From the NCBI GenBank assembly GCA_026388155.1, contig JAPLKI010000013.1, forward strand, positions 1-64,000: a stretch of 64,000 nucleotides of DNA. Reading direction: 5' to 3'. Below, in pieces: positions 1 through 64,000 of this stretch (position 1 is its first letter; the number at the start of each line of letters is the position of its first letter). This DNA is from Elusimicrobiota bacterium (lineage in GTDB: Bacteria > Elusimicrobiota > Elusimicrobia > Elusimicrobiales > UBA9959). The position numbers were made by a program, and so were the translations under genes. The notes under the pieces were generated by a model. That model made no database searches, was not told the DNA's origin, and saw nothing but the letters and a program-made list of their open reading frames with translations.

Positions 1-353
1 ATCAGCCGCCAGTCCATCATGAAATCCATGCCCCCGTGCCCGCCCACCTTCTTCGCCATTTCCCCGATGCGGCGCACGATTTCCGGCGTGTACTTTTCCT
101 CCAGCGCTTTCATCTCCTTCTCATTCAGCCAGCGCTTGTGCTCGACCGCGATCCGCGGCGGTTCCGGGTACTTCATCGCCACGGCCTTGGTGCCGCTCAG
201 CTTGTGCAGCCGCGAATACGGCTGCTCCGAGGTGATGTCGTGCTGCTGCAGGATCGTCCGCTTCACCGCGGGGGCCTGCGCGGCCAGGGTTCCGAGCGCT
301 GCCACCACAAGGGCCGCCGTCACGCCGGCGCCCACCATCATCCGCTTCGTCAT
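1..353 (-). CDS. Secreted Gfo/Idh/MocA (GH109-like) oxidoreductase fragment, C-terminus missing; foreign DNA
   Basis: The reverse strand reads 117 residues from ATG 353 to the window edge. It begins with a hydrophobic signal peptide ending near LAAQAP. Further on, the stretch around PYSRLHKLSGTKAVAMKYPE and GGHGGMDFMMDWRL matches, from memory, the C-terminal half of secreted GH109-type Gfo/Idh/MocA proteins. The distance from the signal peptide to that region is far too short for the family, because the NAD-binding Rossmann domain is absent, and the residues just after the signal peptide (VKRTILQQHD) look more like a secreted cupin. The gene may therefore itself be a join of two genes. Codon use is much more GC-rich than in the rest of the window. 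Family assignment is moderate. Confidence 0.5.
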   Translation of the reverse strand, partial: MTKRMMVGAGVTAALVVAALGTLAAQAPAVKRTILQQHDITSEQPYSRLHKLSGTKAVAMKYPEPPRIAVEHKRWLNEKEMKALEEKYTPEIVRRIGEMAKKVGGHGGMDFMMDWRL

Positions 354-405
354 CGAGTCTCCTCTTGCGCGGCCCACCCGGGCCGCGCCTGTACCAACCG
401 GCGTG

Positions 406-610
406 CTACTTCGCGGCCAGGACGGCCTTGACGTATTCGCGCGTCATCCGTGCGATGTTCGAGATCGGGATCTCCTTCGGGCAGACCGCCTCGCACTCGC
501 CTTCGTTCGAGCAACTGCCGAAGCCTTCGGCGTCGGCCTGTTCCACCATCGCCATGACCCGGCGCTGACGCTCGACCTGCCCCTGGGGCAGCAGCGCCAG
601 CTGCGAGATC
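406..610 (-). CDS. sdhB: Succinate dehydrogenase/fumarate reductase iron-sulfur subunit, C-terminal fragment; foreign DNA
   Basis: The reverse strand encodes the last 67 residues of SdhB/FrdB, ending at TAG 408-406. It contains the cysteine cluster of the [3Fe-4S]/[4Fe-4S] domain, CSNEGECEAVCPKEIPISN, followed by the typical tail ARMTREYVKAVLAAK. The subunit passes electrons from the flavoprotein to quinone in the membrane complex. The 5' end is cut off at about base 610, where the sequence changes without a break into the next, unrelated gene on the other strand. Loss of ~180 N-terminal residues and the abrupt composition change point to a chimeric contig join rather than a natural deletion. 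The family call is secure. Confidence 0.8.
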
Positions 611-613
611 TAT
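605..613. other. Probable chimeric assembly junction
   Basis: An sdhB fragment coding leftwards ends and a repeat protein coding rightwards begins, both in mid-gene, within about ten bases around an AGATCT hexamer (606-611). Base composition and codon style differ sharply on the two sides. Confidence 0.65.
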
Positions 614-3600
614 TCAACACAACTTACCTGCACCTTGCCCATCAGCGGCGCAGCCTCGGGCGCATGGAATGTTGTGGTGACAAATCCGGACGCACAGAGC
701 GCCACGTTGTCCAACGGATTTACCGTTACTGTGCCGGCGTATGTATTAACAGTGGCCTCAATTAATCCTGCGAGCGGCGTCAGCGTTACGGTCAGCCCTG
801 CAGATAATAATTCCGCATCCAACGGTAGCACGCAGTTTACAAGAACTTATAACAGCGGGACTTCGGTTACATTAACTGCTCCGGCGATACCCGGCAGTAA
901 TTTCCAAAAATGGCAACGCGGCGGGGTTGATTATTCAACCAACCAAAGTATTACTTTTACCATGGACGCGGCCTATACAATGACGGCTGTTTATACTTAT
1001 GTACCGACGTATGTATTAACAGTGGCCTCAGTTAATCCGGCGAGCGGCGTCAGTGTTACGGTCAGTCCAGCGGATAACAATGCCGCATCAAATGGCAACA
1101 CACAGTTTACAAGAACTTACAACAGCGGAACTTCTGTTACGCTAACGGCCCCGGCAACGGCTGGCGGAAACAACTTCCAAAAATGGCAGCGTGACGGGGT
1201 TGATTATTCAACCACACAAAGTATTACTTTTACCATGGACGCGGCCCATACAATGACGGCTGTTTATGTGCCGGCGTATGTATTAACAGTCGCCTCAGTT
1301 AATCCGGCGAGTGGCGCCCTAATTATAGTTAGCCCAAATGACAATAATGCCGCATCAGACGGCAACACGCAGTTTACAAGAACTTATAACAGTGGGACTT
1401 TAGTTACATTAAATGCAGCAATGGCGGAATTACAAGGGTACAGCTATAAATGGCAGCGCGACGGCGTGGATTATTCAGCTGATGGAAGTGCTTCTATAAC
1501 AATGAATGCCAACCATACGATGACGTTTTTTAATATGCCTCCGCCCCCGACCATAACATCAATAACGCCCATTTCAGGCCTCAACAACGCAACTGTAAGC
1601 ATAACGAACCTTACGGGCACAAAATTTGTCAGCGGCGCAACAGTAAAGCTGACCAAAGCGGGGCAGAACGATATTGCGGCCACGGCCGTGGGTTTTATGA
1701 GTTCCACCCAGCTTACCTGTACACTCCCGATAACCGGCGCGGTGCCGGGGCAATGGAATGTAGTCGTTACTAATCCCGACGGACAAAGCGGCACATTAAC
1801 CAACGGTTTTATGGTCAATGCGCCCTATCCGACTGTCACGTCCATTGATCCCGGCTTAGGCACAAACAACGCTTCTCTAAGTATAACCAACCTGGCGGGT
1901 ACAGGGTTTTACATCGGCGCATCGGTTAAGCTGACTCAAACCGGCCAGGCTGATATAACCGCCGCGAATATTGTTGTCGTAAACGACACGAAAATAACCT
2001 GTGACCTGCCGCTGAACGGGGCGGCAATAGGCCAGTGGAATGTGATTGTAGCAAACGCGGACACCAGAAGCGGCGCGTTAAATAATGGGTTCTTTGTTAA
2101 AGCCGTGCCGCCTACTATAACCTCAATTGCGCCCGCACAAGGGCCGAACACCGGAGTGGTGAGCATAACCAATCTGGCGGGAACGAGTTTCCTTACCGGC
2201 GCGGCGGTGAAGCTGACTAAAACCGGGCAAAGCGATATACCGGGCACAAGCGTGAACGTAAATGCGATAACTTCGGCGACCATAACATGCACATTTGATC
2301 TGACAGGCGCTGCCACCGGACAGTGGAATGTAACAGTTACTAATCCGGATAATAATTTTGTAACGCTTAATAACGGGTTTACTGTGTCGTTGCCAGCGCC
2401 GGTGTTGTCGTCGGTTAATCCAACATCAGGTCTGAACACCGGTTCGGTTACCGGCGCGCAGTTGGGCGGTTCATATTTTATTTCAGGGGCGATAGTAAAG
2501 CTGACCAAAACGGGACAGAGCGATATCGCGGTCACGGGCGTGGTTTTTGTCGGCCCCGCCCAGCTTACCTGCACATTCCCCATCACCGGCGCGGTCCCCG
2601 GCTTATGGAATGTGGTCGTTACCAATTCCGACGGGCAGACCAACACATTGAGCAACAGTTTCATGGTCAATGCACCCTATCCGACTGTCGCGTCCATTGA
2701 CCCGAGTTCCGGTACCAACACCGGTTCCCTCAATATATCCAATCTGGCGGGGACTAATTTCTACACTGGTGCCTCGGTGAAGCTGACTAAATCCGGACAG
2801 ACCGATATAATTGCCACGAATGTGACGGTTGTAAGCGACACCAAAATCACCTGCACGCTGCTGTTGAACGGAGCGGCGATAGGACTATGGAATGTGGTTG
2901 TAACAAATGCCGACACCCGAAGCGGCACGCTATCCAACGGGTTTACCGTTAAAGCTGTGCCGCCTACTATGACTTCAATTGCGCCCGCGCAAGGGGTAAG
3001 CACCGGAACGGTCAGCATAACCAACCTGGCGGGGACGGGTTTCCTTTCCGGCGCGGTTGTGAAATTGAGTAAAACCGGACAGACGGATATTACGGCCACA
3101 AGCGTAAATGTGGTAACTGCGGCGAAAATAACGTGCATATTCGATTTGACCAATGCGGCCACCGGAACGTGGAATGTTACGGTGACAAATTTGGATAATA
3201 ATTCCGCAACGCTTGCCGGCAGTTTCACCGTGCGGCTGCCAGCGCCAGCGGTTTCATCCGTAAATCCAGCGTCAGGCTTGAATTACACCCCGCTTTCAGG
3301 CGTGATTGTGAACGGATCATATTTCCTGTCCGGGGCAACGGTGAAACTGGCCAAAGCCGGGCAGAGCGATATTGCGGCCACGGATGTTGTTTTTGTGAAT
3401 TCCACACAGCTTACCTGCACATTGCCGCTAACCATCAGCATGGTTCCGGGGCAGTGGAATGTTGTGGTAACCAATACGGACGCTCAATCCGGCACACTTG
3501 GCAACGGTTTTAACGCAACGGTTGACGCAACTCCGCCTGCTGGCGTTCCGTCCACCCCGTCCGCCGGAGTGGTTTATACCTCCTCAACGATAATAACATT

Positions 3601-4837
3601 CAACTGGGACCAGGGAACCGCGACGGATCCCGAATCCGGGATTGCGGGCTATTATCTTCAGGTGGGGCATAATTCCGCCCTGCCCGCAAATATTTTTGAT
3701 GGTTATGTCGGAAATGTGTTTTCCAAAACATTCACAGGCGAGGGCGCGTATTACGCCAGGGTGCGGGCCAAAAACCCATATGATCTCTACGGCAATTATT
3801 CACCGTGGAGCGCAGGCGCTTTTATAGATACCACTCCGCCGTCAGCCCCCGTTGTTGAATCGCCGACGAACCCGTCAAGCGCCGTCACTTATATTTCGGC
3901 GGCTGTAACCTTTAATTTGTCAGCCCAGGACACATCGGGAATAGCCGGCTACTATTACAAAATTGACCAGTTAACCGGCACTATGCCCGATAATGTTTCC
4001 TGCGCGTATTTCACGGGGGCCGCAACAAGCACGGTATTGAGCGCCGGCGCATGGTACGCGCATTTTGTGGCTGTGGATATGGCGGGAAATATCGGCGTAA
4101 ATGAGGGCCATTTCAACATACATATCGGCAGCGCTATAAATCCTTCGCAGGACAATGTCTTTCAGGCCGGAGACGGCGCTACGGTGGCTATTCCGGCAGG
4201 GACATTGAGCGCGGCGGCTGATATCTTAATATCCGTGCCTTCCTCCGTTCCACCCGCGCCACGGGACGCTACTTCTAAGGATACCGGTATATCCGAAGAG
4301 ATAAAACTCTCTAATGCCGCGCTTACACTGCAAAAAAACATCACTATCTCGCTTCCATACACCTATTCACAGGTATCTACGGCAGACGAAGATTCGCTGA
4401 AACTGTCATATTACAACACCGCAAAAGTACGGTGGGAAATAATTTATGACTCAGTGGTTGATAAGATAAAAAAGACGGTGACGGCGGTGGTGAATCATCT
4501 GTCTTTGTTTAAAATAGTTGCGTACACGCCTCAAAACGGGGAGTTGGCGAGCGTCGGCAATTACCCGAATCCGTTTACGGCCGGCCGGGGCGGCACGACA
4601 AAAATCCATTACAGCCTGAAAGCGGATTCCAGTGTGGACATACGGATATATGACCTGCTGGGTAAGCCGGTGTGGCATAAAACTTTGCCAAGCGGCGCTG
4701 TGGGCGGGAGCATCGGAGTAAATGACGTCGCCTGGGACGGAAAAAACGACAAGGGCGCTTATGTGGGCGCCGGAGCCTATATCTGTATTGTCAAAGCCGG
4801 GTCGGAAAAGAAAACGATCAAGGTAGCGGTTAAGTAG
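614..4837 (+). CDS. Giant secreted IPT/TIG-repeat surface protein with FlgD-like C-terminal domain, N-terminus missing
   Basis: About 1,407 residues remain, entered in frame at S-T-Q-L-T-C-T-L-P (base 614); the true N-terminus and signal peptide are lost at the chimeric junction, and ATG 635 is merely internal. After a partial IPT/TIG unit come three ~85-residue InlB-B-type repeats (pattern YVLTVASVNPASG ... FTMDAAYTMTAVY), then seven or more ~90-residue IPT/TIG units marked by LTCTLP...GxWNVVVTN, two Ig-like domains, a ZU5-like segment near residue 1180, and a C-terminal domain starting GNYPNPF and ending in KKTIKVAVK. The last domain resembles the FlgD-like/type IX-style sorting tails seen in Elusimicrobiota. 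The role is likely surface display or adhesion. A PorV-family gene follows, as it does at 63125. Confidence 0.85.
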   Translation, partial: STQLTCTLPISGAASGAWNVVVTNPDAQSATLSNGFTVTVPAYVLTVASINPASGVSVTVSPADNNSASNGSTQFTRTYNSGTSVTLTAPAIPGSNFQKWQRGGVDYSTNQSITFTMDAAYTMTAVYTYVPTYVLTVASVNPASGVSVTVSPADNNAASNGNTQFTRTYNSGTSVTLTAPATAGGNNFQKWQRDGVDYSTTQSITFTMDAAHTMTAVYVPAYVLTVASVNPASGALIIVSPNDNNAASDGNTQFTRTYNSGTLVTLNAAMAELQGYSYKWQRDGVDYSADGSASITMNANHTMTFFNMPPPPTITSITPISGLNNATVSITNLTGTKFVSGATVKLTKAGQNDIAATAVGFMSSTQLTCTLPITGAVPGQWNVVVTNPDGQSGTLTNGFMVNAPYPTVTSIDPGLGTNNASLSITNLAGTGFYIGASVKLTQTGQADITAANIVVVNDTKITCDLPLNGAAIGQWNVIVANADTRSGALNNGFFVKAVPPTITSIAPAQGPNTGVVSITNLAGTSFLTGAAVKLTKTGQSDIPGTSVNVNAITSATITCTFDLTGAATGQWNVTVTNPDNNFVTLNNGFTVSLPAPVLSSVNPTSGLNTGSVTGAQLGGSYFISGAIVKLTKTGQSDIAVTGVVFVGPAQLTCTFPITGAVPGLWNVVVTNSDGQTNTLSNSFMVNAPYPTVASIDPSSGTNTGSLNISNLAGTNFYTGASVKLTKSGQTDIIATNVTVVSDTKITCTLLLNGAAIGLWNVVVTNADTRSGTLSNGFTVKAVPPTMTSIAPAQGVSTGTVSITNLAGTGFLSGAVVKLSKTGQTDITATSVNVVTAAKITCIFDLTNAATGTWNVTVTNLDNNSATLAGSFTVRLPAPAVSSVNPASGLNYTPLSGVIVNGSYFLSGATVKLAKAGQSDIAATDVVFVNSTQLTCTLPLTISMVPGQWNVVVTNTDAQSGTLGNGFNATVDATPPAGVPSTPSAGVVYTSSTIITFNWDQGTATDPESGIAGYYLQVGHNSALPANIFDGYVGNVFSKTFTGEGAYYARVRAKNPYDLYGNYSPWSAGAFIDTTPPSAPVVESPTNPSSAVTYISAAVTFNLSAQDTSGIAGYYYKIDQLTGTMPDNVSCAYFTGAATSTVLSAGAWYAHFVAVDMAGNIGVNEGHFNIHIGSAINPSQDNVFQAGDGATVAIPAGTLSAAADILISVPSSVPPAPRDATSKDTGISEEIKLSNAALTLQKNITISLPYTYSQVSTADEDSLKLSYYNTAKVRWEIIYDSVVDKIKKTVTAVVNHLSLFKIVAYTPQNGELASVGNYPNPFTAGRGGTTKIHYSLKADSSVDIRIYDLLGKPVWHKTLPSGAVGGSIGVNDVAWDGKNDKGAYVGAGAYICIVKAGSEKKTIKVAVK

Positions 4838-4968
4838 GGGCTGCTTGGGCGGATAGAAAGGCTATTAGACTGAAGGAAGAGCAGGCTGTAAGGTAAAACA
4901 AGACAAAAAAATTGTTCCTAAAAACCTTTAGCCTACAGCCTAAACAACCTGTGCAGTTACGAGTGATT

Positions 4969-6561
4969 ATGAATATAAATTGTTTTAGGAAATACCTGGT
5001 TTTTGCGGTTATTCTGTTTGCGCTAATGGGCCGCCTGTGCGCCGATACCGGCAGCGGCGGATTGCCTGGGTATTATCTGGACGAAGGCGGGGGGGCGCGG
5101 CCGCTTGCCATGGGCGGGGCGTTTACGGCCGTGGCGGACGACGCCTCGGCGATATACTGGAATGCCGCCGGGCTTGGCCGGTTAAAGCGCAAAGAGTTCC
5201 AGCTTACGCATATCCAGTTATTTGACTCGACCAGATACGACTTTGCCAGTTATGCGCATCCGTTTTCAAAGCTGGTTCTCGGCCTTGCCGCCGGACAATT
5301 GTATTCCGGGGGGATCGCTAAAACCGACCAGTTGAACAACCCCGTCGGCACGTTCGCCGACCAGTATAATACCGTTTACGCCGGGGCCGGAATGGAACTG
5401 TTACCGGACACGGTGTATTTCGGCTTTGCCGCTAAGCGCGTAAGCAGGGCTATGGACGGCTTCAACGGGACCGGCTACGGGCTGGACGCGGGACTGCTGG
5501 CTAAACTGCCCGAAGACGAATATCCGTTCGGGTTCAGCGCCGGCATTAATGTGCAGAATCTGGTCGCGCCCAAAATACAACGGGAGGTGTTAACCGACGA
5601 ATTTCCGCTGAACGCGAAGGCCGGCGTCGCCTTCGTTTTTTTTGACCATTCTCTGACGCTTGCTGGCGATGTGGAAAAAAAGACCGGAGGCATATACCAG
5701 CCGCACGCCGGGGTGGAATACAGCCTTTCCCATTCAGTGGCGTTCAGGGCCGGTTACGACAAGCCCAATCCGACCTTCGGTTTCGGCATGAAATTCGGTG
5801 ACTGCAACCTGGACTACGCCTTGTTAAGCAACCCGGAGAAGGAACTGGGCCTGAGCCACAGATTCTCGGTGGGATTCAAATTTGGTAGAAATACTGATCT
5901 GGATGCGCGGGTCAGCCAACTTCTGTTGAATGGCGGGGCGTATTTACAGGACAAGCAATGGCAGAATGCGGAAGGGACTTTCCAGAAAGCGCTTGAACTG
6001 GACAAGAACAACACTGCCGCTAAGGAAGACCTTATCCAGACCTATCTGGCCTGGGCTGACAGCCTTGTCGCCGGGGAAAAGCCGGACAGGCGGGAAGCTT
6101 TGAATATATGCGGAAAAGCCCTGAAACTTGACCCTGAAAACAAACTGGTCCTGGCAAAAATGACCGGGTTGAACCTGATCGCGGTCGCGGATTTCACCGC
6201 CAAGAACGTGTCGCAGTCCGATGCGTCCATAGTGGCGGATTTTCTGCGCACGGAGATGGTAGGCACAGGCTTGTTCAATGTGATGGACAGGAACAACATG
6301 GACGCCGTGCTTGCCGAGCAGAAGTTCCAGAATAGCGGCTGCACCGATCAGGAATGCGTAGCGCAGATGGGGAAACTTCTTAATGTTCAGCGGATGGCGG
6401 TCGGTTCTCTGTCTAAATTGCTGGATATTTATTACATTACGGTGAATTTAATTGACGTGGAAACCGGCAAAATACTTGCGTCTTATGACCAGAAAGCCGC
6501 CTCAGCCGGCGAATTAAAGGACGCATGCCAAAAAATAGTGGAAAAAATGTCCCGGAATTGA
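4969..6561 (+). CDS. PorV/PQ-family outer-membrane barrel with TPR and CsgG/LpoB-like C-terminal domain
   Basis: This 530-residue protein starts at ATG 4969, which puts a clean signal peptide (cleavage near RLCA) at the N-terminus. Residues ~30-310 form a PorV/PQ (UPF0164-like) barrel with the hallmark GGGARPLAMGGAFTAVADDA and WNAAGL. Residues ~320-410 hold TPR-like helices. Residues ~415-530 match the CsgG/FlgO/LpoB-like fold (VADFTAKNVS, TGLFNVMDR, LNVQRMAVGSL). PorV proteins act with type IX-like secretion as outer-membrane shuttles; the CsgG-like part suggests oligomer or peptidoglycan-synthesis-linked roles. It follows the surface protein by 130 bp and overlaps the next gene by 37 bp. 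The combination of all three modules is unusual. Confidence 0.8.
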   Translation: MNINCFRKYLVFAVILFALMGRLCADTGSGGLPGYYLDEGGGARPLAMGGAFTAVADDASAIYWNAAGLGRLKRKEFQLTHIQLFDSTRYDFASYAHPFSKLVLGLAAGQLYSGGIAKTDQLNNPVGTFADQYNTVYAGAGMELLPDTVYFGFAAKRVSRAMDGFNGTGYGLDAGLLAKLPEDEYPFGFSAGINVQNLVAPKIQREVLTDEFPLNAKAGVAFVFFDHSLTLAGDVEKKTGGIYQPHAGVEYSLSHSVAFRAGYDKPNPTFGFGMKFGDCNLDYALLSNPEKELGLSHRFSVGFKFGRNTDLDARVSQLLLNGGAYLQDKQWQNAEGTFQKALELDKNNTAAKEDLIQTYLAWADSLVAGEKPDRREALNICGKALKLDPENKLVLAKMTGLNLIAVADFTAKNVSQSDASIVADFLRTEMVGTGLFNVMDRNNMDAVLAEQKFQNSGCTDQECVAQMGKLLNVQRMAVGSLSKLLDIYYITVNLIDVETGKILASYDQKAASAGELKDACQKIVEKMSRN

Positions 6562-7949
6562 TTCTTATTGGATTATTAGTCTTATCCTGCTTGCCCTGCC
6601 GGGCGGGCGGTTTTAGTCCGGGGGACAGAGCGCCTGAGTTTGAGGCGGTGGACCTAAACGGCAAAACCGTTTCGCTCGCTGATATTCTCCGCGACAATAA
6701 GCCTGTAGTTCTTTCTTTTTTCGGCACTTGGTGCGACAGTTGCCTTAAAGAAATAATCGACCTGACCGAAATAGCCAAACAATATAATGCCGCCGTCTAT
6801 CTTGTGGGCGTTGACGCGGACAAGGACAAGTTGGTCCGGTTCGCGGAAAAGCACAAAATAACGTTTCCCGTGTTGTGGGATCCCAAAGCGCAGGTAATAG
6901 GCCGGAAATACGATTTGTTCAGGGGAGCTTTTGTTGTAGTTCCCAAAGCGTTCATTATATCGCCCGCCGGTACCATTGAATATGTTTCAGAGGCTTATGA
7001 TGAGGAAAGAAAAGCCGCCTTGAAGAACAAACTGGCTGAAGTGAGCGCGAAAAAATGGACCAAGCCCTCCGAAATTGCCGTTTTTTTCACTGGTTCGGCT
7101 AACGGCTGCCTGGAACCGTCTTATTCTAACAAACAAGCCTACGGCGGTTTTGTCAAACTTGTTTCTTTCCTTAAACAACAAATTCAAAAATATCCCAGCC
7201 ATATTCTGCTGGATTCCGGTGATTTTCTGCCTTATGCCGTTTCCGCCGCCCAAGCCGATTTAGCGCTTAAAGCCATGGAAATGGCGGGCTATGACGCCAT
7301 AGCTGTGGGCGACCAGGACCTTTATTTCGGCGGATTTATGGAGGCGCTCAAAGGCGGAAAACTTCCGTTTATCGCTTCAAATGTCGGCTGGAAGGCGGAT
7401 AAAAGCGGGCCGGCATCGGACGCCGCCGCGCCGCCGGCGGATCAGGCCGCTTTGAGAACCACAGGCCTTTGGGGCGGCGCGGCCATAGGCTTGGCGGATA
7501 AGACTGTTGTCGTCAGCGGCATTAAAATCAGGATCGTGTCTTTTATAAGCCCGGAAATATTTTCACTTTATCCGGATGCGTTCACAGACAAGCTTGAGTT
7601 CAAGGATTTGAAAGAAGTTCTGGAAGACGGGGAAAACGCGGATTTTCTGATCCTTCTTTCCCACGCCGGCGCAGATGAGAATAGTAAAATAGCCGCGGAA
7701 TTCAGGGAATTTGATTTAATAATAGGCGGCCATTCCCAAACACTTTTGAACAAACCTATAAAGGCCGGCGGCGCTTTAATAGCGCAGGCCGGCGGCAATC
7801 TTCAGCAGGCCGGTAAGATTGTTTTAAGATTTAATGGTAACAGGAAACTGTCGGGCTATACTTACGAGATCGTTCCTTTAATAAATAAAATTCCCGACGA
7901 TCCCCAGCTGAAAGCATTAATTGGAGAATACAAAACCGCGGCAAAATAA
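6525..7949 (+). CDS. Periplasmic TlpA-like thioredoxin fused to a metallophosphoesterase
   Basis: The 474-residue protein starts inside the end of the preceding gene, so the two are probably translationally coupled. A signal peptide (LIGLLVLSCLPCRAGG) precedes a redoxin/TlpA domain (~30-165) with the redox motif WCDSC and the start APEFEAVDLNGKTVS. Residues ~185-474 are a calcineurin-like 5'-nucleotidase-type domain with GSANGCLEP, LLDSGDFL, GDQDL, LLSHAG and GGHSQTLL, matching the metal-binding order D/N-GD-N-H-H-GH loosely. The first Asp of the domain is replaced (GSANG), so catalysis needs checking. Exact role unknown; periplasmic, probably linked to the lipoprotein downstream. Confidence 0.75.
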   Translation: MPKNSGKNVPELILIGLLVLSCLPCRAGGFSPGDRAPEFEAVDLNGKTVSLADILRDNKPVVLSFFGTWCDSCLKEIIDLTEIAKQYNAAVYLVGVDADKDKLVRFAEKHKITFPVLWDPKAQVIGRKYDLFRGAFVVVPKAFIISPAGTIEYVSEAYDEERKAALKNKLAEVSAKKWTKPSEIAVFFTGSANGCLEPSYSNKQAYGGFVKLVSFLKQQIQKYPSHILLDSGDFLPYAVSAAQADLALKAMEMAGYDAIAVGDQDLYFGGFMEALKGGKLPFIASNVGWKADKSGPASDAAAPPADQAALRTTGLWGGAAIGLADKTVVVSGIKIRIVSFISPEIFSLYPDAFTDKLEFKDLKEVLEDGENADFLILLSHAGADENSKIAAEFREFDLIIGGHSQTLLNKPIKAGGALIAQAGGNLQQAGKIVLRFNGNRKLSGYTYEIVPLINKIPDDPQLKALIGEYKTAAK

Positions 7950-7970
7950 AAATAAAGGAAAACCAAACAA

Positions 7971-8420
7971 ATGAAAAAAACACATATTGGTATTATGCTT
8001 ATCGTGCTTTTTGCGTGCGCGTGCAGAACCGCGCCGGATAAAGCCGTTATAAAAGAAGGTGAAATAAACAGGGAATGGATTGAAGAGGGCGTCACCGCAA
8101 AGTATGTTTTCGCCAGGGGAATGGGCGCGGCGGATCAAAAGCTTGAAAATAAGACCCAGCGGATGGCCACTTCCAGAAACGCGGCGGTGGTTAACGCGCA
8201 GTATAACATGCTGTCTCTGGTCAAAGGCGTGAAGCTTGAAGGCGGTATCACTGTGGCAAAGGCTATTGAAACGGATTCCGTGCTTGCCACAAAGATAAAT
8301 GACGTGATCAAAGGCGCGCAAATTGTCAGGTCCGGCTGGTCAAACGACGATGGCTGTGTGGTCAGCCTGAAGCTTTCCAAAGACGCCCTGAAAACCGCCG
8401 GATTGCAAATCGCACAGTAG
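7971..8420 (+). CDS. LPP20-like lipoprotein
   Basis: 149 residues with a lipobox (LFACAC, acylated Cys near residue 17) and no transmembrane segment after it. The body (VFARGMGAADQ, SRNAAVVNAQYNMLSLVKGV, VVSLKLSKDAL) resembles LPP20-family lipoproteins, which are small outer-membrane proteins of unclear function that often accompany CsgG/FlgO-type proteins. It lies 21 bp after the thioredoxin-phosphoesterase gene and completes a four-gene run from 614. The family match is from remembered pattern and is moderate. Confidence 0.65.
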   Translation: MKKTHIGIMLIVLFACACRTAPDKAVIKEGEINREWIEEGVTAKYVFARGMGAADQKLENKTQRMATSRNAAVVNAQYNMLSLVKGVKLEGGITVAKAIETDSVLATKINDVIKGAQIVRSGWSNDDGCVVSLKLSKDALKTAGLQIAQ

Positions 8421-8616
8421 TCCGTCCTCCCTCGTGAAAACTATGGAAAAACAGGGAGCGGATGCCGGTTTTTATTCTTTTCAGGCAGGGCTGGAGGGGG
8501 TACTTCGCCTTAAGGGGTAAATAACCCGCAAAGCCGGTATAAATTGGTAAAATAGAAATGTGGCCGCTAAAGCGGCTTTAAACTGAGCCGGACTTGAGCC
8601 GGGGAGACTAAAAACA
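8421..8616. other. Intergenic region upstream of microprotein
   Basis: About 200 bp without a gene. It holds a small GCCGCT/AGCGGC hairpin near 8564 and AT-rich promoter-like words (TATAAATTGGTAAAAT near 8539), then a purine-rich GGGGAG ten bases ahead of ATG 8617. No riboswitch could be confirmed. Confidence 0.4.
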
Positions 8617-8829
8617 ATGACAACTTACCGCTGCGCGAAGAACACGAAGTGTCCCACAAAGACGTTAAACACCACGCCTGTGACCGTGCCGACCTGCTGC
8701 AACACGCCGATGACGACCGTTAACACCAATACGACCTGCTGCAACACCACGAACAGGACGACCACGCCCAACACGAACACAAAAACGAACATGAACGCCA
8801 CTCCGAAAAAGGACTGCTGCTGCTCGTAA
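8617..8829 (+). CDS. Cys/Thr/Asn-rich microprotein (70 aa), function unknown
   Basis: The 70-residue product has eleven cysteines, including two TCCNT repeats and the C-terminus DCCCS, and is otherwise almost all Thr, Asn, Pro and Lys. GGGGAG at 8601-8606 could be its ribosome-binding site. Third codon positions in this frame are strongly G/C, as in neighbouring genes, which supports this frame over the His/Asp-rich frame two bases over. CC pairs suggest metal or disulfide chemistry, but no family is recognised and there is no signal peptide. The gene stands alone between a lipoprotein and addA. Confidence 0.45.
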   Translation: MTTYRCAKNTKCPTKTLNTTPVTVPTCCNTPMTTVNTNTTCCNTTNRTTTPNTNTKTNMNATPKKDCCCS

Positions 8830-8928
8830 TTAAGCGACAATATCTTTTTCAAAGATAAAGCGGCCTTGCCCTCAAAAAGCGGGGCTGTTTTGTTTTCGGT
8901 TTATTTTCCGCCTTTATTTATCTATATT

Positions 8929-11900
8929 ATGGATATGCCGGTCTCCCGCAATAATAAAACCGCCGCCCCGGTGCTTAAAAGCGACACGGAACTTAAGTTC
9001 CCGCACGCCCTTTTAATAAGCGCCTCGGCCGGCTCGGGCAAAACATACACGCTCGCGCAGCGCTATGTCCAGTTCCTGCTTTCCGAAAAGATCCCGGACC
9101 ACGACCTGGAAAATATTCTGGCCGTCACCTTCACGAATAACGCGGCCAAGGAAATGAAAACGCGCATTTTGGACTGGCTTAAGGAAATCGCCCTGAAGCC
9201 CGATTCCCAAAAGATGGACGAGACTCTGCGCCTGGTGGACATAAGCCGCGCCGATGCTCAAAAAAAAGCCGCGGCGCTGGTTGAGCGCGTAATAGACAAT
9301 TATTCCGACTTTCACATACAGACCATAGACAGTTTCATGACGCGCGTGATGACCGCCTCGGTAAACGAACTGGACCTGCCGCTGAACCCCGAGATCACCA
9401 TGTCCTACGACGACCTTATCGAGCTGGCCCTGTATTCCATGTTCTCGCGCCTTGGCACTGACAAGGATCTTAAAGCCAACATAGACACTTTCCTTAACAT
9501 CCTGCCTGAAAAGGGCGCTTATCCCTGGAATCCGGTCCTGCGCATACGCGACTATTTCGCCGCGTTCCTTAATGAAGAAGGCAAAACCAAGGGCGAGATA
9601 ATTTCCGACGACTCCGGCGCCCCCGGCAAGGCTCGCGAGCAGCTTTGGGGGGATATCCTCAGAGCCTGTGGGGAGCTTAAGAAAAAAATAAAGCCCGAAC
9701 TTATGAAGGGCAGCCTGGCCGCCGCCATTGAAAACAAGGACATTAACGCCTTCATTTCAAATTACAGCTTTGAAAACTGGCTTTTGAACGGTGGCAGGAA
9801 AAACCGCACTACCGGCGAATTTCCCGTCACGCCGGACACAAAAAAGGACCTGGAATATTTAAGCGAACTGGTGCGCCAACTGCTTATGGCCGACGCTTTA
9901 AGCTACTTTCACCCGTATACCTCCATTTATTCCCGTTTCAAGGCCGAACTCGAACGCGTTAAGCGCGGTAAAACCGATATCATCCACATAAACGATGTGA
10001 ACAAAAAGCTTTCCACCTATATAAACGCCAATGTCGCGCCGGATATTTACCTTAAACTGGGCGAGCGCATAAATCATTATCTTATAGACGAGTTCCAGGA
10101 CACCAACAAGCTGCAATGGGATAATTTCAAGCCGCTGATAGAAGAATCATTGTCCGGCCAGGGCTCGCTTTTTATGGTGGGCGACATCAAGCAGGCCATT
10201 TTCATGTTCCGCAACGCCGACTATAAAATAATGCGCGATTTGCTTACTTACGCCGAGGGCAAAAAGGACCATTGCGATAATTTAGAGCTTGCCTCGGTGG
10301 GCGGCAGGCTTGAACTTGTGAATTTGCCCGTTAACTACCGCAGCGGCGGCAAAATACTGGATTATGTGAACGCCGTTTTCAAGCACGACCTCAAAAACCG
10401 CAAAGAACTTGCAGGCGAAGATGTAACCGAGCTTACTTCCTACGAGCAGGCCCCGCAAAAAGAGCGCGCCGCCGCCGGTTTTGTCCAGACCATTTCCCTT
10501 GAGGCCGAAAACATAACCGACGACCAGGTGGAGCGTGGGGAACTGCTGAAAATAATAGAAAGCGCCCGCAAGCGCTATCCCTTGAACGAAATAGCCATTC
10601 TGGCAGCCAAGAACAAGCGCATAAAGCCCGTGGTGGAATGGCTTACCGCCGCCCATATCCCCGTGGCCTCGCTGAGTTCCCTGGATATACGGGAACGCCG
10701 GGTGATAGCGGAACTGCTTGCGCTGTTAAAATTCCTTGAAACCCCGGCAGACGATTCCGCCTTCGCCGCTTTTGTGACCGGTGAGATATTCCGCAAAGCC
10801 GCGAGCGTTGCGCGCTCGGAACTGTTGGAATTCATCTTTCAAACGCGCGCAAGTCACAGGTCGCAGGTCACAGGTCTCAAGTCACAGGGAATCTCCGCCA
10901 CTTACCACAATATCTTGTATCCACATTTCAAAGATCACCCAAAATATTCCAAATACTGGGCGCGATTTTTCGATGAATTGTTCCGTAAAACCGGCTATCT
11001 GCCGCTTTACGAACTGTGCGCGCTTATTTATTTAAAGTTCGAACTGTTCAGGCACTTCCCCGATGAATCCGCGTTCCTGTCCAAATTCCTTAATATAGTT
11101 TCCAAGGCCCAATCGGCCGGCATAACAGGCGTGCGCGGCTTCCTTGATTTTGCCCGGGGGGATGACGAAAGCCGCGGCACGGCTTTTTCCATAATCCTGC
11201 CCGATTACCTTGAAGCCGCGCGCGTAATGACCTTCCACAAGGCCAAGGGCCTGGGTTTCTCGGTGGTGATAAATTTAATATACGAAGACCGGGACCTAGC
11301 TGATGTCATGTATTTTGACGAAACGCCGGAAGGGATAAAGGTATATAAAATAATAAAGAGCGCGGCCGCCCAGCTGCCCGAACTGGGCCGGGTTTATGAA
11401 AGTAAGAAAACGGACGGCAATGTTCAGGACCTGAATCTGCTGTATGTTATTGAAACCCGCGCCAAGGAAGAGCTTTATAACCTGGTGATCAGGAAAAAGC
11501 GCAAAAATCCGTCCGAAACCGTCAAACCCACCGATCTTTTTGACAATTATCTGTCTGAGGACATGTTACAGGCGGCAGGTGACAGATTGCAGGTTAAAAA
11601 GGTAGACGCTACCTTTTTGAAGCCGCTGGAGCCGGAGCCGGTTTACAGCGCTAATTATGAGGTCGTCTCCGCCATACCCACTCTAAACGCCTATGCCGGC
11701 TCAAAAGAAGGCGAATTGGTCCACGACATCCTATCCCATATCATTACTCTGCCGTCTTTTCCGTTAAGTCACAGGTCACAAGGCACAAGTCACAAGTCAG
11801 ATTCTTCTTCTGGCGCTCAACTCCCGATTCTGGCCTCTATCCTTGAAGTCATCTATCAAGAATGCGCGCCGCGCTATCCGGTAAAGTTTAATGAGACTAA

Positions 11901-12210
11901 GATAGTAAAAACTCTGGCCGCTTTCCTGGCTCTGCCGGAAGTTAAGCCCTGGTTTGAGCCCAAAGAGGGCCGCATCATTAAAACCGAGACCGAATTTGCC
12001 GACAAAAACGGCAATCTCTCCCGCGTGGACCGGCTTATAATAGACAAAGATCTCATAACCATAATAGACTTCAAAACCGGCGCGGAAGACGCGGAAAAAT
12101 ACGCCGCGCAGTTAAAGCGTTACCTGGCACTTGCCGCTGAAATCTATAAGCTGCCCGTCAAAGGCCTGATAGCCTATGTGGATTTGGGGAAAGCAGTAGA
12201 GATTCACTGA
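8929..12210 (+). CDS. addA: AddA/RecB-like UvrD-family helicase-nuclease
   Basis: A 1,093-residue superfamily 1A helicase joined to a PD-(D/E)XK nuclease, for double-strand end resection with the AddB-like protein at 31157. Motifs in order: ASAGSGKTYT (Walker A, ~residue 30), VTFTNNAAKEM, HIQTIDSF, LIDEFQDTNKLQWDN (Walker B), GDIKQAIFMFR, LPVNYRSG, MTFHKAKGLGF, YVIETRAKEELY, and the nuclease DRLIIDKDLITIIDFKTG near the end. ATG 8929 or 8935 is preferred over the upstream ATG 8866, since TATATT (8923-8928) sits six bases before ATG 8935 and could be the -10 of a leaderless message. Two blocks of 7-nt repeats (10853-10887, 11768-11802) are read in frame in poorly conserved loops. Confidence 0.85.
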   Translation: MDMPVSRNNKTAAPVLKSDTELKFPHALLISASAGSGKTYTLAQRYVQFLLSEKIPDHDLENILAVTFTNNAAKEMKTRILDWLKEIALKPDSQKMDETLRLVDISRADAQKKAAALVERVIDNYSDFHIQTIDSFMTRVMTASVNELDLPLNPEITMSYDDLIELALYSMFSRLGTDKDLKANIDTFLNILPEKGAYPWNPVLRIRDYFAAFLNEEGKTKGEIISDDSGAPGKAREQLWGDILRACGELKKKIKPELMKGSLAAAIENKDINAFISNYSFENWLLNGGRKNRTTGEFPVTPDTKKDLEYLSELVRQLLMADALSYFHPYTSIYSRFKAELERVKRGKTDIIHINDVNKKLSTYINANVAPDIYLKLGERINHYLIDEFQDTNKLQWDNFKPLIEESLSGQGSLFMVGDIKQAIFMFRNADYKIMRDLLTYAEGKKDHCDNLELASVGGRLELVNLPVNYRSGGKILDYVNAVFKHDLKNRKELAGEDVTELTSYEQAPQKERAAAGFVQTISLEAENITDDQVERGELLKIIESARKRYPLNEIAILAAKNKRIKPVVEWLTAAHIPVASLSSLDIRERRVIAELLALLKFLETPADDSAFAAFVTGEIFRKAASVARSELLEFIFQTRASHRSQVTGLKSQGISATYHNILYPHFKDHPKYSKYWARFFDELFRKTGYLPLYELCALIYLKFELFRHFPDESAFLSKFLNIVSKAQSAGITGVRGFLDFARGDDESRGTAFSIILPDYLEAARVMTFHKAKGLGFSVVINLIYEDRDLADVMYFDETPEGIKVYKIIKSAAAQLPELGRVYESKKTDGNVQDLNLLYVIETRAKEELYNLVIRKKRKNPSETVKPTDLFDNYLSEDMLQAAGDRLQVKKVDATFLKPLEPEPVYSANYEVVSAIPTLNAYAGSKEGELVHDILSHIITLPSFPLSHRSQGTSHKSDSSSGAQLPILASILEVIYQECAPRYPVKFNETKIVKTLAAFLALPEVKPWFEPKEGRIIKTETEFADKNGNLSRVDRLIIDKDLITIIDFKTGAEDAEKYAAQLKRYLALAAEIYKLPVKGLIAYVDLGKAVEIH
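10853..10887 (+). repeat. Heptamer repeat block inside addA (5 units of GTCACAR)
   Basis: Five consecutive 7-nt units, GTCACAG, GTCGCAG, GTCACAG, GTCTCAA, GTCACAG, translated as part of HRSQVTGLKSQG without breaking the frame. Confidence 0.9.
11768..11802 (+). repeat. Second heptamer repeat block inside addA (5 units)
   Basis: Units GTCACAG, GTCACAA, GGCACAA, GTCACAA, GTCAGAT, read in frame as SHRSQGTSHKSD, just before the nuclease domain. Confidence 0.9.
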
Positions 12211-12306
12211 TCACTTACAAGCGATCATAATATTGTGTGCGAAAAAATAGGCAGACCTATAATTCCGGCGTTTTCAATACGACACTGCGCTGTCGCTTTG
12301 TCTTGC

Positions 12307-12312
12307 TATACT
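12307..12312 (+). promoter_or_regulatory. -10 element of probable leaderless recQ promoter
   Basis: TATACT lies six bases before ATG 12319, so transcription would start at or next to the start codon. No Shine-Dalgarno sequence is present and the -35 region is weak. Confidence 0.45.
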
Positions 12313-12318
12313 AGTTAA

Positions 12319-14307
12319 ATGAAACTTAAAGAAATTTTAAAAAAGCAGTGGGGCTACGATTCTTTCAAGCCGCTGCAGAAAGAGGCCATTGAAGCCGCTT
12401 TAGCCGGGCGGGACAGCCTTGTGGTTCTGCCCACCGGCGGCGGCAAAAGCCTGTGTTATCAGCTTCCGGCCGCCATGGGCAATAAGGGGCTGGTGCTCGT
12501 TGTCTCCCCGCTTATAGCCCTCATGGACGACCAGGTGGCCGCCGCGCGCGAGGCGGGCCTGATGGCTGACGCGATGCACTCAAATCTTGAAGCCAGCAAG
12601 CGCGGCGACACATACTGGCGGTTGTCCGAGGGTATCACAGAACTTTTATATGTAAGCCCTGAGCGCCTGCTCGCGGGCGACCTGCTTAAATATATTTCCG
12701 GGCGCGTTATTCTTGCCGCCGTGGACGAGGCGCACTGCGTTTCGCACTGGGGCCACGAATTCAGGCCCGAGTACCGCCGCCTTACCGAAGTTTTAGACCA
12801 GTTCCCCAAAGCCGCCCGCATGGCTTTAACCGCCACCGCCACGCCCGAAGTACAAAAAGACATCTGCGCCCAACTGGGCCTGCGTTCCCCGTTGCGGTTA
12901 GTGGGGCACCCGGACCGGCCGAACCTTGTTTATCGGGCCCTGCCGCGCCGCGACCAGCTTGCGCAGGTGCTTGAAATAGCGCGCCGATACGCGGGTTCGG
13001 GCGGTATTGTGTACGCCCAAACCCGCAAAGACGTGGAGCGCATCGCGGCGGGGCTAAAAAAAGAGGGTATCTCCTGCGCGCCATACCACGCGGGGCTTAA
13101 CGCCGAAGACAGGCGGCGCGCCCAGGACGATTTTGTGAACGAGCGGCTGGATGTTATTGTGGCCACTATCGCCTTCGGCATGGGTATAGACCGCTCCAAT
13201 GTGCGCTATGTGGCTCACGCTAACACTCCCCGCTCGGTGGAGCACTATCAGCAGGAATCGGGCCGCGCGGGCCGCGACGGCCTTCCCGCCGAATGCCTGC
13301 TTTTGTTTTCCGCTTCGGATCTGGCCCTTCACCGCTACCTGGCCAAAAAGGACGCCAACCTGCCTCCCGAAAGGGAACGCGCCCTTGAACGCCAGCTGCG
13401 CGAAATAGGCCGCTACGCTGTATCTCCCGTATGCCGCCACCGCTTGCTCACCGAACACTTCGGCGCGCCGTATCCTCCGGCTGAAACCGCCGCGGAAGAG
13501 TGTATTTTTGAGGAGGCTTTTTGTAAAGACGGGGATGCGGATATTTACCCGGAGCCGGGCAAGGCGGAGGGGTGTGCCCGAGCAGTGGTTCCCATCGAAG
13601 ATGGGACTGCGACAAAATACCCGGAGCCCGACAGGGCGGAGGGGTGCGGGGCGTGCGACGTGTGCCTTGGCGAGACAAAAAGCCTGCCGGACGACGAGGC
13701 CCTGCTTACCGCGAAGAAAGTTTTAAGCGCCGCCTGGCGCGCCGAAGGCCGCTATGGCACGGGCTACGTGGTCAATTTGCTGCTTGGCCGCGTAAACGAG
13801 CGCATGACCGAAAACGGCCACGACAAATTGCAGGTTTTCGGCCTGCTCAAAGATTCCGGCGAAGCCGCCGTCCGCTCGTGGATAGACCAGCTTATAGTGC
13901 AGGATTTTCTTGAGGTAACGGAAGAGGGGGAATATCCGCTGCTGCGCATCACCGAAGCCGGCCGGGGGCTTTGCAACGGGCGCGGCACGGTGCGCATGGG
14001 AATACCCGTCCCGCTTAAAGTTAAAGGCAAAAAGAAGGCCAAGGCCCTGAAAGGTAAAGCTGCCTGCGGATTGCCCGCCGACGAAGAGCTTTTCGAGCGT
14101 CTGCGCGCGTTACGCCGCAGTCTTGCCGATAAAGCCGGTATCCCTCCCTACGTAATATTTCACGACAGCGTGCTTATAGAAATGTCCGCCGCAAAGCCGC
14201 AAACCCTGGACGATCTGCGCGGCATAAAAGGCATAGGCGAGAAAAAACTTGAAAAATACGGCCAGCTCTTCCTTGATGCCATCTCCGGCCGCAAGGAATC
14301 GCCGTAA
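12319..14307 (+). CDS. recQ: ATP-dependent DNA helicase RecQ
   Basis: The 662-residue 3'-5' helicase has Walker A LPTGGGKSLCYQLPA, DEAHCVSHWGHEFRPEY, MALTATATPEVQ, AFGMGIDRSNVRYVAH and QESGRAGRDG, then a zinc-binding/RQC region and a C-terminal HRDC domain (~575-655). It resolves recombination intermediates and stalled forks. The zinc domain is odd: between the first Cys (CRHRLLTEHFG) and the pair CGACDVC lies an extra ~50-residue Pro/Glu/Gly stretch containing YPEPGKAEGC and YPEPDRAEGC, an in-frame duplication. The start is ATG 12319, which appears leaderless. It stands 108 bp after addA on the same strand. Confidence 0.95.
   Translation: MKLKEILKKQWGYDSFKPLQKEAIEAALAGRDSLVVLPTGGGKSLCYQLPAAMGNKGLVLVVSPLIALMDDQVAAAREAGLMADAMHSNLEASKRGDTYWRLSEGITELLYVSPERLLAGDLLKYISGRVILAAVDEAHCVSHWGHEFRPEYRRLTEVLDQFPKAARMALTATATPEVQKDICAQLGLRSPLRLVGHPDRPNLVYRALPRRDQLAQVLEIARRYAGSGGIVYAQTRKDVERIAAGLKKEGISCAPYHAGLNAEDRRRAQDDFVNERLDVIVATIAFGMGIDRSNVRYVAHANTPRSVEHYQQESGRAGRDGLPAECLLLFSASDLALHRYLAKKDANLPPERERALERQLREIGRYAVSPVCRHRLLTEHFGAPYPPAETAAEECIFEEAFCKDGDADIYPEPGKAEGCARAVVPIEDGTATKYPEPDRAEGCGACDVCLGETKSLPDDEALLTAKKVLSAAWRAEGRYGTGYVVNLLLGRVNERMTENGHDKLQVFGLLKDSGEAAVRSWIDQLIVQDFLEVTEEGEYPLLRITEAGRGLCNGRGTVRMGIPVPLKVKGKKKAKALKGKAACGLPADEELFERLRALRRSLADKAGIPPYVIFHDSVLIEMSAAKPQTLDDLRGIKGIGEKKLEKYGQLFLDAISGRKESP
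13546..13648 (+). repeat. In-frame direct repeat and hairpin inserted in recQ zinc domain
   Basis: Two ~31-bp copies at 13546-13576 and 13618-13648, 72 bp apart, flank a hairpin GCAGT..CCCATC gaa GATGGG ACTGC (13582-13610). The whole insert keeps the reading frame. Confidence 0.8.
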
Positions 14308-14503
14308 CTTTAATTTTTCCATATTATCACTCCCCACCCGCCGCAAAATCCACCTGAAAATATCCCTGGGACTTTAGACCCAGCCAGAGGCTTACCTAAA
14401 AACAATACCTTTATGGGCTATTGACCCTTTAGAAATTTTGGGACAGCCATTATACTATACACTAGCTAAAGAGATGGTACCGGAAACAGCGGAGACAAAA
14501 AAC

Positions 14504-15619
14504 ATGAAGATATTAACACTTATTCTTGCAACAATGTTGTCGGAAGGCGCCGTTATGGCTGTTGAAACGCCCAGCGCGCTGGACCTTTTAAAGTCGGCGG
14601 CGGGCGGAGTTGAAGTAAAGAACGATTTGTCCCGGTTGCAGCGCCCTGTGGCTGTTGAAGCCCCGCAGAACGGCGGCAAAGTTTCCAAACAGGAAGCGGC
14701 GGTTCCCATCGGGCCCGTTCCCGGCCTCTCCCAGTCCGGCGACCTCCCGCTGCCGAGCCTTGGTCCCGACTCCGATGGCGCATTCCGCCCGGCTGTCGGA
14801 TACACAGAGGGCGGTTCTTTTTCATCCGCGCAGGCCGGCCCCGCCGGAGCGCCCGGCGAACTGCGCGTCATGCAGTGGAACGCCAGCCGCGGCGAACAAC
14901 TGGACAAGCTGCTGGAAGTTATAAAAAAAGCCAATCCTGACGTCCTTATATTGTCCGAGACCGACCTCTACGGCAAGATCGCCAAGGGAAAGGTTACGGC
15001 CCGTGAGATAGCCTCGGCGCTGGGCTACAGCTACTATACAGCCTCGGAATTCGGAGAACTGCGCGATGATCGCCGCGGCTCAAGCGGCAACGCTATAGTC
15101 TCCCGCTATCCCCTCAGCGGCGGAAAATTCACGGCCCTGCCCATCATGAAGGGCGAGGGCGGCTATGACTGGGCGGATGACGGCGGGCAGCCCCGCACCG
15201 GCCAGCGGAACTCTATTTCGGCCTACATTGAGGCGCCCGGTAAGGGCGGCAAGAGCGTGCGCATAAACCTGGTATCCATGCATACCGAAAACAAGGCGAA
15301 TGCCAAGGTCAGGCTAGCCCAGTTCGAGACCGCGGTCAAAGCGCTCACGATTCCGGGGGAGCCTACAATACTTGCCGGCGACCTCAATACTATTTCAATA
15401 GGCGAAGGCGGTTCTTTCCGCAATTACCTTAAAAAGGTTTCGCTGATAGACTGCTCCAGCGGCAACAACCAGGGCACCCATATGTTAAACATGCGCCTGG
15501 ACTGGGTGATATTGCAGCCCGGCGCGGAAAACGCGCTGGTCTCCAAATCTTACCACGTGATAAACAAAGAGGGGGCGAGCGATCATTCACCTATTATTGC
15601 GGACTTCCAGATCAAATAA
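14504..15619 (+). CDS. Secreted endonuclease/exonuclease/phosphatase (EEP) family protein
   Basis: 371 residues. ATG 14504 is chosen because GGAG (14491-14494) lies nine bases ahead and a signal peptide follows (LTLILATMLSEGAVMA). After a ~95-residue Pro/Gly-rich linker the EEP fold shows VMQWNAS, LILSETDLYG, NAIVSRYP, VSMHTEN, LAGDLNTIS, RLDWVILQPG and SDHSPIIADF, which together supply the metal- and phosphate-binding residues. Such enzymes cut DNA/RNA or phosphate esters; the secreted location suggests nutrient scavenging. TATACT at 14451-14456 may be its -10. Substrate cannot be deduced. Confidence 0.8.
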   Translation: MKILTLILATMLSEGAVMAVETPSALDLLKSAAGGVEVKNDLSRLQRPVAVEAPQNGGKVSKQEAAVPIGPVPGLSQSGDLPLPSLGPDSDGAFRPAVGYTEGGSFSSAQAGPAGAPGELRVMQWNASRGEQLDKLLEVIKKANPDVLILSETDLYGKIAKGKVTAREIASALGYSYYTASEFGELRDDRRGSSGNAIVSRYPLSGGKFTALPIMKGEGGYDWADDGGQPRTGQRNSISAYIEAPGKGGKSVRINLVSMHTENKANAKVRLAQFETAVKALTIPGEPTILAGDLNTISIGEGGSFRNYLKKVSLIDCSSGNNQGTHMLNMRLDWVILQPGAENALVSKSYHVINKEGASDHSPIIADFQIK

Positions 15620-15823
15620 ATAAACGGAAACGGGTGGGCGTTCATCCGGCGCCGCGGCGCGCCTGTTCTTCCAAAATTTTGATTTTAATATTTTTAAATC
15701 AAATCTTTGTGGTCAGTGTGCGATCGCCATGCTGCCCCCCGATATGTGTCTTTTTTGCTTATGGCCCGAAGCATATGGCCTATGGCGTAAAAAAGTTTTA
15801 AAAACTTTTTTAGCATACCCCCC
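15620..15823. other. Intergenic region with near-perfect A/T palindrome
   Basis: About 200 bp with no gene. At 15789-15811 there is an AAAAAAGTTTT/AAAACTTTTTT palindrome that could terminate transcription from either side. A GGCCTATGG word near 15778 recurs in the dispersed repeats. Confidence 0.5.
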
Positions 15824-15852
15824 TTGACAAGTCAACATCGGCCTGCTATACT
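15824..15852 (+). promoter_or_regulatory. Consensus sigma-70 promoter
   Basis: TTGACA (15824-15829), 17-bp spacer, TATACT (15847-15852). The -35 lies in TTGACAAGTCAA, an inverted repeat that also occurs at the clostripain promoter (53909). Confidence 0.8.
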
Positions 15853-15857
15853 CGTTA

Positions 15858-16232
15858 TGCAGTCTTGTTCTTTTAAAAGCGCCGTCGGTGAAGTTGAGAT
15901 GTTCTTGGTAGTCCGTTTCCGGTTGCGGGGCTTCGGCCCGCTCCCTCGGCGCGGTTTCCCCCGGTTCGCTGCCAGTGTTTGAGCGGTGTGTTTTCGGTGT
16001 CGGCGGCGCGTTCCGCGGGATGTTTCCCTGGTCCGTCTCCCCCACCTTGGTGGGGCGCGGTTTGCCGGGGTCCTGGTTCGGCGGCCCGCCATCGGCGGTC
16101 CTGCTCCCGGGTGGGTGTTCCGGTCGGCGCGTTTAGCGCCATCAGTTTCCGGTCCGCTCCTTAACAGTGTCGGCATAAGTGGTCTGGCCCGTGTGCCAAT
16201 TGAAGAGCCCCCGACCTCGGGGGCTCTCAATT
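15858..16232 (+). ncRNA. Candidate structured non-coding RNA, ~370 nt, no known family
   Basis: A consensus promoter ends at 15852 and a strong terminator-type hairpin (AGAGCCCCCGA / TCGGGGGCTCT) closes at 16227. In between, no convincing coding sequence is seen, but hairpins abound: a UUCG-capped GCGGGGC/GCCCGC stem near 15924, CCCCACC tt GGTGGGG near 16040, and GGCGCG ttta GCGCC near 16128. I found none of the marker sequences of RNase P RNA, tmRNA, SRP RNA or 6S RNA on either strand. A short leaderless reading frame (ATG 15857, 41 codons) exists but looks unconvincing. The size and isolation argue for an abundant housekeeping-like or regulatory RNA. Confidence 0.5.
16204..16232 (+). terminator. 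Rho-independent terminator of the candidate ncRNA
   Basis: Eleven-base inverted repeat AGAGCCCCCGA/TCGGGGGCTCT followed by a short CAATTTAT tract. Confidence 0.7.
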
Positions 16233-16690
16233 TATATCCTAAAAAAAGCAGTAATTATTAAAACCCGCTCCTTGCCGGAATTTTAAAGCAAAAAGGTAAC
16301 GTCAAGACTTCTATGTGATTTCCCAGTGCAGGGTTCGCGGGTCCTGTCAGGGGCCCGAAACGCGGAACCGGCGTCGCGCACACCGTGCGCGCGCCTCCAT
16401 TCACGCATAAACCGCATGGCGGTTTTGCGCGACCCCGGCTCGGCGGTTCCGCTTCGCAGGGAACCGTCTCCGCCCTTGCGGCCCGGAGGCGAAGCATCAT
16501 TATGCTTCGCTCTGGCCTATGGCCGTGCCGTATCAAGCGCTATGCGCAACAGACGGCCTTATCCGGTTCCCCTGCCACCCGCTCCATCTAGCAAAAACAA
16601 AACATGGCGGTTGAAGCTTCTAAAAATATAGAATTTACCCGCAGAGTTTGAGGCTTGTGCTGATTTTTCAGGAGCAGCCGGCTGGTACCA
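16233..16690. repeat. GC-rich intergenic DNA with hairpins and mosaic repeat modules
   Basis: No gene is convincing in these ~460 bp. Hairpins include GCGCAC acc GTGCGC near 16376 and GCGAAGCAT catt ATGCTTCGC near 16488. The words ACCGCATGGCGGTT (16411), GGCCTATGGCC (16514), GTGCCGTATCAA (16525) and CAGACGGCC (16550) recur in different order in the elements at 40145, 40580 and 46880. Confidence 0.55.
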
Positions 16691-16702
16691 AAGGAGCGCG
16701 CG

Positions 16703-17503
16703 GTGCAAAATATTTTAACAGGCAAAAAAACCATCATAGGAATGATACACGTGCAGGCCCTGCCTGGCACTCCCCGCTACGAAGGGAACTTCGCCGCGGT
16801 CAGACAAAAAGCCCTGCTTGAAGCGCGGATATACAGGGACGCCGGCGTGGATATGATAGCGATAGAAAACATGCACGACGTTCCGTACCTTAACCGCGCC
16901 GCCGGGCACGAAATAACCGCCGCCATGGCCGTTATCGGCAGCGAGGTCAAAAGAGCGGCAGGCCTGCCCTGCGGCATTCAGATACTTGCCGGCGGCAACA
17001 TTCAGGCGCTCGCGGCGGCGTCAGCCGCGGGACTTGATTTTATCAGGGCCGAGGGTTTTATTTTCGCCCACGTGGCGGATGAGGGGACGATTAACTCGGA
17101 CGCGGGCGAGCTGCTGCGCTACCGCAAGAGGATAGGCGCGGAAAAAATAAATATTTTTACGGACATCAAAAAGAAGCACTCCTCCCACGCCATAACCGCC
17201 GACGTCTCCATCGCCGAAACCGCGAGGGCGGCGGAATTTTTCATGAGCGACGCCGTGATAGTGACCGGAGAGCGCACAGGGGCGGAGGCATCGCTTGCGG
17301 AGGTGCGCGCCGTGAAAGCCTCGGTGGCTATACCGGTTCTGGTAGGCTCCGGAGTGACCATAGACAATGTGGAAAAATATCTCAAGGCCGCCGACGCGCT
17401 TATAGTGGGTTCGCATTTCAAAAAAGACGGGAAGTGGCGCAACGCCCTTGACCCGAAGCGGGTGGCGGCTTTCATGAAAAAAACGGCCGCGCTCAGAAAA
17501 TAA
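16703..17503 (+). CDS. BtpA/SgcQ-family TIM-barrel protein
   Basis: 266 residues, starting at GTG 16703 with AAGGAG six bases ahead. The sequence GMIHVQALPGTPRYEG at the N-terminus, DAGVDMIAIENMHDVPY, ILAGGNIQALAAASAAGLDFIRAEGF and PVLVGSGVTIDNVEKYL... are typical of the BtpA/SgcQ family, a phosphate-binding TIM barrel. BtpA was first linked to photosystem I stability, and most bacterial members have no proven reaction. Here it is the first gene of an operon with a PfkB kinase (1 bp downstream) and PsuG, which suggests a step in pseudouridine or ribose-phosphate breakdown. That link is inference. Confidence 0.85.
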   Translation: MQNILTGKKTIIGMIHVQALPGTPRYEGNFAAVRQKALLEARIYRDAGVDMIAIENMHDVPYLNRAAGHEITAAMAVIGSEVKRAAGLPCGIQILAGGNIQALAAASAAGLDFIRAEGFIFAHVADEGTINSDAGELLRYRKRIGAEKINIFTDIKKKHSSHAITADVSIAETARAAEFFMSDAVIVTGERTGAEASLAEVRAVKASVAIPVLVGSGVTIDNVEKYLKAADALIVGSHFKKDGKWRNALDPKRVAAFMKKTAALRK

Positions 17504-17504
17504 A

Positions 17505-18398
17505 ATGAAAATAGCGGTTTTTGGAGGCTGCAATTTCGATATCACCGTCCGCCCGCGCGGCGCGGAGAGGGCCCGCACTTCCATCGCGGCCGAAGTGCGT
17601 TTCAGCGCCGGCGGCGTGGGGGCGAACATCGCCGCCAATCTCGCAAAGCTCGGGTGCCGGACAACGCTGGTCACGCCGCTGGGCAAAGACCAGTGGGGAG
17701 ATTATCTTAAAGCCGATCTGCGCCGGCTGGGCGTTGCCGCCAAAATAATTCCGTCCGCAAAGACCGGGATATACGTGGCCGTCCTGAACCCGGAAGGCGC
17801 TTTGGCGGCCGGTTTCAGCGACATGGCGGCCGAAAAGGTCGCTCCAAAAGATATAGACGCTTTGCGTCTTGACCTCGCGTCTTTCGACGCGGCGGTGATA
17901 GACGCGAATTTCAGCGCCGCGACAATAAATCATCTCGCCCGGCTGTGCGGGCGGACCGGGCTCAGGTACGCTTTGGAGCCCGTTTCGGACGAAAAATCGC
18001 TGAGGCTTGCGGGGGCTTTGGCCGGGTGCGAATTCGTCAAGCCCAACATGTCGGAGGCGGGGCTGCTCGCAGGGCAAAGCTGCGGCACAGCCGCGCAGGC
18101 AAAAAAATGCGCGCTGCGAATAGCGGAGCGCGGGGCGAAGAATGTGGCGGTGTCGCTCGGCTCCGGCGGCATTTATGTGCTGTCGCCCGGCTTTGAAAAA
18201 CATTTCGCGGCGCCGAAGGTCAGGTCGGCGAACGTGACCGGTGCGGGGGACGCGCTTTTTGCTGCTTTTTATCTCGGCCTGCTCAAAGGGTTTTCCCCGC
18301 AGCGTTGCGCCCGAGCGGGCCTTGTTGCCGCGGCCCTCACCTGCCGGAGCGAAGCGTCGGTGAGCGGGGCCGTTTCGGCGGCTATTTTTAACGCGTGA
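17505..18398 (+). CDS. psuK: PfkB-family sugar/nucleoside kinase, probable pseudouridine kinase
   Basis: A 297-residue ribokinase-type kinase with the N-terminal GGCNFDITVRP, the glycine-rich FSAGGVGANIAANLAKLG, and the C-terminal anion-hole/catalytic motif NVTGAGDALFAAF. Directly upstream of psuG, it would phosphorylate pseudouridine to pseudouridine 5'-phosphate, the substrate of PsuG. Specificity is inferred from neighbours; other PfkB substrates remain possible. The start ATG 17505 is one base after the previous stop, which suggests coupled translation. Confidence 0.75.
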   Translation: MKIAVFGGCNFDITVRPRGAERARTSIAAEVRFSAGGVGANIAANLAKLGCRTTLVTPLGKDQWGDYLKADLRRLGVAAKIIPSAKTGIYVAVLNPEGALAAGFSDMAAEKVAPKDIDALRLDLASFDAAVIDANFSAATINHLARLCGRTGLRYALEPVSDEKSLRLAGALAGCEFVKPNMSEAGLLAGQSCGTAAQAKKCALRIAERGAKNVAVSLGSGGIYVLSPGFEKHFAAPKVRSANVTGAGDALFAAFYLGLLKGFSPQRCARAGLVAAALTCRSEASVSGAVSAAIFNA

Positions 18399-18452
18399 CC
18401 GCTCTGCCCCCGGAACGGCGCGCGGCGCGGTCCTTTTTTAAACGGAGAATAT

Positions 18453-19370
18453 ATGGACCTTGAAAAATATTTATCCCTTGGCGAGGAAGTCCGTTCCGCC
18501 AGGCAAAACGGCCGGCCGCTCGTCGCGCTTGAGTCCACTATAATAACTCACGGTATGACGTACCCTGAGAATGTAAAGACGGCGCTGGAAGTTGAAAGCA
18601 TAGTCCGCGCGCGCGGCGCGATTCCGGCAACTATCGCCCTCCTGAACGGGAAAATAGTGGCGGGGCTTTCCCGGGCGGAAATAGACGAGCTGGGAAAAAT
18701 GGGGCAGAAAGTCGTGAAGGTCTCCCGCCGGGATATTCCCGCCGTGCTTGCCAAAAAGATACCCGGCGCAACCACGGTGGCGGGGACGATGATAGCCGCG
18801 CGGCTCGCGGGGATAGAGGTTTTTGCCACCGGCGGAATAGGCGGGGCGCACCGCGGCGTGCAGAGCACCTTCGACATTTCGGCCGATCTTTCGGAACTTG
18901 CCCGCACCAATGTGGCCGTGGTCTGCGCCGGCGCGAAGGCTATACTGGATATCGGATTGACGCTCGAGATACTGGAAACGCTGGGCGTGCCGGTTATTTC
19001 TTACCGCACCGACTATTTTCCGGCTTTTTATACAAGGTCGTCGGGATTCAAAACCGAATGCCGTTTCGACGACCCCGCCGAGATCGCCCGTGCGCTCAGG
19101 TGCAAATGGGAGCTTGGGCTTTCGGGAGGCGCCGTGATAGCGAACCCGGTACCGGCCGAATTTGAAGCCGATGCGGCTATGACAGAGAACGCTATCTCGC
19201 TTGCGCTCGACGAGGCCGGCAGGCTCGGTATAACCGGGAAACGGATAACGCCGTATCTCCTTGAAAAGATAGCGCAGGTTACCGGCGGAAAATCGCTGGC
19301 GGCAAATATCGCTCTTATAAAGAACAACGCCTCGCTGGCGGCGGAGATAGCCTGCGGCCTGCTGTCGTAA
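18453..19370 (+). CDS. psuG: Pseudouridine-5'-phosphate glycosidase
   Basis: This 305-residue protein matches PsuG along its whole length: ALESTIITHGMTYPEN, GATTVAGTMIAARLAGIEVFATGG, GGAHRGVQSTFDISADLSEL, VVCAGAKAILDIGLTLE and ISYRTDYFPAFYTRSSG. It splits pseudouridine 5'-phosphate into uracil and ribose 5-phosphate and thus ends the pathway begun by the kinase upstream. A purine-rich GGAG precedes ATG 18453, and two hairpin terminators follow. A uracil permease of the UraA type lies at 60292. Confidence 0.93.
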   Translation: MDLEKYLSLGEEVRSARQNGRPLVALESTIITHGMTYPENVKTALEVESIVRARGAIPATIALLNGKIVAGLSRAEIDELGKMGQKVVKVSRRDIPAVLAKKIPGATTVAGTMIAARLAGIEVFATGGIGGAHRGVQSTFDISADLSELARTNVAVVCAGAKAILDIGLTLEILETLGVPVISYRTDYFPAFYTRSSGFKTECRFDDPAEIARALRCKWELGLSGGAVIANPVPAEFEADAAMTENAISLALDEAGRLGITGKRITPYLLEKIAQVTGGKSLAANIALIKNNASLAAEIACGLLS

Positions 19371-19414
19371 AGGCAAAAGACGGCAGAAGTTCTTTCCTTG
19401 AAAAATATACTTTA

Positions 19415-19490
19415 CCCGGATTTGGGTGAAAATCCGGGCCGGTTTTTAGGCGGGAGGACAACACGATGGTGCTGTCCTTTTTTATTTTTG
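19415..19490 (+). terminator. Tandem terminators after psuG
   Basis: CCCGGATTT/AAATCCGGG (19415-19438) with a short T run, then AGGACA..CAC/GTG..TGTCCT (19455-19478) followed by TTTTTTATTTTT. Confidence 0.75.
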
Positions 19491-19510
19491 GGGATGGGCG
19501 TGATTTGTTA
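19467..19510 (+). repeat. 44-bp dispersed repeat, copy 1
   Basis: GGTGCTGTCC, a T-rich run, then GATGGGCGTGATTTGTTAA; nearly the same sequence occurs at 21482-21523. Both copies lie upstream of a gene. Confidence 0.8.
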
Positions 19511-19638
19511 AGCGACTTACAAGAAAACTTGCGAAGTGAAAAAAAACGCTATAATTATGACCGAATCTGTATGCTGTCGGGCGGCAAACACCCTCCGGCT
19601 GATACAGGCTAAGAAGGGCCCACAGAGGAATTTACCGG

Positions 19639-20967
19639 ATGACCGAATCTGCAAATGCTATTTCCATTTTAGCCGCCGGAGAGCATGTCGTTCCGCCCTT
19701 CGGCGGCAAGAAACCCCGCCGTTTTTTGAAGTTCACGAAAGTTCCGTATTTCAATGTCGCGCTCCTGGTCGGCTGCGGGATCTTTGCCAGCACTTACGCG
19801 CAAACCGGAGTCATCGGGCTTTATCCATTCCGCTTTTTGCTTAAAGATAAGTTGCACGAGGGGCCGCTCCGGGTCGCCCTTTTCATGCAGCTGGCCGCCA
19901 TGCCCTGGAACCTGAAGATCATCTCCGGCATCATCTCCGACTCTATCCCGATCTTCGGGACCAGACGCCGGCACTATCTGATATTCAGCAGTCTGGCCGC
20001 CGGGCTCCTCTGGCTCGCGGTGGCGGTAGTGCCACCCAGATATACGCCCATGGTGATCATGGCGGTAATTATGAATATCGCGCTGGTCTTTGTCAGTACG
20101 ATATCCGGCGGGATACTCGTGGAAGGCGGGCAGACCTTCGGCGTTACGGGAAAATTAAGCTCCGTGCGCGTGCTGGCCATGAATATAGCGGGTTTAGGCG
20201 TGCCCCTGGGGGCGCTGCTTGCCACCCGGGCACTTGGCGTTTCGGCCATGACCGCCGCAATCCCGCTGTTCCTGCTGTTCTTTATAGCCCTTTTCCTGTA
20301 CAAGGAAAAACCCACCGCGAAACGCGATCCGAAGATATGGAAAGGGATAGTGTCCCAGCTTAAAATAGCGCTGAAAGCAAAAACCCTTTGGGCCGCCTCC
20401 GGGCTGCTTTTCCTGGTCCAGTTCGCCCCCGGGTTTTTAACGCCGCTGATGTTCTACCAGACCGACACGCTGCATTTCAGCGAGAAATTCATCGGCCTCC
20501 TTACTTTAATCGACGCCATCGCCGGGGCTGCCGGGGCGTTTTTCTATGTCTACTTTTGCCGGCGGCTTTCTTTGAGGCAGCTCCTGTACGGGAGTGTTTT
20601 CTTTACGGCCGCGCTGTCGCTGCTGTACCTGGGTTACAACGACAAGAATTCGGCCATGATGATAGAAGCCATTTATTGTTTCGCTTTAAGCCTGGCGCAG
20701 CTTCCTCTCTTTGACCTGGCCGCCAGGGCTACGCCCAAGGGCAGCGAGGCCGTCGGCTATTCGGTGATCATGAGCGTATGGAACTGGGGGCTTTTCTTTT
20801 CCGACCTGATCGGCTCCGCGCTGTTCGAAAAATATCATATGACATTTAAAAACCTGGTTTGGGTAAATGCCGGCACTACGATACTGGTGCTGGCCGCTAT
20901 CCCGTTCCTTCCGGCTTTATTAGTGGATCACAAAGAAGTTGAAGGGCAATCAGCGGCGGCCGCTTAG
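19639..20967 (+). CDS. BT1/FBT-type MFS transporter
   Basis: 442 residues with about twelve hydrophobic segments. The region PWNLKIISGIISDSIPIFGTRRRHYL is split here as PWNLKIISGIISD and GTRRRHYL: it is the signature of the BT1 family (folate/biopterin transporters of trypanosomatids, cyanobacteria and plants). The bacterial substrate is uncertain; folate, pterin or, given the pseudouridine operon ending 270 bp upstream, a nucleoside are options. The stretch 19371-19638 between them holds terminators, so it is probably a separate transcription unit. ATG 19639 follows a GGAATTTACCGG sequence with only a weak Shine-Dalgarno. Confidence 0.8.
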   Translation: MTESANAISILAAGEHVVPPFGGKKPRRFLKFTKVPYFNVALLVGCGIFASTYAQTGVIGLYPFRFLLKDKLHEGPLRVALFMQLAAMPWNLKIISGIISDSIPIFGTRRRHYLIFSSLAAGLLWLAVAVVPPRYTPMVIMAVIMNIALVFVSTISGGILVEGGQTFGVTGKLSSVRVLAMNIAGLGVPLGALLATRALGVSAMTAAIPLFLLFFIALFLYKEKPTAKRDPKIWKGIVSQLKIALKAKTLWAASGLLFLVQFAPGFLTPLMFYQTDTLHFSEKFIGLLTLIDAIAGAAGAFFYVYFCRRLSLRQLLYGSVFFTAALSLLYLGYNDKNSAMMIEAIYCFALSLAQLPLFDLAARATPKGSEAVGYSVIMSVWNWGLFFSDLIGSALFEKYHMTFKNLVWVNAGTTILVLAAIPFLPALLVDHKEVEGQSAAAA

Positions 20968-21053
20968 CTTAGTCAGCCCGCCCCTGACTCCCTGTTTTCG
21001 CTGTTCCGGCGGTATTCGGATAGGAAACCGAGGAGATGATAGTTAAGGAATAT

Positions 21054-21368
21054 ATGGATAAAAAAACAGGTTATTTTCTGCTGTCGGCGGGAGTCGCTAT
21101 TCTTATCGGCAGTGCGGTGCTGCTGGTTATGACGCTTTACGGGCGGCTGCAGGCGCCGCAGCTGTTTAAGGCCGAGGCCTCCGTTACGCTGGCGCTCGCC
21201 CAGGGCGAGGTAAGCGTGCCGCTGCCGCCGCATATAAACCAGGTCGCTAATTTCTCAGTGTTTTTTATGGCCGTGTTCATACTTGCCGGCATAGGCGCCA
21301 AAATAGGCCGCCTGGGTGTGCAGCTGATACAAAAACCACAGCCCCCGAAAGAGGGCTCGCCAAAATAA
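21054..21368 (+). CDS. Small inner-membrane protein, two transmembrane helices
   Basis: 104 residues from ATG 21054, chosen because TAAGGA lies five bases ahead and it gives a typical MDKKTGYF start; an upstream in-frame ATG at 21036 has its purine tract too close. Hydrophobic helices at ~8-30 and ~65-88 flank an external loop with alternating Ala/Glu/Leu and a PLPPHINQ turn. The C-terminus is Pro/Lys-rich and probably cytoplasmic. No family is recognised. It follows the BT1 transporter by 86 bp. Confidence 0.7.
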   Translation: MDKKTGYFLLSAGVAILIGSAVLLVMTLYGRLQAPQLFKAEASVTLALAQGEVSVPLPPHINQVANFSVFFMAVFILAGIGAKIGRLGVQLIQKPQPPKEGSPK

Positions 21369-21481
21369 CCGGCAGACACACTAAAAAGGCGCCGCCCGGC
21401 GGGGAAGAAAAACAGTGAAAGCGGGCGGTTTATTTTTGCAGTCCGCAGCGGGCCGGATTTTATATGCGCGGGCGGCACGAC

Positions 21482-21523
21482 GGTGCTGTCCTTTTTTATT
21501 TTTTGAGATGGGCGGGATTTGTT
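21482..21523 (+). repeat. 44-bp dispersed repeat, copy 2 (terminator-like)
   Basis: A GCAC/GTGC hairpin region with TTTTTTATTTTTT, followed by GATGGGCGGGATTTGTTAA, matches 19467-19510. It sits 70 bp before the KTSC gene. Confidence 0.75.
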
Positions 21524-21592
21524 AAAATAGTAGGGCGAAAGCGCCTCAGACGCGCATGGATTTTAAAAAATACGGAAAAAAAGAGGACAAAA

Positions 21593-21820
21593 ATGAAACG
21601 GTATAAGAACCTTAGCGGGAATTCCACGGTTGCGTCGTATGAAATCGGAAAAGACTCTGTAAAAATCGGGTTCACAACGAACTCTGTTTATATATATTCC
21701 AACCAGAGCGCGGGCCCCGGCAATATAAGCCAGATGAAGACCCTCGCGCTTGCCGGGAAGGGATTGGGCACTTTTATAGACGCCAATGTGAAAGAGGGAT
21801 TTGCCAGAAAAACAAGATAA
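21593..21820 (+). CDS. KTSC-domain protein
   Basis: 75 residues with AGAGGA ahead of ATG 21593. The pattern SGNSTVASYEIGKDSVKIGF, GNISQMKTLALAGKGLGTFI and the C-terminal Lys is that of the KTSC domain, a small fold of ~60-70 residues often found near or fused to nucleic-acid enzymes. A longer in-frame reading from 21464 would run through the repeat and is unlikely. It overlaps nothing and precedes an RNase H gene by 19 bp, which suggests shared transcription. Confidence 0.75.
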   Translation: MKRYKNLSGNSTVASYEIGKDSVKIGFTTNSVYIYSNQSAGPGNISQMKTLALAGKGLGTFIDANVKEGFARKTR

Positions 21821-21839
21821 CAGCGGCGGCGTTCCGGCG

Positions 21840-22562
21840 ATGAAGAATACGATATTCATCTATTGCGACGGCGCCTGCTCGGGCAATCCCGGGCCGGGCG
21901 GCTGGGCGGCCGTCATCATCTTCCCGGAGAACCGCATCCGTGAGTTCGGCGGCGGGGAGCGCCCGACGACGAACAATAGGATGGAGATGCGGGGAGCGAT
22001 AGCGGCGCTCAACGCCGTGCAGGACCGGCCCGAGCCGGTCAAGCTCTACACCGATTCCGGCCTGCTCATCAACGGGATTACGGGCTGGATAAATAGCTGG
22101 AAGCGCAAAGGCTGGATGACGGCGGGGGGCAAGCCCGTGATCAACCGCGACCTCTGGGAGCGCCTCGATTTTCTCTCCCAGGCCCGGAAAGGGCGGCTGG
22201 CTTGGGGGCACGTAAAAGGCCACGCCGGCCACGAGATAAACGAGCGCTGCGATGCTATTGCGGCGGCCTTCTCCAAGGGGCTGAGGCCCAAACTCTACGA
22301 AGGCCCCGCGGTCGGCTGCGGCTATTCGCTGCTGGAACCGGCGGCTGAGCACCTGCGCAAGCCCGCGCCGCGCTCTACCTCGCACTTTCCCAAACCAAAA
22401 ACCGGCGGGTTCTACCTAAGCCTGGTGGAAGGCCGCGTGGAGCGCCATACCACCTGGCCGCAATGCCAGGGGCGTGTGCACGGAGTTTCAGGCGCGCGGT
22501 TCAAGAAAGTGAGGTGCGCCGAAGAGGAACAGGCCGTCCTGAAATTATGGGGAGCGGCCTGA
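21840..22562 (+). CDS. rnhA: Ribonuclease HI with C-terminal viroplasmin-like domain
   Basis: 240 residues. The N-terminal half is RNase HI: FIYCDGACSGNPGPGGWAAV (catalytic Asp near residue 8), ERPTTNNRMEMRGAIAAL (Glu), LYTDSGLLINGITGWI (Asp) and GHVKGHAGHEINERCD (final Asp). The last ~50 residues (FYLSLVEGRVERHTTW, QGRVHGVSGARFKKV) resemble the caulimovirus-viroplasmin/RNase H1 hybrid-binding domain, here at the C-terminus instead of the usual N-terminal place. It removes RNA from RNA-DNA hybrids. ATG 21840 is preferred because it lies after the previous stop codon. Confidence 0.85.
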   Translation: MKNTIFIYCDGACSGNPGPGGWAAVIIFPENRIREFGGGERPTTNNRMEMRGAIAALNAVQDRPEPVKLYTDSGLLINGITGWINSWKRKGWMTAGGKPVINRDLWERLDFLSQARKGRLAWGHVKGHAGHEINERCDAIAAAFSKGLRPKLYEGPAVGCGYSLLEPAAEHLRKPAPRSTSHFPKPKTGGFYLSLVEGRVERHTTWPQCQGRVHGVSGARFKKVRCAEEEQAVLKLWGAA

Positions 22563-22600
22563 GGGCCGGCCGTGAGTGTTTTTGAAGAAATAAAGGTTTT

Positions 22601-23197
22601 ATGAAAAAACAGGAAAGATGCCCCTGGGCTTATGGGTCCAGCCCGTTATATATCCCTTATCACGACAGGGAGTGGGGTGTGCAGGTGCGCGATGACAAAA
22701 GGCAGTTCGAGTTCTTGACGCTGGAGAGCGCGCAGGCGGGGCTCGCCTGGTCCACGATACTGAACAAGAGGGAAGGTTACCGTAAAGCGTTCGCCGGTTT
22801 TGACCCGGAGAAAGTCGCAAGGTTCAACACTAAAAAGATCGCCGCGCTGCTCAAAGACCCCGGTATCGTCCGCAACCGCCTGAAAGTCAACGCCGCGGTA
22901 AATAACGCTAAAAAATTTCTGGAAGTGCAAAAGGAATTCGGCAGTTTTTCAAAATATATCTGGTCTTTCGTAGGCGGAAAACAGAAATTGAACCGCTGGA
23001 AAAAGCTTTCCCGGCTCCCGGCCACCTCTAAAGAATCCGACGCCCTGAGCGCGGACCTTAAAAAACGGGGTTTCAAGTTCGTCGGCAGCACCATCGTCTA
23101 CGCCCACATGCAGGCCACCGGTCTGGTTAACGACCATCTGGTCACCTGTTTCCGCCACAGGGCCTGTTCTAAAACCCGGCAACTCGTCCGTAGATAA
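22601..23197 (+). CDS. tag: DNA-3-methyladenine glycosylase I
   Basis: 198 residues matching Tag: CPWAYGSSPLYIPYHDREWGV at the start (with the zinc Cys and His), LESAQAGLAWSTILNKREGYRKAF, FNTKKIAALLKDPGIVRNRLKV, and LVNDHLVTCFRH near the end, which supplies the second zinc His/Cys pair. It removes 3-methyladenine and 3-methylguanine from alkylated DNA as the first step of base excision repair. AAAGG-type sequence precedes ATG 22601, and the gene lies 38 bp after rnhA. Confidence 0.93.
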   Translation: MKKQERCPWAYGSSPLYIPYHDREWGVQVRDDKRQFEFLTLESAQAGLAWSTILNKREGYRKAFAGFDPEKVARFNTKKIAALLKDPGIVRNRLKVNAAVNNAKKFLEVQKEFGSFSKYIWSFVGGKQKLNRWKKLSRLPATSKESDALSADLKKRGFKFVGSTIVYAHMQATGLVNDHLVTCFRHRACSKTRQLVRR

Positions 23198-23242
23198 GAC
23201 AGGGGACTTCCCTCTAACCGGGTAGCCGCGCAGAAAGGATTT

Positions 23243-23905
23243 ATGCGTTTAAAACCGAAGCGCAAGCCGCAGGAGGGTGGTACCAGGGCGGAACTTATAA
23301 AGCATGTGGCCGGGTTATTGGAATGCCGCCGCTGCTCTGAGATGAATCCGCCGGTCGTAAGCGGCGGCCCGGTAATGAGCCGGGTTATACTTGTGGGCCA
23401 GGCCCCCGGAGATAAAGAGCCTAAAATGGGCCGCCCTTTCGCCTGGACGGCCGGGAAGACCCTGTTCCGCTGGTTTAATGAGGCCGCCGGCATAGATGAG
23501 GCTGAATTCCGCGCCGCTATTTACATGGCGGCGGTATGCCGCTGCTTTCCCGGCAAGAAAGCCTCCGGCGGCGACCGCGTGCCTTCACCGGAAGAGGTGG
23601 AAAGCTGCTCCGTCTGGATGGACCGCGAGCTGAAAATCCTTCAGCCTGCCTTGGTTATCCCTGTCGGCAAGCTGGCCATAGCGCAGTTTATGGAAGTTTC
23701 AAAGCTTGATGACGCTGTAGGCCGGGTTTTTCATGTCAACCGCGGCGGGGTTTCTTTTGACCTGATCCCCTTGCCGCACTCCTCCGGGGCATCTCCCTGG
23801 CGATATTCAGCTATAGGCAGACCCCTGCTTGCCAAAGCTTTGTCGCTTATAGCAGGCCACCCCGCAATAAGAAAAATTAAGAGTATATCCCGCCGTGGAA
23901 TTTAA
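23243..23905 (+). CDS. Uracil-DNA glycosylase superfamily protein (family 4/5-like)
   Basis: 220 residues with AAAGGA before ATG 23243. Motif 1 VGQAPGDKEPKMGRPFAWTAG and motif 2 PLPHSSGASPW place it in the uracil-DNA glycosylase superfamily; the first is close to the family 4/5 GxAPGxxE..GxPF pattern. Cys-rich LECRRCSEMN at the N-terminus and VCRCFPGKK in the middle may ligate an iron-sulfur cluster as in family 4. It removes uracil, or other deaminated bases, from DNA. The HSSGAS motif differs from the common HPSP, so activity may differ too. Belongs to the repair gene run starting at 21593. Confidence 0.83.
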   Translation: MRLKPKRKPQEGGTRAELIKHVAGLLECRRCSEMNPPVVSGGPVMSRVILVGQAPGDKEPKMGRPFAWTAGKTLFRWFNEAAGIDEAEFRAAIYMAAVCRCFPGKKASGGDRVPSPEEVESCSVWMDRELKILQPALVIPVGKLAIAQFMEVSKLDDAVGRVFHVNRGGVSFDLIPLPHSSGASPWRYSAIGRPLLAKALSLIAGHPAIRKIKSISRRGI

Positions 23906-23910
23906 ACGGG

Positions 23911-23932
23911 GGCACTGAAAAAATTCAGTGCC
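23911..23932. terminator. Perfect 9-bp inverted repeat
   Basis: GGCACTGAA aaaa TTCAGTGCC between the glycosylase and the macro-domain gene. There is no T tract, so it may be an attenuator or RNA-stability stem rather than a terminator. Confidence 0.5.
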
Positions 23933-23957
23933 AGTTAAATAAAGGCAGGGACTTTGC

Positions 23958-24467
23958 ATGAAGGCAATAATCGAAGATATAACCGCGCTTGAAACGGACG
24001 CCATCGTTAACGCCGCCAATACCAGCCTGCTCGGCGGGGGCGGCGTGGACGGGGCTATTCACCGGGCCGCCGGGCCCGGCCTTTTGGAAGAGTGCCGCAG
24101 CCTGGGCGGCTGCAAGACCGGCGAGGCCAGGCTTACAGACGGCTATGAACTGCCGGCCGGGCATGTTATACATACCGTCGGCCCTGTCTGGTGCGGCGGT
24201 AAAAGTAACGAGCCGGAACTTTTAAGGCGCTGCTACTGGAATTCGCTTGAGCTAGCCGGGAAGAACGGTTTTAAAACCATCGCTTTCCCCTGCATCAGCA
24301 CCGGGGTTTACGGCTACCCCGGAGAAGAGGCCGCCGCCATAGCGGTACAAACCGTCCGCGAGTTCTTAGATAAGACAAAATCCGGTATCGAAGTTACTTT
24401 CTGCTGCTTCTCCCGCCGGGACCTGGACATTTATGCGAAGCTCCTGCGTGGCCTAACCGGAATATGA
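23958..24467 (+). CDS. Macro-domain ADP-ribose hydrolase
   Basis: 169 residues forming a single macro domain of the YmdB/MacroD type: [26 protein letters not shown] carries the Asn/Gly residues that bind ADP-ribose, [22 protein letters not shown] and [17 protein letters not shown] complete the site. It removes ADP-ribose from proteins or hydrolyses O-acetyl-ADP-ribose. Its position after Tag and a uracil glycosylase suggests reversal of ADP-ribosylation on DNA or proteins during repair, which is inference. Confidence 0.9.
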
Positions 24468-24661
24468 TTAAAATGTCGTCCACAATAAGGAAACCCTCCT
24501 GACAGGTTATTTTATAGAATAAGAACTTCGCAAAATAGCGGCTGCATAAAAATACACAGGGGAACATTAATAAAGTCAGAATATCCCGCTTTCCTCCCGG
24601 TCATCGGCTGTCAATATTGTGGTTTTTCAAGGCAAGAGTCCGGCATGAGAAGGAAGAGAAT
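24468..24661. other. Intergenic region ahead of ABC operon
   Basis: Nearly 200 bp with no gene or clear repeat. AT-rich words such as TATAGAAT near 24512 could be promoter parts, but nothing can be assigned firmly. Confidence 0.3.
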
Positions 24662-25348
24662 ATGAATATCATCGAAATTAACGAACTGAAAAAAGATTAT
24701 CCTCTGGGCAATACCATAGTGCCCGCGCTGCGCGGGGTGGACCTGGCCGTGGCCGAGGGCGATTTTATGAGCATAATAGGCCCGTCCGGCAGCGGCAAGA
24801 CCACGCTGCTGAATGTCATAGGCTGCATAGATCCGGCCACTTCCGGCAGCGTTAAAGTGGGCGGCCGGGAAATCACCGCGCTTAACGACAAGCAGATAAC
24901 GGACATCCGGCTCAACAAGATAGGTTTTATCTTCCAGACGTTCAACCTTATCCCAGTGCTGGACGTAATGGAGAACATTGAATTCCCGCTGTTGCTGATG
25001 AAAAAGTCCGCGGCAGAGGCGCGCAAGCGGGCTGAAAAGCTGGTGGAAGAGGTGGGGCTCAGGGAATTCACCGCTCACCGCCCGGCCGAGCTTTCCGGCG
25101 GGCAGCGCCAGCGCGTGGCCATAGCGCGCGCGCTGGTCACCAACCCGGACATCATCCTTGCCGACGAACCCACCGCGAACCTGGACTCCATGACCGGAGC
25201 TTCCATACTTGAACTTATGCGGCAGATGAACGAAATAGAAAAAACCACGTTCATCTTCTCCACGCATGACGCGAACGTGCTGAAATACGCCCGGCGCATA
25301 GTGAAGATAAAAGACGGACTGCTGGAGAAGGAGCCCGTGGCCGCATGA
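24662..25348 (+). CDS. ABC transporter ATPase, LolD/MacB type
   Basis: 228 residues with AGGAAGAG just ahead of ATG 24662. Walker A GPSGSGKTTLLN, Q-loop IFQTFNLIPVLDVMENIEFPL, signature LSGGQRQRVAIARAL, Walker B ILADEPTANLDS and H-loop STHD are all intact. The NLIPVLTVMEN-type sequence is that of the MacB/LolD branch, which drives mechanotransmission rather than substrate import. It overlaps the first permease gene by four bases (ATGA), so the two are coupled. Confidence 0.93.
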   Translation: MNIIEINELKKDYPLGNTIVPALRGVDLAVAEGDFMSIIGPSGSGKTTLLNVIGCIDPATSGSVKVGGREITALNDKQITDIRLNKIGFIFQTFNLIPVLDVMENIEFPLLLMKKSAAEARKRAEKLVEEVGLREFTAHRPAELSGGQRQRVAIARALVTNPDIILADEPTANLDSMTGASILELMRQMNEIEKTTFIFSTHDANVLKYARRIVKIKDGLLEKEPVAA

Positions 25349-26859
25349 AGCTGATATTGACCATCGCCTGGCGCAATATACTGCGCCACAAAGGAAAAAG
25401 CCTTGTGATAGGGGTTATATTGTTCACGGGAGCTTTCCTGATGACGGTGGGCAACGGCGTTATTTCCGGCATGGCGGCGGGCATAGAAAAGAACATCATC
25501 AACGGCTTCATGGGCGATGTGGTTATAATAAGCGACGCGCAGAAGGGCGACAATATCCTGCTGCCCATGATGGGGGGAACCATAGAGCCCGTAACCTCTT
25601 ATAAAAAAATAAAAGAGATACTGGCGGCCCAGCCTTACGTGCGGCATTTCCTGCCGGTCGGAAAGAACCTGGCCATGTTCCTCGACGAGAATTCCTCCAC
25701 CCCGGGCTTCGCCTACCTGATAGGCGTGGATTTCGCCGAATACCGCAAGATGTTCTCGGACAACTTCAAGATAATAGAGGGGCGCTACCCGCAGCCGGGC
25801 GAGCGGGCGCTGCTGTTCCCGGATTTCGCGCGCGAGGAGTTCTACAATTTCTATAACGTCTGGTTCCTGCCGGAGGGCGGGAAAGTGGTGAAGGAGAACC
25901 TGACTAAAGAAGCCCTCTCCTCCATAAATACCCTGCCCGTAAGCAGCAGCGCGGTGATGTTGGGCATGTCGAGCGGCATAAACTCCACCAATGACATCCG
26001 CTTCCCCATAAAGGGAATAGTGCGCTACGGCGCGCTCAATAAGATCTTCGGCCATTTCTGCCTGGTGGACATAGAGTCCTACCGCGAATGCCTGGGCTAT
26101 TTCACCGCCGCCGACATGGCCGCGCAGGTGCCCAAAGAGGAAAAAAAGCTTCTGGGTATGGAAGGTTCCGACCTGGATTCGCTGTTCGGCGGCTCGGACA
26201 TGATGGTGTCCGATTATAAATCCAAGCCCAGGCTTAAAGCCGCTCCCGCCGCCGCCGCGAAGGCCGCGGAAGACGGAGTTTACAACGCCGTTTTCATAAA
26301 GCTCAATGACGGAGTGGATTACAAGGACGCGCTGGCGAACCTTAACCGCGCCCTTTCCGACGGCAAAACGGAAGTGCGGGCCATTCCCTGGAACAAGGCT
26401 TCGGGCCCCATGGGCGGCATGGCTTTGATAATAAAAGGCGCGCTGTTCCTGTTCGTTACGCTGCTTTTCTGCGTGGCGGTGATCATAATAGTGAACACTC
26501 TTACGATGTCGGCCCTGGAGCGGGCCTCTGAAATAGGGATGATGCGCGCCATAGGCGCGCACAAAACGTTCATAGCGGGCATGTTCCTGGGCGAGACCGC
26601 CATACTTTCCGCGGTTTTCGGGGGCGGCGGGATAATTGCCGGCATAGCGGCTGTGCGCGTCATCCCGCTTTTGCGGATAACCACCGCCAACGATATGCTG
26701 CAGCTGCTTTACGGCGGAAACTTCTTCAACCCGCTGCTGAGTTTCCCGGATATCGGGCTGACCGTTTTCCAATTGGTGGTGGTTACGGTAATAGCAGCGC
26801 TGTATCCCATGCGGGTGGCCGTGAAAATAACTCCGCTGGACGCGATATCGAGGGACTAA
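25345..26859 (+). CDS. ABC transporter permease, FtsX/LolC type (1)
   Basis: 504 residues. One N-terminal helix (~20-45), a large periplasmic domain (~50-355), then three C-terminal helices (~365-390, ~415-445, ~470-495) in the FtsX/MacB arrangement, with the typical SALERASEIGMMRAIGAHKTFI coupling helix split here as SALERASEIGM and RAIGAHK. Likely forms a heterodimer with the permease at 26995 and works with the LolA-like protein, moving lipoprotein or lipid from the inner membrane. A heptamer repeat starts ten bases after the stop codon. Confidence 0.88.
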   Translation: MKLILTIAWRNILRHKGKSLVIGVILFTGAFLMTVGNGVISGMAAGIEKNIINGFMGDVVIISDAQKGDNILLPMMGGTIEPVTSYKKIKEILAAQPYVRHFLPVGKNLAMFLDENSSTPGFAYLIGVDFAEYRKMFSDNFKIIEGRYPQPGERALLFPDFAREEFYNFYNVWFLPEGGKVVKENLTKEALSSINTLPVSSSAVMLGMSSGINSTNDIRFPIKGIVRYGALNKIFGHFCLVDIESYRECLGYFTAADMAAQVPKEEKKLLGMEGSDLDSLFGGSDMMVSDYKSKPRLKAAPAAAAKAAEDGVYNAVFIKLNDGVDYKDALANLNRALSDGKTEVRAIPWNKASGPMGGMALIIKGALFLFVTLLFCVAVIIIVNTLTMSALERASEIGMMRAIGAHKTFIAGMFLGETAILSAVFGGGGIIAGIAAVRVIPLLRITTANDMLQLLYGGNFFNPLLSFPDIGLTVFQLVVVTVIAALYPMRVAVKITPLDAISRD

Positions 26860-26868
26860 CAGGAGGCA

Positions 26869-26910
26869 GCGAATAGCGAGTAGCGAATAGAGAATAGCGG
26901 GTGGCGAATT
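26869..26910 (+). repeat. Heptamer repeat block (6 units of GCGAATA) after permease stop
   Basis: Units GCGAATA, GCGAGTA, GCGAATA, GAGAATA, GCGGGTG, GCGAATT. Together with 26955-26989 it forms two arms of roughly opposite orientation. Confidence 0.9.
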
Positions 26911-26954
26911 AGGGTTTAAAAAAGAAAGACCTTAAAGCAAATCAGAAACTCCGT

Positions 26955-26989
26955 CCCTAACCCCTATACGCTAGCCGCTAACCCCTTTT
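26955..26989 (-). repeat. Opposing heptamer repeat arm
   Basis: Units CCCTAAC, CCCTATA, CGCTAGC, CGCTAAC, CCC...; on the reverse strand they read GTTAGCG/GTTAGGG and can pair partly with 26869-26910. Confidence 0.75.
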
Positions 26990-26994
26990 ATATT

Positions 26995-28842
26995 ATGTTA
27001 CTTATAAGACTTAGCCTTAGAAACCTGCTGCGCCAGAGGCGCCGCAATATTCTGCTTGGCTCCGCCATGGCCATAGGCGTGGCCATACTCGTGACGGCCA
27101 ATTCTTTTTCGCACGGCATATCGGACATAATGTTCAACAAGATAATGCGCTACGTAACCGGGCACGTGGCCGTGCGGTTTAACGAGCGCGGCGGCGTGAT
27201 GCGCGAGATATTCCGCGACAAAGAACGCGTTCTGGCGGCAATAAAGAACGAGCCTCTTATAGAAGAGGCGAATGAATCCATAGGAATGTTCGCGCGCGCC
27301 ATAGGCAACGGACGGTCCGATAATATAATACTGGTGGGCGTGGACACTAAGAAGACCATCAGCAAGACGGCCCTGAAGGAAGTTGAGGAGTCATTCCGTC
27401 TGGTGGAGGGGAACTGGAAGGACGTTGAGGATCTGTCCATAGAAAATCCGGTTATAATTTCGGCCGAGAAAGCCCGTTATCTGAACGTAAAGAGGCGCGA
27501 CGTGGTGCGGGTGCGCTTCCGGAACATGTTCGGGCAGGACCAGGCGGCCAGGCTGACCGTAGTGGGGATAATGAGGAACGACAATATCTTCATGCAGCCG
27601 GTGGTTTTTCTGGAACTGCCCCGCGCAAAAGAACTGCTGGGCTACCGGCCATATGAAACGGGCAGCCTTAGCCTTAAAATAAAAGACCCGCAGAAGAACG
27701 CGTTCGCGCTGGCCGGCCGCATACATGAACGGCTTAAACCCGGCGCCGCTGTAATTTACGCTTCAGTCTCGGGCCGTTCAGGCCGTAAGCCCGTAGCGGT
27801 GTTCGGCTATAAAAGCGACGATGAGGCTAAAAAGAAAATATCGGGGATGCTGAAGCTTTCCGCCGGCAGTTTTGAAAAAGCTTTCAAAAAAGACGGGGTT
27901 ATCGTTCCGGCCGGGCTTGCCAGAACGCTTGGCGTATCCGCCGGGGACGCCATAAACATCCGCTACGACAGGAAGTTCGAAAAAACCCCAAAAGAGGCGT
28001 CTTACAACATAAGCGCGGTCTGCTCCGCCGGCGGATATCCCGGGGAGAACGTGATACTGATGAACGACTCCGGCTTTTACGATCTTTATTATGAAGATAT
28101 GCCCCGCCCTTTTGGCCGCGAAACGGATAATCAGGGAGCTGGACATAAACTTAATGCTGGAGGCAGTGGACCAAAAGAGCGGGGTATGCCCGCGGCGCCC
28201 GGACCGGAAGTTAAGCCGTACTCTTTTCCCCTGGACAGCGCCTGGAGCGGGCTTGTGGCTCCGGAGTGGATACTGCTTAAGCGCACTTACAACACCGACG
28301 AGTACAGGAAAAAATACCAGGAAATAGGCAGGAACAAATGGAAAGGCACCACCATAGACGTGTCCACCATGTACGAAACGGCCAGCGACATACTTAAGCT
28401 CGAATCCGTGCTGAACATCATAACTATTTCCGCGGTGGTGGTTTTGTTCTTCATAATACTGCTGGGCGTGGTGAACACGCTGCGCATGACCATACGCGAG
28501 CGCACCCGCGAAATAGGCACCGTGCGTTCCATAGGCATGCAGCGCGCCGACGTGCGGAACATGTTCATACTGGAGACTTTTTTTCTCACGCTGTTCTCGT
28601 CCATTTCGGGGATAATAATGGGCTTCGCGGCAATGAAGCTTTTGACGCTTATAACTTTTACCGTACAGGACAACCCGCTGGGCATGCTGCTTGTGAACAG
28701 TCATCTGTACTTCCTGCCCACTTTCTCGGGCATTGCCGGCAGCGTGACTTTGATAATGGCCATAGCGGTGGTTACAGCCTGGTTCCCCGCTCACCGCGGC
28801 GCCAACTTGCCGCCCGCGCAGGCTTTAAGGCATTATACATAG
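26995..28842 (+). CDS. ABC transporter permease, FtsX/LolE type (2)
   Basis: 615 residues with the same topology: helix ~18-40, a long periplasmic domain, and C-terminal helices at ~475-500, ~520-550 and ~570-600; the coupling sequence is TIRERTREIGTVRSIGMQR. It is about 110 residues longer than its partner, the extra being in the periplasmic domain, including a Gly/Pro-rich loop near residue 385-400. ATG 26995 is directly preceded by TATATT with no Shine-Dalgarno. It ends nine bases before the LolA-like gene. Confidence 0.88.
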   Translation: MLLIRLSLRNLLRQRRRNILLGSAMAIGVAILVTANSFSHGISDIMFNKIMRYVTGHVAVRFNERGGVMREIFRDKERVLAAIKNEPLIEEANESIGMFARAIGNGRSDNIILVGVDTKKTISKTALKEVEESFRLVEGNWKDVEDLSIENPVIISAEKARYLNVKRRDVVRVRFRNMFGQDQAARLTVVGIMRNDNIFMQPVVFLELPRAKELLGYRPYETGSLSLKIKDPQKNAFALAGRIHERLKPGAAVIYASVSGRSGRKPVAVFGYKSDDEAKKKISGMLKLSAGSFEKAFKKDGVIVPAGLARTLGVSAGDAINIRYDRKFEKTPKEASYNISAVCSAGGYPGENVILMNDSGFYDLYYEDMPRPFGRETDNQGAGHKLNAGGSGPKERGMPAAPGPEVKPYSFPLDSAWSGLVAPEWILLKRTYNTDEYRKKYQEIGRNKWKGTTIDVSTMYETASDILKLESVLNIITISAVVVLFFIILLGVVNTLRMTIRERTREIGTVRSIGMQRADVRNMFILETFFLTLFSSISGIIMGFAAMKLLTLITFTVQDNPLGMLLVNSHLYFLPTFSGIAGSVTLIMAIAVVTAWFPAHRGANLPPAQALRHYT

Positions 28843-28851
28843 GGATATAAC

Positions 28852-29616
28852 ATGGTAAAACTTATTTTAACAGGCCTCTTTATCCTGCTTCCCGCGGCGC
28901 GGCTTTGCGCCGAAAGCCGCGTGACGCCCATCCTCAAGGCCATAGACGCGAATTACAAAATGAAAAAGGATGTCCGCGCCGACGTCACCCTGACCCAGCA
29001 GCGCGCCGGACAGGGCACCAAAATAATCGACATGGCCTACTTCCGCCGCGATTCCGACGACGCTTTTCTTATAGTAATGAACGCCCCCGAGAACGAAAAA
29101 GGCAACGGCTATATCCGCGTGGGCGACAACTTCTGGATGTACCGCAAGAACACCCGCACTTTTCAGCACGTGAACCGCGACGAAAGCATAGGCGGTTCCG
29201 ACGCCCATAGCTCGGATTTCGAAACCCGCAAGCTTGACGAGCTTTACGGCCCCGTGTTCGATTCTTCCGGCACCGAAAAGATCTCGGAGGATATTCTCGG
29301 CAAAGTGCCGGTATATAAATTCGAGCTGAAAGCCAGGGTCAACGATGTTGATTATCCACGCCAGATCTTCTGGACGCGCCGCGACAACAACCTGCTGCTC
29401 AAGCAGGAGGCCTATTCCCTTTCCGGCACGCTGATGCAGACGGCGTATTCCATCAAGTTCACCGAGATAGAGGGGCGCTATGTGCCGGTGAAGCAGTTAT
29501 TCATTGACGAGTTCGAAAAAGGCAACAAGACCATAGTGGAGATAGCTAATATCGTCCCCGGCAAGCTGGACGATAAAATATTCACTAAGGCGTACCTGGA
29601 GAATCTCAGTAAGTAA
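28852..29616 (+). CDS. LolA-like outer-membrane lipoprotein-sorting protein
   Basis: 254 residues with a signal peptide cleaved after ARLCA. The body (MAYFRRDSDDAFLIVMNAPENEKGNGYI split as FLIVMNAPENEKG, DNFWMYRKNTRTFQHV, SDFETRKLDELYGPVF, PRQIFWTRRDNNLLLKQEAYSLSG) is the LolA-like fold of the COG2834/LolA_like group, a hydrophobic half-barrel that carries acyl chains across the periplasm. With two FtsX-type permeases, an ATPase and an outer-membrane barrel around it, it is the likely periplasmic shuttle. Its stop codon is immediately followed by a heptamer repeat. Confidence 0.85.
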   Translation: MVKLILTGLFILLPAARLCAESRVTPILKAIDANYKMKKDVRADVTLTQQRAGQGTKIIDMAYFRRDSDDAFLIVMNAPENEKGNGYIRVGDNFWMYRKNTRTFQHVNRDESIGGSDAHSSDFETRKLDELYGPVFDSSGTEKISEDILGKVPVYKFELKARVNDVDYPRQIFWTRRDNNLLLKQEAYSLSGTLMQTAYSIKFTEIEGRYVPVKQLFIDEFEKGNKTIVEIANIVPGKLDDKIFTKAYLENLSK

Positions 29617-29644
29617 GTCACAGGTCACAAGTTGCAAGTCACAA
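29617..29644 (+). repeat. Heptamer repeat block (4 units of GTCACAR) at stop codon
   Basis: GTCACAG, GTCACAA, GTTGCAA, GTCACAA begin at the base after the TAA stop (29614-29616). Confidence 0.9.
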
Positions 29645-29682
29645 GTTTTGAATACGGATCTCAATATTTTATTTGATAATTT

Positions 29683-30966
29683 ATGAAAAAGATTTTCATG
29701 ACAGCGGCGTTGTGGCTTATTCTTTGGCCTGCCGCGGTTTTTGCGGAGGATGCCGCTTCGGAGCTTGAAATGTTCTCAAGCTCCGGGGTGGCCACACAGG
29801 AGGCGTCGGCGGCGCCCGCGGCCGAGGAAAAGAAAACCGTGGCTTTTTCCGGCGAGGCGGTAAGCGTGCTGGAGGATGTTGTTTACAGCACTTCTACCGG
29901 AAACCCGCTCAACTCCTACATATTGGGCAACATAATGCTGGACGCGCGCCTGAAGAACGGGGTCAAAGCTTTCGCCAACATGGAAACGGAGTATTACGCA
30001 AAAACCCGGGAAACAACTTCCATACTGCGGGAGGCTTTTCTGGATTTCAATATAAACCGCCGCGCCTATTTCCGCACCGGCAAGCAGGTGCTGCAGTGGG
30101 GCAGGTGTTATTTATGGAATCCCACTGACCTTGTGAATGTGGAGAAAAAGACCTTTATCCCAAAAATAGGCTATCGCGATGGGGCCTACGGCGTGAAATT
30201 CCATGTTCCTTTCGGCACCGATTATAATATTTACGGTTTTCTGGATACCGGCAACGCGGCCGAAGACCGGGATCTGGGCGGCGCGCTGAAATTTGAATTC
30301 CTCACCGGCAGGACCGAAATGGCTTTTTCGGGTTGGGCCAAGCGCGGCCGTTACCCGGTTTTCGGCTACGACCTTTCAAGCCGCCTGGGGCATGTGGATA
30401 TAGCCGGCGAAGTAAGCGTGGCGCGCCGCGACAATACCCGGTTCATCCGGGACAGCGGCGGTGTGCTGGATACATATCGGAAGAAAGACGATTGGGTTTC
30501 CAAAGCAGCCGTTAATTTCAGCAAAGGGTTTCGGCTTGGCAATTTCACCGACAGGCTTACCGTGGCTACCGAATTCTTTTATAATCAGACCGGCTATACT
30601 AAAACCCCGTTCAGGGACATGACGCCTTACACTTTCTCCGGGCCGCTCTCGGTACTGAGCCCCGGAACAAAAAGGGATTTCATGCTTGGCAACGGCTTGT
30701 ATACCCCCAACTACCTGTCTAAATACTACGGGGCGGTGTTCACCGGCATAAGCCGGTTCATAATAACGGACATGACGCTGAATATGAATTATGTGCGCAA
30801 CCTTAACGATAATTCCGGCGTGCTTTCCACCGGGGTGACCTACAAGAATATCAACGACTTCTCGGCCGGCTGCCTTGTGAACGCCTATCTTGGCCCGGCC
30901 GACAGTGAATATACTTTCTCCGGAGCGAAACTGATGGTGCAGGTTACCGCCGGCGTTTCATTCTAA
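29683..30966 (+). CDS. Outer-membrane beta-barrel protein, DUF1302-like
   Basis: 427 residues with a signal peptide ending at AVFAEDA. From ~45 on, alternating aromatic/polar beta strands run to the C-terminal Phe (VQVTAGVSF), the usual barrel-insertion signal. REAFLDFNINRRAYFRTGKQVLQWG and WNPTDLVNVEK, given here as GKQVLQWG and WNPTDLVN, recall the DUF1302 group of porin-like proteins. As last gene of the ABC/LolA operon it may receive or export the cargo at the outer membrane. Substrate unknown. Confidence 0.75.
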   Translation: MKKIFMTAALWLILWPAAVFAEDAASELEMFSSSGVATQEASAAPAAEEKKTVAFSGEAVSVLEDVVYSTSTGNPLNSYILGNIMLDARLKNGVKAFANMETEYYAKTRETTSILREAFLDFNINRRAYFRTGKQVLQWGRCYLWNPTDLVNVEKKTFIPKIGYRDGAYGVKFHVPFGTDYNIYGFLDTGNAAEDRDLGGALKFEFLTGRTEMAFSGWAKRGRYPVFGYDLSSRLGHVDIAGEVSVARRDNTRFIRDSGGVLDTYRKKDDWVSKAAVNFSKGFRLGNFTDRLTVATEFFYNQTGYTKTPFRDMTPYTFSGPLSVLSPGTKRDFMLGNGLYTPNYLSKYYGAVFTGISRFIITDMTLNMNYVRNLNDNSGVLSTGVTYKNINDFSAGCLVNAYLGPADSEYTFSGAKLMVQVTAGVSF

Positions 30967-31162
30967 CCTGAATCCTGCAGTTAATGTTGGTTTCTATAGG
31001 AAAATCAGGTGAACAATAAAATGCAGGATTCCCCGCAGCAACGGGTCGAAAACCAAGCGCAATGCCCCGCACTTTTTCCGAAATGGGCCAAAGTGCGGGG
31101 CGAAGCGCACCTTGAGCTCTGCGAAAGGAAAAGTTGCAACTGCAACTTTTAGGCTAATGAAG
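30965..31162 (+). repeat. Hairpin-rich dispersed repeat, copy A
   Basis: Begins AACCTGAATCCTGCAGTT at the stop codon of the barrel gene and ends AGGCTAATGAAG, containing the addB start codon. It holds CCCCGCACTTT/AAAGTGCGGGG (31068-31100) and AAAAGTTGCA ac TGCAACTTTT (31129-31150). Closely related to 40580-40818. Confidence 0.85.
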
Positions 31163-34021
31163 ATAAATATTATCGGTCCGCGGGAAAATCTGGTTGAAAA
31201 AGCCGGGGGAATTTTACTGGCAGATAAGTCATTGGCTGATAATATAGTGGTCTTTCCGGGCAAACGTCCCGCCCACTTCCTTCGCAAATACCTGGCGGAT
31301 AAGCTCGGGGCCGCTTTTGAGCCGCCTGTTATATTTTCCATGGACGGGTTTATAGACCACCTGGCGGAACTGGCGCAAATAAAAGGCACGGAACTATCCA
31401 ATCTTGACGCCGTGGGCATCCTTTACGACAATATGCTGGGCGACCTGGCCGGCATTATAGGGAAAACCGGCAACCTTTCTCTGGATACCTTCCTGCCCTG
31501 GGGATTTAAGATATTTTCGGATTTTGAAGAGCTTAAGATCGAGCTCAAAACTCCCAAGGAGCTTAAAGACTTCGATTCCATTCTGCCAGGTGAAATAAAA
31601 GGGTCGGATTCATTTATTAAAAAATTGAAAAGCTTCTCCGGAGTGTATGAACAGTTTTACACCCGGCTTGAAAAAGAAAAACTGCTTACACGGTCGCTTA
31701 AATACGCCAAAACCGCCGAAAAAATACAGGAGACCGGCCTGGGAAATAAAAAAATAATCCTGGCCGGCTTTTTCGCCCTGACCGCGTCGGAAAAGAAAAT
31801 CTTCAAGGCCCTCGCCAGGCTCCCCGATTCCATTCTCCTGCTGCAGGAAGGACCGGGCCTAAAAGAACAGTTCACTTTTCTTGAGAGTTCTCTTCAAGCC
31901 TACCAGCCTACAAGCTCACCAGCCTGCCAGCCTGCTTTACACTTCTATAAAGCGCCGGATTTGCACGGGGAAGTGTTTAAACTTGCGAATATTTTAAAAG
32001 GCCAAACCCTCACTTCAAAAGATGTGGTGGTTCTGCCATCTTCGGACGCGCTGTTTCCCGTGCTTTTCAATGTGTTGGGGGAAGTTAGGGACTATAACAT
32101 CTCTATGGGGTATCCCGTAACCGCCACGCCGGTCTATTCGCTTATAGACTCTTTGGGCGATTTGCTTGAAAAACGCTCAGGGGACCAATACTTCGCCCCT
32201 AATTACCTTAAATTCGTTTTTCATCCGTACGTTAAGAACATATACTTCCAAGTCACAGGTCACAAGTCACAGGTCACAAGTGAGAGGGAACAGGACACAG
32301 GTGACAGGTCACAGGTAACAGGTAACAGATCAAGCGAACCGACGCGTATTATTTTTCAGACCATAGAGACGGAACTGGCCTCCAAAATAAACAAATACCT
32401 GACCCTTGAAGATATTGAAACCGACACCGCCCTGCTTGCACAATGCGCCGACCTGCTTAAAAACTACGCCGACGCCCAACTGACCGTTAAAGAGATACAG
32501 GCGCATATTAAAAACATCCACAAAAACCTAATCCGCCCCTTTGAAAAACTTGAGAGCATCAAAGACTTCGCGGATAAACTTATAGCTGTGGTCTCCTTCA
32601 TCTCGGAGCACAGCACCGCGAACCTTCACCCCTATTCCGCGCCGTTCATAGAAAAACTCTACGAAGACCTGCACGCCTTCTCAAACTCCGCGCTTTCCGG
32701 CCGCGGCCTTGAAAATATTTCCTCCTACTTCAAATTGCTCAAGTCCTATATTAAAGGTTCCGCCTATCCGTTCCCCGGCACTCCGCTCTCCGGCCTGCAG
32801 GTGCTGGGGGCGCTTGAAACCCGCGGCCTTAAATTTGACCGCGTCTATTTCCTGGACGCGAACGCCGACATACTGCCCGGCTCAAAAAAAGAAGACACCA
32901 TCCTTTCGCACTTTATCCGCCGGGGCCTCGGCCTGCCCACCTACAAAACGCGCGAGTCGGTGGCAAAATATTACTTTAATGTGCTTATCTCCCAGGCCGA
33001 AGAAGCCCACATTTTCTACAAAGACGCGCCCGATATCGAAAAAAGCCCGTTCGTTCAGAAACTTATCTGGGACCTTGAAGTGGCGGGGCAAAAACCCAAA
33101 GAAGAAGAGGTGCATTTCCGACTTAACTTCACACAGCAGGAGCCGCCGCCAGTGGCCAAAGCCGAAGATGTCCTGGCGTACCTCAAAAATTTCACCTTTT
33201 CGCCGTCAAGCCTGGACGCGTATCTTGCCTGCGGCTTAAAATTCTATTACCAGTATGTGCTTCGCGTAAAAGAAAAAGACGAAGTGGAAGACGAAATCGG
33301 GCAGGCTGAAATTGGCGGCATAGTGCATGGGATACTGGAGCGCTTATTCAGGGAACACAAACAAGGTGAAGAGTTAAAGCTCACCCGTGCGACCGAAATA
33401 GCCGAAGAGATATTTGACGCCGGGCTTAAAAATCATGACTCCGGTTACGAATACCTTATAAAAAAACAGATATTGCGCCGCCTGCGCGATATCCTGCTTT
33501 ATCATAAGGAAAATGCGGGCAAAGCGCAGATAAAAAGCTGCGAAAAGATTTTCGATATTACCCTGGACGGAGTTAAGTTCACCGGCCGGGCCGACCGCAT
33601 AGACCTGCGCCCGGATGAAAAGGGCCGCAATGCCCATATCATAGTGGATTATAAAACCGGTTCCACGGCCAAAACGCCCAACCTAAAAAAATTTGATATT
33701 GAAGACCGCCAATCTTGGCCTAAAACCCTGAAATCCGTGCAATTGCCGCTTTATGTAATGTTCTACCTGGCCGAAAACCCGTATGTCGCGCTTGAAGCCG
33801 TGGACGCCTGCCTTATGATGCTGGGCTCTCATAAGATAACCGAAGAATTTCTGTTCGCCAAGAGCGAAGATAAGGCCGCGGACCTGGCCAAACTGCAAAA
33901 GGCCGTTTCTTACCTGGTTTATGAAATCAAGTCCCCGGAGCTGAATTTTGAACCCGCCTCCGATATAAAAACCTGCGAGCTTTGCCCCTTCAAAATAATG
34001 TGCGGCCGCCAATGGGCGTGA
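31157..34021 (+). CDS. addB: AddB-like PD-(D/E)XK nuclease
   Basis: 954 residues, ATG 31157. The N-terminal ~650 residues are an inactivated UvrD-like helicase scaffold (VVFPGKRPAHFLRKYL; LETRGLKFDRVYFLDAN), and the C-terminus is a RecB-type nuclease with GGIVHGILERLF, DRIDLRPDEKG and IIVDYKTGS. Cysteines YLACGLKF (~residue 693) and CELCPFKIMC (end) match the AddB iron-sulfur staple. Partner of the AddA-like protein for processing double-strand breaks, although the genes are 19 kb apart. Two repeat blocks are read in frame (31899-31935 and 32252-32328). The start region lies in dispersed repeat A. Confidence 0.85.
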   Translation: MKINIIGPRENLVEKAGGILLADKSLADNIVVFPGKRPAHFLRKYLADKLGAAFEPPVIFSMDGFIDHLAELAQIKGTELSNLDAVGILYDNMLGDLAGIIGKTGNLSLDTFLPWGFKIFSDFEELKIELKTPKELKDFDSILPGEIKGSDSFIKKLKSFSGVYEQFYTRLEKEKLLTRSLKYAKTAEKIQETGLGNKKIILAGFFALTASEKKIFKALARLPDSILLLQEGPGLKEQFTFLESSLQAYQPTSSPACQPALHFYKAPDLHGEVFKLANILKGQTLTSKDVVVLPSSDALFPVLFNVLGEVRDYNISMGYPVTATPVYSLIDSLGDLLEKRSGDQYFAPNYLKFVFHPYVKNIYFQVTGHKSQVTSEREQDTGDRSQVTGNRSSEPTRIIFQTIETELASKINKYLTLEDIETDTALLAQCADLLKNYADAQLTVKEIQAHIKNIHKNLIRPFEKLESIKDFADKLIAVVSFISEHSTANLHPYSAPFIEKLYEDLHAFSNSALSGRGLENISSYFKLLKSYIKGSAYPFPGTPLSGLQVLGALETRGLKFDRVYFLDANADILPGSKKEDTILSHFIRRGLGLPTYKTRESVAKYYFNVLISQAEEAHIFYKDAPDIEKSPFVQKLIWDLEVAGQKPKEEEVHFRLNFTQQEPPPVAKAEDVLAYLKNFTFSPSSLDAYLACGLKFYYQYVLRVKEKDEVEDEIGQAEIGGIVHGILERLFREHKQGEELKLTRATEIAEEIFDAGLKNHDSGYEYLIKKQILRRLRDILLYHKENAGKAQIKSCEKIFDITLDGVKFTGRADRIDLRPDEKGRNAHIIVDYKTGSTAKTPNLKKFDIEDRQSWPKTLKSVQLPLYVMFYLAENPYVALEAVDACLMMLGSHKITEEFLFAKSEDKAADLAKLQKAVSYLVYEIKSPELNFEPASDIKTCELCPFKIMCGRQWA
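31899..31935 (+). repeat. Octamer repeat block inside addB (CCTACCAG units)
   Basis: Units CCTACCAG, CCTACAAG, CTCACCAG, CCTGCCAG, CCTGC, period 8, encoding AYQPTSSPACQPA in frame. Confidence 0.85.
32252..32328 (+). repeat. Heptamer repeat block inside addB (11 units of GTCACAR)
   Basis: Eleven consecutive 7-nt units from GTCACAG to GTAACAG. Three units make 21 nt, so the protein shows a 7-residue repeat: QVTGHKS, QVTSERE, QDTGDRS, QVTGNRS. Confidence 0.95.
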
Positions 34022-34027
34022 ACGGCA

Positions 34028-34062
34028 GGGGCTAGGGGCTAGCGGATAGGGAATAGGGCGAG
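34028..34062 (+). repeat. Heptamer repeat block (GGGGCTA units) after addB stop
   Basis: GGGGCTA, GGGGCTA, GCGGATA, GGGAATA, GGGCGAG, beginning six bases after the stop codon. Confidence 0.85.
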
Positions 34063-34123
34063 GAGACGGATTTTCGCGTTCCAAAATGGTATATTGTTTT
34101 CCGCAGACTTTAAGGGGAAAACC

Positions 34124-34591
34124 ATGAAAAAACTTATTATTACGGCAGCTTTACTTTTTACGGGAGTTTCGGCGTCTTTTGCGGCTGACCCCAGTTTCTT
34201 TAAGCTGTCCCTGTGCGATACGGCGGCTTATCCGCTGGTCCATTCTGTCAGCGGCATTGAGATCGGGCTTCTATATTCCAATACGCCGTCTAATACCGGA
34301 TTGCAGGGGACGTTCATTTACGGCAAAACCGGCAATCTTAACGGGTTGCAGTTAGGCCTGGTGACTTCTGCCGACACGGCCACCGGCATGCAGTGGGGCG
34401 GCGTTAACATGGCTAAAGATATGAAAGGCGCGCAGATAGGCTGGGTCAACTACGCCGAGAAATTCACCGGCTTTCAGCTAGGTTTTGTAAATTATGCGGA
34501 GAACATGAGTAAAGGCCTGCAAATAGGCCTGGTGAACATAATAAAAAATTCCACGCTGCCGGTAATGGTAATAGTCAACGCAAGATTTTGA
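34124..34591 (+). CDS. Small LA_2272-type surface repeat protein
   Basis: 155 residues with AAGGGGAAAACC before ATG 34124 and a signal peptide cleaved after SFAA. Then come ~21-residue repeats of the form NGLQLGLVTSADTATGMQWG / KGAQIGWVNYAEKFTGFQLG / KGLQIGLVNIIKN, typical of LA_2272/LA_2273-like surface repeat proteins described in Leptospira and other diderms. The repeats probably form a beta-solenoid or barrel in the outer membrane. The C-terminus VIVNARF ends with Phe. Function unknown. Confidence 0.75.
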   Translation: MKKLIITAALLFTGVSASFAADPSFFKLSLCDTAAYPLVHSVSGIEIGLLYSNTPSNTGLQGTFIYGKTGNLNGLQLGLVTSADTATGMQWGGVNMAKDMKGAQIGWVNYAEKFTGFQLGFVNYAENMSKGLQIGLVNIIKNSTLPVMVIVNARF

Positions 34592-34601
34592 GCGCGCCGG
34601 A

Positions 34602-35219
34602 TCAGGCCAGGGTTTTTATAATAGCTTCTACGGCTTTTAACAGGGTGGCCAGCGGTAGCGACGGTGGGATGGTACGGCCTGTTTCCGGCGCGGTCATTTC
34701 CGTGGTCAGCGGCAGGTGTATAAAAGCGAATTTTGTCTTCAATTTGGTGGAAGTTATAACGTGCAGGGCCTCATACATCAGGTGGTTGCAGACATAGGCG
34801 CCAGCATGGTTACTTACGTAGGCCGGGACCGAAACTTTTTTTACCGCAGCCGCCAGGCGCGCGGGGTTTGAGGTCACAAAGTACGCGGCGGGGCCGTCTT
34901 TCTTTATCAGCCGGCCCTTGGGCTGATAGTCGGAATTGTCTTTAATACCGTAATCCTGGATATTGAGTGCGAATCTTTCAACTCGTATGGCCGTTTCTCC
35001 TGCGGCAAGCCCCAGCGAAACAAGGTAGTCGGGTTTTAGCTTTGAAATAAGGCCGGAAATTTTCCGGCCTATAACTTGGCCGCTCACGGGCAGTTTTTCC
35101 CTGTAAAGCCGACAGTTCTTAAAAGCGGAAGGCCGAAGCCGCGCCATTACTTCAAGCGCGGAATTTTGTCTGCGACCGGCAAACGGCATAAAAGCGGTTA
35201 TCAAAATTTTCTTTTTCAT
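34602..35219 (-). CDS. pcp: Pyroglutamyl-peptidase I
   Basis: 205 residues of the C15 peptidase family: ITAFMPFAGRRQNSA at the N-terminus, GLAAGETAIRVERFALN with the catalytic Glu, SNHAGAYVCNHLMYEAL with the catalytic Cys, and FAFIHLPL with the catalytic His. It removes N-terminal pyroglutamate from peptides in the cytoplasm. It is read from the reverse strand, converging on the gene at 34124, with ten bases between the two stops. Confidence 0.9.
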   Translation of the reverse strand: MKKKILITAFMPFAGRRQNSALEVMARLRPSAFKNCRLYREKLPVSGQVIGRKISGLISKLKPDYLVSLGLAAGETAIRVERFALNIQDYGIKDNSDYQPKGRLIKKDGPAAYFVTSNPARLAAAVKKVSVPAYVSNHAGAYVCNHLMYEALHVITSTKLKTKFAFIHLPLTTEMTAPETGRTIPPSLPLATLLKAVEAIIKTLA

Positions 35220-35312
35220 GGAGCCTCGGTAATATTAGAACCTTTTTCCGGTATTTTTTCAAGGTGGCTTATGCAGGCCGGGGTGGATCTTTAATTTCAC
35301 TTTTTCTGGGCC

Positions 35313-35393
35313 TTGACAAATGAAATCTGTCTGCTAGACTATTGTTGGGTCCGCGGCCCTTATCAAACGGGTGTCTCGCGGACCCTTTCTTTT
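35313..35393 (+). promoter_or_regulatory. Strong promoter followed at once by a terminator hairpin
   Basis: TTGACA (35313-35318), 16-bp spacer, TAGACT (35335-35340), then GGGTCCGCG/CGCGGACCC (35347-35385) and TTTCTTTT. The predicted transcript is only ~45 nt. Beyond it, GGGGAG precedes a 7-codon reading frame (near 35409). No gene follows on this strand for 1.5 kb. Confidence 0.6.
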
Positions 35394-35587
35394 GGGGAGA
35401 TAACAGTGATGAAAAATAGATTTCAGCGATGAGAAAAAGATGACGATGATAATCTATGCCTATCTGTCTGCTATTGCTGTAATCTCTCTTTAATCGTTGT
35501 AATCTCTTCCCTACTTTATAAGCCAGGTTTTTATTTTGGCCTGCGGCTTTCGCTCGGCAAACGGCGCCAAGTTAAATCAGAGGTTTT
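35394..35587. other. Intergenic region with degenerate GATGA/AATCTC repeats
   Basis: No gene. GATGA-rich words (35410-35455) face TAATCTC-type words (35480-35510) in opposite sense, possibly a decayed short-period repeat pair. Confidence 0.35.
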
Positions 35588-36778
35588 TCAGTGCACCGGA
35601 CGCTCTTCGGGTATGTAGATTTTTTTGAAAGCCAGGGCGTCCATATGTTCGGAAACGTCTTTTGCCAGCTGACGGCCCGCTTCCGTCTCAAAGGCCTTAT
35701 TAAGCGCATCCTGGCTTACCCAGGTCTGATAGGCTAGTTCCATGCCGTCCATGTATACAGCTGTATACTCTGTCAGCGCGGTTTCCTTAAAAGCCGCGGT
35801 TGTCGCTTTTACATGCGATGCTAGCCATTCGTGAAAGTCTTTTTCCGGCTGTCCGTCCTTTTTAACTCCCCAGTAAAAAGTTTTATAAGCCGCGCTGGAT
35901 GCCTGGATAGAAAAGATTTTGACCATTTTGCTTTCAGGCAGCGGCTGCCCATCCATGAACTCCGCCGCATTCAGCTTCCGGGTCCGCTGCTCCGCCAGAG
36001 CTTCCAGTAACAGGGGGGTAAAGTCCCCTTCCGACATCGGATTTTGCGCGGTGATAAGTTCCCTGTCCCGCACCGCGTGGCTGCTCCAGGGCGCGCCGGC
36101 ATCGACCGATCCTCCCGCTTTGGACAATTCTTCCGCCGCGTAAAAACGGACAAAACCTCCCAGCGCGGCATCATTCTCCTGCAGCTTTTCTTCGGGGGTG
36201 GAGAACACCGTCATTTTGTAGCCGTTATATATCCACTTTCCCCGGCCGACCGAAGATAGAAGCGCCGCCGGTCCGTGACAAATAAACGCTGCGGGTTTTC
36301 CCTTGTTATGAAAAAAAGCCAGTATCCGCCCCAGGCGGCTGTTTTTGGCAAGGTCCTCCATGGGCGCGTGGCCGCCCGGCACGAATACGGCGCTGAATGC
36401 TGAGAGCTCCTTGTCCGTGAATGAATCCAGCCTGCGCGGTTTTTTTAAGCCGGCCGCTCTGTTTATAAAAGCTTTGGCCCGCTGATAATCCTGCTCCGTT
36501 TTATACCACTGCGCGCTGTCGCTTGTTTTATCCATCGCAGGCTCTTTGCCGGTAGGGTTGACGAAAACCAGGTCGTAGCCGGCGGCAGCTATTGCCTGAG
36601 CGGGCCCTGTCAGTTCGGACAGGAAATAGCCGGTGGGATGCCGCTTGCCGCTTTTAAGCGTCAGATAGTCAACGCCGGACATGACCACCAATACTTTTCC
36701 TTTATTGTCCGCGGCCTGCGCAATCGTTCCGGAGAACGCGGCAATAATCAGGGATAGCGCTACCATAATTGTTTTCAT
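35588..36778 (-). CDS. Periplasmic DJ-1/PfpI-family protein with C-terminal monooxygenase-like domain
   Basis: 396 residues. ATG 36778 is chosen because GGAGGA lies just ahead and a signal peptide follows (IMVALSLIIAAFSGTIAQA). Residues ~28-265 are an Hsp31/HchA-like DJ-1 domain: VMSGVDYLTLKSG, FVPGGHAPMEDL, and the nucleophile elbow FICHGPAALLSS. Residues ~285-396 look like an added ferredoxin-like (dimeric alpha-beta barrel) domain with VKIFSIQASS and DFHEWLASHVKATT. DJ-1 relatives act as glyoxalases, deglycases or chaperones; a secreted fusion is unusual and its substrate is unknown. Confidence 0.75.
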   Translation of the reverse strand: MKTIMVALSLIIAAFSGTIAQAADNKGKVLVVMSGVDYLTLKSGKRHPTGYFLSELTGPAQAIAAAGYDLVFVNPTGKEPAMDKTSDSAQWYKTEQDYQRAKAFINRAAGLKKPRRLDSFTDKELSAFSAVFVPGGHAPMEDLAKNSRLGRILAFFHNKGKPAAFICHGPAALLSSVGRGKWIYNGYKMTVFSTPEEKLQENDAALGGFVRFYAAEELSKAGGSVDAGAPWSSHAVRDRELITAQNPMSEGDFTPLLLEALAEQRTRKLNAAEFMDGQPLPESKMVKIFSIQASSAAYKTFYWGVKKDGQPEKDFHEWLASHVKATTAAFKETALTEYTAVYMDGMELAYQTWVSQDALNKAFETEAGRQLAKDVSEHMDALAFKKIYIPEERPVH

Positions 36779-36941
36779 AATTCCTCCATCCATTCTATTA
36801 TTCTCCCATAAAGAGGCATGATTAGTAAATTTAAATTTCGCAAAGCGCAAAAAGAGAGCGGGAATGCATTATTTAAAAACATTTTCATCAAGAAAAATTC
36901 AGTTTTCGGCTTTGGGCGCGGTTTTTGCTATTATTTTCAAT

Positions 36942-37727
36942 ATGAAATCAAAATTAACGATGTTAGCAATGATTTGTTTTGCGCCGGTTACGCTGCATGC
37001 GCAGCAGTTTTCACGCTACGACGATCTGCGTATCCGCGCGCCGGAAAAATGGCAGCCGGTTAAAGTATACAGCCTTGACCTTTCCGCCGGCGGCAGCTAC
37101 ATGCACGGCAATGTGGACAGCGTGGGATACTACGGCAGAATGGATTTCAGCAGGCTCATGGACGAAAAAAACACCTTCTTTATCCAGGCCGAAGAAAATC
37201 ATGTCAAATTCGGCGATAGCGTTGTTATGGATAAAACCCGCGCCGCATTCCTGTACACCTACGCCGCAGCGCCTCATTTGAATCTGTATGTCAGCAGCAC
37301 GCACGGCAAAAACAAGTTTTTGCTTCTAAAGTACCGCACAGCCAACTCCGCCGGAATCTGTTACCACTTTTTATTGCAGGAAAAAGCCAGAGACCGCGTG
37401 GTTATAAGCGTGGGGCCCATGCCTGAATATTCCTCCTACGAAACCGGGCTCGTACAGCGTGAATTCCGCGGCGCGGCAAGGTTCATAGTCCCGGTACGGT
37501 TGTCCGACTACGCGCAGTTGGGCACTGACTTTATGTATTTCCCGCTAATCGCCGATTTTGGCGATTACCGCACATACGCCGAAGCATTTCTTCAATTTAC
37601 GATAGTGCCGGAAAAATGGTTTTTCCGGATAACACTGAACAATGAGTATTCATCCAGGCCGCTGCCGGGAGTCACCCGCAACGATGTAAGCCTCAATTAT
37701 TCAGTATCCCTGAAACTCGGAAAATAA
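36942..37727 (+). CDS. DUF481-like outer-membrane protein
   Basis: 261 residues from ATG 36942 with signal peptide ending THAQ-like (VTLHAQ). The pattern YSLDLSAGGSYMHGNVDSVGYYG with later long amphipathic strands matches DUF481 (YdiY-type) salt-induced outer-membrane proteins. The final residues SLKLGK lack the terminal aromatic. No ribosome-binding site is seen, but TATTAT (36929-36934) lies seven bases before the ATG, so the message may be leaderless. Divergent from the DJ-1 gene. Confidence 0.7.
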   Translation: MKSKLTMLAMICFAPVTLHAQQFSRYDDLRIRAPEKWQPVKVYSLDLSAGGSYMHGNVDSVGYYGRMDFSRLMDEKNTFFIQAEENHVKFGDSVVMDKTRAAFLYTYAAAPHLNLYVSSTHGKNKFLLLKYRTANSAGICYHFLLQEKARDRVVISVGPMPEYSSYETGLVQREFRGAARFIVPVRLSDYAQLGTDFMYFPLIADFGDYRTYAEAFLQFTIVPEKWFFRITLNNEYSSRPLPGVTRNDVSLNYSVSLKLGK

Positions 37728-37813
37728 CCGCGCAGTGCACATGGAAATTGGGTCAGCCACTATTTATCGTCACAAAGTATCGTTTTTGGAATAAAACAGT
37801 CTTGGAGGATATT

Positions 37814-38431
37814 ATGAAAAAAATTGTCACGGCATTGCTCTTGTTGTCCGCGCTGGCAGGCGCGCTGGCGCTGTCCGCGGCCGCGGCGGATGCGCCGGCT
37901 GGGACGAATCACGGCCAGCCGCCCGCGCTCAATCACCCGCAGGACCCGTATCATCAGCAGATGGCAGGCTTTATGAACGAGCTAAAGAACGCCAAAACGC
38001 CTGAGCAGCGCAAGGAAATACAAGGAAAGATGAATCAGGCCAGGCAGGCGTACCGGGCCGCCCACCCGGTGAAAGAGTTGACTTCCGCGGAAAAAGCGGC
38101 TCGCCAGCAGAAGATGGAGGAAATGCTCAAAAAGGACACATATCGCTGGGAGCTGTATCAACTGAAGCAATCCATGGCGAAGGCTAAAACCCCGCAGGAA
38201 CGCGAGAGCTATCAGGTTAAGATAAAGGACCTTATGGCCAGGCACGCGGCGGAACAAGAGGCTAAGCTGACACCCGAGCAGAGGTCTGCGGCGCAGGCCC
38301 GTAAAGAAAAGAACACCCTGCTGCAGGCCGAACTGAAGCCGCTTAACGCGCAGATGCGCGCCGCCAAAACACCTGAAGAGAGAAAGGCCATTCACGTGCG
38401 GATGGCGGAGATCGTAAAAAAGTATCGCTAA
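37814..38431 (+). CDS. Secreted coiled-coil protein
   Basis: 205 residues with GGAGG before ATG 37814 and a signal peptide (ALLLLSALAGALALSAAAA). The mature part is almost all charged helix with a repeated phrase: NAKTPEQRKEIQGKM, KAKTPQERESYQVKI and AAKTPEERKAIHVRM, three copies about 65 residues apart. It probably forms a periplasmic coiled coil resembling Spy/CpxP or OmpH-type chaperones in general form, but no family is secure. A terminator hairpin follows. Confidence 0.7.
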   Translation: MKKIVTALLLLSALAGALALSAAAADAPAGTNHGQPPALNHPQDPYHQQMAGFMNELKNAKTPEQRKEIQGKMNQARQAYRAAHPVKELTSAEKAARQQKMEEMLKKDTYRWELYQLKQSMAKAKTPQERESYQVKIKDLMARHAAEQEAKLTPEQRSAAQARKEKNTLLQAELKPLNAQMRAAKTPEERKAIHVRMAEIVKKYR

Positions 38432-38470
38432 AAAAGTTTGTTCCGAAGTGAAAATCTCAGCAGGACAAAG

Positions 38471-38497
38471 GCCCGGACCGGCATTCCCGGGCTTTTT
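38471..38497 (+). terminator. Terminator after coiled-coil gene
   Basis: GCCCGG ... CCGGGC stem followed by TTTTT. Confidence 0.7.
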
Positions 38498-38558
38498 GGT
38501 TTACAGACAGATTTCTTCAAGGCGGTGTTTCCCGGATAGCGGTCACAGGAGGCGGATT

Positions 38559-39056
38559 ATGAAGTTAACAAAGAAAGGCTTCACCTAGATAGAGCTTATG
38601 ATAGTGGTGGCTATCATCGGTATCCTGGCCGCTATAGCTATTCCGAAGTTCGCCGATATGATAAACAAAGCGAAGGAAGGCGCTACGAAGGGCGGCCTCT
38701 CCGCCGTCAGAAGCGCTTTGCAGATCTACTACAGCGACAACGAAGGCTGGTTCCCTACCGGCGCCGACGCTTTGACCAGCCTCACCGTAAACGCCAAATA
38801 CATAAAGGAAATACCTGTCGCGAAACTGCCCCTCACCGGGCATGATGGTATCCCGGACGTTCCATCCCTCTACACCAACGCCAGTCTCCCGGTCACCTCC
38901 CCGCCTACTAAAAAAGGGGAAGATTACAACACACCCTCCGATTACGGCGGCTGGGCGTATTACTCTGACTCGTCCGATACAGCCAACTGGGGCAATTTTC
39001 TGGTAAATTGTACCCATAAGGATGTAAAGGGTACTACCATCTGGACGGAGTTCTAA
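38559..39056 (+). pseudogene. Type IV pilin (PilA-like) with in-frame amber codon at position +3
   Basis: ATG 38559 follows AGGAGGCGG and reads MKLTKKGFT, then TAG (38586-38588), then IELMIVVAIIGILAAIAIPKF in the same frame. Class III pilins have GFTLIEL here, so the stop replaces the Leu three residues after the peptidase cleavage site. The remaining ~150 residues are intact and include the C-terminal NCTHKDVKGTT typical of Elusimicrobiota pilins. A TTG to TAG change would explain it. Restart at ATG 38598 would lose Gly-1 and Glu5 and could not yield a normal pilin. It may be a fresh pseudogene, a sequence error, or read through. Confidence 0.85.
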
Positions 39057-39260
39057 CCTGCGCTCTCCGGCTGAAGATATTAAACCTGCCTTGGGCTTGT
39101 GCAGCTTCGCTCCGCCCTGCGCCTCCGCAGCAACCTGATCTTGCGGGCCCCGCACTTTTTCCAAAGAGGTATTGGAGAGGATGGACAGACGCAGACTCCA
39201 TGCCTTTGTCCAGGGGCCGCCCAAAAGCAAAATAAATGGCCGCTGTTCCTGTTTCTAAAA
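39057..39260. other. Intergenic region between pilin and GIDE gene
   Basis: About 200 bp with no gene; the word CCCGCACTTTTTCC near 39154 is shared with repeat copy A (31067). Confidence 0.4.
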
Positions 39261-40037
39261 CTACTTCAGCGCGTAAATAAGGGCGCCGGCGCCAATGGCG
39301 GCTATAACAATCCCTATCTGCAGCAGTAAAGAGGCCGATGATGCGATACCGGTGATATAGTCGCCGTAGGACTGGTCGGCCACCTTTTCCACGCCGGGAC
39401 CGAAAAAGCACGGCATCCCGCTGGAGCCGGGATCGTTCTCCAGCCTGGCCAGTTCCGTTAAAAGGCCGGAGGGAACGCATATATCCGTGTTCTGGCGCAG
39501 GTATTGCATGAATTCGCCCAGGGATTGCGGCCTTCCAAGGACCGCCACATCTTCATCTTCCGCTATAATAAGCTCCGATTTCCTGATGGCGCCGGAGGTG
39601 TTGTCGGGCAGCAGCGAATCGTTGGACTCAGTCGCCGCGGGCTTGCGGAAATCAACGCTTTCCGGAACAGGGACGACCAGAGCGGTTCCTGAACCGTCGC
39701 GGACGAAAAATCCCCCGTTGGCGTTCGTGGATTCCCTCACCCAGCGCGACCGCCATTCTCCCTGTGAAGAGGAAGCAGTTCCTATCCGCTCTCTTTCCTT
39801 CCGGTCTGTCGTCTCAAGGTAAAACAAACAGGCGGTCTTAGTGACAGGGGAGCTTACGAGAGCCGGCGAATGAGCCTTTCCGGTTATGAATTGCCTGGCC
39901 CCGCCGGCCTGCGAACCAATGCCGCCGCAGGGAATATCCTTGTACGACCGCGCCCGGCCGCGTTTGATAATCCCCAATACCAGCATAACCAGGCCTGCGG
40001 CAAAACCTAAAAGCGGTAAAATAAGATTATCTTTCAC
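39261..40037 (-). CDS. GIDE-domain membrane protein
   Basis: 258 residues with an N-terminal transmembrane helix (LILPLLGFAAGLVMLVLGII) and a C-terminal one (SLLLQIGIVIAAIGAGALIYAL). In between is a GIDE domain as in the mitochondrial E3 ligase MULAN: ITGKAHSPALVSSPVTKTACLFY, RWVRESTNANGGFFVRDGSG split here as GGFFVRDGSG, and ELIIAEDEDVAVLGRP. Bacterial homologues lack the RING finger, as this one does, so ubiquitin ligation is not implied. It is a membrane-anchored protein of unknown role. Confidence 0.75.
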   Translation of the reverse strand: MKDNLILPLLGFAAGLVMLVLGIIKRGRARSYKDIPCGGIGSQAGGARQFITGKAHSPALVSSPVTKTACLFYLETTDRKERERIGTASSSQGEWRSRWVRESTNANGGFFVRDGSGTALVVPVPESVDFRKPAATESNDSLLPDNTSGAIRKSELIIAEDEDVAVLGRPQSLGEFMQYLRQNTDICVPSGLLTELARLENDPGSSGMPCFFGPGVEKVADQSYGDYITGIASSASLLLQIGIVIAAIGAGALIYALK

Positions 40038-40144
40038 GGGAATAACTCCTCCTCACAAAACCGAAGTTTTTTGTTTTTTCTTCACGGAGCGCCTGCCGAA
40101 GGCAGCCCGCACACTCCGAAAGCATCCGCCCGGTCAGACACCCG

Positions 40145-40503
40145 CTAGTGTAGTACGTCAAACACTTCTTGACATTTGGAGGCGCAGGTTTGAGCCAGAT
40201 ACAAGGCGCGACGAGGGGAAACCGCCATGCGGTGTCCCCTCAGCCGTTGGGAAAGGGTGAGCATACCGGGGGTCTGTAAGTGAGGCCGTCTGATGCACAC
40301 CGTGCTTGTTACGGCACCTACGCAAGTATTGGAGCAACGAAGTAGCCGGCCAAAAATGCGCCTCCCCCAGGGGGCTGGCCGCTTTTGGGCTACAACTGCG
40401 TCACTCGTCGCTTACATAGACCCACTATGCGCGCTCCTCGTTCCTTGTTTCGCTCCAAATTCGGCCAGTCAAATATAAAGAGATGTCTGACGCACTACAC
40501 TAG
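40145..40503. mobile_element. MITE-like palindromic element with ~34-bp terminal inverted repeats
   Basis: The left end CTAGTGTAGTACGTCA and right end (reverse complement CTAGTGTAGTGCGTCA) match over ~34 bp with few differences; outside or at the ends is CTAG, a possible target duplication. The similarity extends inward (TTTGAGC..ACAAGG..GACGAG against TTTGGAGC..ACAAGG..ACGAGG). No transposase is encoded. A ~50-bp piece of it recurs at 46942-46995, and modules recur in the dispersed repeats. Confidence 0.75.
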
Positions 40504-40579
40504 GGAACTCTTGTGAATTTCAGGCATTGCTCCCTTTCGCTATTATAGCCTTAGGAACTTTGTCCTGTCCAGCTGACAT

Positions 40580-40818
40580 AACCTGAATCCTGCAGTTCAA
40601 GGTTATTCTCATTTGAAAATATAAGGAACAAAAATATGCAATGCCTTCGCAGGTGCCGTAACAAAGGCCTATGGCCATCAGACGGCCAGGATTCCCCGCT
40701 TTGCGGGTCGCAAATCAAGCGCATTGCGCGCAGAATTTGCGAGGGTGTATACCGCGCGAAGCGCACCTGAGCACCGCGAAGGGAAAGTTTCAACTGAAAC
40801 TTTCAGGATAATGGAAGT
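40580..40818 (+). repeat. Hairpin-rich dispersed repeat, copy B
   Basis: Same ends as copy A (AACCTGAATCCTGCAGTT ... AGGATAATGGAAG) and same stem positions: CCCCGC ttt GCGGG near 40692, CGCGC/GCGCG near 40726, GAAAGTTTCA ac TGAAACTTTC (40783-40804). It also carries GGTGCCGTAACAA and ATCAGACGGCC, both shared with the MITE-like element. No gene follows on this strand. Confidence 0.85.
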
Positions 40819-40869
40819 TATTGTGCGGTAGCAGGGAGGATCAAAAAAGCCGGGCTAAGCCGTGCCTGT

Positions 40870-41547
40870 TCACTCGTGAAGAAGAAATTCTTTTACGGGG
40901 ATGCTTTGGCCTATGCGCCGGGGGACCATTTTGGCGAAAACGTCCAGGATAATGACTGCATTACAGTTGGCGTCTTTTTCGGAAACTTTCCTGATCCTGC
41001 CCACTATGGCCCGGTTCAAAATCTCTATGTTTTCATAGGCCTTGCTCAGTTTTTTCAGTTCCCAGTCCGGCTCAAGGCCTTCCTTTTTCCGGAGATACTG
41101 CTGCAGCAGGTAAGAGGAAACCGACTTGTTTACCGTTTCGTTCAGCGACGCAAAAGGCAGGTGATACCTGACCATGGGTTTTAGAATATCCATCACCGGG
41201 CAGCCGCTGGTCACCATATATATGCCTATGGCCGAGCTGAGCGCGGTCTGCAGGCTTGTTCTTTTGAAATATTCCCGCTCCCGGCTGACTACGCGCACAT
41301 CCACGGTCATGGTGGAGGATTTGTCGGAGAACATCTTCGTCACGTGGGCCAGGTTCAGGGCGAGGGGGCAGTATTTTTGCGAAGCGCCGTCGTAAGGGCA
41401 GACGCTGCATTTCCCGTAGTCCAGGAGCGTCCATTGCGGGAAATCCCCGTCTTTTTTCGGCAGGAGGTTCAGCGTGACGGGATCAAGCTGTATATCAATA
41501 ACTTTCTCTTCCGCCCCGTCAAATTTGATGATATATTTGTAAAACAT
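40870..41547 (-). CDS. DUF6901-like conserved hypothetical protein
   Basis: 225 residues, soluble. The N-terminus FYKYIIKFDGAEEKVIDIQLD is a small beta unit, followed by a Cys cluster CSVCPYDGASQKYCPLALNL that could hold zinc or iron-sulfur, then FKRTSLQTALSSAIGIYM, TSGCPVMDILKPMVRYHLPF and a helical C-terminus. I recall this arrangement from the DUF6901 family, seen mainly in Proteobacteria, but no reaction is known. It is 138 bp downstream of the inosine-guanosine kinase gene, same strand. Confidence 0.65.
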   Translation of the reverse strand: MFYKYIIKFDGAEEKVIDIQLDPVTLNLLPKKDGDFPQWTLLDYGKCSVCPYDGASQKYCPLALNLAHVTKMFSDKSSTMTVDVRVVSREREYFKRTSLQTALSSAIGIYMVTSGCPVMDILKPMVRYHLPFASLNETVNKSVSSYLLQQYLRKKEGLEPDWELKKLSKAYENIEILNRAIVGRIRKVSEKDANCNAVIILDVFAKMVPRRIGQSIPVKEFLLHE

Positions 41548-41685
41548 TGCTCCCCCGCTATCAAAATTACTCTCCGCGCGACCCGCTCTCCGGATATTTT
41601 AACATAATAACGCGGCAAAATCGGCGCTGCCGGCGGCTGTAATAACCGCCGGCCGGGCATATCTTTCTGCCTTGCTCGTTCCCGG

Positions 41686-42984
41686 TCAGGTGTCCCAATA
41701 CGCCTGCTGCAGGTTATCTTCTTTTTCAGGCAGGGCGCGCATCAGGCGCGGTGAATTCTGGGCTAAAACCTCAAAACTAACGCGGTTGGCGTACTTTGAG
41801 ATCTGGGACAGGGACGAATAGGTTAAAGAATTTATCAGGTTCTTGGGCGAATTCGGCACTTTAGCCTGATGATATTTCCTGGCGCTTAGATCGTGCAGGA
41901 GCGCCGCAAGAGCGCCGTCGCCGGCGCCGTTAGTGTTCTTGATGATCTTCGGGCCGCCCATGAACGGATTTATATGGCTGTAGATCTTTATCGGTTTAAC
42001 GCAGCCGCTTTTTCTCATCGGGCGGCTGAATTCATACATATTGTAATCAACAATAGACTTGGCGCGAAGTTTGTAAGAGGTCCTTCTGGCAAATTGCTCA
42101 TCTACATATCCCGCCAGGTAAAGCCCGTGCGCCCCCACGGTTAAAAGGACAAAATCCGCGAGTTCCAAAGCATTTTCAGCGGCCAGAAGCGGGTCGTTCA
42201 AACCGGTAAGAGCCAACGCCTCAAGATCGTTCATCGCGACGCAGGTGACGTATTTTTTTATGAAATCGCGAAAAAAATCTTTTTTGGATTCGATAAGAAA
42301 ACTTGTTCCAAGCGTCATCACCACAGGAACCCTTGCCTTTAAAGCGATTTCACAAGCCTTGACCGTAGAACTGAAAATGGGGTCTTTTTCATCGCGTAAA
42401 ATATAGGAGGAAATAAGGAGGGCTGAGGCTTTTTCAATGATTTCCCCGGGAATAAATTCCGGGGTCAGGTCGTTCATGCAGCCTTTGCTTATGCCGAAGG
42501 TCCGTTCACCGTCGGGGGTAACGAAACACATCGCCCTTCCCATCGGATTGTCGGACGGCTGAAGATAAGAAAGATCGACTTTCGCGCTGGTATTGCGGAT
42601 GTATTTAAAGGCGTAATCGCCCACTGTAATATTGCGGGTAATGGCGCCAAGCGCGACCGAGCGCTCGTCGGATAGAACAGAGTAATTATGCAGGGTGTTG
42701 CCTACCGAGCCGCCCGCGTATTCGCCGAGGATCTTTCCTTCTGCCTTTAATTTTCTGTATATAGCTTCGGCAACCTGGTCGTTCAGGATTTGCGACTCGC
42801 CTTTTTTGAGCCGGTGCCGAAGCAGGAATTCCGGCTCAACGCAGCACTCAATGTCCACCAGCAGCTGGTCTATGCCTACCAGGTAAAACGGCTCTGTCTG
42901 CAAAAAATGCGGGTCGGCGCTTTCCCGACCCTTCTCCGTGACCGGGAAGTAATGCTTGTTTTTTCTCTTTCCAGGGAATTTCAT
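41686..42984 (-). CDS. gsk: Inosine-guanosine kinase
   Basis: 432 residues that align from end to end with E. coli Gsk: MKFPGKRKNKHYFPV, VGIDQLLVDIECCVE, YAGGSVGNTLHNYSVLSD, YLQPSDNPMGRAMCFV, VVMTLGTSFLIESK, MRKSGCVKPIKIYSHINPF, NTNGAGDGALAALLHDL (catalytic GAGD) and SPRLMRALPEKEDNLQQAYW. It phosphorylates inosine and guanosine to IMP and GMP. Gsk is common in Gammaproteobacteria and rare elsewhere, so lateral transfer is likely. Divergent from serC across an interesting intergenic region. Confidence 0.95.
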   Translation of the reverse strand: MKFPGKRKNKHYFPVTEKGRESADPHFLQTEPFYLVGIDQLLVDIECCVEPEFLLRHRLKKGESQILNDQVAEAIYRKLKAEGKILGEYAGGSVGNTLHNYSVLSDERSVALGAITRNITVGDYAFKYIRNTSAKVDLSYLQPSDNPMGRAMCFVTPDGERTFGISKGCMNDLTPEFIPGEIIEKASALLISSYILRDEKDPIFSSTVKACEIALKARVPVVMTLGTSFLIESKKDFFRDFIKKYVTCVAMNDLEALALTGLNDPLLAAENALELADFVLLTVGAHGLYLAGYVDEQFARRTSYKLRAKSIVDYNMYEFSRPMRKSGCVKPIKIYSHINPFMGGPKIIKNTNGAGDGALAALLHDLSARKYHQAKVPNSPKNLINSLTYSSLSQISKYANRVSFEVLAQNSPRLMRALPEKEDNLQQAYWDT

Positions 42985-42991
42985 GACAGCC

Positions 42992-43241
42992 TTAAATGTA
43001 GTTATACGGCGAAAGAACCATTAACGGGTCAATATCCCGGTTTAGGAATCCGGGCACTATATAGGTAATGATACAATACTTGCCCAGCTCTTTTGGTGCG
43101 CAACTCCAGATTCTATGACCAGAGTGTCGTTTATAAGCCTCTTGCTGCGGCCAAAAGGGCTGGGCTTGCCCCGCTCTTTTGGATAGCGGGCCGGGAGACG
43201 CGGTTGCAAACATTCGATTAATATATTTAAATGTAGCTATA
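42992..43241. repeat. 15-bp direct repeats flanking a 220-bp segment
   Basis: TTAAATGTAGTTATA (42992-43006) and TTAAATGTAGCTATA (43227-43241) differ at one base and bracket the hairpin region between gsk and serC. Confidence 0.6.
43082..43190. promoter_or_regulatory. Mutually exclusive hairpins between gsk and serC (candidate switch)
   Basis: GCCCAGCTCTTTTGG (43082-43096) can pair with CCAAAAGGGCTGGGC (43151-43165). The same CCAAAAGGGC can instead pair with GCTCTTTTGG at 43173-43182, which itself lies in the alternative stem CCCGCT/AGCGGG (43170-43190). The region is 135 bp upstream of serC and 100 bp upstream of gsk. Confidence 0.55.
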
Positions 43242-43325
43242 GCACTCTAAAAGTCTGCACGATTACTTTCGTTCTTGTGAAGCTCTGCACAGAACTTCAT
43301 AAAGGGCGACAAAGGAAGAATAAAA

Positions 43326-44504
43326 ATGGAAAAACCTACAGTAAAAACCAAGTGCCCTAATTTTTCTTCGGGCCCCTGCGCCAAAAGGCCGGGCTGGACC
43401 GTGGATGCCTTAAAGAACGCGCTTGTCGGCCGTTCTCACCGCTCTAAAGAGGGTAAGGCCCGGCTGAACGAAGTTTCAGAGCGCATGAAAAGAGTGCTCG
43501 GCCTGCCGGCGGATTACCGCATAGGCGTGGTGGCCGGGTCCGATACCGGCGCCGTTGAACTTGCGATGTGGACCCTGCTCGGGCCCCGCCCCGTGGACAT
43601 ATTCGGCTGGGAGTCTTTCGGAAAAGGCTGGATAACCGACGCGGTAAAGCAGCTTAAACTGCCGAAAATTAACGAGTACAAGGCCGATTACGGCAAACTG
43701 CCGGACCTTTCCAAAGCTAATCCCGCCAACGACATAATATTCACCTGGAACGGTACCACTTCAGGAGTTAAAGTGCCGAACCTCAACTGGATATCCTCAG
43801 ACAGGGAAGGCCTCACCATCTGTGACGCCACTTCCGGCATATTCGCCATGGAAATGGATTACTCGAAGCTGGATGTGATAACTTTCTCCTGGCAGAAAGT
43901 GATAGGCGGCGAAGCCGCGCACGGAGTTGTCATCCTTTCGCCGAGAGCCGTCAAACGGATGGAAGAGAACGAGCCGAAAGTCTCATGGCCTTTACCCAAA
44001 CTGTTCAGGCTGGCCGCCGAGGGCAAGCTGAAACCGGGAGAACTTGAGTATAACACGGTAAACACCCCTTCAATGCTTTGCGTGGAAGACGCCATAGACG
44101 CGCTTAAATGGGCGGAATCAATAGGGGGAATGAAAGCCCTGATCGCACGCTCAAACGCCAACCTGAAAGCTCTTGAAAAATGGGTGGAACAATCCGACTG
44201 GATAGATTTCCTGGCCGAAACCAGGGAGACCCGCTCCAACACTTCCGTCTGTTTCAAAATTATAGCGGACTGGTTCCAGAAGCTGGGCGACGAAGACAGG
44301 ACCAAGGCCGCCAAGAAGATAACCTCAATGCTTGATAAAGAAGGCGTGGCTTACGACATCAATTCTTACGGCAAGGCCCCGGCCGGCATCCGCATATGGT
44401 GCGGCGCCACCGTGGAGTCTTCCGATGTGGAAGCCCTTACCCATTGGCTGGACTGGGCTTACGAAGAAGTGGCCAAAGAATATTCAAAGGAGACCGTAAA
44501 ATGA
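43326..44504 (+). CDS. serC: Phosphoserine aminotransferase
   Basis: 392 residues. [43 protein letters not shown] and the PLP-lysine motif [15 protein letters not shown] fit the alphaproteobacterial/archaeal-type SerC rather than the E. coli type. It converts 3-phosphohydroxypyruvate and glutamate to phosphoserine in serine synthesis. AAAGGA lies before ATG 43326. The last bases overlap serA by four (ATGA), so both enzymes are made together. Confidence 0.93.
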
Positions 44505-45451
44505 AAAAAGTTTTAATTGCCGACAAGGCGGATGCTATCTGTGAAAAAACGCTTAGGGAAAGAGGGCTGGAGCCGGTGGTAAAACCCGGCATGAAGCCTG
44601 AAGAACTTAAAGCCTGCATAGCCGAGTTTGACGCTATAATAGTGCGTTCCGCCACCACCCTTACCTGTGACCTTATAGAGGCCGCCACAAAACTTAAAGC
44701 CGTGGCCCGCGCGGGTTCCGGCGTGGACAATATAGATGTTCCGTCCTGTGTTTCCAAAAAGGTGCTGGTAATGAACACGCCTTTCGGCAACACCGTTTCC
44801 ACCGCCGAACACGCCATAGCCATGATGATGGCGCTGGCCCGCCATATACCCCAGGCCAACGCTTCCACCCACGCCGGCAAGTGGGAGAAAAAGAAATTTG
44901 AGGGAGTGGAGCTCACCGGCAAAACTCTGGGAGTGGTCGGCTGCGGCAACGTGGGCGCCGTGGTGGCTGACAGGGCCATGGGCCTGAAGATGAAAGTGCT
45001 GGTTTACGATCCCGTAATGACGGCGGAAAGGGCCAGGGAACTGGGCGTTCACATGGTCAGCCTTGACGAACTTTACCAGAAGTCGGACTTCATCACCTAT
45101 CATGTCGTGATAAATCCCGCCACCAAGGGGATGATAAACAAGGATGCCATAGCCAAGATGAAGAAAGGCGTGCGACTGATAAACTGCGCCCGCGGCGGCA
45201 TTATGGTCGAAGCCGACATAAAAGCGGCCCTTGAGAGCAAACAAATAGCCGGGCTTGCCTGCGATGTTTACGTCAAAGAGCCGGCGACCGAGCATATCTT
45301 TTTCGGCATGGAAAATGTGATAGCCACGCCGCACATAGCCGCTTCCACGAAGGACGCGCAGGTTACGGTGGCGCGCCAGGCGGCCGAGCAGATAGCGGAC
45401 TACCTGCTTAACGGCACTAAGACCCACGCGATAAACGGAGATAAAGTATAG
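44501..45451 (+). CDS. serA: D-3-phosphoglycerate dehydrogenase, short form
   Basis: 316 residues: [17 protein letters not shown] at the start, [38 protein letters not shown] (NAD binding), [17 protein letters not shown] (Arg), and [14 protein letters not shown] (His). It oxidises 3-phosphoglycerate, the first step of serine synthesis. There is no ACT domain, so no serine feedback of the E. coli kind is expected. ATG 44501 is preceded by AAGGAG and overlaps the serC stop. The stop codon TAG is itself the first bases of a heptamer repeat. Confidence 0.93.
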
Positions 45452-45534
45452 CGAATAGCAAAGAAGCGAATAGCGAATAGTAAATAAGGAAGTTCCTTAC
45501 ACCCTATTCGCTATTTGCTAATCGCTATTCGCTG
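45451..45534. repeat. Inverted pair of GCGAATA heptamer arrays forming a long hairpin
   Basis: Left arm GCGAATA..GCGAATAGCGAATAG (45451-45490) and right arm CCTTACACCCTATTCGC..CTATTCGCT (45494-45534) are nearly complementary, with a loop of about five bases. It fills the gap between serA and the DUF1015 gene. Confidence 0.9.
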
Positions 45535-45542
45535 ACAATTAT

Positions 45543-46799
45543 ATGTCCAAACTTCCTTTATTCAATCCCATTTACGGCATCAGGCCGGCAAAAGGCAAAG
45601 CGCAGGATGTGGTGGCTCCGCCATACGATGTGCTGAACTCCAAAGAGGCGCGGGAACTCGCCAAGGGCAAGCCTTTGAGTTTTCTGCACGTTTCCAAGGC
45701 GGAGATAGATCTGCCGGAAGGGACGGATGTTTATTCCGAAGCGGTTTACCGGAAAGCGGCGGATAATTTCAAGAAAATGCTGGAAGAAGGCGTATTGGTG
45801 CGGGAAAAGAAACCCTGCTTTTACGTTTACCGCCTGCAGATGGGCGCGCACATACAAACCGGCCTGGTGGTTGGCGCGTGTATTGAAGACTACGATGCCA
45901 ACCGTATTAAGAAGCATGAGTTCACCCGCCCGGTAAAAGAGGACGACAGGGTAAACCAGATAAAATTTGTTAAAGCCCAGACGGGCCCCGGGCTTATAGC
46001 CTACAAGCAGATACCCGAAGTGGACGACATTATAAAAAGAAAATCGGCGGAAAAGCCGGAATTCTCCGTGGAAGGCATCGGCGGGGTTATTCATACCATC
46101 TGGATCCTGGATGCGGAGGCCGACATCCGCGTAATTGAGGGCGCTTTTGAAAAACAAAAGGCCGTTTATATTGCCGATGGGCATCACCGCTCGGCCGCCG
46201 CCTCCCGGATAAAAAAATACATGATGGAGCAGCGCGGCGCGGCTCATGCCGGCAACGAGCCTTATAACTGCTATCTGGCCGTGGCCTACCCCGTTAACGA
46301 AATGAAGATATGGGATTATAACCGTGTCGTTAAGGATTTGAACGGCCTGACGCCGGAGGATTTCCTTGCGAAACTTAAGGAAAGTTTTGAGGTTAAGGAA
46401 GTAAGAGGCCAGGCCAAGCCCGCCGCCCGCCGTGAGTTCGGTATGTATCTGGAAGGCAAATGGTATCTGCTCAAGCCCACGGCGCCCACTCCTTCAAAAA
46501 CGGCCGACCCTGTGCTGGCGCTGGATGTAAGCGTGCTCTCGGACCTTGTGCTGGACAGGGTGCTCGGCATTAAAGACCTGCGCAAATCCAACCGCGTGGA
46601 TTTTGTGGGTGGTATCCGGGGCCTGAAAGAACTTGAAAAAAGGGTAGATTCAGGCGAAATGAAAGCGGCTTTCGCGCTTTTCCCCACCTCGCTGGAAGAA
46701 CTGATAGCCGTGGCCGACGACAATCAGGTCATGCCGCCCAAATCCACCTGGTTCGAACCCAAACTCGCCGACGGCCTGATATCAAATCCGCTGCTCTGA
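45543..46799 (+). CDS. DUF1015-family protein
   Basis: 418 residues of DUF1015: PLFNPIYGIRPAKGKAQDVVAPPYDV at the N-terminus (given here as GIRPAKGKAQDVVAPPYDV), HEFTRPVKEDDR, VYIADGHHRSAAASRI and VDFVGGIRGLKELEKRV. The ADGHHR motif suggests nucleotide or phosphate chemistry, but the reaction is unknown. The gene follows serC-serA in many bacteria, which suggests a supporting role in serine metabolism, possibly as a kinase; this is inference from context. A strong terminator follows. Confidence 0.88.
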   Translation: MSKLPLFNPIYGIRPAKGKAQDVVAPPYDVLNSKEARELAKGKPLSFLHVSKAEIDLPEGTDVYSEAVYRKAADNFKKMLEEGVLVREKKPCFYVYRLQMGAHIQTGLVVGACIEDYDANRIKKHEFTRPVKEDDRVNQIKFVKAQTGPGLIAYKQIPEVDDIIKRKSAEKPEFSVEGIGGVIHTIWILDAEADIRVIEGAFEKQKAVYIADGHHRSAAASRIKKYMMEQRGAAHAGNEPYNCYLAVAYPVNEMKIWDYNRVVKDLNGLTPEDFLAKLKESFEVKEVRGQAKPAARREFGMYLEGKWYLLKPTAPTPSKTADPVLALDVSVLSDLVLDRVLGIKDLRKSNRVDFVGGIRGLKELEKRVDSGEMKAAFALFPTSLEELIAVADDNQVMPPKSTWFEPKLADGLISNPLL

Positions 46800-46833
46800 T
46801 CCGAAAGCCGCAGTCGCTGGTGCTTCGGAAATT

Positions 46834-46874
46834 AAAAAACAAGCGCTCCGCAATCCGCGGGGCGCCTGTTTTTT
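46834..46874 (+). terminator. Terminator after the serine operon
   Basis: AAAAAACAAGCGCTCCGC aatc CGCGGGGCGCCTGTTTTTT-type stem; almost the same sequence as the terminator at 49908. Confidence 0.9.
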
Positions 46875-46879
46875 GATCC

Positions 46880-46995
46880 GGATCCTGCCATTAGCCTGAA
46901 AAACTCAGTTGGCCGTCTGAAGGCCATAGGCCCCTTGGTAGACGACCCCTTCCCAACTGCTTAAGGGACACCGCATGGCGGTTTCCCCTCCTACG
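46880..46995 (-). repeat. Mosaic dispersed repeat, copy C (inverted) joined to a MITE piece
   Basis: CCATTAGCCTGAAAAACTCAG and GGCCGTCTGAAGGCCATAGGCC (46888-46933, each quoted in part) are the reverse complement of copy B; 46942-46995 with GGGACACCGCATGGCGGTTT matches the inside of the element at 40145. Confidence 0.75.
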
Positions 46996-47038
46996 CATGT
47001 ATTGAATTCTTCCATTAATACAAACCCGGCCGTCTTGT

Positions 47039-47284
47039 TCAGATTTTGCCGAGGTAGTTCAGCAGGAAGACGCCGCATAGGATCACGGCACAGACGCCGG
47101 CCGCCAAAAGGAAGTTGCCGAGAAGCCGCGCGGCTTTATGTCCGGAGGAGCGCTGCGGCGCTTCGGCTCCTTCAGGCGGGATGACGGGTTTAAACTTGCG
47201 GCGCAGCAGAATGCCGATCACGATTAACGCGAAAGGGCTGGCGCACAACAGGGCCGTCTCTATAAGATAATAAGCGTCGGTCAT
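47039..47284 (-). CDS. Small two-helix membrane protein
   Basis: 81 residues with hydrophobic helices at ~8-27 and ~55-77 and a basic, Pro/Glu-rich loop between. No family is recognised. It overlaps the preceding (upstream, reverse-strand) caspase-like gene by four bases, so it is translated together with it and may anchor or support that protein. Confidence 0.65.
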   Translation of the reverse strand: MTDAYYLIETALLCASPFALIVIGILLRRKFKPVIPPEGAEAPQRSSGHKAARLLGNFLLAAGVCAVILCGVFLLNYLGKI

Positions 47285-48672
47285 GGTACTTTCACCTCTG
47301 CGCCGTTAAGATAGCAGGCTTTTTTGGAAAGCACATAGCCCGGAGTTGTTGCTTCCTGGTTGCCCAGGATGGTGGTAATTACCGGCAGGCGGCCAGGCAC
47401 CAGGCCGAAAGTGCGGTTGCCGCATACCACGGAGCCGCGCAGTTTCACGCTGGTGTCGCGGGCCAGGTCCTGGTTCCACACCTTTTCCCACGTTTTGCGC
47501 GCCTCATCGGCGCTTTGGCCGTGCAGGCGCTCCTGAAAGTAAGGCAAGCTGAAATATAGCAGGCGCCGCATGCCGATAGAGAGGCCGAAAAGAGGATTTA
47601 TGCTTGGCTTCTCTCCTATGGAAGCGGTATTGCAGCCTTCAAACTGCACTAGGCCCCCGGCGGACATTTTACCTTTGAGAATTTCCGGAGTGTTGTCGGA
47701 GTCCAGTTCAAAACTGCCCACTGTCTGCAAGCCCGGCGCGCCATGGCCGTAGAAGATAACCTTGTTTATTGAACCGTCCGGCAACTTGCGTATGGCGGCG
47801 GAGGCTTCGCCGCCCTGGCGGAAGGTTTGGGGCGTTGAGTTTCCGTTAATATATACCGTAACGCCATAGGCGTCGGAGGTAAGGCCGGAAGACTTGTTTT
47901 CTTTAGCGGCTGACTTTGTTCCGTCCGGGGCCGCTATTTTCGGCATGGCGAAAGCGGCCTTGCCCGCTTTAACCGTCGGCGCAGCCGGCCTTTCCGACGC
48001 GCTGGCGCGGGCGGCTCCGGAAACCACGGGCTCGCCTCCGGTTATGCTGCCCCCGTCGTATAATTTGGTCAGATTCTCATTGCTAAGCGCCGAAGCGCCG
48101 GCCGAAGTCAAATTATTAAGCGTTTCGCCGTGGCCGCCCGCGCCCGGTTGGTTTTGTGCGGCGCTGTCCGCGCCGGATGAAATTTTGAAGGCTTTAAGGG
48201 CGGCTATTGTTTCGTCCAGCAGGTAAGGCGTCAAAGCGCGGGTGTCGTTCTCGTCAAGGCCGGCGCGTGAGGCTTTATCAGTAAGCGCGCGCGTGACGGT
48301 CAGTTTGCGCTTAAGGGCGGCGGCTTTTTCTTCGCCAAGCCAGATGGTCACTAATCTTATTTTGTCTTCCTTAACGCCGTAAATATGGAGGCGTAGCCGC
48401 TCCATGTCCCATTTTTCCATGGCCTTGGCGTAAAAGCTTCGTATCTGCCCGTTCCGGATGCGGGAGTCTTCCTTTACGGCCAGCAGTTCGTACTCCCGGT
48501 CTTTCTGCGGGAGGGCGGCCCAGTTCTCTTCGGTCTGGCGGCTTGTTTCCTGAAAGTATTTGAATTCAAGCGTGTAGTCAGGGGCTCCCCAGGGCACGTT
48601 TTCCTGCGCGGCGGCAGGGAGAGCCGTTAGCATAAGTAAGAGCAAAGCGCTGAATACTTTATACAAGTTCAT
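47281..48672 (-). CDS. Secreted caspase-like (clan CD-type) protein, function unknown
   Basis: 463 residues. ATG 48672 gives a signal peptide (VFSALLLLMLTALPAAAQ) and lies ~50 bp downstream of a good reverse-strand promoter. Residues ~25-150 are charged helices, ~160-265 an Ala/Gly/Ser-rich linker. The C-terminal domain has GVTVYINGNSTPQTF, then VIFYGHGAPG (His ~310) and GLVQFEGCNTASIG (Cys ~347). Such a His-then-Cys order after a beta strand is the clan CD peptidase layout, as in caspases, CHAT or DUF4347. Whether it is a peptidase is inference. A clostripain gene lies 6 kb away. Confidence 0.6.
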   Translation of the reverse strand: MNLYKVFSALLLLMLTALPAAAQENVPWGAPDYTLEFKYFQETSRQTEENWAALPQKDREYELLAVKEDSRIRNGQIRSFYAKAMEKWDMERLRLHIYGVKEDKIRLVTIWLGEEKAAALKRKLTVTRALTDKASRAGLDENDTRALTPYLLDETIAALKAFKISSGADSAAQNQPGAGGHGETLNNLTSAGASALSNENLTKLYDGGSITGGEPVVSGAARASASERPAAPTVKAGKAAFAMPKIAAPDGTKSAAKENKSSGLTSDAYGVTVYINGNSTPQTFRQGGEASAAIRKLPDGSINKVIFYGHGAPGLQTVGSFELDSDNTPEILKGKMSAGGLVQFEGCNTASIGEKPSINPLFGLSIGMRRLLYFSLPYFQERLHGQSADEARKTWEKVWNQDLARDTSVKLRGSVVCGNRTFGLVPGRLPVITTILGNQEATTPGYVLSKKACYLNGAEVKVP

Positions 48673-48722
48673 AAAACTATAGTGTCCACCCGTAAAACTT
48701 TCCGCAACGACCCCGCCAGTAT

Positions 48723-48750
48723 AGTATATGCCATTATACCGGCTTGTCAA
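48723..48750 (-). promoter_or_regulatory. Reverse-strand sigma-70 promoter for the caspase-like gene
   Basis: On the reverse strand, TTGACA (48750-48745), 16-bp spacer, TATACT (48728-48723), about 50 bases ahead of ATG 48672. Confidence 0.75.
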
Positions 48751-48772
48751 GGGCGGGCCGGCAAAGCCGCCA

Positions 48773-48801
48773 ATCACAAGTGCACACGACACAAGTCTCA
48801 A
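48773..48801. repeat. Degenerate GTCACAA-type repeat
   Basis: ATCACAA, GTGCACA, CGACACA, AGTCTCAAG: a decayed member of the heptamer family, lying between promoters and not at a stop codon. Confidence 0.5.
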
Positions 48802-49023
48802 GCGGGGGATTCCCGCATTTTGTTTTATTGCGCCGCGCAGTTTCACACTATTGTCACGGGCACCTCTTCTTTTATCCTTCAGCTCTCAGTCTTCACCTGG
48901 GCCTTTAGGGTATTTAGCATAGGTCTTTTGCCTGAAAAATATTGGCCTTTAGTCTCTTCAGGCGGACACTTAATCAATGGTACGATTTAAGGTAGTAGTG
49001 AGAAATAATAACGGAGGGTATGA
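48802..49023. other. Intergenic region upstream of the His/Pro/Trp-rich protein
   Basis: About 220 bp with no gene. ATAGGTCTTTTGCC (48919) and GGCCTTTAG (48944) resemble words upstream of other secreted-protein genes at 53981, 52026 and 14413. Confidence 0.4.
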
Positions 49024-49893
49024 ATGAAAAAGTTTGGCAAAAGCGCATTTGTGCTGGCGGTAACGCTGGTGTCTTATGCGGGTTTCGTTTCAGCGCAAGT
49101 AGTTTCCTTTGATACCGCCGGCGGCAATGCCGGTGATCTCAAAGCATTAGTGGATAACATGAAATTTGGCGGTGGCCCCGGCGGTCACGGCGGCCCCGGC
49201 GATCACAATGGCCCCGGTCCCCAGCCCGGCCCTGGCGGTCATGGCGATCACAATGGCCCTGGCCCGCAGCCCGGTCCGTGGCATCCGCAGCCCGGTCCTC
49301 AGCCTGGCCCATGGAATCCGCAGCCCGGCCCGCATCCTGATCCGTGGCATCCCGGTCCCCAGCCCGGCCCGTGGCATCCTGGTCCTCAGCCCGGCCCATG
49401 GCATCCCGGTCCTCAGCCCGACCCATGGCATCCCGGCCCTCAGCCCGGTCCATGGCATCCGCAACCCGGTCCCCAGCCTGGTCCGTGGCATCCCGGCCCC
49501 CAGCCCGGCCAATGGCATCCGCATCACAATGGTCATCCCGACTGGGACCATAATGACTGGAACCACAATGGCTGGCAGCACCCGGATCCCGCCTACAATG
49601 ACTGGTGGAACAATTACAACGCGTGGTGGGCGAATTACAATCATCCTTACTCACAGTTCCATACCGTCTGCACAGTAATCCCCGGCTCTTCGGCCAAAGG
49701 CTTTATAATAGATCAAACCATGCCGTTCAACGGCACGGCGAGCTTCTATTATTATGACGCCTTTGAGAATATGGTCGCCGTCAGCAACCCGGTGAACGGC
49801 GTCTATCGCGGCGGTGACGGAACCCCCGTGTTCGACTTCTACAATATTCCGTCCCAGGCTGATCACTGTTTCTTCTCGGTGGTCCAGCATTAA
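49024..49893 (+). CDS. Secreted Pro/Gly/His/Trp-rich repeat protein
   Basis: 289 residues with GGAGGGT before ATG 49024 and a signal peptide ending VSAQ. Mature N-terminus VVSFDTAGGNAGDLKALVD, then residues ~50-170 consist of 7-9-residue repeats of the form PQPGPWHPG, giving many His and Trp. A His/Asn/Trp-rich stretch (WDHNDWNHNGWQHPD) follows, then a ~90-residue globular C-terminal domain with two Cys (VCTVIPGSSAKGF ... DHCFFSVVQH). The repeats may bind metal ions or carbohydrate, or form an extended surface fibre; none of this is shown. Related to the gene at 50779 by its N-terminus and repeats. Confidence 0.75.
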   Translation: MKKFGKSAFVLAVTLVSYAGFVSAQVVSFDTAGGNAGDLKALVDNMKFGGGPGGHGGPGDHNGPGPQPGPGGHGDHNGPGPQPGPWHPQPGPQPGPWNPQPGPHPDPWHPGPQPGPWHPGPQPGPWHPGPQPDPWHPGPQPGPWHPQPGPQPGPWHPGPQPGQWHPHHNGHPDWDHNDWNHNGWQHPDPAYNDWWNNYNAWWANYNHPYSQFHTVCTVIPGSSAKGFIIDQTMPFNGTASFYYYDAFENMVAVSNPVNGVYRGGDGTPVFDFYNIPSQADHCFFSVVQH

Positions 49894-49907
49894 ACGGCAG
49901 TTTATGT

Positions 49908-49947
49908 AAAAACAAGCGCCCCGCAATTCGCGGGGCGCTTGTTTTTT
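49908..49947. terminator. Bidirectional terminator
   Basis: AAAAACAAGCGCCCCGC aatt CGCGGGGCGCTTGTTTTTT-type hairpin between two convergent genes. Confidence 0.9.
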
Positions 49948-49980
49948 GGACGAATTTCGCAGTAAGCCTACAGCCTCCGT

Positions 49981-50640
49981 CTATTCGGTTTTCCTGTATA
50001 TGGTTTTTATGCAGTCCAGATATGATTTTTGCTTTTCAGGAGTGAATTTGGCGTAAGTCAGTTCTACCGCGCGGCCGGCGCCGAACATTGCGTGGTCTAT
50101 GGGGAACAGATGAACGCTTTCGGGCGGCAGGAATTCTTTTTTGATCTCCATGCGCAGGCCCCAGCCGGCCAGGAAAGTAAGGCAGTACACCCATTTTCCG
50201 GTGGCGGCATTGTAAACCTTAAGCACGGGGCCGGGATTTTTCGCCGTGTTGGATTTCATTTCCCAGGTTTGGCCGGGCAGGTCGCCGGCAGCGGCCAGCA
50301 CATCCTGCCAAAAAGCTTTAAAAGCTTCGCCCGAAGCCGGATAGCGCACGGCGATGTGATGCAGAAATTTGTCAAATTCGGCGCGGATAAAGGCGGGGTC
50401 GGGCGGGGCTTTTAGTTTGCCTCGGTCTTCTCCTTCCTGTTTAATGAGGGCTGTAAGCGGGGCCAACTCGGCAGTTTCAGTTTCCGATGCGGGGGCCAGA
50501 TACTGGGCGCGGAATGTTATGCGCTCGCCTGACAAGGGCTGTATGGTGATGTTCTCTCCGGCGGTTTTTACAACCACGCCGAGAGCGTTGTTTATGGTAT
50601 TGCGCACAGGCGCGTAAAGCTCAAATTTAGGTGTTTCCAT
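49981..50640 (-). CDS. Conserved-looking hypothetical protein
   Basis: 219 residues, no signal peptide and no membrane helix. The start, FELYAPVRNTINNALGVVVKTAGENITIQ, resembles a beta-barrel-like or SH3-like fold, and the C-terminal half has WGLRMEIKKEFLPPESVHLFP with an amphipathic end. I do not recognise the family. It lies between the two His/Pro-rich genes, and its terminator is shared with 49024. Confidence 0.6.
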   Translation of the reverse strand: METPKFELYAPVRNTINNALGVVVKTAGENITIQPLSGERITFRAQYLAPASETETAELAPLTALIKQEGEDRGKLKAPPDPAFIRAEFDKFLHHIAVRYPASGEAFKAFWQDVLAAAGDLPGQTWEMKSNTAKNPGPVLKVYNAATGKWVYCLTFLAGWGLRMEIKKEFLPPESVHLFPIDHAMFGAGRAVELTYAKFTPEKQKSYLDCIKTIYRKTE

Positions 50641-50725
50641 TGCATAATAATAATACTATTTTGGCCGTTTTAGAACCATATTCATAATACGGATCGCCTA
50701 AGCCTTCACAAAACTGAATTCAAAG

Positions 50726-50765
50726 AAAACACCCCGCGCCTTTTAAAGGACGCGGGGTGTTTTTT
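50726..50765 (-). terminator. Terminator of the second His/Pro-rich gene
   Basis: ACACCCCGCG...CGCGGGGTGT stem with A and T runs on either side, read from the reverse strand. Confidence 0.85.
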
Positions 50766-50778
50766 GTATTACGCCCGG

Positions 50779-51921
50779 TTACTTAATTTCAAATGTCTCT
50801 ATCACATCCGCGGACGCGCCTGAGGAAAGCGGGCCCTGGCGCGAGAATGTTATTGTAACCATGTATTTGCCCGGCTTGGGCTTATCCATCAGTTTGAGCT
50901 GGTAGGATCCGGCCACTGAGAAAGTTCCCGTGACCTTAAACTGAGTAAACGAGTCCAGCACATCCTGAACTGGCATGTCGGGGGTTATTTCCGGTATGCG
51001 CATGCCGTCCGCTGTAATGGTTATCTGCTCGCCCTGGAAATACTGGGCGCGCGCGTCATTAAGCGTAAGACGCACGCCGTCCTGGGCGCTTACAACGGAT
51101 GCCACGGAAAGTTCCTTTGAATCCGGCTGGGCCGGCTTCTTCGCGCCCGGGGTCAGCGTGAATTCCGTATACGAACCGAAGCCCAGGAAGCCGTTATGGT
51201 CCTGCGACGATACGGTGTACTGGTAGAGCATGCCGTCCGTGTCCACGCGGGCGGAAGAGCCTGAATCTGCGCAAACCTTGAGGGATTCTTTTTCCCAGGA
51301 TTCCAGCTGGCGGGTGCCGATGTTCACGGTTACCTTGCGGCTGAAATAATTGCCGGTGGGCCTGCAGTACTGTGTGCCGGTGTTGTCCGTGTAGCAGTCA
51401 AAGCTCATCTCCTCGCCGCCGACGGTATCGGTGCGCGTGTTGGGAGTTTGCGCGGTGAATTCCCAGGTGACGCAGTTCATGTCCGGGTAGACCGGGGAAT
51501 AGGGCTGGTCGTGATGATTATTATCAGGATAGCCGGGTTGCGGATGCCATGGGCCGGGCTGAGGGCCGGGGCCATTATGATGACCGGGACCGCCGGGGCC
51601 GTTGTCGTGCCCATGGTTATCTGGGAACTGGCCGTTGTGCCCCGGGTCAATATGTCCGGGCTGGGGCTGGCCATGGTTGCCCGGGAGGTTGTCATGCCCG
51701 TGATTATCGGGTAGCTGGCCATTGTGCCCAGGGTCAACATGCCCTGGCTGGCCGGGCTGGGGGATACCGTCATGGTGCTGGCCGCCGGGGCCGGCGAAGG
51801 CTTTCAATGCTTCAAGCGTAGTATCACTGCCGCTGCCTGTATCAAAGGTCGCATCAGTTGCGTAGGCTTTGGCGGAAAATGAGACGGCCGCCGCTAAAAC
51901 CAGAGTTACGTATTTTGTCAT
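50779..51921 (-). CDS. Secreted His/Pro/Gly-rich protein with Ig-like C-terminal part
   Basis: 380 residues with a signal peptide ending AKAYA. The mature start DATFDTGSGSDTTLEALKAF resembles that of the protein at 49024. Residues ~45-140 contain repeated PGHVDPGHNGQLPDNHGHDN-type blocks (~30 residues, two copies) and a PQPGPWHPQPG module identical in style to 49024. Residues ~150-240 and 275-380 are beta-rich, with Cys pairs (FDCYTDNTGTQYC), probably Ig-like domains. Likely metal-binding or cell-surface; function unknown. Confidence 0.72.
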   Translation of the reverse strand: MTKYVTLVLAAAVSFSAKAYATDATFDTGSGSDTTLEALKAFAGPGGQHHDGIPQPGQPGHVDPGHNGQLPDNHGHDNLPGNHGQPQPGHIDPGHNGQFPDNHGHDNGPGGPGHHNGPGPQPGPWHPQPGYPDNNHHDQPYSPVYPDMNCVTWEFTAQTPNTRTDTVGGEEMSFDCYTDNTGTQYCRPTGNYFSRKVTVNIGTRQLESWEKESLKVCADSGSSARVDTDGMLYQYTVSSQDHNGFLGFGSYTEFTLTPGAKKPAQPDSKELSVASVVSAQDGVRLTLNDARAQYFQGEQITITADGMRIPEITPDMPVQDVLDSFTQFKVTGTFSVAGSYQLKLMDKPKPGKYMVTITFSRQGPLSSGASADVIETFEIK

Positions 51922-52138
51922 TTTGCCGTTTCCTCCTGAATATACCGTCCTGTCGTGCGTTCGAAAAACTTTCTGTCCCGCTACACTTCAAGTTTAGTCA
52001 AATTTTCGGTTTTGAGATAGAGGCGATAGGCCTAATCTTTCAAAGTTTATGGACCTATATGCGTTTGGGCACTTCAGTCGCCCGGAATCAGCGGGTCTGA
52101 GTTTGCCAGCCGCGGGGATTATCATGTAAACTTTACCA
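51922..52138. other. Divergent intergenic region with ATAGG...CCTAT words
   Basis: No gene. ATAGGCCTAATC (52026) and GGACCTATATG (52050) form an interrupted dyad similar to 53981. TAAACT (52127-52132) lies six bases before ATG 52139. Confidence 0.45.
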
Positions 52139-52990
52139 ATGGCCAGATTCTTTGACGCGCATAATCACATACAGAACTATGCCGGTCCGGTAGAAGATGC
52201 GGCAGCCCTGCTCAAAGCCGACGCCGCGGGCGTGGAACTTATGCTCTGCAACAGCACTTCACCTTTGGACTGGCAAAAAGTTATGGGGCTTGCCGTCGCG
52301 TATAAAAGCATTGTGCCCTGTTTCGGCCTGCACCCCTGGTTTATCAGGGAAGACGAGCCTGGCTGGCTCCATAACCTTGAGAGTTTTTTGCTGCACCACG
52401 CGTCTTCCTGCGTGGGGGAAATAGGTTTGGACGCCGCGAAAAGGGTCGAAGAGGATGAAGAGGTCGAAGAGGCCGAAGAGCCCAATATCACCTTGCAGGA
52501 GGGGGTTTTTGCGGCCCAACTGAGATTGGCCAAAATGCTGCAGCGGCCGGCCTGTGTGCATTGTGTGAAGGCCTGGGGCAGGATGATGAAAATAATAAGA
52601 ACGGAGCGGCCCGGCGCTTTCATGTTCCATTCCTACGGCGGTCCGGCCGAAATGGTGGAAGAGTTCGCCGCATTGGGCGCTTATTTTTCCTTCAGTGCCT
52701 CCATAATGAATCCGAGAAGGGAAAAGTTGCGGGAGGCGCTTCGGGCCGTGCCTCCCGAACGCCTGTTGTTTGAGACCGACGCGCCAAAGTCAGACATTAC
52801 GGGCCTGCGCTTAGACCTCTGGGGCCTGCCCCAGGTCGTTTCCGCCGCCGCGGTGATATTGGACCGGTCCGGGGAAAGTCTCGCAGAACTTTCCTGGGCC
52901 AACGGAATTAAATTTTTAGGGAATATCACCCCGGAAATTTTCAGGGAATATCGCCCCGGTACGAAAATAAAAAAATTCCGCCGCCCCTGA
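52139..52990 (+). CDS. TatD-family metal-dependent hydrolase
   Basis: 283 residues: FFDAHNHIQNYAG (metal HxH), CFGLHPWF, VGEIGLDA, RPACVHCVKAWG, FHSYGG and LLFETDAPKSD, all TatD metal-site motifs. TatD proteins are DNA exonucleases or D-aminoacyl-tRNA deacylases. An acidic insert, RVEEDEEVEEAEEPN, follows GLDAAK and comes from a near-repetitive GAAGAG-rich stretch. The start seems leaderless. A heptamer repeat begins directly after the stop codon. Confidence 0.87.
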   Translation: MARFFDAHNHIQNYAGPVEDAAALLKADAAGVELMLCNSTSPLDWQKVMGLAVAYKSIVPCFGLHPWFIREDEPGWLHNLESFLLHHASSCVGEIGLDAAKRVEEDEEVEEAEEPNITLQEGVFAAQLRLAKMLQRPACVHCVKAWGRMMKIIRTERPGAFMFHSYGGPAEMVEEFAALGAYFSFSASIMNPRREKLREALRAVPPERLLFETDAPKSDITGLRLDLWGLPQVVSAAAVILDRSGESLAELSWANGIKFLGNITPEIFREYRPGTKIKKFRRP

Positions 52991-53018
52991 TCGCTATTTG
53001 CCATTCGCTATTCGCTTC
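52991..53018 (-). repeat. Heptamer repeat block (TCGCTAT units) at the tatD stop
   Basis: TCGCTAT, TTGCCAT, TCGCTAT, TCGCTTC, beginning at the base after the TGA stop; the reverse complement of the GCGAATA family. Confidence 0.85.
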
Positions 53019-53025
53019 TTTTACT

Positions 53026-53784
53026 ATGCCCGAAGACAGGCTGGCGCGCATACGATTAATGGTGGGAGGAGCAGGCGTTGAACGCCTGAAAGCCTCTTTT
53101 GTCGTGGTGGCCGGGCTTGGCGCGGTGGGCAGTTATGCCGTGGAGGGTCTGGCCAGGGTGGGCGTTGGCCGCCTGCGGCTGGTGGACTTTGATATCATAA
53201 AAGCCAGCAATATTAACCGCCAGCTTTACGCTCTGGGCTCGACCATCGGCAAGCATAAGGCCGATATAGCCGCCGCCCGGGTGCTTGACATTAATCCTGA
53301 TTGCCGCGTGGAGCCGCTCAAAATTTTCGCCGCAGCCGAGAGTTTTGGCGCCATACTTGCGGACGCCCCTGACATGGTGATAGACGCCATAGACGCCATG
53401 GGCCCTAAAACCGAGCTTATAGCGGAAACACAAAAAAGAGGGCTGCGGCTTATCTCCTGTATGGGCGCGGCCCTGCGCACCGACCCTTCCGCCATCCGCG
53501 TAGGTCCTTTCTCCGAAGCTCGCGGCTGCCCGCTTGCGACCCGGCTCCGGTACTGGCTCAGGAAAAAGAACTCTCCCGCGCAGTTCACCTGTGTTTACTC
53601 CACTGAGCCTTTGGGCCGGCTGCGTCTGGACGCCCGTCAGGCCGCCGGGGCTGAAAAAGATTACTACGACCGCGGCCGCCAGCGGGCCGCTTTGGGCAGT
53701 CTGCCCACCGTTACGGGTATTTTCGGCCTTACTATAGCCAATACCGTCATACAAACGCTGCTTTCCGGAACAAAACCGAGATAA
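53026..53784 (+). CDS. tcdA: tRNA threonylcarbamoyladenosine dehydratase
   Basis: 252 residues of the ThiF/MoeB/E1-like fold: VVVAGLGAVGSYAVEGLARVG (ATP binding), LVDFDIIKASNINRQLYAL (with the Arg of the NRQ motif), DAIDAMGPKTELI and a late GCPLATRLRYWLRK, which place it with TcdA (CsdL/YgdL). It cyclises t6A37 of tRNA to ct6A with ATP. The gene follows tatD by 35 bp. ATG 53026 has no clear Shine-Dalgarno. Confidence 0.88.
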   Translation: MPEDRLARIRLMVGGAGVERLKASFVVVAGLGAVGSYAVEGLARVGVGRLRLVDFDIIKASNINRQLYALGSTIGKHKADIAAARVLDINPDCRVEPLKIFAAAESFGAILADAPDMVIDAIDAMGPKTELIAETQKRGLRLISCMGAALRTDPSAIRVGPFSEARGCPLATRLRYWLRKKNSPAQFTCVYSTEPLGRLRLDARQAAGAEKDYYDRGRQRAALGSLPTVTGIFGLTIANTVIQTLLSGTKPR

Positions 53785-53798
53785 ACCTTCAATTGCTG

Positions 53799-53884
53799 GT
53801 CGCAGGCAACAGGTTACGGTGAAACACATCGTTTAAGGATCTTACCTTAAGCTGCTTGTAACCTGTGCTCTTGTGACTTGTGAC
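53799..53884. repeat. Inverted pair of GTCACAR-type heptamer arrays
   Basis: Left GTCGCAG, GCAACAG, GTTACGG (53799-53819) and right CTTGTAACCTGTGCTCTTGTGACTTGTGAC-type units (53855-53884) oppose each other, starting 15 bases after the tcdA stop. Confidence 0.8.
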
Positions 53885-53908
53885 GGGCGGCTTTGCCGCT
53901 CTTCCCCC

Positions 53909-53936
53909 TTGACAAGTCAAGATATACTGCTATACT
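53909..53936 (+). promoter_or_regulatory. Sigma-70 promoter of the clostripain operon
   Basis: TTGACA (53909-53914), 16-bp spacer, TATACT (53931-53936). The upstream CCCCCTTGACAAGTCAA is identical to that at the ncRNA promoter (15821-15835). The 120-nt leader contains ATAGGTCTAAAGGCCTAT (53981-53998), an interrupted dyad. Confidence 0.8.
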
Positions 53937-54064
53937 ATTTATTGGACGCCGTCGATGAACAAGAAACAATTTTTGCGGGTATAGGTCTAAAGGCCTATTG
54001 TCCCATGGGGCTTAAGACCTTTGATAAAAGTCAAGCTATGTGCAAGAATATCCTAGAGGAAGTT

Positions 54065-55453
54065 ATGAAAAAGAATATCCTTTTAGCATTGGCGGTCGTG
54101 GCGGCTCTGGCTCTGGGCCTTGGGGCGCAGGATATTTCTTTTGATAAGCTTTACAGCGGCGGGACCGGTTTAAGCGCGGCTCCTGTATCCATGCCGGTTC
54201 CTGTTGCGGCGGCCGCGGCTGAGGCTCCGGCGCCGGCAACAGCCCCCGCCGAGCGCGAATGGCTGGTGCTGGTTTTCATAAACGGCCGCAACAATCTGGC
54301 GCCGGCGGCCATAATGGATGTGAACGAAATGGAAACGGTGGGTTCCACGGATAAAGTGGCCGTGACCGCCGAACTCGGAGTGGTTAACGACAGGGGAACT
54401 TCCGCCAGGTTCCTTATTGAGAAAGACACAAGGTTCCCTATCGCCAATATGGTGGATGGCGACGACGACCTTACCCATATCATCTCGAACGGGATCAAAG
54501 TGCCGAACGCCGACATGGGCAGCTGGAAGCATTTTGCCGATTTCGCAAAGTGGTCCATAAAAAAATACCCGGCCAAAAGGGTGATGGCCGTGCTTTGGAA
54601 CCACGGTTCGGGCCGCAAAGACATCGGCGGCGCCGACAACAGCGGCGCGGAGCTGGGCATAGCCTATGACGATACCACCAGAAATTTTATCCGCAACAAG
54701 CAGATAGCCATGGCGCTGGCCGAAATAGCGCGTTCCACCGGCAAGAAAGTGGACCTCTACGCTTCCGACGCCTGCCTGATGCAGATGGCGAGCGTGGCCT
54801 ATGAGCTTAAGGATAAAACCGATGTGGTGGTGGGCGCCGAAGAAATAGTGCCCGGCAACGGCTTCCCCTACGACACCATCCTTCAGGCGCTTAACTCAAA
54901 TCCCGGCGCGGACGCGGAAGGCCTCGGCCGCATTATCGTCGAGAAGTTCCACGATTTTTACGACGCCAATCAGGCCAGCACCCTGAACGCAAACGAAGGC
55001 ACCACCATTTCCGCCATAAGAACCTCGCAGTTGGACGGTTTTGTGCAGCTTTTAAACGCCTGGGTGAACGAGGCTAAAAAACCGGAGAACGCCGCCGTCT
55101 TTAAGCCGGCTATTTCAGGTACTCTCTCTTTTGAGTATAACAACAAGGGCCCTGATGACGGCTACAGCGCCCGCTCAAAAGATCTTTACGATTTTATCAA
55201 ACAGATAAACGCTAACCCCAAAGTTTCCCCGGCGCTCAAAGCCAAAGGCCAGGCCGTGCAGAGGTTCATCTCGGGCAGCCTGCTTATCGCCAACGCTAAC
55301 ACAGGGCCGAATGGTGATTACACCCGCGCGATGGGGCTGGCCGTTTATTTCCCGCAGATGATATACGACTCCAGTTATGATGAAACCAGATTTGCCGCCG
55401 ACAGCCTTTGGGACGACTTTATAAAGTTAATGCTCACGAGGCAGCAAAAGTAA
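54065..55453 (+). CDS. Secreted clostripain-like cysteine peptidase (family C11)
   Basis: 462 residues from ATG 54065, with AGAGGAAG ahead and a signal peptide ending LGLGAQ. After QDISFDKLYSGG and an Ala/Pro linker, the C11 domain shows LVFINGRNNL, VMAVLWNHGSG (catalytic His ~179), VDLYASDACLMQMASVAYEL (catalytic Cys ~237) and GAEEIVPGNGFPY. Clostripain cleaves after Arg or Lys and can act as an exported processing protease. First of three secreted-protein genes read together (54065, 55462, 57359). Confidence 0.9.
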   Translation: MKKNILLALAVVAALALGLGAQDISFDKLYSGGTGLSAAPVSMPVPVAAAAAEAPAPATAPAEREWLVLVFINGRNNLAPAAIMDVNEMETVGSTDKVAVTAELGVVNDRGTSARFLIEKDTRFPIANMVDGDDDLTHIISNGIKVPNADMGSWKHFADFAKWSIKKYPAKRVMAVLWNHGSGRKDIGGADNSGAELGIAYDDTTRNFIRNKQIAMALAEIARSTGKKVDLYASDACLMQMASVAYELKDKTDVVVGAEEIVPGNGFPYDTILQALNSNPGADAEGLGRIIVEKFHDFYDANQASTLNANEGTTISAIRTSQLDGFVQLLNAWVNEAKKPENAAVFKPAISGTLSFEYNNKGPDDGYSARSKDLYDFIKQINANPKVSPALKAKGQAVQRFISGSLLIANANTGPNGDYTRAMGLAVYFPQMIYDSSYDETRFAADSLWDDFIKLMLTRQQK

Positions 55454-55461
55454 GGTTTTTT

Positions 55462-57348
55462 ATGAGACGGAAAACGCTGAAAATAACCCGGTTCCTCGCG
55501 CTGGCCGCTTTGGCCGCGGGAACGGGTATTTGCGGCCTGAGCGCCCAGGAACTGACCAAAGAAGAATCTTCCCGGCTTAAGATCTATGAGGCGCAGATAA
55601 GCTCCGCCAACCCGGAGGGCGCGGCCAAATTTCTCGCGGACTCCGAGCTGCTGGATAAACTCATTATTTCAGACCCCCGCAAAGCCGCCGACTTACAATC
55701 AAAAGCCGGGGCGGTTACGGAGTATGAAAAACTGCTGGGTAAGAACTGGACGGCTGCCCAGGAGCGGAACCTGAGCGAAGCCATAGCCTCCCGCCTGCTG
55801 GACCAGTCGCCGCTTGCCAAAGTCGGCCTTGCCCCGGAGCCCGAGAAAACGCTGGACTGGGCGGCCAAATACGAGAAATATGACGCCGGCAAGACCGCTC
55901 TGCTGAAAAAATCGCTCAGAAACTGGGATGCGCTGTTCAATGGATATACTTTTTCCCCTCTATATCGCCATGGTTCTTTGGCGGCCTGGGAGGTAAAAAA
56001 TTCCACCGGCAACTTTTTAATGAACATCGTGAAGAGCGACGCCATTTTTAAGGGAAGCGAAGCCGATATGAAGGCGCTCTGGGAGACGATGACGCTGAAA
56101 GAGAGGAATAACTATATGACTCTCAAAGCGGGCCAGGCGCTTGACCGTTTTGTCGGCAGTTCCACCCGCAGCGACCCCGCCTTTGTTTCCTCCATAGGCA
56201 ACAGCGAGATCCTGGGTTACCTGGACGGCCCGGGCAATGGCCGCCTGCAAAAGTATATCGCCCAGATGAACGCGGTTGAACTTACTAAATCCAGGCTGAA
56301 ACCGGCCCAGTTGGCGAAACTTCAGGACCAGCCCATAGAGCAGCAGATCTATCTGCTGGGCAACGCTTTTGACAAGAGCGAGATAAAGGGCCCCGTTGCG
56401 GCGGAAAGAAAAATCGACAGCTTAAGGCAGTCAAAGCCCGGCGAAACCATATCCCCTCAAAATAACGAGCTGCTGGCCAAAATGCTCGGGCCCTCAATGC
56501 TTGCGGAGATAAAAGGAAACGTCGCCGGAGACAAGGTGGCCAAGTTCTACGCTTCGGGCGCAAGGCTCGATATTTCGATAGAGTCCTGCCAGGGCTGCTA
56601 CGCCAAGTATGACCCGTCCTCGCGCAAGATGATATTTGACTCCGAGCTCATACAACAGTATATGCGGGTCAATAATATTACCGCCGATTCCATGGTAAGC
56701 AGCAAGGAACAGCTTGCGGGCCTGAGCAAATACCTTTCACCCATGCTGGTGCATGAGGGCACGCACCAGATGCAGCACGCCTGGGCCGAAAAGGCCCGCG
56801 TTTACAAGCCCTATGTGGCGGAAGATGAGGAGGAGGCTGGTTCCATGGAAGCGCTTTACACCATGGGGAAACTTAAGAACGACCCCAAATTCAAAAGCAT
56901 GATGCTGAAAATGCGCGCTTCTTCCAGCAGCTACGCGGACAAACGGCTGGAGCTTGAAAGGACCTTCAGAAAGAACACCGATGAGTTCGGCGACAAGGTG
57001 AATCAGGACTATTATCCCGGTCTGCCCTCGTTCAGCGCGGCTTCCTCGCAAATACTCTCAGCAATATCGGGCGAACTGGAACGAAGGAATGCTCTGGCGC
57101 CGGCGGAGCTGGCTGGAATAGAGAACTCCGGCAAAAGCCTTGATGAAGCCAAGGCTATGACCACCCAGGAGCTGGCCGGTTCGGTGGGCGGGATAAAGAC
57201 CGCCGTTCTTAAAAAGATCCAGGACGATCTTCTGCATAAGAGTTTATACGAGGACCATTATCAAAACGGCAGTGAGTGGACCGGTTCCATGCGGCAGGTG
57301 GTTAAAACCACCGCGGCCGCGCCTAAGAGCAAAGTGCCCGCTCTGTGA
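55462..57348 (+). CDS. Secreted HExxH putative metallopeptidase
   Basis: 628 residues, ATG 55462, eight bases after the clostripain stop. A signal peptide ends GLSAQ. Long helical regions run to ~360. LVHEGTHQMQHAW (HEGTH ~431-435) is a zincin motif, and EDEEEAGSMEALYTM about 25 residues later offers a glutamate as third ligand, as in gluzincins. CQGCYAKYDPSSRKMIFDSEL lies ahead of the motif. I do not recognise the wider family. Translational coupling with a clostripain suggests joint extracellular proteolysis or mutual processing; inference only. Confidence 0.7.
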   Translation: MRRKTLKITRFLALAALAAGTGICGLSAQELTKEESSRLKIYEAQISSANPEGAAKFLADSELLDKLIISDPRKAADLQSKAGAVTEYEKLLGKNWTAAQERNLSEAIASRLLDQSPLAKVGLAPEPEKTLDWAAKYEKYDAGKTALLKKSLRNWDALFNGYTFSPLYRHGSLAAWEVKNSTGNFLMNIVKSDAIFKGSEADMKALWETMTLKERNNYMTLKAGQALDRFVGSSTRSDPAFVSSIGNSEILGYLDGPGNGRLQKYIAQMNAVELTKSRLKPAQLAKLQDQPIEQQIYLLGNAFDKSEIKGPVAAERKIDSLRQSKPGETISPQNNELLAKMLGPSMLAEIKGNVAGDKVAKFYASGARLDISIESCQGCYAKYDPSSRKMIFDSELIQQYMRVNNITADSMVSSKEQLAGLSKYLSPMLVHEGTHQMQHAWAEKARVYKPYVAEDEEEAGSMEALYTMGKLKNDPKFKSMMLKMRASSSSYADKRLELERTFRKNTDEFGDKVNQDYYPGLPSFSAASSQILSAISGELERRNALAPAELAGIENSGKSLDEAKAMTTQELAGSVGGIKTAVLKKIQDDLLHKSLYEDHYQNGSEWTGSMRQVVKTTAAAPKSKVPAL

Positions 57349-57358
57349 GGATCGCTAT

Positions 57359-57928
57359 ATGTTAAGAATTATCCTTATTCTGCTTATGACCGGAGCCCCG
57401 CTTTGGGCCGCAAAACCGGCCGCCGGCGTCCAGGGGAAAGAGTTTAAGGCTTTCTCCATGGACGGCTATTTTTCATGCGAGGTTCCTCAGAAATGGCAGC
57501 TGGAGAAAAAAGCCGATCAGGAGAAGATGGGGGTTTTTAAGATAGAGCTTATCGCCCCCGACGCGCAAAAGGTCCCTGTGACCTTATATGTTTCGTACTT
57601 TTCCAAAGGCAATAAATACTTCAAGGATTACAAGGACTATGTGGACAGCAATTCACAGGATGAGATGGCCGCGGCGACCGACAAATACAGCCCGGTAACG
57701 ACCAAAGCCCTGAACAAAAGGAAAGCGTTCGAGTTCGACCGCGAGGAAAAACATTATCTCCATCCCGAAAGCAAGTCGGACGAAAGCGTTATGCTCAGGG
57801 AAAAGTTCTATGTCCTGCCGGCTAAAGACGGATTCTTTGTCATGCATTTCTCGGCCCCCAAAGATATTTATTCAAAGCATCTTCCGGTTTTTGAGCGCGT
57901 GGCGCGCACCTTCAAGGGCCGTCCCTGA
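57359..57928 (+). CDS. Small secreted PsbP/DUF1795-like protein
   Basis: 189 residues from ATG 57359 with signal peptide ending PLWAAK. The pattern FKAFSMDGYFSCEVPQKWQ, then GVFKIELIAP, LREKFYVLPAKDGFFVMHFS and FERVARTFKG, resembles the PsbP/Mog1-like fold used by many small lipoproteins and secreted proteins. It ends the operon; a strong terminator lies between it and the convergent glpQ-like gene. Function unknown. Confidence 0.65.
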   Translation: MLRIILILLMTGAPLWAAKPAAGVQGKEFKAFSMDGYFSCEVPQKWQLEKKADQEKMGVFKIELIAPDAQKVPVTLYVSYFSKGNKYFKDYKDYVDSNSQDEMAAATDKYSPVTTKALNKRKAFEFDREEKHYLHPESKSDESVMLREKFYVLPAKDGFFVMHFSAPKDIYSKHLPVFERVARTFKGRP

Positions 57929-57950
57929 AAAAAGCAATTTCCCAACTTGA

Positions 57951-57979
57951 GATCCCCGGCCGGGCGGCCGGGGATTTTT
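57951..57979. terminator. Bidirectional terminator
   Basis: ATCCCCGGCC gggc GGCCGGGGAT followed by TTTT, between convergent genes. Confidence 0.9.
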
Positions 57980-57980
57980 A

Positions 57981-58862
57981 TTACCGGAGCTTCTTCGCCT
58001 TCAGATAGTCTATGAGATCGCCGGGGTAATCGGTAATTATGCCGTCTACGCCCCAGCTTATGGCGTTCTCTATATCTTTTTTATCGTTCAAGGTCCACGG
58101 CACCACCTGTATGCCGTTCTTGTGCAGATACTCCACCACATCTTTGTTTATCCACTTGAACTCCGGGCTGATAATGTCAGCCTGCGAACTTTTGGCGACC
58201 GCGACCAGGTCAACAAGCGTCGCTTCTATAAGCTGGGCTATCTTTATTTTAGGTTCCAGCTTTTTAGCCTCAACGAGCGTGCGCCAGTCAAACGATTGGA
58301 GTATGACGCGGTCCGTCAGACCGTATTTTTTGACCATGTCAACGAAGAGCTTCGCGAAGACCGCGGGAGGGGGTGACAGCTCAGGCTCCCCCGGAACGAG
58401 CTTGGTTTCTATGTTGAACCTTACCCTGGCCGCTGCCGGCTCGGTGGAAGCCAGAACCATCTGGAAAACTTCTTCCAGCGTGGGGATCCTTTCACCGGGG
58501 CTGGGCGCCTGGGCGGGGAATCTGGGGTTTTGCAGGGTGCCGCAGTCGTATTTTTTCACTTCCTCAAGGGTAAGCGAAATTATCGGAGCCGGGCTTGCCA
58601 GTTTCTTGCCGTCGGGGCCCAGACAGATATCCGGAATTATGGACTTTTCATGCGAAATGACTATAACCCCGTCTTTAGTCACGTTCATGTCCATCTCAAG
58701 CACGTCCACGCCTAAGCGCAGGGCTTCCCTGAAGGCGGACAGTGTGTTTTCGGGGCGCGTGCCGCGCGTTCCCCGGTGCCCGTGAACTTCTATCAATTTA
58801 GTCCCCTGCGACGCCAGTATACCCGGCGTCAGCAACAGGGCCGTAAAAATAATTTTTTTCAT
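57981..58862 (-). CDS. glpQ: Periplasmic glycerophosphodiester phosphodiesterase
   Basis: 293 residues with a signal peptide (ALLLTPGILAS). The GDPD motifs are clear: EVHGHRGTRGTRPENTLSAF (His/Arg/Glu), VLEMDMNVTKDGVIVISHE (Glu, Asp, His), FNIETKL, ILQSFDWRTL and VVPWTLNDKKDI, WGVDGIITDYPG. It hydrolyses glycerophosphodiesters to glycerol 3-phosphate and alcohol. The upstream neighbour (same strand) is a GlpT-type transporter that could import the product. Confidence 0.92.
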   Translation of the reverse strand: MKKIIFTALLLTPGILASQGTKLIEVHGHRGTRGTRPENTLSAFREALRLGVDVLEMDMNVTKDGVIVISHEKSIIPDICLGPDGKKLASPAPIISLTLEEVKKYDCGTLQNPRFPAQAPSPGERIPTLEEVFQMVLASTEPAAARVRFNIETKLVPGEPELSPPPAVFAKLFVDMVKKYGLTDRVILQSFDWRTLVEAKKLEPKIKIAQLIEATLVDLVAVAKSSQADIISPEFKWINKDVVEYLHKNGIQVVPWTLNDKKDIENAISWGVDGIITDYPGDLIDYLKAKKLR

Positions 58863-58893
58863 TTGTCCTCCAAAATAAACAAGGAACTCCTCC

Positions 58894-58921
58894 CCTAGTC
58901 GCTATTCGCTATTTGCTTCCC
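58894..58921 (-). repeat. Heptamer repeat forming the 3' end of the transporter gene
   Basis: CCTAGTC, GCTATTC, GCTATTT, GCTTCCC on the plus strand; on the reverse strand it encodes the last residues GKQIANSD and the stop codon. Confidence 0.85.
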
Positions 58922-60283
58922 CTGATGATGCACTTTCCAGGTCATGCCCATTAAAATTATGGACATGACGCAGGCGGCTAGCACCAGCTTAAAGCCGCCG
59001 TCCCAGCCCCAGCGGTCCACCACCCGGCCTATGCCCAGTTCCGCTATAACCGCTCCGCCCACATAGCCGAAAAAGCCGGTAAACCCGGCCGCCGTACCAG
59101 CGGCTTTCTTCGGCACAAGGTCCACCGCGCTTACCCCTATCAGCATGACCGGCCCGTAAACAAGGAAACCTATCAAGAACAATGTTACGGAGTCTATCAG
59201 AAAATGTCCGGCCGGATTTTTCCAGTAGATGTAAACCGCCGCCATTACCAGCGCCATGTATATCACGGAGATAGGTCCGCGGCGGCCTCCGAAGAACCTG
59301 TCGGAGGCCCAGCCGGCAAGCAGCGTGCCTGGAATGCCGGCGAATTCGTAGATAAAAAACTGCCAGCGCGCCAGACCCGCCGGGCATTGTTTAACGGCGC
59401 TTAAATAAGTGGGCGCCCAGTTCAGCACGCCGTAGCGCACCACATAAACGAACACATTGGCCACGGCTATAAGCCAGAGCATTTTATTGTTCAAAACATA
59501 TTTAACAAGTATTTCTTTGGCGCCCATTTCGCGCTCAGGGTCGGCCACGCCGGTATCGGGGTAATCGTTTTTGTATTCCTCGATGGGTGGCAGGCCCACG
59601 GATTGAGGCGTGTCGCGCAGAAAGATGAAGATCATAAGGCCGAGGGCTATTGAAATTGCTGCGGGAACATAGAAAATGACAAAAAAAGGCAGTTTCGCGC
59701 CATACGAGCCGCCCACGGCGAATAGGGCGGTCAGTATCAGCACGCCGTTTATTATGGGACCGGCGCTGCCGCCGCCCACATTGTGAGCCGTGTTCCATAT
59801 GGCGAACCGGGTGCCGCGCTCTGAGTCCGAGAACCAGTGGGTGAGCGTGCGTGCGCACGGGGCCCAACCCATCCCCTGCGCCCAGCCGTTCGCGAACCAC
59901 AATACGGCCATGGCCCAAAGGGCGGAGGCGAAGCCCGGGAATATGAGGTTTATAAGGCCGGAAAGTATAAGGCCGGTGCCCATGAAGTAGCGGGGGTTGG
60001 AACGGTCGGAAACATTGCCCATTACGAATTTGCTTATACCGTAAGCCACGGAAAGGCCGGTGGCTATAAGCCCCACATCCCCCTTGCTGAAACCGTAATT
60101 GTTTATAAGATAAGGTTTTGCGAGCGAAAAATTGTTGCGCACCAGATAAAAGCCCGCGTAGCCCCAGAAGATGGATAGCATTACCCGGAAGCGCATGGCC
60201 TTATATTTAGGGTCGATCTGTTCTTTTGGGACGCGCTCAATGTGGGCCGCCGGTTTGTAGACGGATAGAAGTTTGTTCAGCAT
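58895..60283 (-). CDS. glpT: OPA-family MFS transporter, GlpT-like
   Basis: 462 residues, twelve transmembrane helices. SIFWGYAGFYLVRNNFSLAKPYL, KFVMGNVSDRSNPRYFMG, WAQGMGWAPCARTLTHWFS and the RGTRFAIWNTAHNVGGGSAGP loop are those of the organophosphate:phosphate antiporters (GlpT/UhpT/PgtP). Glycerol 3-phosphate is the most likely substrate because a glycerophosphodiesterase follows 32 bp downstream. Hexose phosphate cannot be excluded. The C-terminal tail is a heptamer repeat. Confidence 0.85.
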   Translation of the reverse strand: MLNKLLSVYKPAAHIERVPKEQIDPKYKAMRFRVMLSIFWGYAGFYLVRNNFSLAKPYLINNYGFSKGDVGLIATGLSVAYGISKFVMGNVSDRSNPRYFMGTGLILSGLINLIFPGFASALWAMAVLWFANGWAQGMGWAPCARTLTHWFSDSERGTRFAIWNTAHNVGGGSAGPIINGVLILTALFAVGGSYGAKLPFFVIFYVPAAISIALGLMIFIFLRDTPQSVGLPPIEEYKNDYPDTGVADPEREMGAKEILVKYVLNNKMLWLIAVANVFVYVVRYGVLNWAPTYLSAVKQCPAGLARWQFFIYEFAGIPGTLLAGWASDRFFGGRRGPISVIYMALVMAAVYIYWKNPAGHFLIDSVTLFLIGFLVYGPVMLIGVSAVDLVPKKAAGTAAGFTGFFGYVGGAVIAELGIGRVVDRWGWDGGFKLVLAACVMSIILMGMTWKVHHQGKQIANSD

Positions 60284-60291
60284 GAGGTTTC

Positions 60292-61554
60292 TTATTTCTC
60301 CCGACCGCCTAAAGAAAGTATCCAGTTCATCGCCACGGCAAGCACTGTGCCGAAGGCTATGCCTGCGATGTTTACCGGGCCGACGGTAAAGCCTTTAACG
60401 CCAAGCCCGGTGGAAATTATCAGGGAGGAACCGGCTATAATAAGGTTCTTGTGCGAGCAGAAGTCCACGCCGGCGTCCAGCCAGATCTTTACGCCCATGA
60501 GCGCTATCAGCCCGTAAAGGATGACGGTTACGCCGCCGAGCACAGGGTTCGGAATGGATTGTATGACCGCGCCGAATTTGGGGCAAAGGCCCAGCAGCAG
60601 AGCTATGCAGGCGGCCGCCACGAAGTTGTAAACGCTGAATACGCGGGTGATGGCCATTACGCCCATGTTTTCGGCGTAGGTGGTCTGGGGGGTGCCGCCG
60701 CCCATGGCGGAGACGAAACTTGCCACGGCGTCGCCCATGTAGGCGCGGCCGAGGTAAGGGTTCAGGTCGCGCTTCATGAAACCGGAGATGGCCTGTATGT
60801 GTCCTTTATTTTCGGCCACCAGCACAACAAATATGGGGGCTATAACAAGAAAAGCCTTAACGCTTACGCGCGGGGTTATGAAGGGCGGCAGGCCCAGCCA
60901 GGGAGCGGTTTTTATGGCTTCTATGTGTACCGGATCTATTATGCCGAAGGCCAAAGATAATATGTAGCCTATCACCACGCCGGTCAGTATTGGAAGAAGG
61001 CGCATAAAGCCTTTAAGGTAAATTGAAACCGAGGCGGCTACGGTGAAGGTGACTAAGGCGGTGAAGAGTTTCAGAGCGTCTTCGTGCGTGGCAAGGCGGA
61101 AATCCGCGTTGCAGAAATTTGCTACGGCCGAAGAGGAAAGGTTCAGACCGATGAGGGCGACTACGGCGCCTGTGACGACCGGGGGCATTAAGCGGTCCAC
61201 CCATTTTGAGCCGCGGCGCATGGTTACGAGCGCGGCTATTGCGTAAATGACGGCCGCGCCGGCTATACCGAACAGCGCGTCGGGTATGTTCTGGGCGAAG
61301 CCGCCCGTAACCGCAAGCACCGGCCCGATGAAAGCAAAGCTGGAACCGAGGTAGCTCGGCACTTTAAATCCGGTTATAAGAATGAACAAGAGCGTGCCTA
61401 TGCCTGAGAAGAAAATGGCGGTTTGCGGGTTGAACCCCATGAGTATAGGCGCAAGTACCGTGGCGCCGAACATGGCCACCACATGCTGCATGCCCATGGG
61501 AATAAGCCGCCCAAGCGGCAGTTTATCTTCAGGGTAATAAATTCTGTCCTGCAT
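60292..61554 (-). CDS. uraA: Uracil-xanthine permease (NCS2 family)
   Basis: 420 residues with about fourteen helices. GMQHVVAMFGATVLAPILMG, SSFAFIGPVLAVTGG, LIGLNLSSSAVANFC, and FVVLVAENKGHIQAISG with the substrate-binding Glu, then MGGGTPQTTYAENMGVMAITRV, mark NCS2 nucleobase permeases of the UraA/PyrP type. It would take up uracil with protons. It is read eight bases ahead of the GlpT-like gene in one operon. Uracil is also what PsuG releases. Confidence 0.9.
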   Translation of the reverse strand: MQDRIYYPEDKLPLGRLIPMGMQHVVAMFGATVLAPILMGFNPQTAIFFSGIGTLLFILITGFKVPSYLGSSFAFIGPVLAVTGGFAQNIPDALFGIAGAAVIYAIAALVTMRRGSKWVDRLMPPVVTGAVVALIGLNLSSSAVANFCNADFRLATHEDALKLFTALVTFTVAASVSIYLKGFMRLLPILTGVVIGYILSLAFGIIDPVHIEAIKTAPWLGLPPFITPRVSVKAFLVIAPIFVVLVAENKGHIQAISGFMKRDLNPYLGRAYMGDAVASFVSAMGGGTPQTTYAENMGVMAITRVFSVYNFVAAACIALLLGLCPKFGAVIQSIPNPVLGGVTVILYGLIALMGVKIWLDAGVDFCSHKNLIIAGSSLIISTGLGVKGFTVGPVNIAGIAFGTVLAVAMNWILSLGGREK

Positions 61555-61702
61555 TTTTCCTCCTGTGTGTCAGATAAAATAATAATATTAATAAAGTCAA
61601 AGGTAAAGGGGAAGATACAGGGTGTCTTTTTCTACGACACCGTTGAATAGAGGTGCAACTTTATATTACTATGTTGTAACTGTGTAATGTGCTCAACTAT
61701 GT
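61555..61702. other. Divergent intergenic region
   Basis: About 150 bp between the permease and the surface-protein gene. AT-rich promoter-like words (TATATTACTATG near 61663) occur; no Shine-Dalgarno is visible before ATG 61703. Confidence 0.4.
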
Positions 61703-63037
61703 ATGCGCAACTGTGATTTAAAAAAATATTTATTATTTGCCGTTCTTGCTTTCTGGTGCGCCGGCCCGGCGGCCGCGTCGCTTACGTCCGGCGACAAGGA
61801 ACTTGTCCGGCTGACGAAAGACTCTCCCTCCGCGCTGACATCCGGCGATAAATCCCTGTTTATCTCCAACGAGCCGACGCTTGCCGCGGAACTCTCCTCC
61901 GGCACGGCTAAAACGGCGAAGATCGGGTTTTACAGCGGCCTGGCGAAAGAGCAGTGGGCGTGGCTGGCTCCAGAATTTGACGCGTGGCGGTATAAAGGTC
62001 AGTTAATAGGCATTTCTACGGGTATGCCCGCGCCGTTGCTGTTCAACTAGGCTATCTCGCCTGATACCCTGTCCGAGCTGCACGTTTCCCGAATAAGCGA
62101 CCGCACCGGGCAAAACCCGAACGAAAATGTTGCGTTTTCAACGACCTCTTTTGACTGGATAAACAACCGGCTGGATATCCTGCCGTCCACCGGTTCCTGG
62201 GAGTATAACTCAATATACAGCGTAATTCTGGGTACGGGCGTGTTGAGCGAAGACGGCGTTCCGGTGAATTCGCTTGATTTTAATTTTGAGACCCAGTTCA
62301 AATACGACCAGGGCAATGTGGTCAGGCCGATACAGGGCAACGACACCTCGGTTGAGATAGTGCAGAACGTGTTTTCGAAGGACGGCTACATCAGGGTGGA
62401 CACCGCCCCGGTCTACGCGCTTTTGGCCTCGGCCAACTCGGATTTTCAAAGCGAGTATTCAGGCGGCCAGACCGGAAGCCCCACCGAGATAGACTATTGC
62501 AACAACACCAGTTCCCCTGATAAGTGCATCCCGGAGACCATTGTGTTTCCCTACGGCACAATGCTTATAACGCTGCCGTATAACCCGGCCGTTATCACGA
62601 ACCCGAGAATTTATGTATTAAACGAGACCACGGCCAAATGGGAGCCGCTGCCCACTGCCGAAAAGACCGCTAACACCATATCGGCATATGCCCCGCATTT
62701 CAGTTTCTTTGTGGTTGGCGGGGCGGTAATAACAAGCCTGAGCCAGGCGAAGGTATATCCGTCGCCATTCCGTCCGAACGGCCCGAACGCAGGCACAGGC
62801 GCCGGTAAAACCGGCACCGACGCGGGCGGTATAACGTTCGTGGTCCCGAACGGGAGCAGTGTTAAGATCTATACCGCGCGAGGGGAGCTTGTAGCCGAAG
62901 CCTCAAACCCGTCCGGCGGCTCAATAAACTGGGATACGCGCACCAAGAGCGGCAACAAAGCGGCCAGCGGCGTGTATCTATATATTATAAACAGCCCGGT
63001 GGGCAGGCAGACCGGTAAGCTGGCGATAATCAGGTAA
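61703..63037 (+). pseudogene. Secreted Ig-like/FlgD-like surface protein interrupted by an in-frame amber codon
   Basis: From ATG 61703 the frame gives a signal peptide (YLLFAVLAFWCAGPAAA) and 115 residues to TAG 62048-62050, after LLFN; the same frame then continues without gap (AISPDTLSELHVSRI...) to TAA 63037. The segment around the stop is an SbsA-like Ig domain in which FN-x-AISPDTLS expects Gln, Lys or Glu, each one base from TAG. Later come a ZU5-like region and the C-terminal KVYPSPFRPNG ... SGVYLYIINS sorting-type domain like that of the 614-4837 protein. It precedes a PorV-family gene. Sequence error, fresh mutation or readthrough are all possible. Confidence 0.8.
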
Positions 63038-63049
63038 GGGAACAGGGAG

Positions 63050-63084
63050 GGTAACCGGTAATCAGTGGCCGGTAACCGGTGGAA
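63050..63084 (+). repeat. Heptamer repeat block (GGTAACC units) after surface-protein stop
   Basis: GGTAACC, GGTAATC, AGTGGCC, GGTAACC, GGTGGAA, starting 12 bases after the stop codon. Confidence 0.85.
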
Positions 63085-63124
63085 AATGGAAGGGAGAAAA
63101 ATGCAGCGCCCCCCTTTTTAGGAT

Positions 63125-64000
63125 ATGAGTATTAAGAAGACCAAAAGACACACACTGCTTTTAAGCGTATCAGCGGCATTGTGCCTTGCTTCAGGCGCCT
63201 TGGCTGCCGATGTGGCGGGGAACGCTTTTGATTTTTTACGCATGGACGCGGGCGCGGCCGGTATAGCGGCGGGCGGGGCGGGCGCGGCCAAGCCGACCGA
63301 CGCTTATTCGGTGTTTTACAATCCGGCCCTGAATTACGCTTCCGGCAGAGAAGGCTTTATATCCGCGGGTTTGTCGTATTCGGCGTGGGTTGAAGGGATA
63401 AACTATCAGGACGCGGCGATCGGCAGACGATCGGGGAAAAATGCGTACGGCATTAATTACCGCAGGGTGGATTACGGCGACATAAACGGCTGGGACGCAG
63501 CCGGCACCCGGACAGCCGATTACACGGCCGGGGCGTATGTGCTGGGTCTTGATTTTTCCCGTAAGCTTAGCCGGGAGCTTGTTGCGGGTGTGGCGGCAAA
63601 AACCGCCGGCGAGACAATAAGCGGCGCTACCAGCCGCGCGTTCTTATTTGATCTGGGGCTGTTTTACAAACCTTCCCACCCTTCACTTGATAAATTCACG
63701 TTCGGCCTGGCATTAAAGAACGCCGGCGGTTCCGTCAGATTTGACGCGGCCAACGAGATACTGCCGATGATCTTGGAAGCCGGAGCGTCCTATAAGCCGT
63801 TTGCGGACAAAGAGCTGGCATTGATGATTGACTGCGGCATTCCTAATACCGGAAAGCCCGAACCGCGTGTCGGAGTGGAATATTCGCCGATGAAAGGGCT
63901 GTTTTTAAGGGCCGGCTATTCCGGCAGCGACGCCGGCAGCGGACTCAGGGCGGGGGCTGGTGTCGCGTTGGGTGATATAAGCCTGGATTACGCGCTTCTG
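63125..64000 (+). CDS. PorV/PQ-family outer-membrane protein, 3' end beyond window
   Basis: 292 codons from ATG 63125, preceded by AGGA, open to the window edge. A signal peptide ends ASGALAADV. The barrel begins FDFLRMDAGAAGIAAGGAGAAK, with YSVFYNPALNYA as the PorV-type NPA motif, then alternating strands. The protein corresponds to the one at 4969 and, like it, comes directly after a protein with a FlgD-like tail, which suggests that each surface protein is paired with its own barrel. Confidence 0.82.
   Translation, partial: MSIKKTKRHTLLLSVSAALCLASGALAADVAGNAFDFLRMDAGAAGIAAGGAGAAKPTDAYSVFYNPALNYASGREGFISAGLSYSAWVEGINYQDAAIGRRSGKNAYGINYRRVDYGDINGWDAAGTRTADYTAGAYVLGLDFSRKLSRELVAGVAAKTAGETISGATSRAFLFDLGLFYKPSHPSLDKFTFGLALKNAGGSVRFDAANEILPMILEAGASYKPFADKELALMIDCGIPNTGKPEPRVGVEYSPMKGLFLRAGYSGSDAGSGLRAGAGVALGDISLDYALL

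Follow-up and report, generated by a model that had tools for sequence, protein, structure and literature searches.

Positions 15824-16232 of the window, the whole stretch of 64,000 nucleotides that was analyzed, are a complete, stand-alone, non-coding RNA gene that had not been catalogued before. The earlier note had proposed that this region is a candidate new structured RNA with its own promoter and terminator, and the proposal is supported by the lack of any Rfam match, by covariation and by the absence of a conserved protein. That note missed four properties of the RNA: it is depleted in adenine, it carries a boxA-like 5' element, it exists in multiple copies and it is restricted to one taxonomic family. 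Its status as a new RNA class is strongly supported, while its description as a boxA RNA is moderately supported. No earlier description of the RNA was found in the literature searched, which did not include most subscription papers.

The gene and its homologues

The promoter predicted in the earlier note, TTGACA-17-TATACT, is present at 15824-15852 on the forward strand (TTGACAAGTCAA-N8-TGCTATACT). It matches 11 of the 12 consensus positions, has a TG ahead of the -10 element and is the best of four promoter-like sites in 3 kb, the mean in shuffled sequences being 1.6 sites. A near-palindrome (TTGAC-AA-GTCAA) overlaps the -35 element. No transcription data are available, and the start at 15858 is inferred from the position of the -10 element, 6-7 nt upstream; the putative transcript is ~370 nt long (15858-16232, forward strand). 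Directly past the start site, a base-frequency matrix reveals a conserved GYAGTC (15859-15864, forward strand). The region between promoter and terminator spans ~370 nt and has 65% GC. The terminator had also been correctly recognized: it is intrinsic, lies at 16204-16227 on the forward strand (AGAGCCCCCG-ACCT-CGGGGGCTCT) and consists of a 10-pair stem, with 8 G-C pairs, followed by CAATTTATAT. The same stem type occurs in 72 of the 78 pattern matches described below. Tandem or repeated terminator halves follow some copies (L042 3900-4260, L071 4540-4600), as if strong termination were needed.

The earlier note saw no plausible coding capacity here, and the homologues agree. Open reading frames do exist mechanically in the region, for instance one of 132 aa on the minus strand, but they reflect base composition, since shuffled copies are about as open. 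Among the indels that separate close homologues, 260 of 318 are not multiples of 3. They break every reading frame, so the gene is not coding, and no conserved protein was found. A minus-strand protein corresponding to the 132-aa frame is ruled out by the same indel pattern and by the shuffles.

The gene's own terminator, its varying neighbours and their mixed orientations also rule out an operon leader or a riboswitch. The 108 neighbouring genes represent 64 Pfam families, their orientations are mixed and no neighbour is constant. The commonest one, RecQ, accounts for just 5 of the 108, partly because of one shared ancestral position, and the occurrence of AddA, RecQ and RmuC beside copies of the RNA was not taken as a functional link to DNA repair. 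In the window, an AddA-like helicase-nuclease and RecQ are encoded upstream of the RNA (8866-14307), and a downstream operon (16703-19370) encodes BtpA, a PfkB kinase and a pseudouridine phosphate glycosidase-like (Indigoidine_A) protein. In several genomes, RecQ is the direct neighbour of the RNA, and several other copies have AddA/AddB-like genes in their vicinity.

The RNA is restricted to one family of Elusimicrobiota, with several diverged copies per genome. A second copy (contig C21:95691-95970) came up when the source genome was searched at the DNA level. Homologues were detected in 19 of the 61 genomes searched, all from the same Elusimicrobiota family, and none was detected in the sister family in that search. 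When one genome per species (84,980 species) was scanned for the promoter and first transcribed box, 71 exact loci were recovered; all those bearing a lineage name are assigned to Elusimicrobia, Elusimicrobiales or Elusimicrobiota. A sequence model of the promoter and leader was also run against 235 genomes of the class. Strong matches (E below 1e-7) were confined to the RNA's own family, most genomes of which carry it, with 1-5 copies per genome among the matches listed. The 176 class genomes outside the family gave no strong match, the best one (2.5e-5) spanning the promoter part only. Two copies in one genome (G138:C9:63310 and 64138) are only ~830 bases apart, and copies lie within 15-50 kb of one another in other genomes. 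No similarity to phages was found. A viral contig that matched the promoter pattern (L154) is not a member of the family, its downstream sequence having 28% A.

The pattern search returned 78 distinct matches, L154 among them; both promoter and terminator were found in 72 of them, with lengths of 229-583 nt. The conservation of the promoter and box in this set is partly due to construction, since the search pattern demanded both, including the GYAGT part of GYAGTC. Nevertheless, a set of 34 homologues found by BLAST shows this conservation independently of the pattern: the first 12 positions of the promoter are invariant except for one, which is conserved in at least 90%, and GYAGT is conserved as well. 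Several of these homologues were matched through the RNA body alone and have the promoter nonetheless. It could still be argued that the region is a GC-rich intergenic repeat in which promoter-like and terminator-like sequences arose by chance, an idea with which its unexceptional fold energy (see below) would be compatible. Yet the promoter, the box, the helices and the terminator are conserved in 72 homologues at unrelated loci, and this explanation can be considered already refuted.

The 12-mer TTGACAAGTCAA occurs at five sites in the genome, namely at the two RNA copies and ahead of three apparent protein genes. At 53909-53936 of the window, this promoter precedes a protein gene whose product would begin with a signal-peptide-like segment and appears clostripain-like by eye. 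As the 12-mer is found at both RNA and protein genes, the near-palindrome could function as an operator or reflect a favoured promoter type. The 5' leader of the clostripain-like gene contains a hairpin between promoter and start codon (GGTCTAAAGGCC...GGGGCTTAAGACC, 53984-54019) that was not seen elsewhere among the loci examined.

Structure and base composition

The several GC-rich hairpins reported in the earlier note are found in the predicted fold of the window copy, and the UUCG-capped one has its counterpart in a cUUCGg loop offered by the sequence at 15931-15936. The 5' half contains the P1 domain (15879-15952, forward strand), in which GCGCCG (15879-15884) pairs with CGGCGC (15947-15952). 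P1 encloses a variable insert and the hairpin with the cUUCGg loop (GCGGGG-CUUCG-GCCCGC, 15925-15941, forward strand), the latter predicted from sequence and fold. In an alignment of 24 homologues, pairing in the P1 helix reaches 93.5%, against 86.1% in shuffled alignments, and both sides change in 4 of its 7 pairs; the covariation score (0.314 against 0.156 in shuffles) was not reached by any of 500 shuffles. The arms occur as GCGCCG/CGGCGC, GCACCG/CGGTGC, GAGCCT/AGGCTC, GCTCCG/CGGAGC and GCGTCG/CGACGC. A looser test swapping the arms gave 12/5000, and its anchor-only version misplaced the anchors in many rows, but the clean alignment of 24 homologues settles the P1 pairing.

The 3' half contains four further hairpins, all on the forward strand. 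The long hairpin A (16026-16070), in the 3' core, is made up of three helices (16026-16032/16064-16070, 16033-16036/16057-16060 and 16040-16045/16050-16055) with pairing probabilities of 0.83-0.99 where tested, and 6 of its 17 pairs show changes on both sides. Hairpin B (16072-16111), a CCUGG/CCCGG stem with an inner hairpin, and hairpin C (16113-16159), which holds the conserved GGGUGUUCCGG, rest on the alignment and the ensemble; B has no double changes and its inner stem is just 75.5% paired in the alignment. The last hairpin, UGGC-CCGUGU-GCCA (16185-16198), is 95.5% paired with one compensatory row, but the ensemble computed for the window copy alone does not favour it. The 3' half was evaluated using a 40-pair model on 22 window-type homologues aligned by MAFFT without structural information. 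In this model, 94.3% of the cells are paired, against 91.3% in shuffles and at most 53% with slid partners. The covariation score is 0.152, against 0.103 in shuffles; none of 500 shuffles reached it and 8 pairs change on both sides. Folding the window copy to minimum energy without constraints also yields the helices of P1 and of the 3' half.

Other approaches were less informative. An R-scape-like test of all column pairs, under-powered with 22 sequences, found no pair at E<0.05, the best one (E 0.16) being located inside hairpin A. With its 64 members taken together, the main cluster aligned poorly across subtypes, and a joint fold failed. The folding energy of the window copy has a z of -1.55 with the terminator and -0.03 without it, and the mean z over 36 genes without terminator (+1.1) is no better than that of shuffled sequences. 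Since the fold energy is unexceptional, the structure claim rests on conservation and covariation. The earlier note had stated that a lack of stem conservation would refute its candidate; the stems of P1 and of the 3'-half hairpins are kept through compensatory changes, and the interpretation as a structured non-coding RNA is supported by them. A G-quadruplex reading was dropped, as the motif is in none of the genes of the RNA family.

The RNA body, taken here as the transcript without its leader (25 nt) and without the last 45 nt ahead of the terminator, consists of 4.0% A, 33% C, 40% G and 23% U (19,175 nt from 72 genes). The few A are kept at both ends, where they make up 15% of the leader and 18% of the last 45 nt. 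By comparison, A represents 23.5% of the RNase P RNA of the source genome and ~25.6% of the 16S of its relatives. The same loci supplied 8,055 control windows of 250 nt; A or T is at or below 5% in only 2 of them, and both of these overlap one unlisted copy of the RNA (G028:C19 match). In the predicted folds, A makes up 6% and U 46% of the unpaired bases, whereas ~50% of those of RNase P RNA and 16S are A. One possibility is that the low A is a mutational footprint on an ordinary small RNA, for example through strand-specific A-to-G changes in a strongly transcribed region. The excess of G over C in the body and the restriction of the effect to the transcribed stretch would both be expected in that case. 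Nevertheless, T is hardly depleted and the surplus of G falls short of the deficit in A. In addition, A persists at defined positions (the leader and the last 45 nt), and the 16S and RNase P RNA of this lineage do not have low A. A mutational origin seems unlikely, although it retains some plausibility.

The boxA-like element

The sequence of the rRNA boxA, the antitermination site of NusB/S10, is found in the conserved 5' box TGNTCTYTNNAA. In the window copy, the boxA-like element TGTTCTTTTAAAA lies at 15866-15878 on the forward strand, as judged from the sequence signature of a NusB/S10 site and the base-frequency matrix. The base frequencies of the box in the family are T.87 G.96 [A/C/T] T.95 C.94 T.99 [T/C] T.96. 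The exact core TG[ACT]TCT[CT]T is found in 64 of the 78 pattern matches, and a few homologues (e.g., L074 and L077) have weak boxes. The Y position of the box is often occupied by A, as in some leaders of the first rrn promoter (P1) of this lineage. The rrn leader of the source genome has TTTGTTCTCTAAAA ~264 nt ahead of the 16S (L192/L194), as is the case in most relatives, and TTTG[CT]TCTCTNNAA is located at ~-155 to -280 before the 16S in most rrn leaders examined. A second rrn box, [CT]GATCTTTNAAA, follows the P1 promoter in L198, L199 and L206. The rrn operons examined (L192, L198-L216) mostly have two promoters, with a boxA-like box after each of them in several genomes; in about ten genomes there is a break in the 16S match at model position 874, perhaps due to a masked base or an insertion.

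The gamma-proteobacterial boxA consensus is GYTCTTTAANA, and the binding of NusB-S10 at boxA promotes rRNA folding and can block Rho termination (PMC5725501). Given the match between the box and the rRNA boxA and this role of NusB-S10, the recruitment of the Nus complex by these RNAs is a strong inference, but it has not been shown, the binding of NusB/S10 being argued from sequence alone. The rrn leader boxA (NusB/NusE-S10) and the box described here share TG[ACT]TCT[CT]TNNAA and a place close to the 5' end of a structured RNA that is not translated. In contrast to the rrn leaders, the box of the new RNA is ~8-10 nt from the inferred start and belongs to a stand-alone RNA of 230-580 nt that has its own terminator and no rRNA operon. 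Other boxA sequences outside rRNA are known from E. coli suhB and further transcripts (PMC5725501), but these are mRNA leaders; according to its authors, that boxA survey left out non-coding RNAs. The presence of the box raises the question of whether the RNA is a decoy that titrates NusB/S10 (or S10 itself) and tunes rRNA synthesis, with a body that only stabilizes it. The leader is, along with the terminator, the best conserved part of the transcript, and both the near-consensus promoter and the several copies per genome would suit such a role. Yet the conserved helices and motifs of the body extend over ~300 nt and exceed the needs of a stabilizer, which makes a decoy rather improbable.

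Known RNA classes and possible function

No Rfam 15 family is above its gathering score in the window, and a search at E<=10 gave nothing credible in the region. The best sub-threshold match, Phe_leader (27.1 bits against a cut-off of 55), concerns the terminator stem on the opposite strand. The earlier note had set aside RNase P RNA, tmRNA, 6S RNA and SRP RNA for want of their marker sequences, and this was borne out. RNase P RNA (RF00010) and tmRNA (RF00023) are found elsewhere in the source genome (C10). There is no match to 6S RNA (RF00013), and the fold has several separate hairpins, not a single rod. There is no match to SRP RNA either (RF00169 or RF01854), nor was a GNRA-capped SRP helix seen. 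The Rfam models found no 6S RNA in 37 genomes and no small or large SRP RNA in 13 genomes of Elusimicrobiota, from this family or its sister, controls being detected in both cases; the SRP RNA of Elusimicrobiota may be divergent from the Rfam models. The SRP and 6S roles are formally vacant, since the models find neither RNA in any Elusimicrobiota tested, and a divergent member of a housekeeping class could be imagined. However, the sister family also lacks SRP and 6S matches and does not have the new RNA, which is, moreover, multi-copy. Together with the RNase P RNA and tmRNA present elsewhere and the missing SRP helix and 6S-like rod, this leaves the known housekeeping RNAs excluded or very unlikely.

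Similarities with other RNAs are only general. Like 6S RNA, the new RNA is stand-alone, structured and without coding capacity, but it is longer, multi-copy and unmatched in Rfam, and it does not form a single rod with a central bubble. OLE, GOLLD, ROOL and raiA are orphan large structured bacterial RNAs. The new RNA is likewise long, conserved and non-coding, with neighbours that give no obvious function, but it is nearly A-free and has no covariance-model match. CsrB and RsmY are protein sponge RNAs with repeated GGA. They share with the new RNA their stand-alone nature and a short motif repeated in a variable region, but the repeat is here GCGGU. GGA is not enriched in the genes (78 seen against 90 expected from shuffles), while GCGGT is present 5.9 times per gene (424 seen against 111 in shuffles), and by eye most of these motifs lie in the variable insert of P1. 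Individual genes have between 0 and 14 copies of GCGGT, a spread that makes a sponge less convincing.

Alternatively, the variable insert could base-pair with mRNAs, and the RNA would be an antisense sRNA. The terminator and the size are compatible with this, and so are the variable insert itself and the several diverged copies per genome. Nevertheless, a GC-rich body that has almost no A and is mostly paired in the predicted fold offers little single-stranded seed for ordinary mRNAs; an antisense function is unlikely.

The explanation that seems probable, without being certain, is that these genes encode structured RNAs of a new class, which are stand-alone and act in trans, are transcribed by an rRNA-type, Nus-modified polymerase, are stable and serve as a scaffold or sponge. 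Transcription would initiate strongly at the near-consensus promoter. Once the 5' end emerges, NusB-S10 would bind the box and convert the polymerase into an rRNA-type complex, a step inferred from the boxA-Nus mechanism. This complex would carry the untranslated GC-rich transcript past Rho and aid its folding into P1 and the 3' hairpins, until the strong intrinsic terminator ends transcription. It is a weaker inference that the finished RNA would be stable and abundant and act in trans, and equally that it would serve an RNA-binding protein as scaffold or sponge by means of the GCGGU repeats of the variable insert. The lack of A may remove UA/CA steps and A-rich single strands open to nucleases and hydrolysis. 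With the molecular target unidentified, the favoured guess is a scaffold or sponge that binds a protein and carries repeated GCGGU. The more complete proposal, that of a new class of large RNAs with a G/C/U fold, nearly devoid of the fourth base and with loops rich in U and not in A, made by a Nus-modified polymerase, present in multiple copies in one family and acting in trans, has about an even chance of being correct.

Structured RNAs usually put A in loops and tertiary contacts. A natural, conserved RNA that folds almost without A would provide a test of ideas on the bases that an RNA fold requires. The boxA-like site would bring a stand-alone non-coding RNA, a kind of transcript outside the survey mentioned above (PMC5725501), within the reach of Nus-modified transcription. 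Finally, for the Elusimicrobiota, a phylum on whose RNA biology nothing was found in the literature searched, this RNA offers a defined target.

Follow-up and report, generated by a model that had tools for sequence, protein, structure and literature searches.

Heptameric repeats in other bacteria

The STRR repeats of filamentous cyanobacteria are intergenic heptamers, with several units per genome. Stop-codon proximity, inverted arms and a core are, to our knowledge, not known for them. A parallel to STRR was drawn in the first-pass annotation of the DNA studied here, a stretch of 64,000 nt from an Elusimicrobiota genome (the window). This parallel is apt in kind, both systems being intergenic heptamers with several units per genome, likened by description and not by unit sequence, but the closest precedent found is instead the GGGAATC repeat of Xanthomonas. 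Rehm et al. (2015, PMC4692102) describe these heptamers as intergenic and as lying between aligned genes, rarely between divergent ones; they occupy the sense strand up to 50 bp from the stop codon, which some of them overlap, and the antisense strand close to the following start codon. Inverted pairs were counted in 70 cases (186 repeats in X. campestris), and the repeats were generally not found associated with mobile elements; the unit is degenerate (GGGANTN, positions 1–4 and 6 conserved) and the length varies between species. Degenerate unit columns are therefore withdrawn as a novelty of our arrays. The same account mentions three heptanucleotides in Calothrix.

Our arrays share with the Xanthomonas type the period of seven, a mostly intergenic position (160 noncoding against 31 coding arrays), the sense orientation near stop and antisense orientation near start codons, and scarcity between divergent genes (0.48/kb against 1.63/kb between co-directional ones). 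In Xanthomonas, however, each genome has a single G-rich unit, interpreted as a quadruplex, whereas about ten units coexist in the window's genome, the commonest without G-tracts, and the part of that account cited here reports neither a conserved core nor heptamer replacement, both of which are present in our data. The stop-codon layout was known for one unit, in Xanthomonas (PMC4692102), and new here are the coexistence of many units within a single genome, the core, the reuse of slots and the same layout in Hyphomicrobiales.

Further heptamers are dispersed over the bacteria. The TAACTGA direct repeats of Beggiatoaceae are, as here, dispersed and intergenic, with a patchy cross-phylum spread and an unexplained origin, but consist of one fixed unit located mostly just upstream of start codons, and repeats of related heptamers are rare or absent there (PMC4679880). 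The GATAGRA satellite family of Chloroflexus aurantiacus is likewise dispersed and heptamer-derived, and its authors consider transposition possible; the main text of that account has no mention of stop codons, and inverted arms are not described in the part cited (PMC6749651). In Geobacter metallireducens, 49 dispersed elements within and between genes carry four tandem heptamers of one unit, GGACCGG, in a description that, as far as cited here, includes neither a stop link nor inverted arms (PMC2700814). REP elements are intercistronic palindromes, 446 of the 4,072 in E. coli lying within 15 nt of a stop codon (PMC12306157); they measure 20–40 bp and bear a GTAG or CGTC tag, heptameric arms not being part of the description consulted (PMC3733652). 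A search of the open literature with two-unit heptamer strings returned one paper, on the human MHC. Heptameric repeats have so far been noted motif by motif, and slippage, regulation and transposition have all been proposed as causes.

Distribution and layout of the period-7 arrays

The seven-base repeats behind stop codons are real. With a lag-7 local score and a threshold of 9, the noncoding DNA of the window revealed six segments at lag 7 and none at lags 4–6 and 8–13. An 864 kb sample (26% of the window's genome), with genes called by a home-made codon-model caller and no standard tool, held the lag-7 arrays counted above, 160 in noncoding and 31 in coding DNA; noncoding controls yielded 0–6 arrays at lags 4–6 and 9–13 and 23 at lag 8. 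Over the whole genome, GCGAATAGCGAATAGCG occurs at 445 places with up to three mismatches, against 54 for the reversed pattern, and GTCACARGTCACARGTCAC at 86 against 4. The largest unit clusters, AGCGAAT (47 of 158 arrays) and GCCATAA (26 of 158), both lack a G-tract, which AGGGGCT (12 of 158) possesses; quadruplexes were rejected as an explanation since the commonest units have none. Units display about four to five fixed and two to three variable columns, in which the variation is gathered, and the fixed columns may be maintained by the agent that copies or binds the arms.

The suggested link to gene ends withstood comparison with random placement in this sample. Among 142 co-directional arrays, 63 are no more than 15 nt away from a stop codon, where 33.4 are expected in their own intergenic regions and 14.6 across all co-directional intergenic regions; outside the window the count is 58 of 136 (31.1 expected), which none of 5000 placements reached. 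A repeat overlapping the stop codon had been claimed for two cases, correctly for 45451 and 58894, although TAG is part of the repeated unit. In the sample, 15 co-directional arrays overlap a called stop, and every one of them supplies a stop codon itself, so that the overlap, as a sign of targeting, is partly an artefact of a TAG in the unit ending the reading frame. The main proximity test was therefore repeated without these 15, and with all arrays overlapping a stop or start removed the link survived (48 of 125 against 25.1; 0 of 5000 placements). Near start codons (within 15 nt), arrays were fewer than expected when overlapping ones were included (23 against 33.3, p 0.015); with these dropped, the deficit was gone (21 against 25.1, p 0.20), which weakens an account by a selective filter. 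Of two relatives, the sister genome G002 also showed the stop link (17 of 44 arrays, 11.2 expected, p 0.026), and it was absent from G001 (4 of 15, 4.4 expected, p 0.69).

The arrays occur above all between co-directional genes, with 142 in 87.3 kb against 8 in 15.9 kb (0.50/kb) between convergent ones, and an array is present in 114 of 443 co-directional intergenic regions sampled; should the elements affect the coupling of neighbouring genes, this is the number concerned. The convergent scarcity bears on a role in 3' end formation, proposed at the outset, by which the arrays would be transcription terminators or their flanks. For the window's genome this role fits badly and was rejected, the density in convergent regions being about three times lower and none of the eight window sites being among the terminator-like patterns (a G+C-rich hairpin followed by a T run). 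In Hyphomicrobiales the idea is kept on account of convergent arrays and a few terminator hairpins seen by eye: among the matches listed, 42 loci hold 34 convergent and no divergent arrays, and a T4 or A4 run lies mid-region in 8 of 21 array-bearing convergent regions, while the arrays of L050 and L058 enclose an apparent terminator hairpin. These 42 loci were picked by title from 80 titled ones, including one titled only 'Bacterium M00.F...' and excluding a few members of the order, L045 and L061 among them; 36 further loci are untitled. As a general explanation, terminators are very improbable.

Near stop codons, purine-rich arrays outnumber pyrimidine-rich ones by 51 to 8, and near starts the ratio is 9 to 39, so that a purine-rich arm after the stop and a pyrimidine-rich arm before the next start form the usual layout. 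An inverted partner was found in 53 of 103 intergenic regions, against 20 of 98 in mismatched pairs, and the median fold z was −2.98 in 96 array-bearing co-directional regions against −1.11 in 193 others. Two unit families have a palindromic core in common, to which the arms of family 1 stand in fixed phase. With up to two mismatches the core is present in 34 of the 96 array-bearing regions (0–5 for five control palindromes), and exact matches number 78 in G000, 44 in G001, 39 in G002, 53 in G004 and 45 in G015, against 1–4 for the reversed control. The asymmetric core AAGGAGTTCCTT lies either way round with respect to the genes, 16 and 14 times in family 1. Two core matches belong to neither family. 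No match to Rfam models at the gathering score was obtained in the window, L033, L052, L058 or L190.

In another reading, the arrays are mRNA hairpins kept by selection behind the stop codon of co-transcribed genes, acting in ribosome stalling or release, in protection of the upstream transcript from 3' exonucleases, or in translational coupling by bringing stop and start together. The stop proximity above chance, the strand bias, the co-directional preference and the folding, with a z of −9.1 for the hairpin 45448–45533, all agree with this; E. coli REPs within 15 nt of stop codons stall ribosomes (PMC12306157), and in arrays no more than 15 nt from a stop, counting those that overlap it, stop codons occur in a mean of 2.25 frames of the sense strand, compared with 1.19 for the opposite strand. 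However, strict covariation of the hairpins is unsupported: when arms were swapped between elements, complementarity to the own arm was not above that to other elements' arms (family 1 p 0.10, family 2 p 0.95; the misassigned family-2 row L014:9728 is included in this duplex test, n = 13, and excluded from the profile, n = 12). This also speaks against an origin by insertion. Moreover, about half of the intergenic regions have no partner arm above the threshold, some arrays lie inside genes, and at the same junction in relatives the heptamer and hairpin differ or are missing. We thus regard selected mRNA elements as possible, though unlikely.

Relatives, copies and the origin of the elements

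The array junctions were compared with those of relatives, leaving out junctions with gaps outside the range −30 to 600 nt, with called genes of less than 200 nt or with anchors ending more than 60 nt away. In G023 and G034, of an outgroup genus, 8 of the 9 comparisons (5 distinct junctions) gave a gap of at most 20 nt. An insert into such a junction must lie near the stop, and the 'targeted expansion' proposed earlier was accordingly not borne out; the position of the elements would instead be set by purifying selection. Tight junctions probably represent the ancestral state, but junctions without arrays are tight in G023 and G034 as well (10 of 18), and in nearer relatives array junctions of at most 20 nt are rare (3 of 11 in G001, 0 of 12 in G002, 0 of 3 in G015; 3 of 26 in all), both of which count against insertion.

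Sister species often hold a different heptamer at the same junction. At L190:13053, related TAGGG-type elements lie between the stop and a GGAGG site in the window's genome and in G001, G002 has a GGTAACC-type element, and G023 and G034 have 20 nt with GGAGG. The sharing of arrays between congeners at the same junction is borderline (p 0.061), a further point against insertion. As many heptamers adopt one layout and the slots differ between sister species, the period is separable from the sequence, and the genome offers natural replicates for telling slippage, copying and selection apart.

Dispersed near-identical copies at unrelated loci and empty sites, as known from MITEs, were both found, the former as one pair and the latter as the tight junctions above, with the direction of change again inferred. 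The intergenic regions L155:14848 and L195:10062 contain an element 94% identical over 120 nt, with one member two heptamers longer; flanks were examined for this pair only and are unrelated. In a 29% genome sample, 39 of 129 array-bearing intergenic regions have a repeat partner of at least 80% identity over at least 60 nt; partners also occur in regions without arrays (36 of 333), which again weighs against insertion.

Based on these data, we give about even chances to the arrays being non-autonomous, mostly palindromic insertion elements similar to REPs or MITEs, with slippage-prone heptameric arms. Elements of about 60–170 bp, with arms of runs of about three to five heptamers, would be copied, presumably by transposition, into junctions of genes that run in the same direction and would survive at the least harmful position, behind the stop codon of the first gene and ahead of the ribosome-binding site of the second, and for this reason would appear to start at stop codons. 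After insertion, units would be gained and lost through slippage, and one junction could host different elements in different species. Several observations tell against it. Single arms, such as those at 29617 and 34027, are many and unexpected for a palindromic element; a search confined to Y1 transposases found no transposase for the elements, and target-site duplications were not seen by eye in those listed. The general lack of an association with mobile elements in Xanthomonas (PMC4692102) is a further point against insertion. Mobilisation as REPs by RAYTs was rejected, since the RAYT (Y1) gene at L186 is flanked by a different hairpin, as judged by eye on both sides, and the RAYT genes of L187–L189 have no heptamer array within 220 nt on either side.

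Slippage may also suffice by itself, the arrays being ordinary heptameric microsatellites in untranslated DNA and the palindromes and shared units by-products. Unit number indeed varies at orthologous Hyphomicrobiales-like sites (5–11 over 12 loci, 5–14 over 5 loci; some untitled loci, L104, L108 and L114, are among these), L020 has about ten perfect units, and heptameric simple repeats are over-represented in many bacteria, for which slippage has been proposed (PMC4692102). On the other hand, slippage alone yields no inverted partner, the family 1 arms keep a fixed phase to a conserved core, variation is concentrated in few columns, few arrays lie between convergent or divergent genes, and the copy pair has non-repeat sequence in common. 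We therefore consider plain microsatellites rather unlikely. A wider proposal, which we hold to be improbable, would unite the insertion elements with the GGGANTN repeat of Xanthomonas in one class of stop-codon-seeking hairpin elements across unrelated bacteria, having the 7-nt step as the sole invariant; an enzyme or binding protein might read or write heptads (about four to five positions fixed, two to three free) and replace one heptamer at a junction by another in unchanged position and orientation.

Sites in the window

Eight sites had been listed in the window, of which six are sound under the stringent period-7 test and two, 53799 and 63050, are weak. Comparison with relatives covered 8800–25344 at anchors only. 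The AGCGAAT/TAGCGAR array at 26868–26897 (plus strand, score 15.5), a purine-rich arm, starts 9 nt behind the stop (ending at 26859) of an FtsX-like gene (25345–26859) and has a pyrimidine-rich counterpart at 26955–26985 (fold z −1.9); the junction measures 1–7 nt in 8 of 10 relatives, and in G001 and G015 other heptamers occupy it. The single GTCACAR arm at 29617–29646 (plus strand, score 10.5) directly adjoins the stop (ending at 29616) of a LolA-like gene (28852–29616) and forms no hairpin on folding (z +0.6). Its junction has a gap of −1 in G023 and −11 in G034, another hairpin in G001 and a GTCACAR-like array in G015. A second single arm, GGGGCTA/TAGSGRN at 34027–34058 (plus strand, score 15.0), follows the stop (ending at 34021) of an AddB-like gene (31157–34021), with no hairpin on folding (z −1.0) and no orthologous junction among the relatives compared.

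One element has a left purine-rich arm of GCGAATA units at 45448–45486 (plus strand; 45448–45462 score 5.5, 45465–45486 score 10.0), an apex at 45486–45499 (plus strand) with the palindromic core AAGGAAGTTCCTTA, which self-pairs in the fold, and a right pyrimidine-rich arm of inverted GCGAATA units at 45504–45533 (minus strand, score 13.0), ending 9 nt short of the start codon of the following gene (45543). The arms form a near-perfect hairpin, its z of −9.1 reached by 0 of 200 shuffles. The partial stretch 45448–45462 runs through the TAG stop (45449–45451) of the gene 44501–45451, and this stop is TAG also in G001, G002, G023 and G034 and TAA in G015.

An inverted, pyrimidine-rich GCGAATA array at 52993–53016 (minus strand, score 9.5) occupies the 35-nt junction of a TatD-like gene (52139–52990, stop ending at 52990) and a ThiF-like gene (53026–53784), where CTTTACT-type heptamers are present in G002 and an unrelated insert of 241 nt in G001. 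Downstream of the ThiF-like gene's stop, a degenerate GTCACAR-like left arm (53799–53819) and an inverted right arm (53855–53884) form one hairpin (53799–53884, plus strand; fold of 53785–53886 z −4.5); the left arm shows no lag-7 segment even at score 5, and the right one holds 53870–53884 at score 8. On the minus strand, the GCGAATA array at 58895–58917 (score 11.0) contains the TAG stop of an MFS gene (58895–60283), and was for this reason counted as coding and not among the six noncoding segments; the core-like GAGGAGTTCCTT, with one mismatch to the core, is at 58881–58892 on the same strand. The weak GGTAACC repeat at 63050–63080 (plus strand), behind the stop of the gene 62240–63037, has score-5 pieces only and is assigned by TRF a period of 7 at 66% matches or of 14 at 85%.

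Three GTCACAR arrays inside genes, all on the plus strand, were absent from the first-pass list. Two lie in an AddA-like (UvrD/PD-DEXK) gene (8929–12210), at 10850–10886 (score 15.0) and 11768–11799 (score 17.5), and leave the frame open. The third, of about 11 units (32249–32328, score 33), is read as an in-frame linker within the AddB-like gene; at this site G002 has GAGTCGA-type heptamers and G001 a longer insert, all in frame.

Period-7 arrays and their position behind stop codons

Each base was compared with the one seven positions downstream, other lags serving as controls. The scan revealed six noncoding segments in the window at lag 7 (score 9) versus none at lags 4-6 and 8-13. Six of the eight repeat sites listed by the first-pass annotation passed this lag-7 test. 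Two were weak, namely 63050 and 53799; the latter is a left hairpin arm with degenerate units. A wider sample of the own genome (3,364,920 bases), comprising 41 stretches with 864,000 bases and 659 genes called by our own caller, displayed 160 noncoding segments at lag 7, 94 at its harmonic lag 14, and 0-6 at lags 4-6 and 9-13. Whole-genome pattern counts were consistent with the scan (GCGAATA 445 versus 54, GTCACAR 86 versus 4). Period 8 formed a minor second peak in the own noncoding sample, with 23 segments versus 160 at period 7; the relatives G001 and G002 showed 9 versus 20 and 26 versus 49, respectively.

Most of the 158 intergenic arrays lie between co-directional genes (142; 1.63/kb), versus eight each in convergent (0.50/kb) and divergent (0.48/kb) regions. 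Among intergenic regions of 40-400 nt, an array was present in 102/314 co-directional, 5/39 convergent, and 4/50 divergent ones (Fisher p 0.0099 and 0.0002 for the latter two against the first). The proposed link of such blocks to stop codons was borne out: 63 of the 142 co-directional arrays begin within 15 nt of one, with 33.4 expected under random placement in the same regions, and leaving out the window arrays, since the window had raised the hypothesis, gave 58/136 versus 31.1 expected and a maximum of 47 among 5000 placements. A possible artefact arises from units like TAGCGAA, whose own stop codons may terminate the frame; 15 arrays overlap the called stop, all containing a stop codon themselves. 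Without those 15 and two start-overlapping arrays, 48/125 were still near a stop versus 25.1 expected, a number reached in 0/5000 placements. Placements within 15 nt of a start codon were depleted when all arrays were counted (23 versus 33.3 expected, p 0.015), a depletion no longer significant in the set without stop- or start-overlapping arrays (21 versus 25.1, p 0.20). The sister genome G002 is also stop-linked (17/44 versus 11.2 expected, p 0.026), and G001 gave no such link (4/15 versus 4.4 expected, p 0.69).

Units, inverted arms, and the palindromic core

Arrays near a stop are mostly purine-rich on the sense strand (51, with eight pyrimidine-rich and four even), and those within 30 nt of a start mostly pyrimidine-rich (39, with nine purine-rich and one even). 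An inverted partner with at least 14/18 matches was found in 53/103 regions versus 20/98 when compared against another array-bearing region. The 142 co-directional arrays are short, with length quartiles of 25, 30, and 33 nt and a longest of 89 nt. Clustering the unit consensus of all 158 intergenic arrays at one mismatch gave 28 groups, led by AGCGAAT (47), GCCATAA (26), AGGGGCT (12), GTCACAA (9), and AATCTTA (8). Four or five columns are invariant in 80 of the 100 arrays of at least 28 nt, mismatches being concentrated in few columns (mean invariant 4.12 versus 3.49 expected if dealt randomly; 77 arrays above and 19 below expectation).

Co-directional regions with arrays reached a median fold z of -2.98 (96 regions) versus -1.11 without (193), and convergent regions without arrays fold more strongly still (-3.58; 33 regions). 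Within the window, 45452-45542 forms a near-perfect hairpin (z -9.1), 53785-53886 a hairpin (z -4.5), and 26860-26994 a weak one (z -1.9), and the fold test gave no hairpin at 29617-29682 and 34022-34123.

Many inverted pairs surround a palindromic core, AAGGARYTCCTT, which with up to two mismatches occurred in 34/96 array-bearing co-directional regions versus 0-5 for five control palindromes, and in 17/193 regions without arrays versus 1-6 for the controls. The 45 noncoding matches with at most one mismatch comprise family 1 with YAGNGNN flanks (30), family 2 with GCCNTAN flanks (12-13), and two belonging to neither. Family 1 has an asymmetric frame, TTTAGGG-core-ATTTC, is oriented both ways relative to genes (16 and 14), and shows information peaks at AG.G each seven bases of its left arm, with lower values between. 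The two arms of an element matched each other no better than they matched arms taken from other elements (family 1 p 0.10, family 2 p 0.95). Exact cores numbered 78 in G000 and 44, 39, 53, and 45 in the genomes G001, G002, G004, and G015, and 0-12 in the 36 other genomes searched (reversed control 0-7). The GCGAATA pattern matched 253, 43, 84, 17, and 36 times in the same five genomes and 0-8 times in 56 others searched, except for G051 with 15 within one array.

Junctions in relatives, other phyla, and interpretation

At the junction at 26868, the gap from stop to start is 1-7 nt in eight of ten relatives, while G001 carries inverted GAGTTAT arrays and G015 AAGGATG arrays. The palindrome CGTCCGCCTNAGGCGGACGG sits there between the stop and the differing heptamer arrays of both (L170, L174), as if it had been retained while the neighbouring heptamers changed. 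In G034 and G023, which belong to another genus of the window's own family having few arrays (3 in 146,758 bases), array-bearing junctions measured at most 20 nt in 8/9 comparisons (five junctions), versus 10/18 with an array on neither side. Such tight counterparts were few in nearer relatives (G001 3/11, G002 0/12, G015 0/3), since other sequence occupies those junctions. Between congeners, 68 comparisons at 52 junctions gave arrays in both (11), in the own genome only (12), in the relative only (11), or in neither (34), a sharing with Fisher p 0.061; units in the 11 shared slots were alike (distance up to 2) in five and different in six, random own pairs being alike at 0.29. At L190:13053, elements of the TAGGGGC and TAGGGTA types are present in the own genome and G001, and one of the GGTAACC type in G002; each lies downstream of the stop and ahead of a GGAGG site.

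The intergenic regions L155:14848 and L195:10062 have one element in common, 94% identical over 120 nt with unrelated flanks and longer by two heptamers at the latter; here, then, sequence was copied from one locus to another and the number of units changed. We favour REP/MITE-like insertion elements with slippage-prone heptameric arms, persisting just behind stops at co-directional junctions, and give this reading about an even chance; a function at the mRNA level is rated less likely, and plain slippage slightly less likely again. A search for Y1 transposases revealed no copying enzyme for the elements. The RAYT-type Y1 transposase gene at L186 1430-2120 is flanked by a different hairpin of its own, AAAGGTAGCGTCTACCTTT.

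The GGGAATC heptamers of Xanthomonas, degenerate as GGGANTN, share the placement, strand rule, and inverted pairs of our arrays, so that this layout is already known (Rehm et al. 2015, PMC4692102). Many coexisting heptamers with one layout, the conserved core, and one heptamer replacing another at the same junction were not found in the open-access literature searched.

The exact 24-base GCGAATA pattern matched at least 116 stretches, many of the titled ones being from Mesorhizobium or other Hyphomicrobiales, and the core AAGGARYTCCTT lay near one of the 116 matches listed. In 42 Hyphomicrobiales loci picked by title among the matches listed, arrays (score 12) were convergent in 34, co-directional in 29, and divergent in no cases; 14 of the 29 lay within 15 nt of a stop (6.0 expected, p 0.002), all 14 purine-rich in sense. 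Two arrays occupied 14 of 21 array-bearing convergent regions (score 10), the left being purine-rich in 15/21 and the right, in its own gene's sense, in 14/14; thus each array tends to follow its own gene's stop. Unit copy number varied at two orthologous sites from 5 to 11 (12 loci) and 5 to 14 (five loci). In nine Gemmatimonadales loci, 5/12 arrays were near stops (p 0.10), oriented oppositely (0/5).

Arrays within genes and other repeats

Three GTCACAR arrays (10850-10886, 11768-11799, and 32249-32328; score at least 9) are read in frame in an AddA-like gene (8929-12210) and an AddB-like gene (31157-34021), names resting on domain matches, with the AddB N-terminal model below its cut-off. 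They form in-frame linkers in both subunits of an AddAB-like nuclease-helicase and, together with the stop-overlapping array at 58895, are the only ones of that score in called window genes. At the AddB linker position, the G002 protein has a linker coded by a different heptamer and that of G001 a longer one.

An insert of about 81 nt (28105-28185) inside the gene 26995-28842 has palindromic ends, CCCCGCCCTTTTGG ... CCAAAAGAGCGGGG, and is absent from relatives aligned at that place. Similar sequences occur at G000:C22:70589, G002:C21:98415, and G002:C32:17610, and the insert perhaps represents a separate palindromic element family entering genes. A dispersed repeat at 40579-40812 has many matches in G001 and G002, and TRF revealed a non-heptameric tandem repeat of about 27 nt at 49261-49523, in a possible reading frame (49024-49893). 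At L192 (2545-3069), a higher-order tandem array has a long unit containing GCGAATA and GGGGCTA heptamers together with TGGAAAACTATCAAGGCGG.
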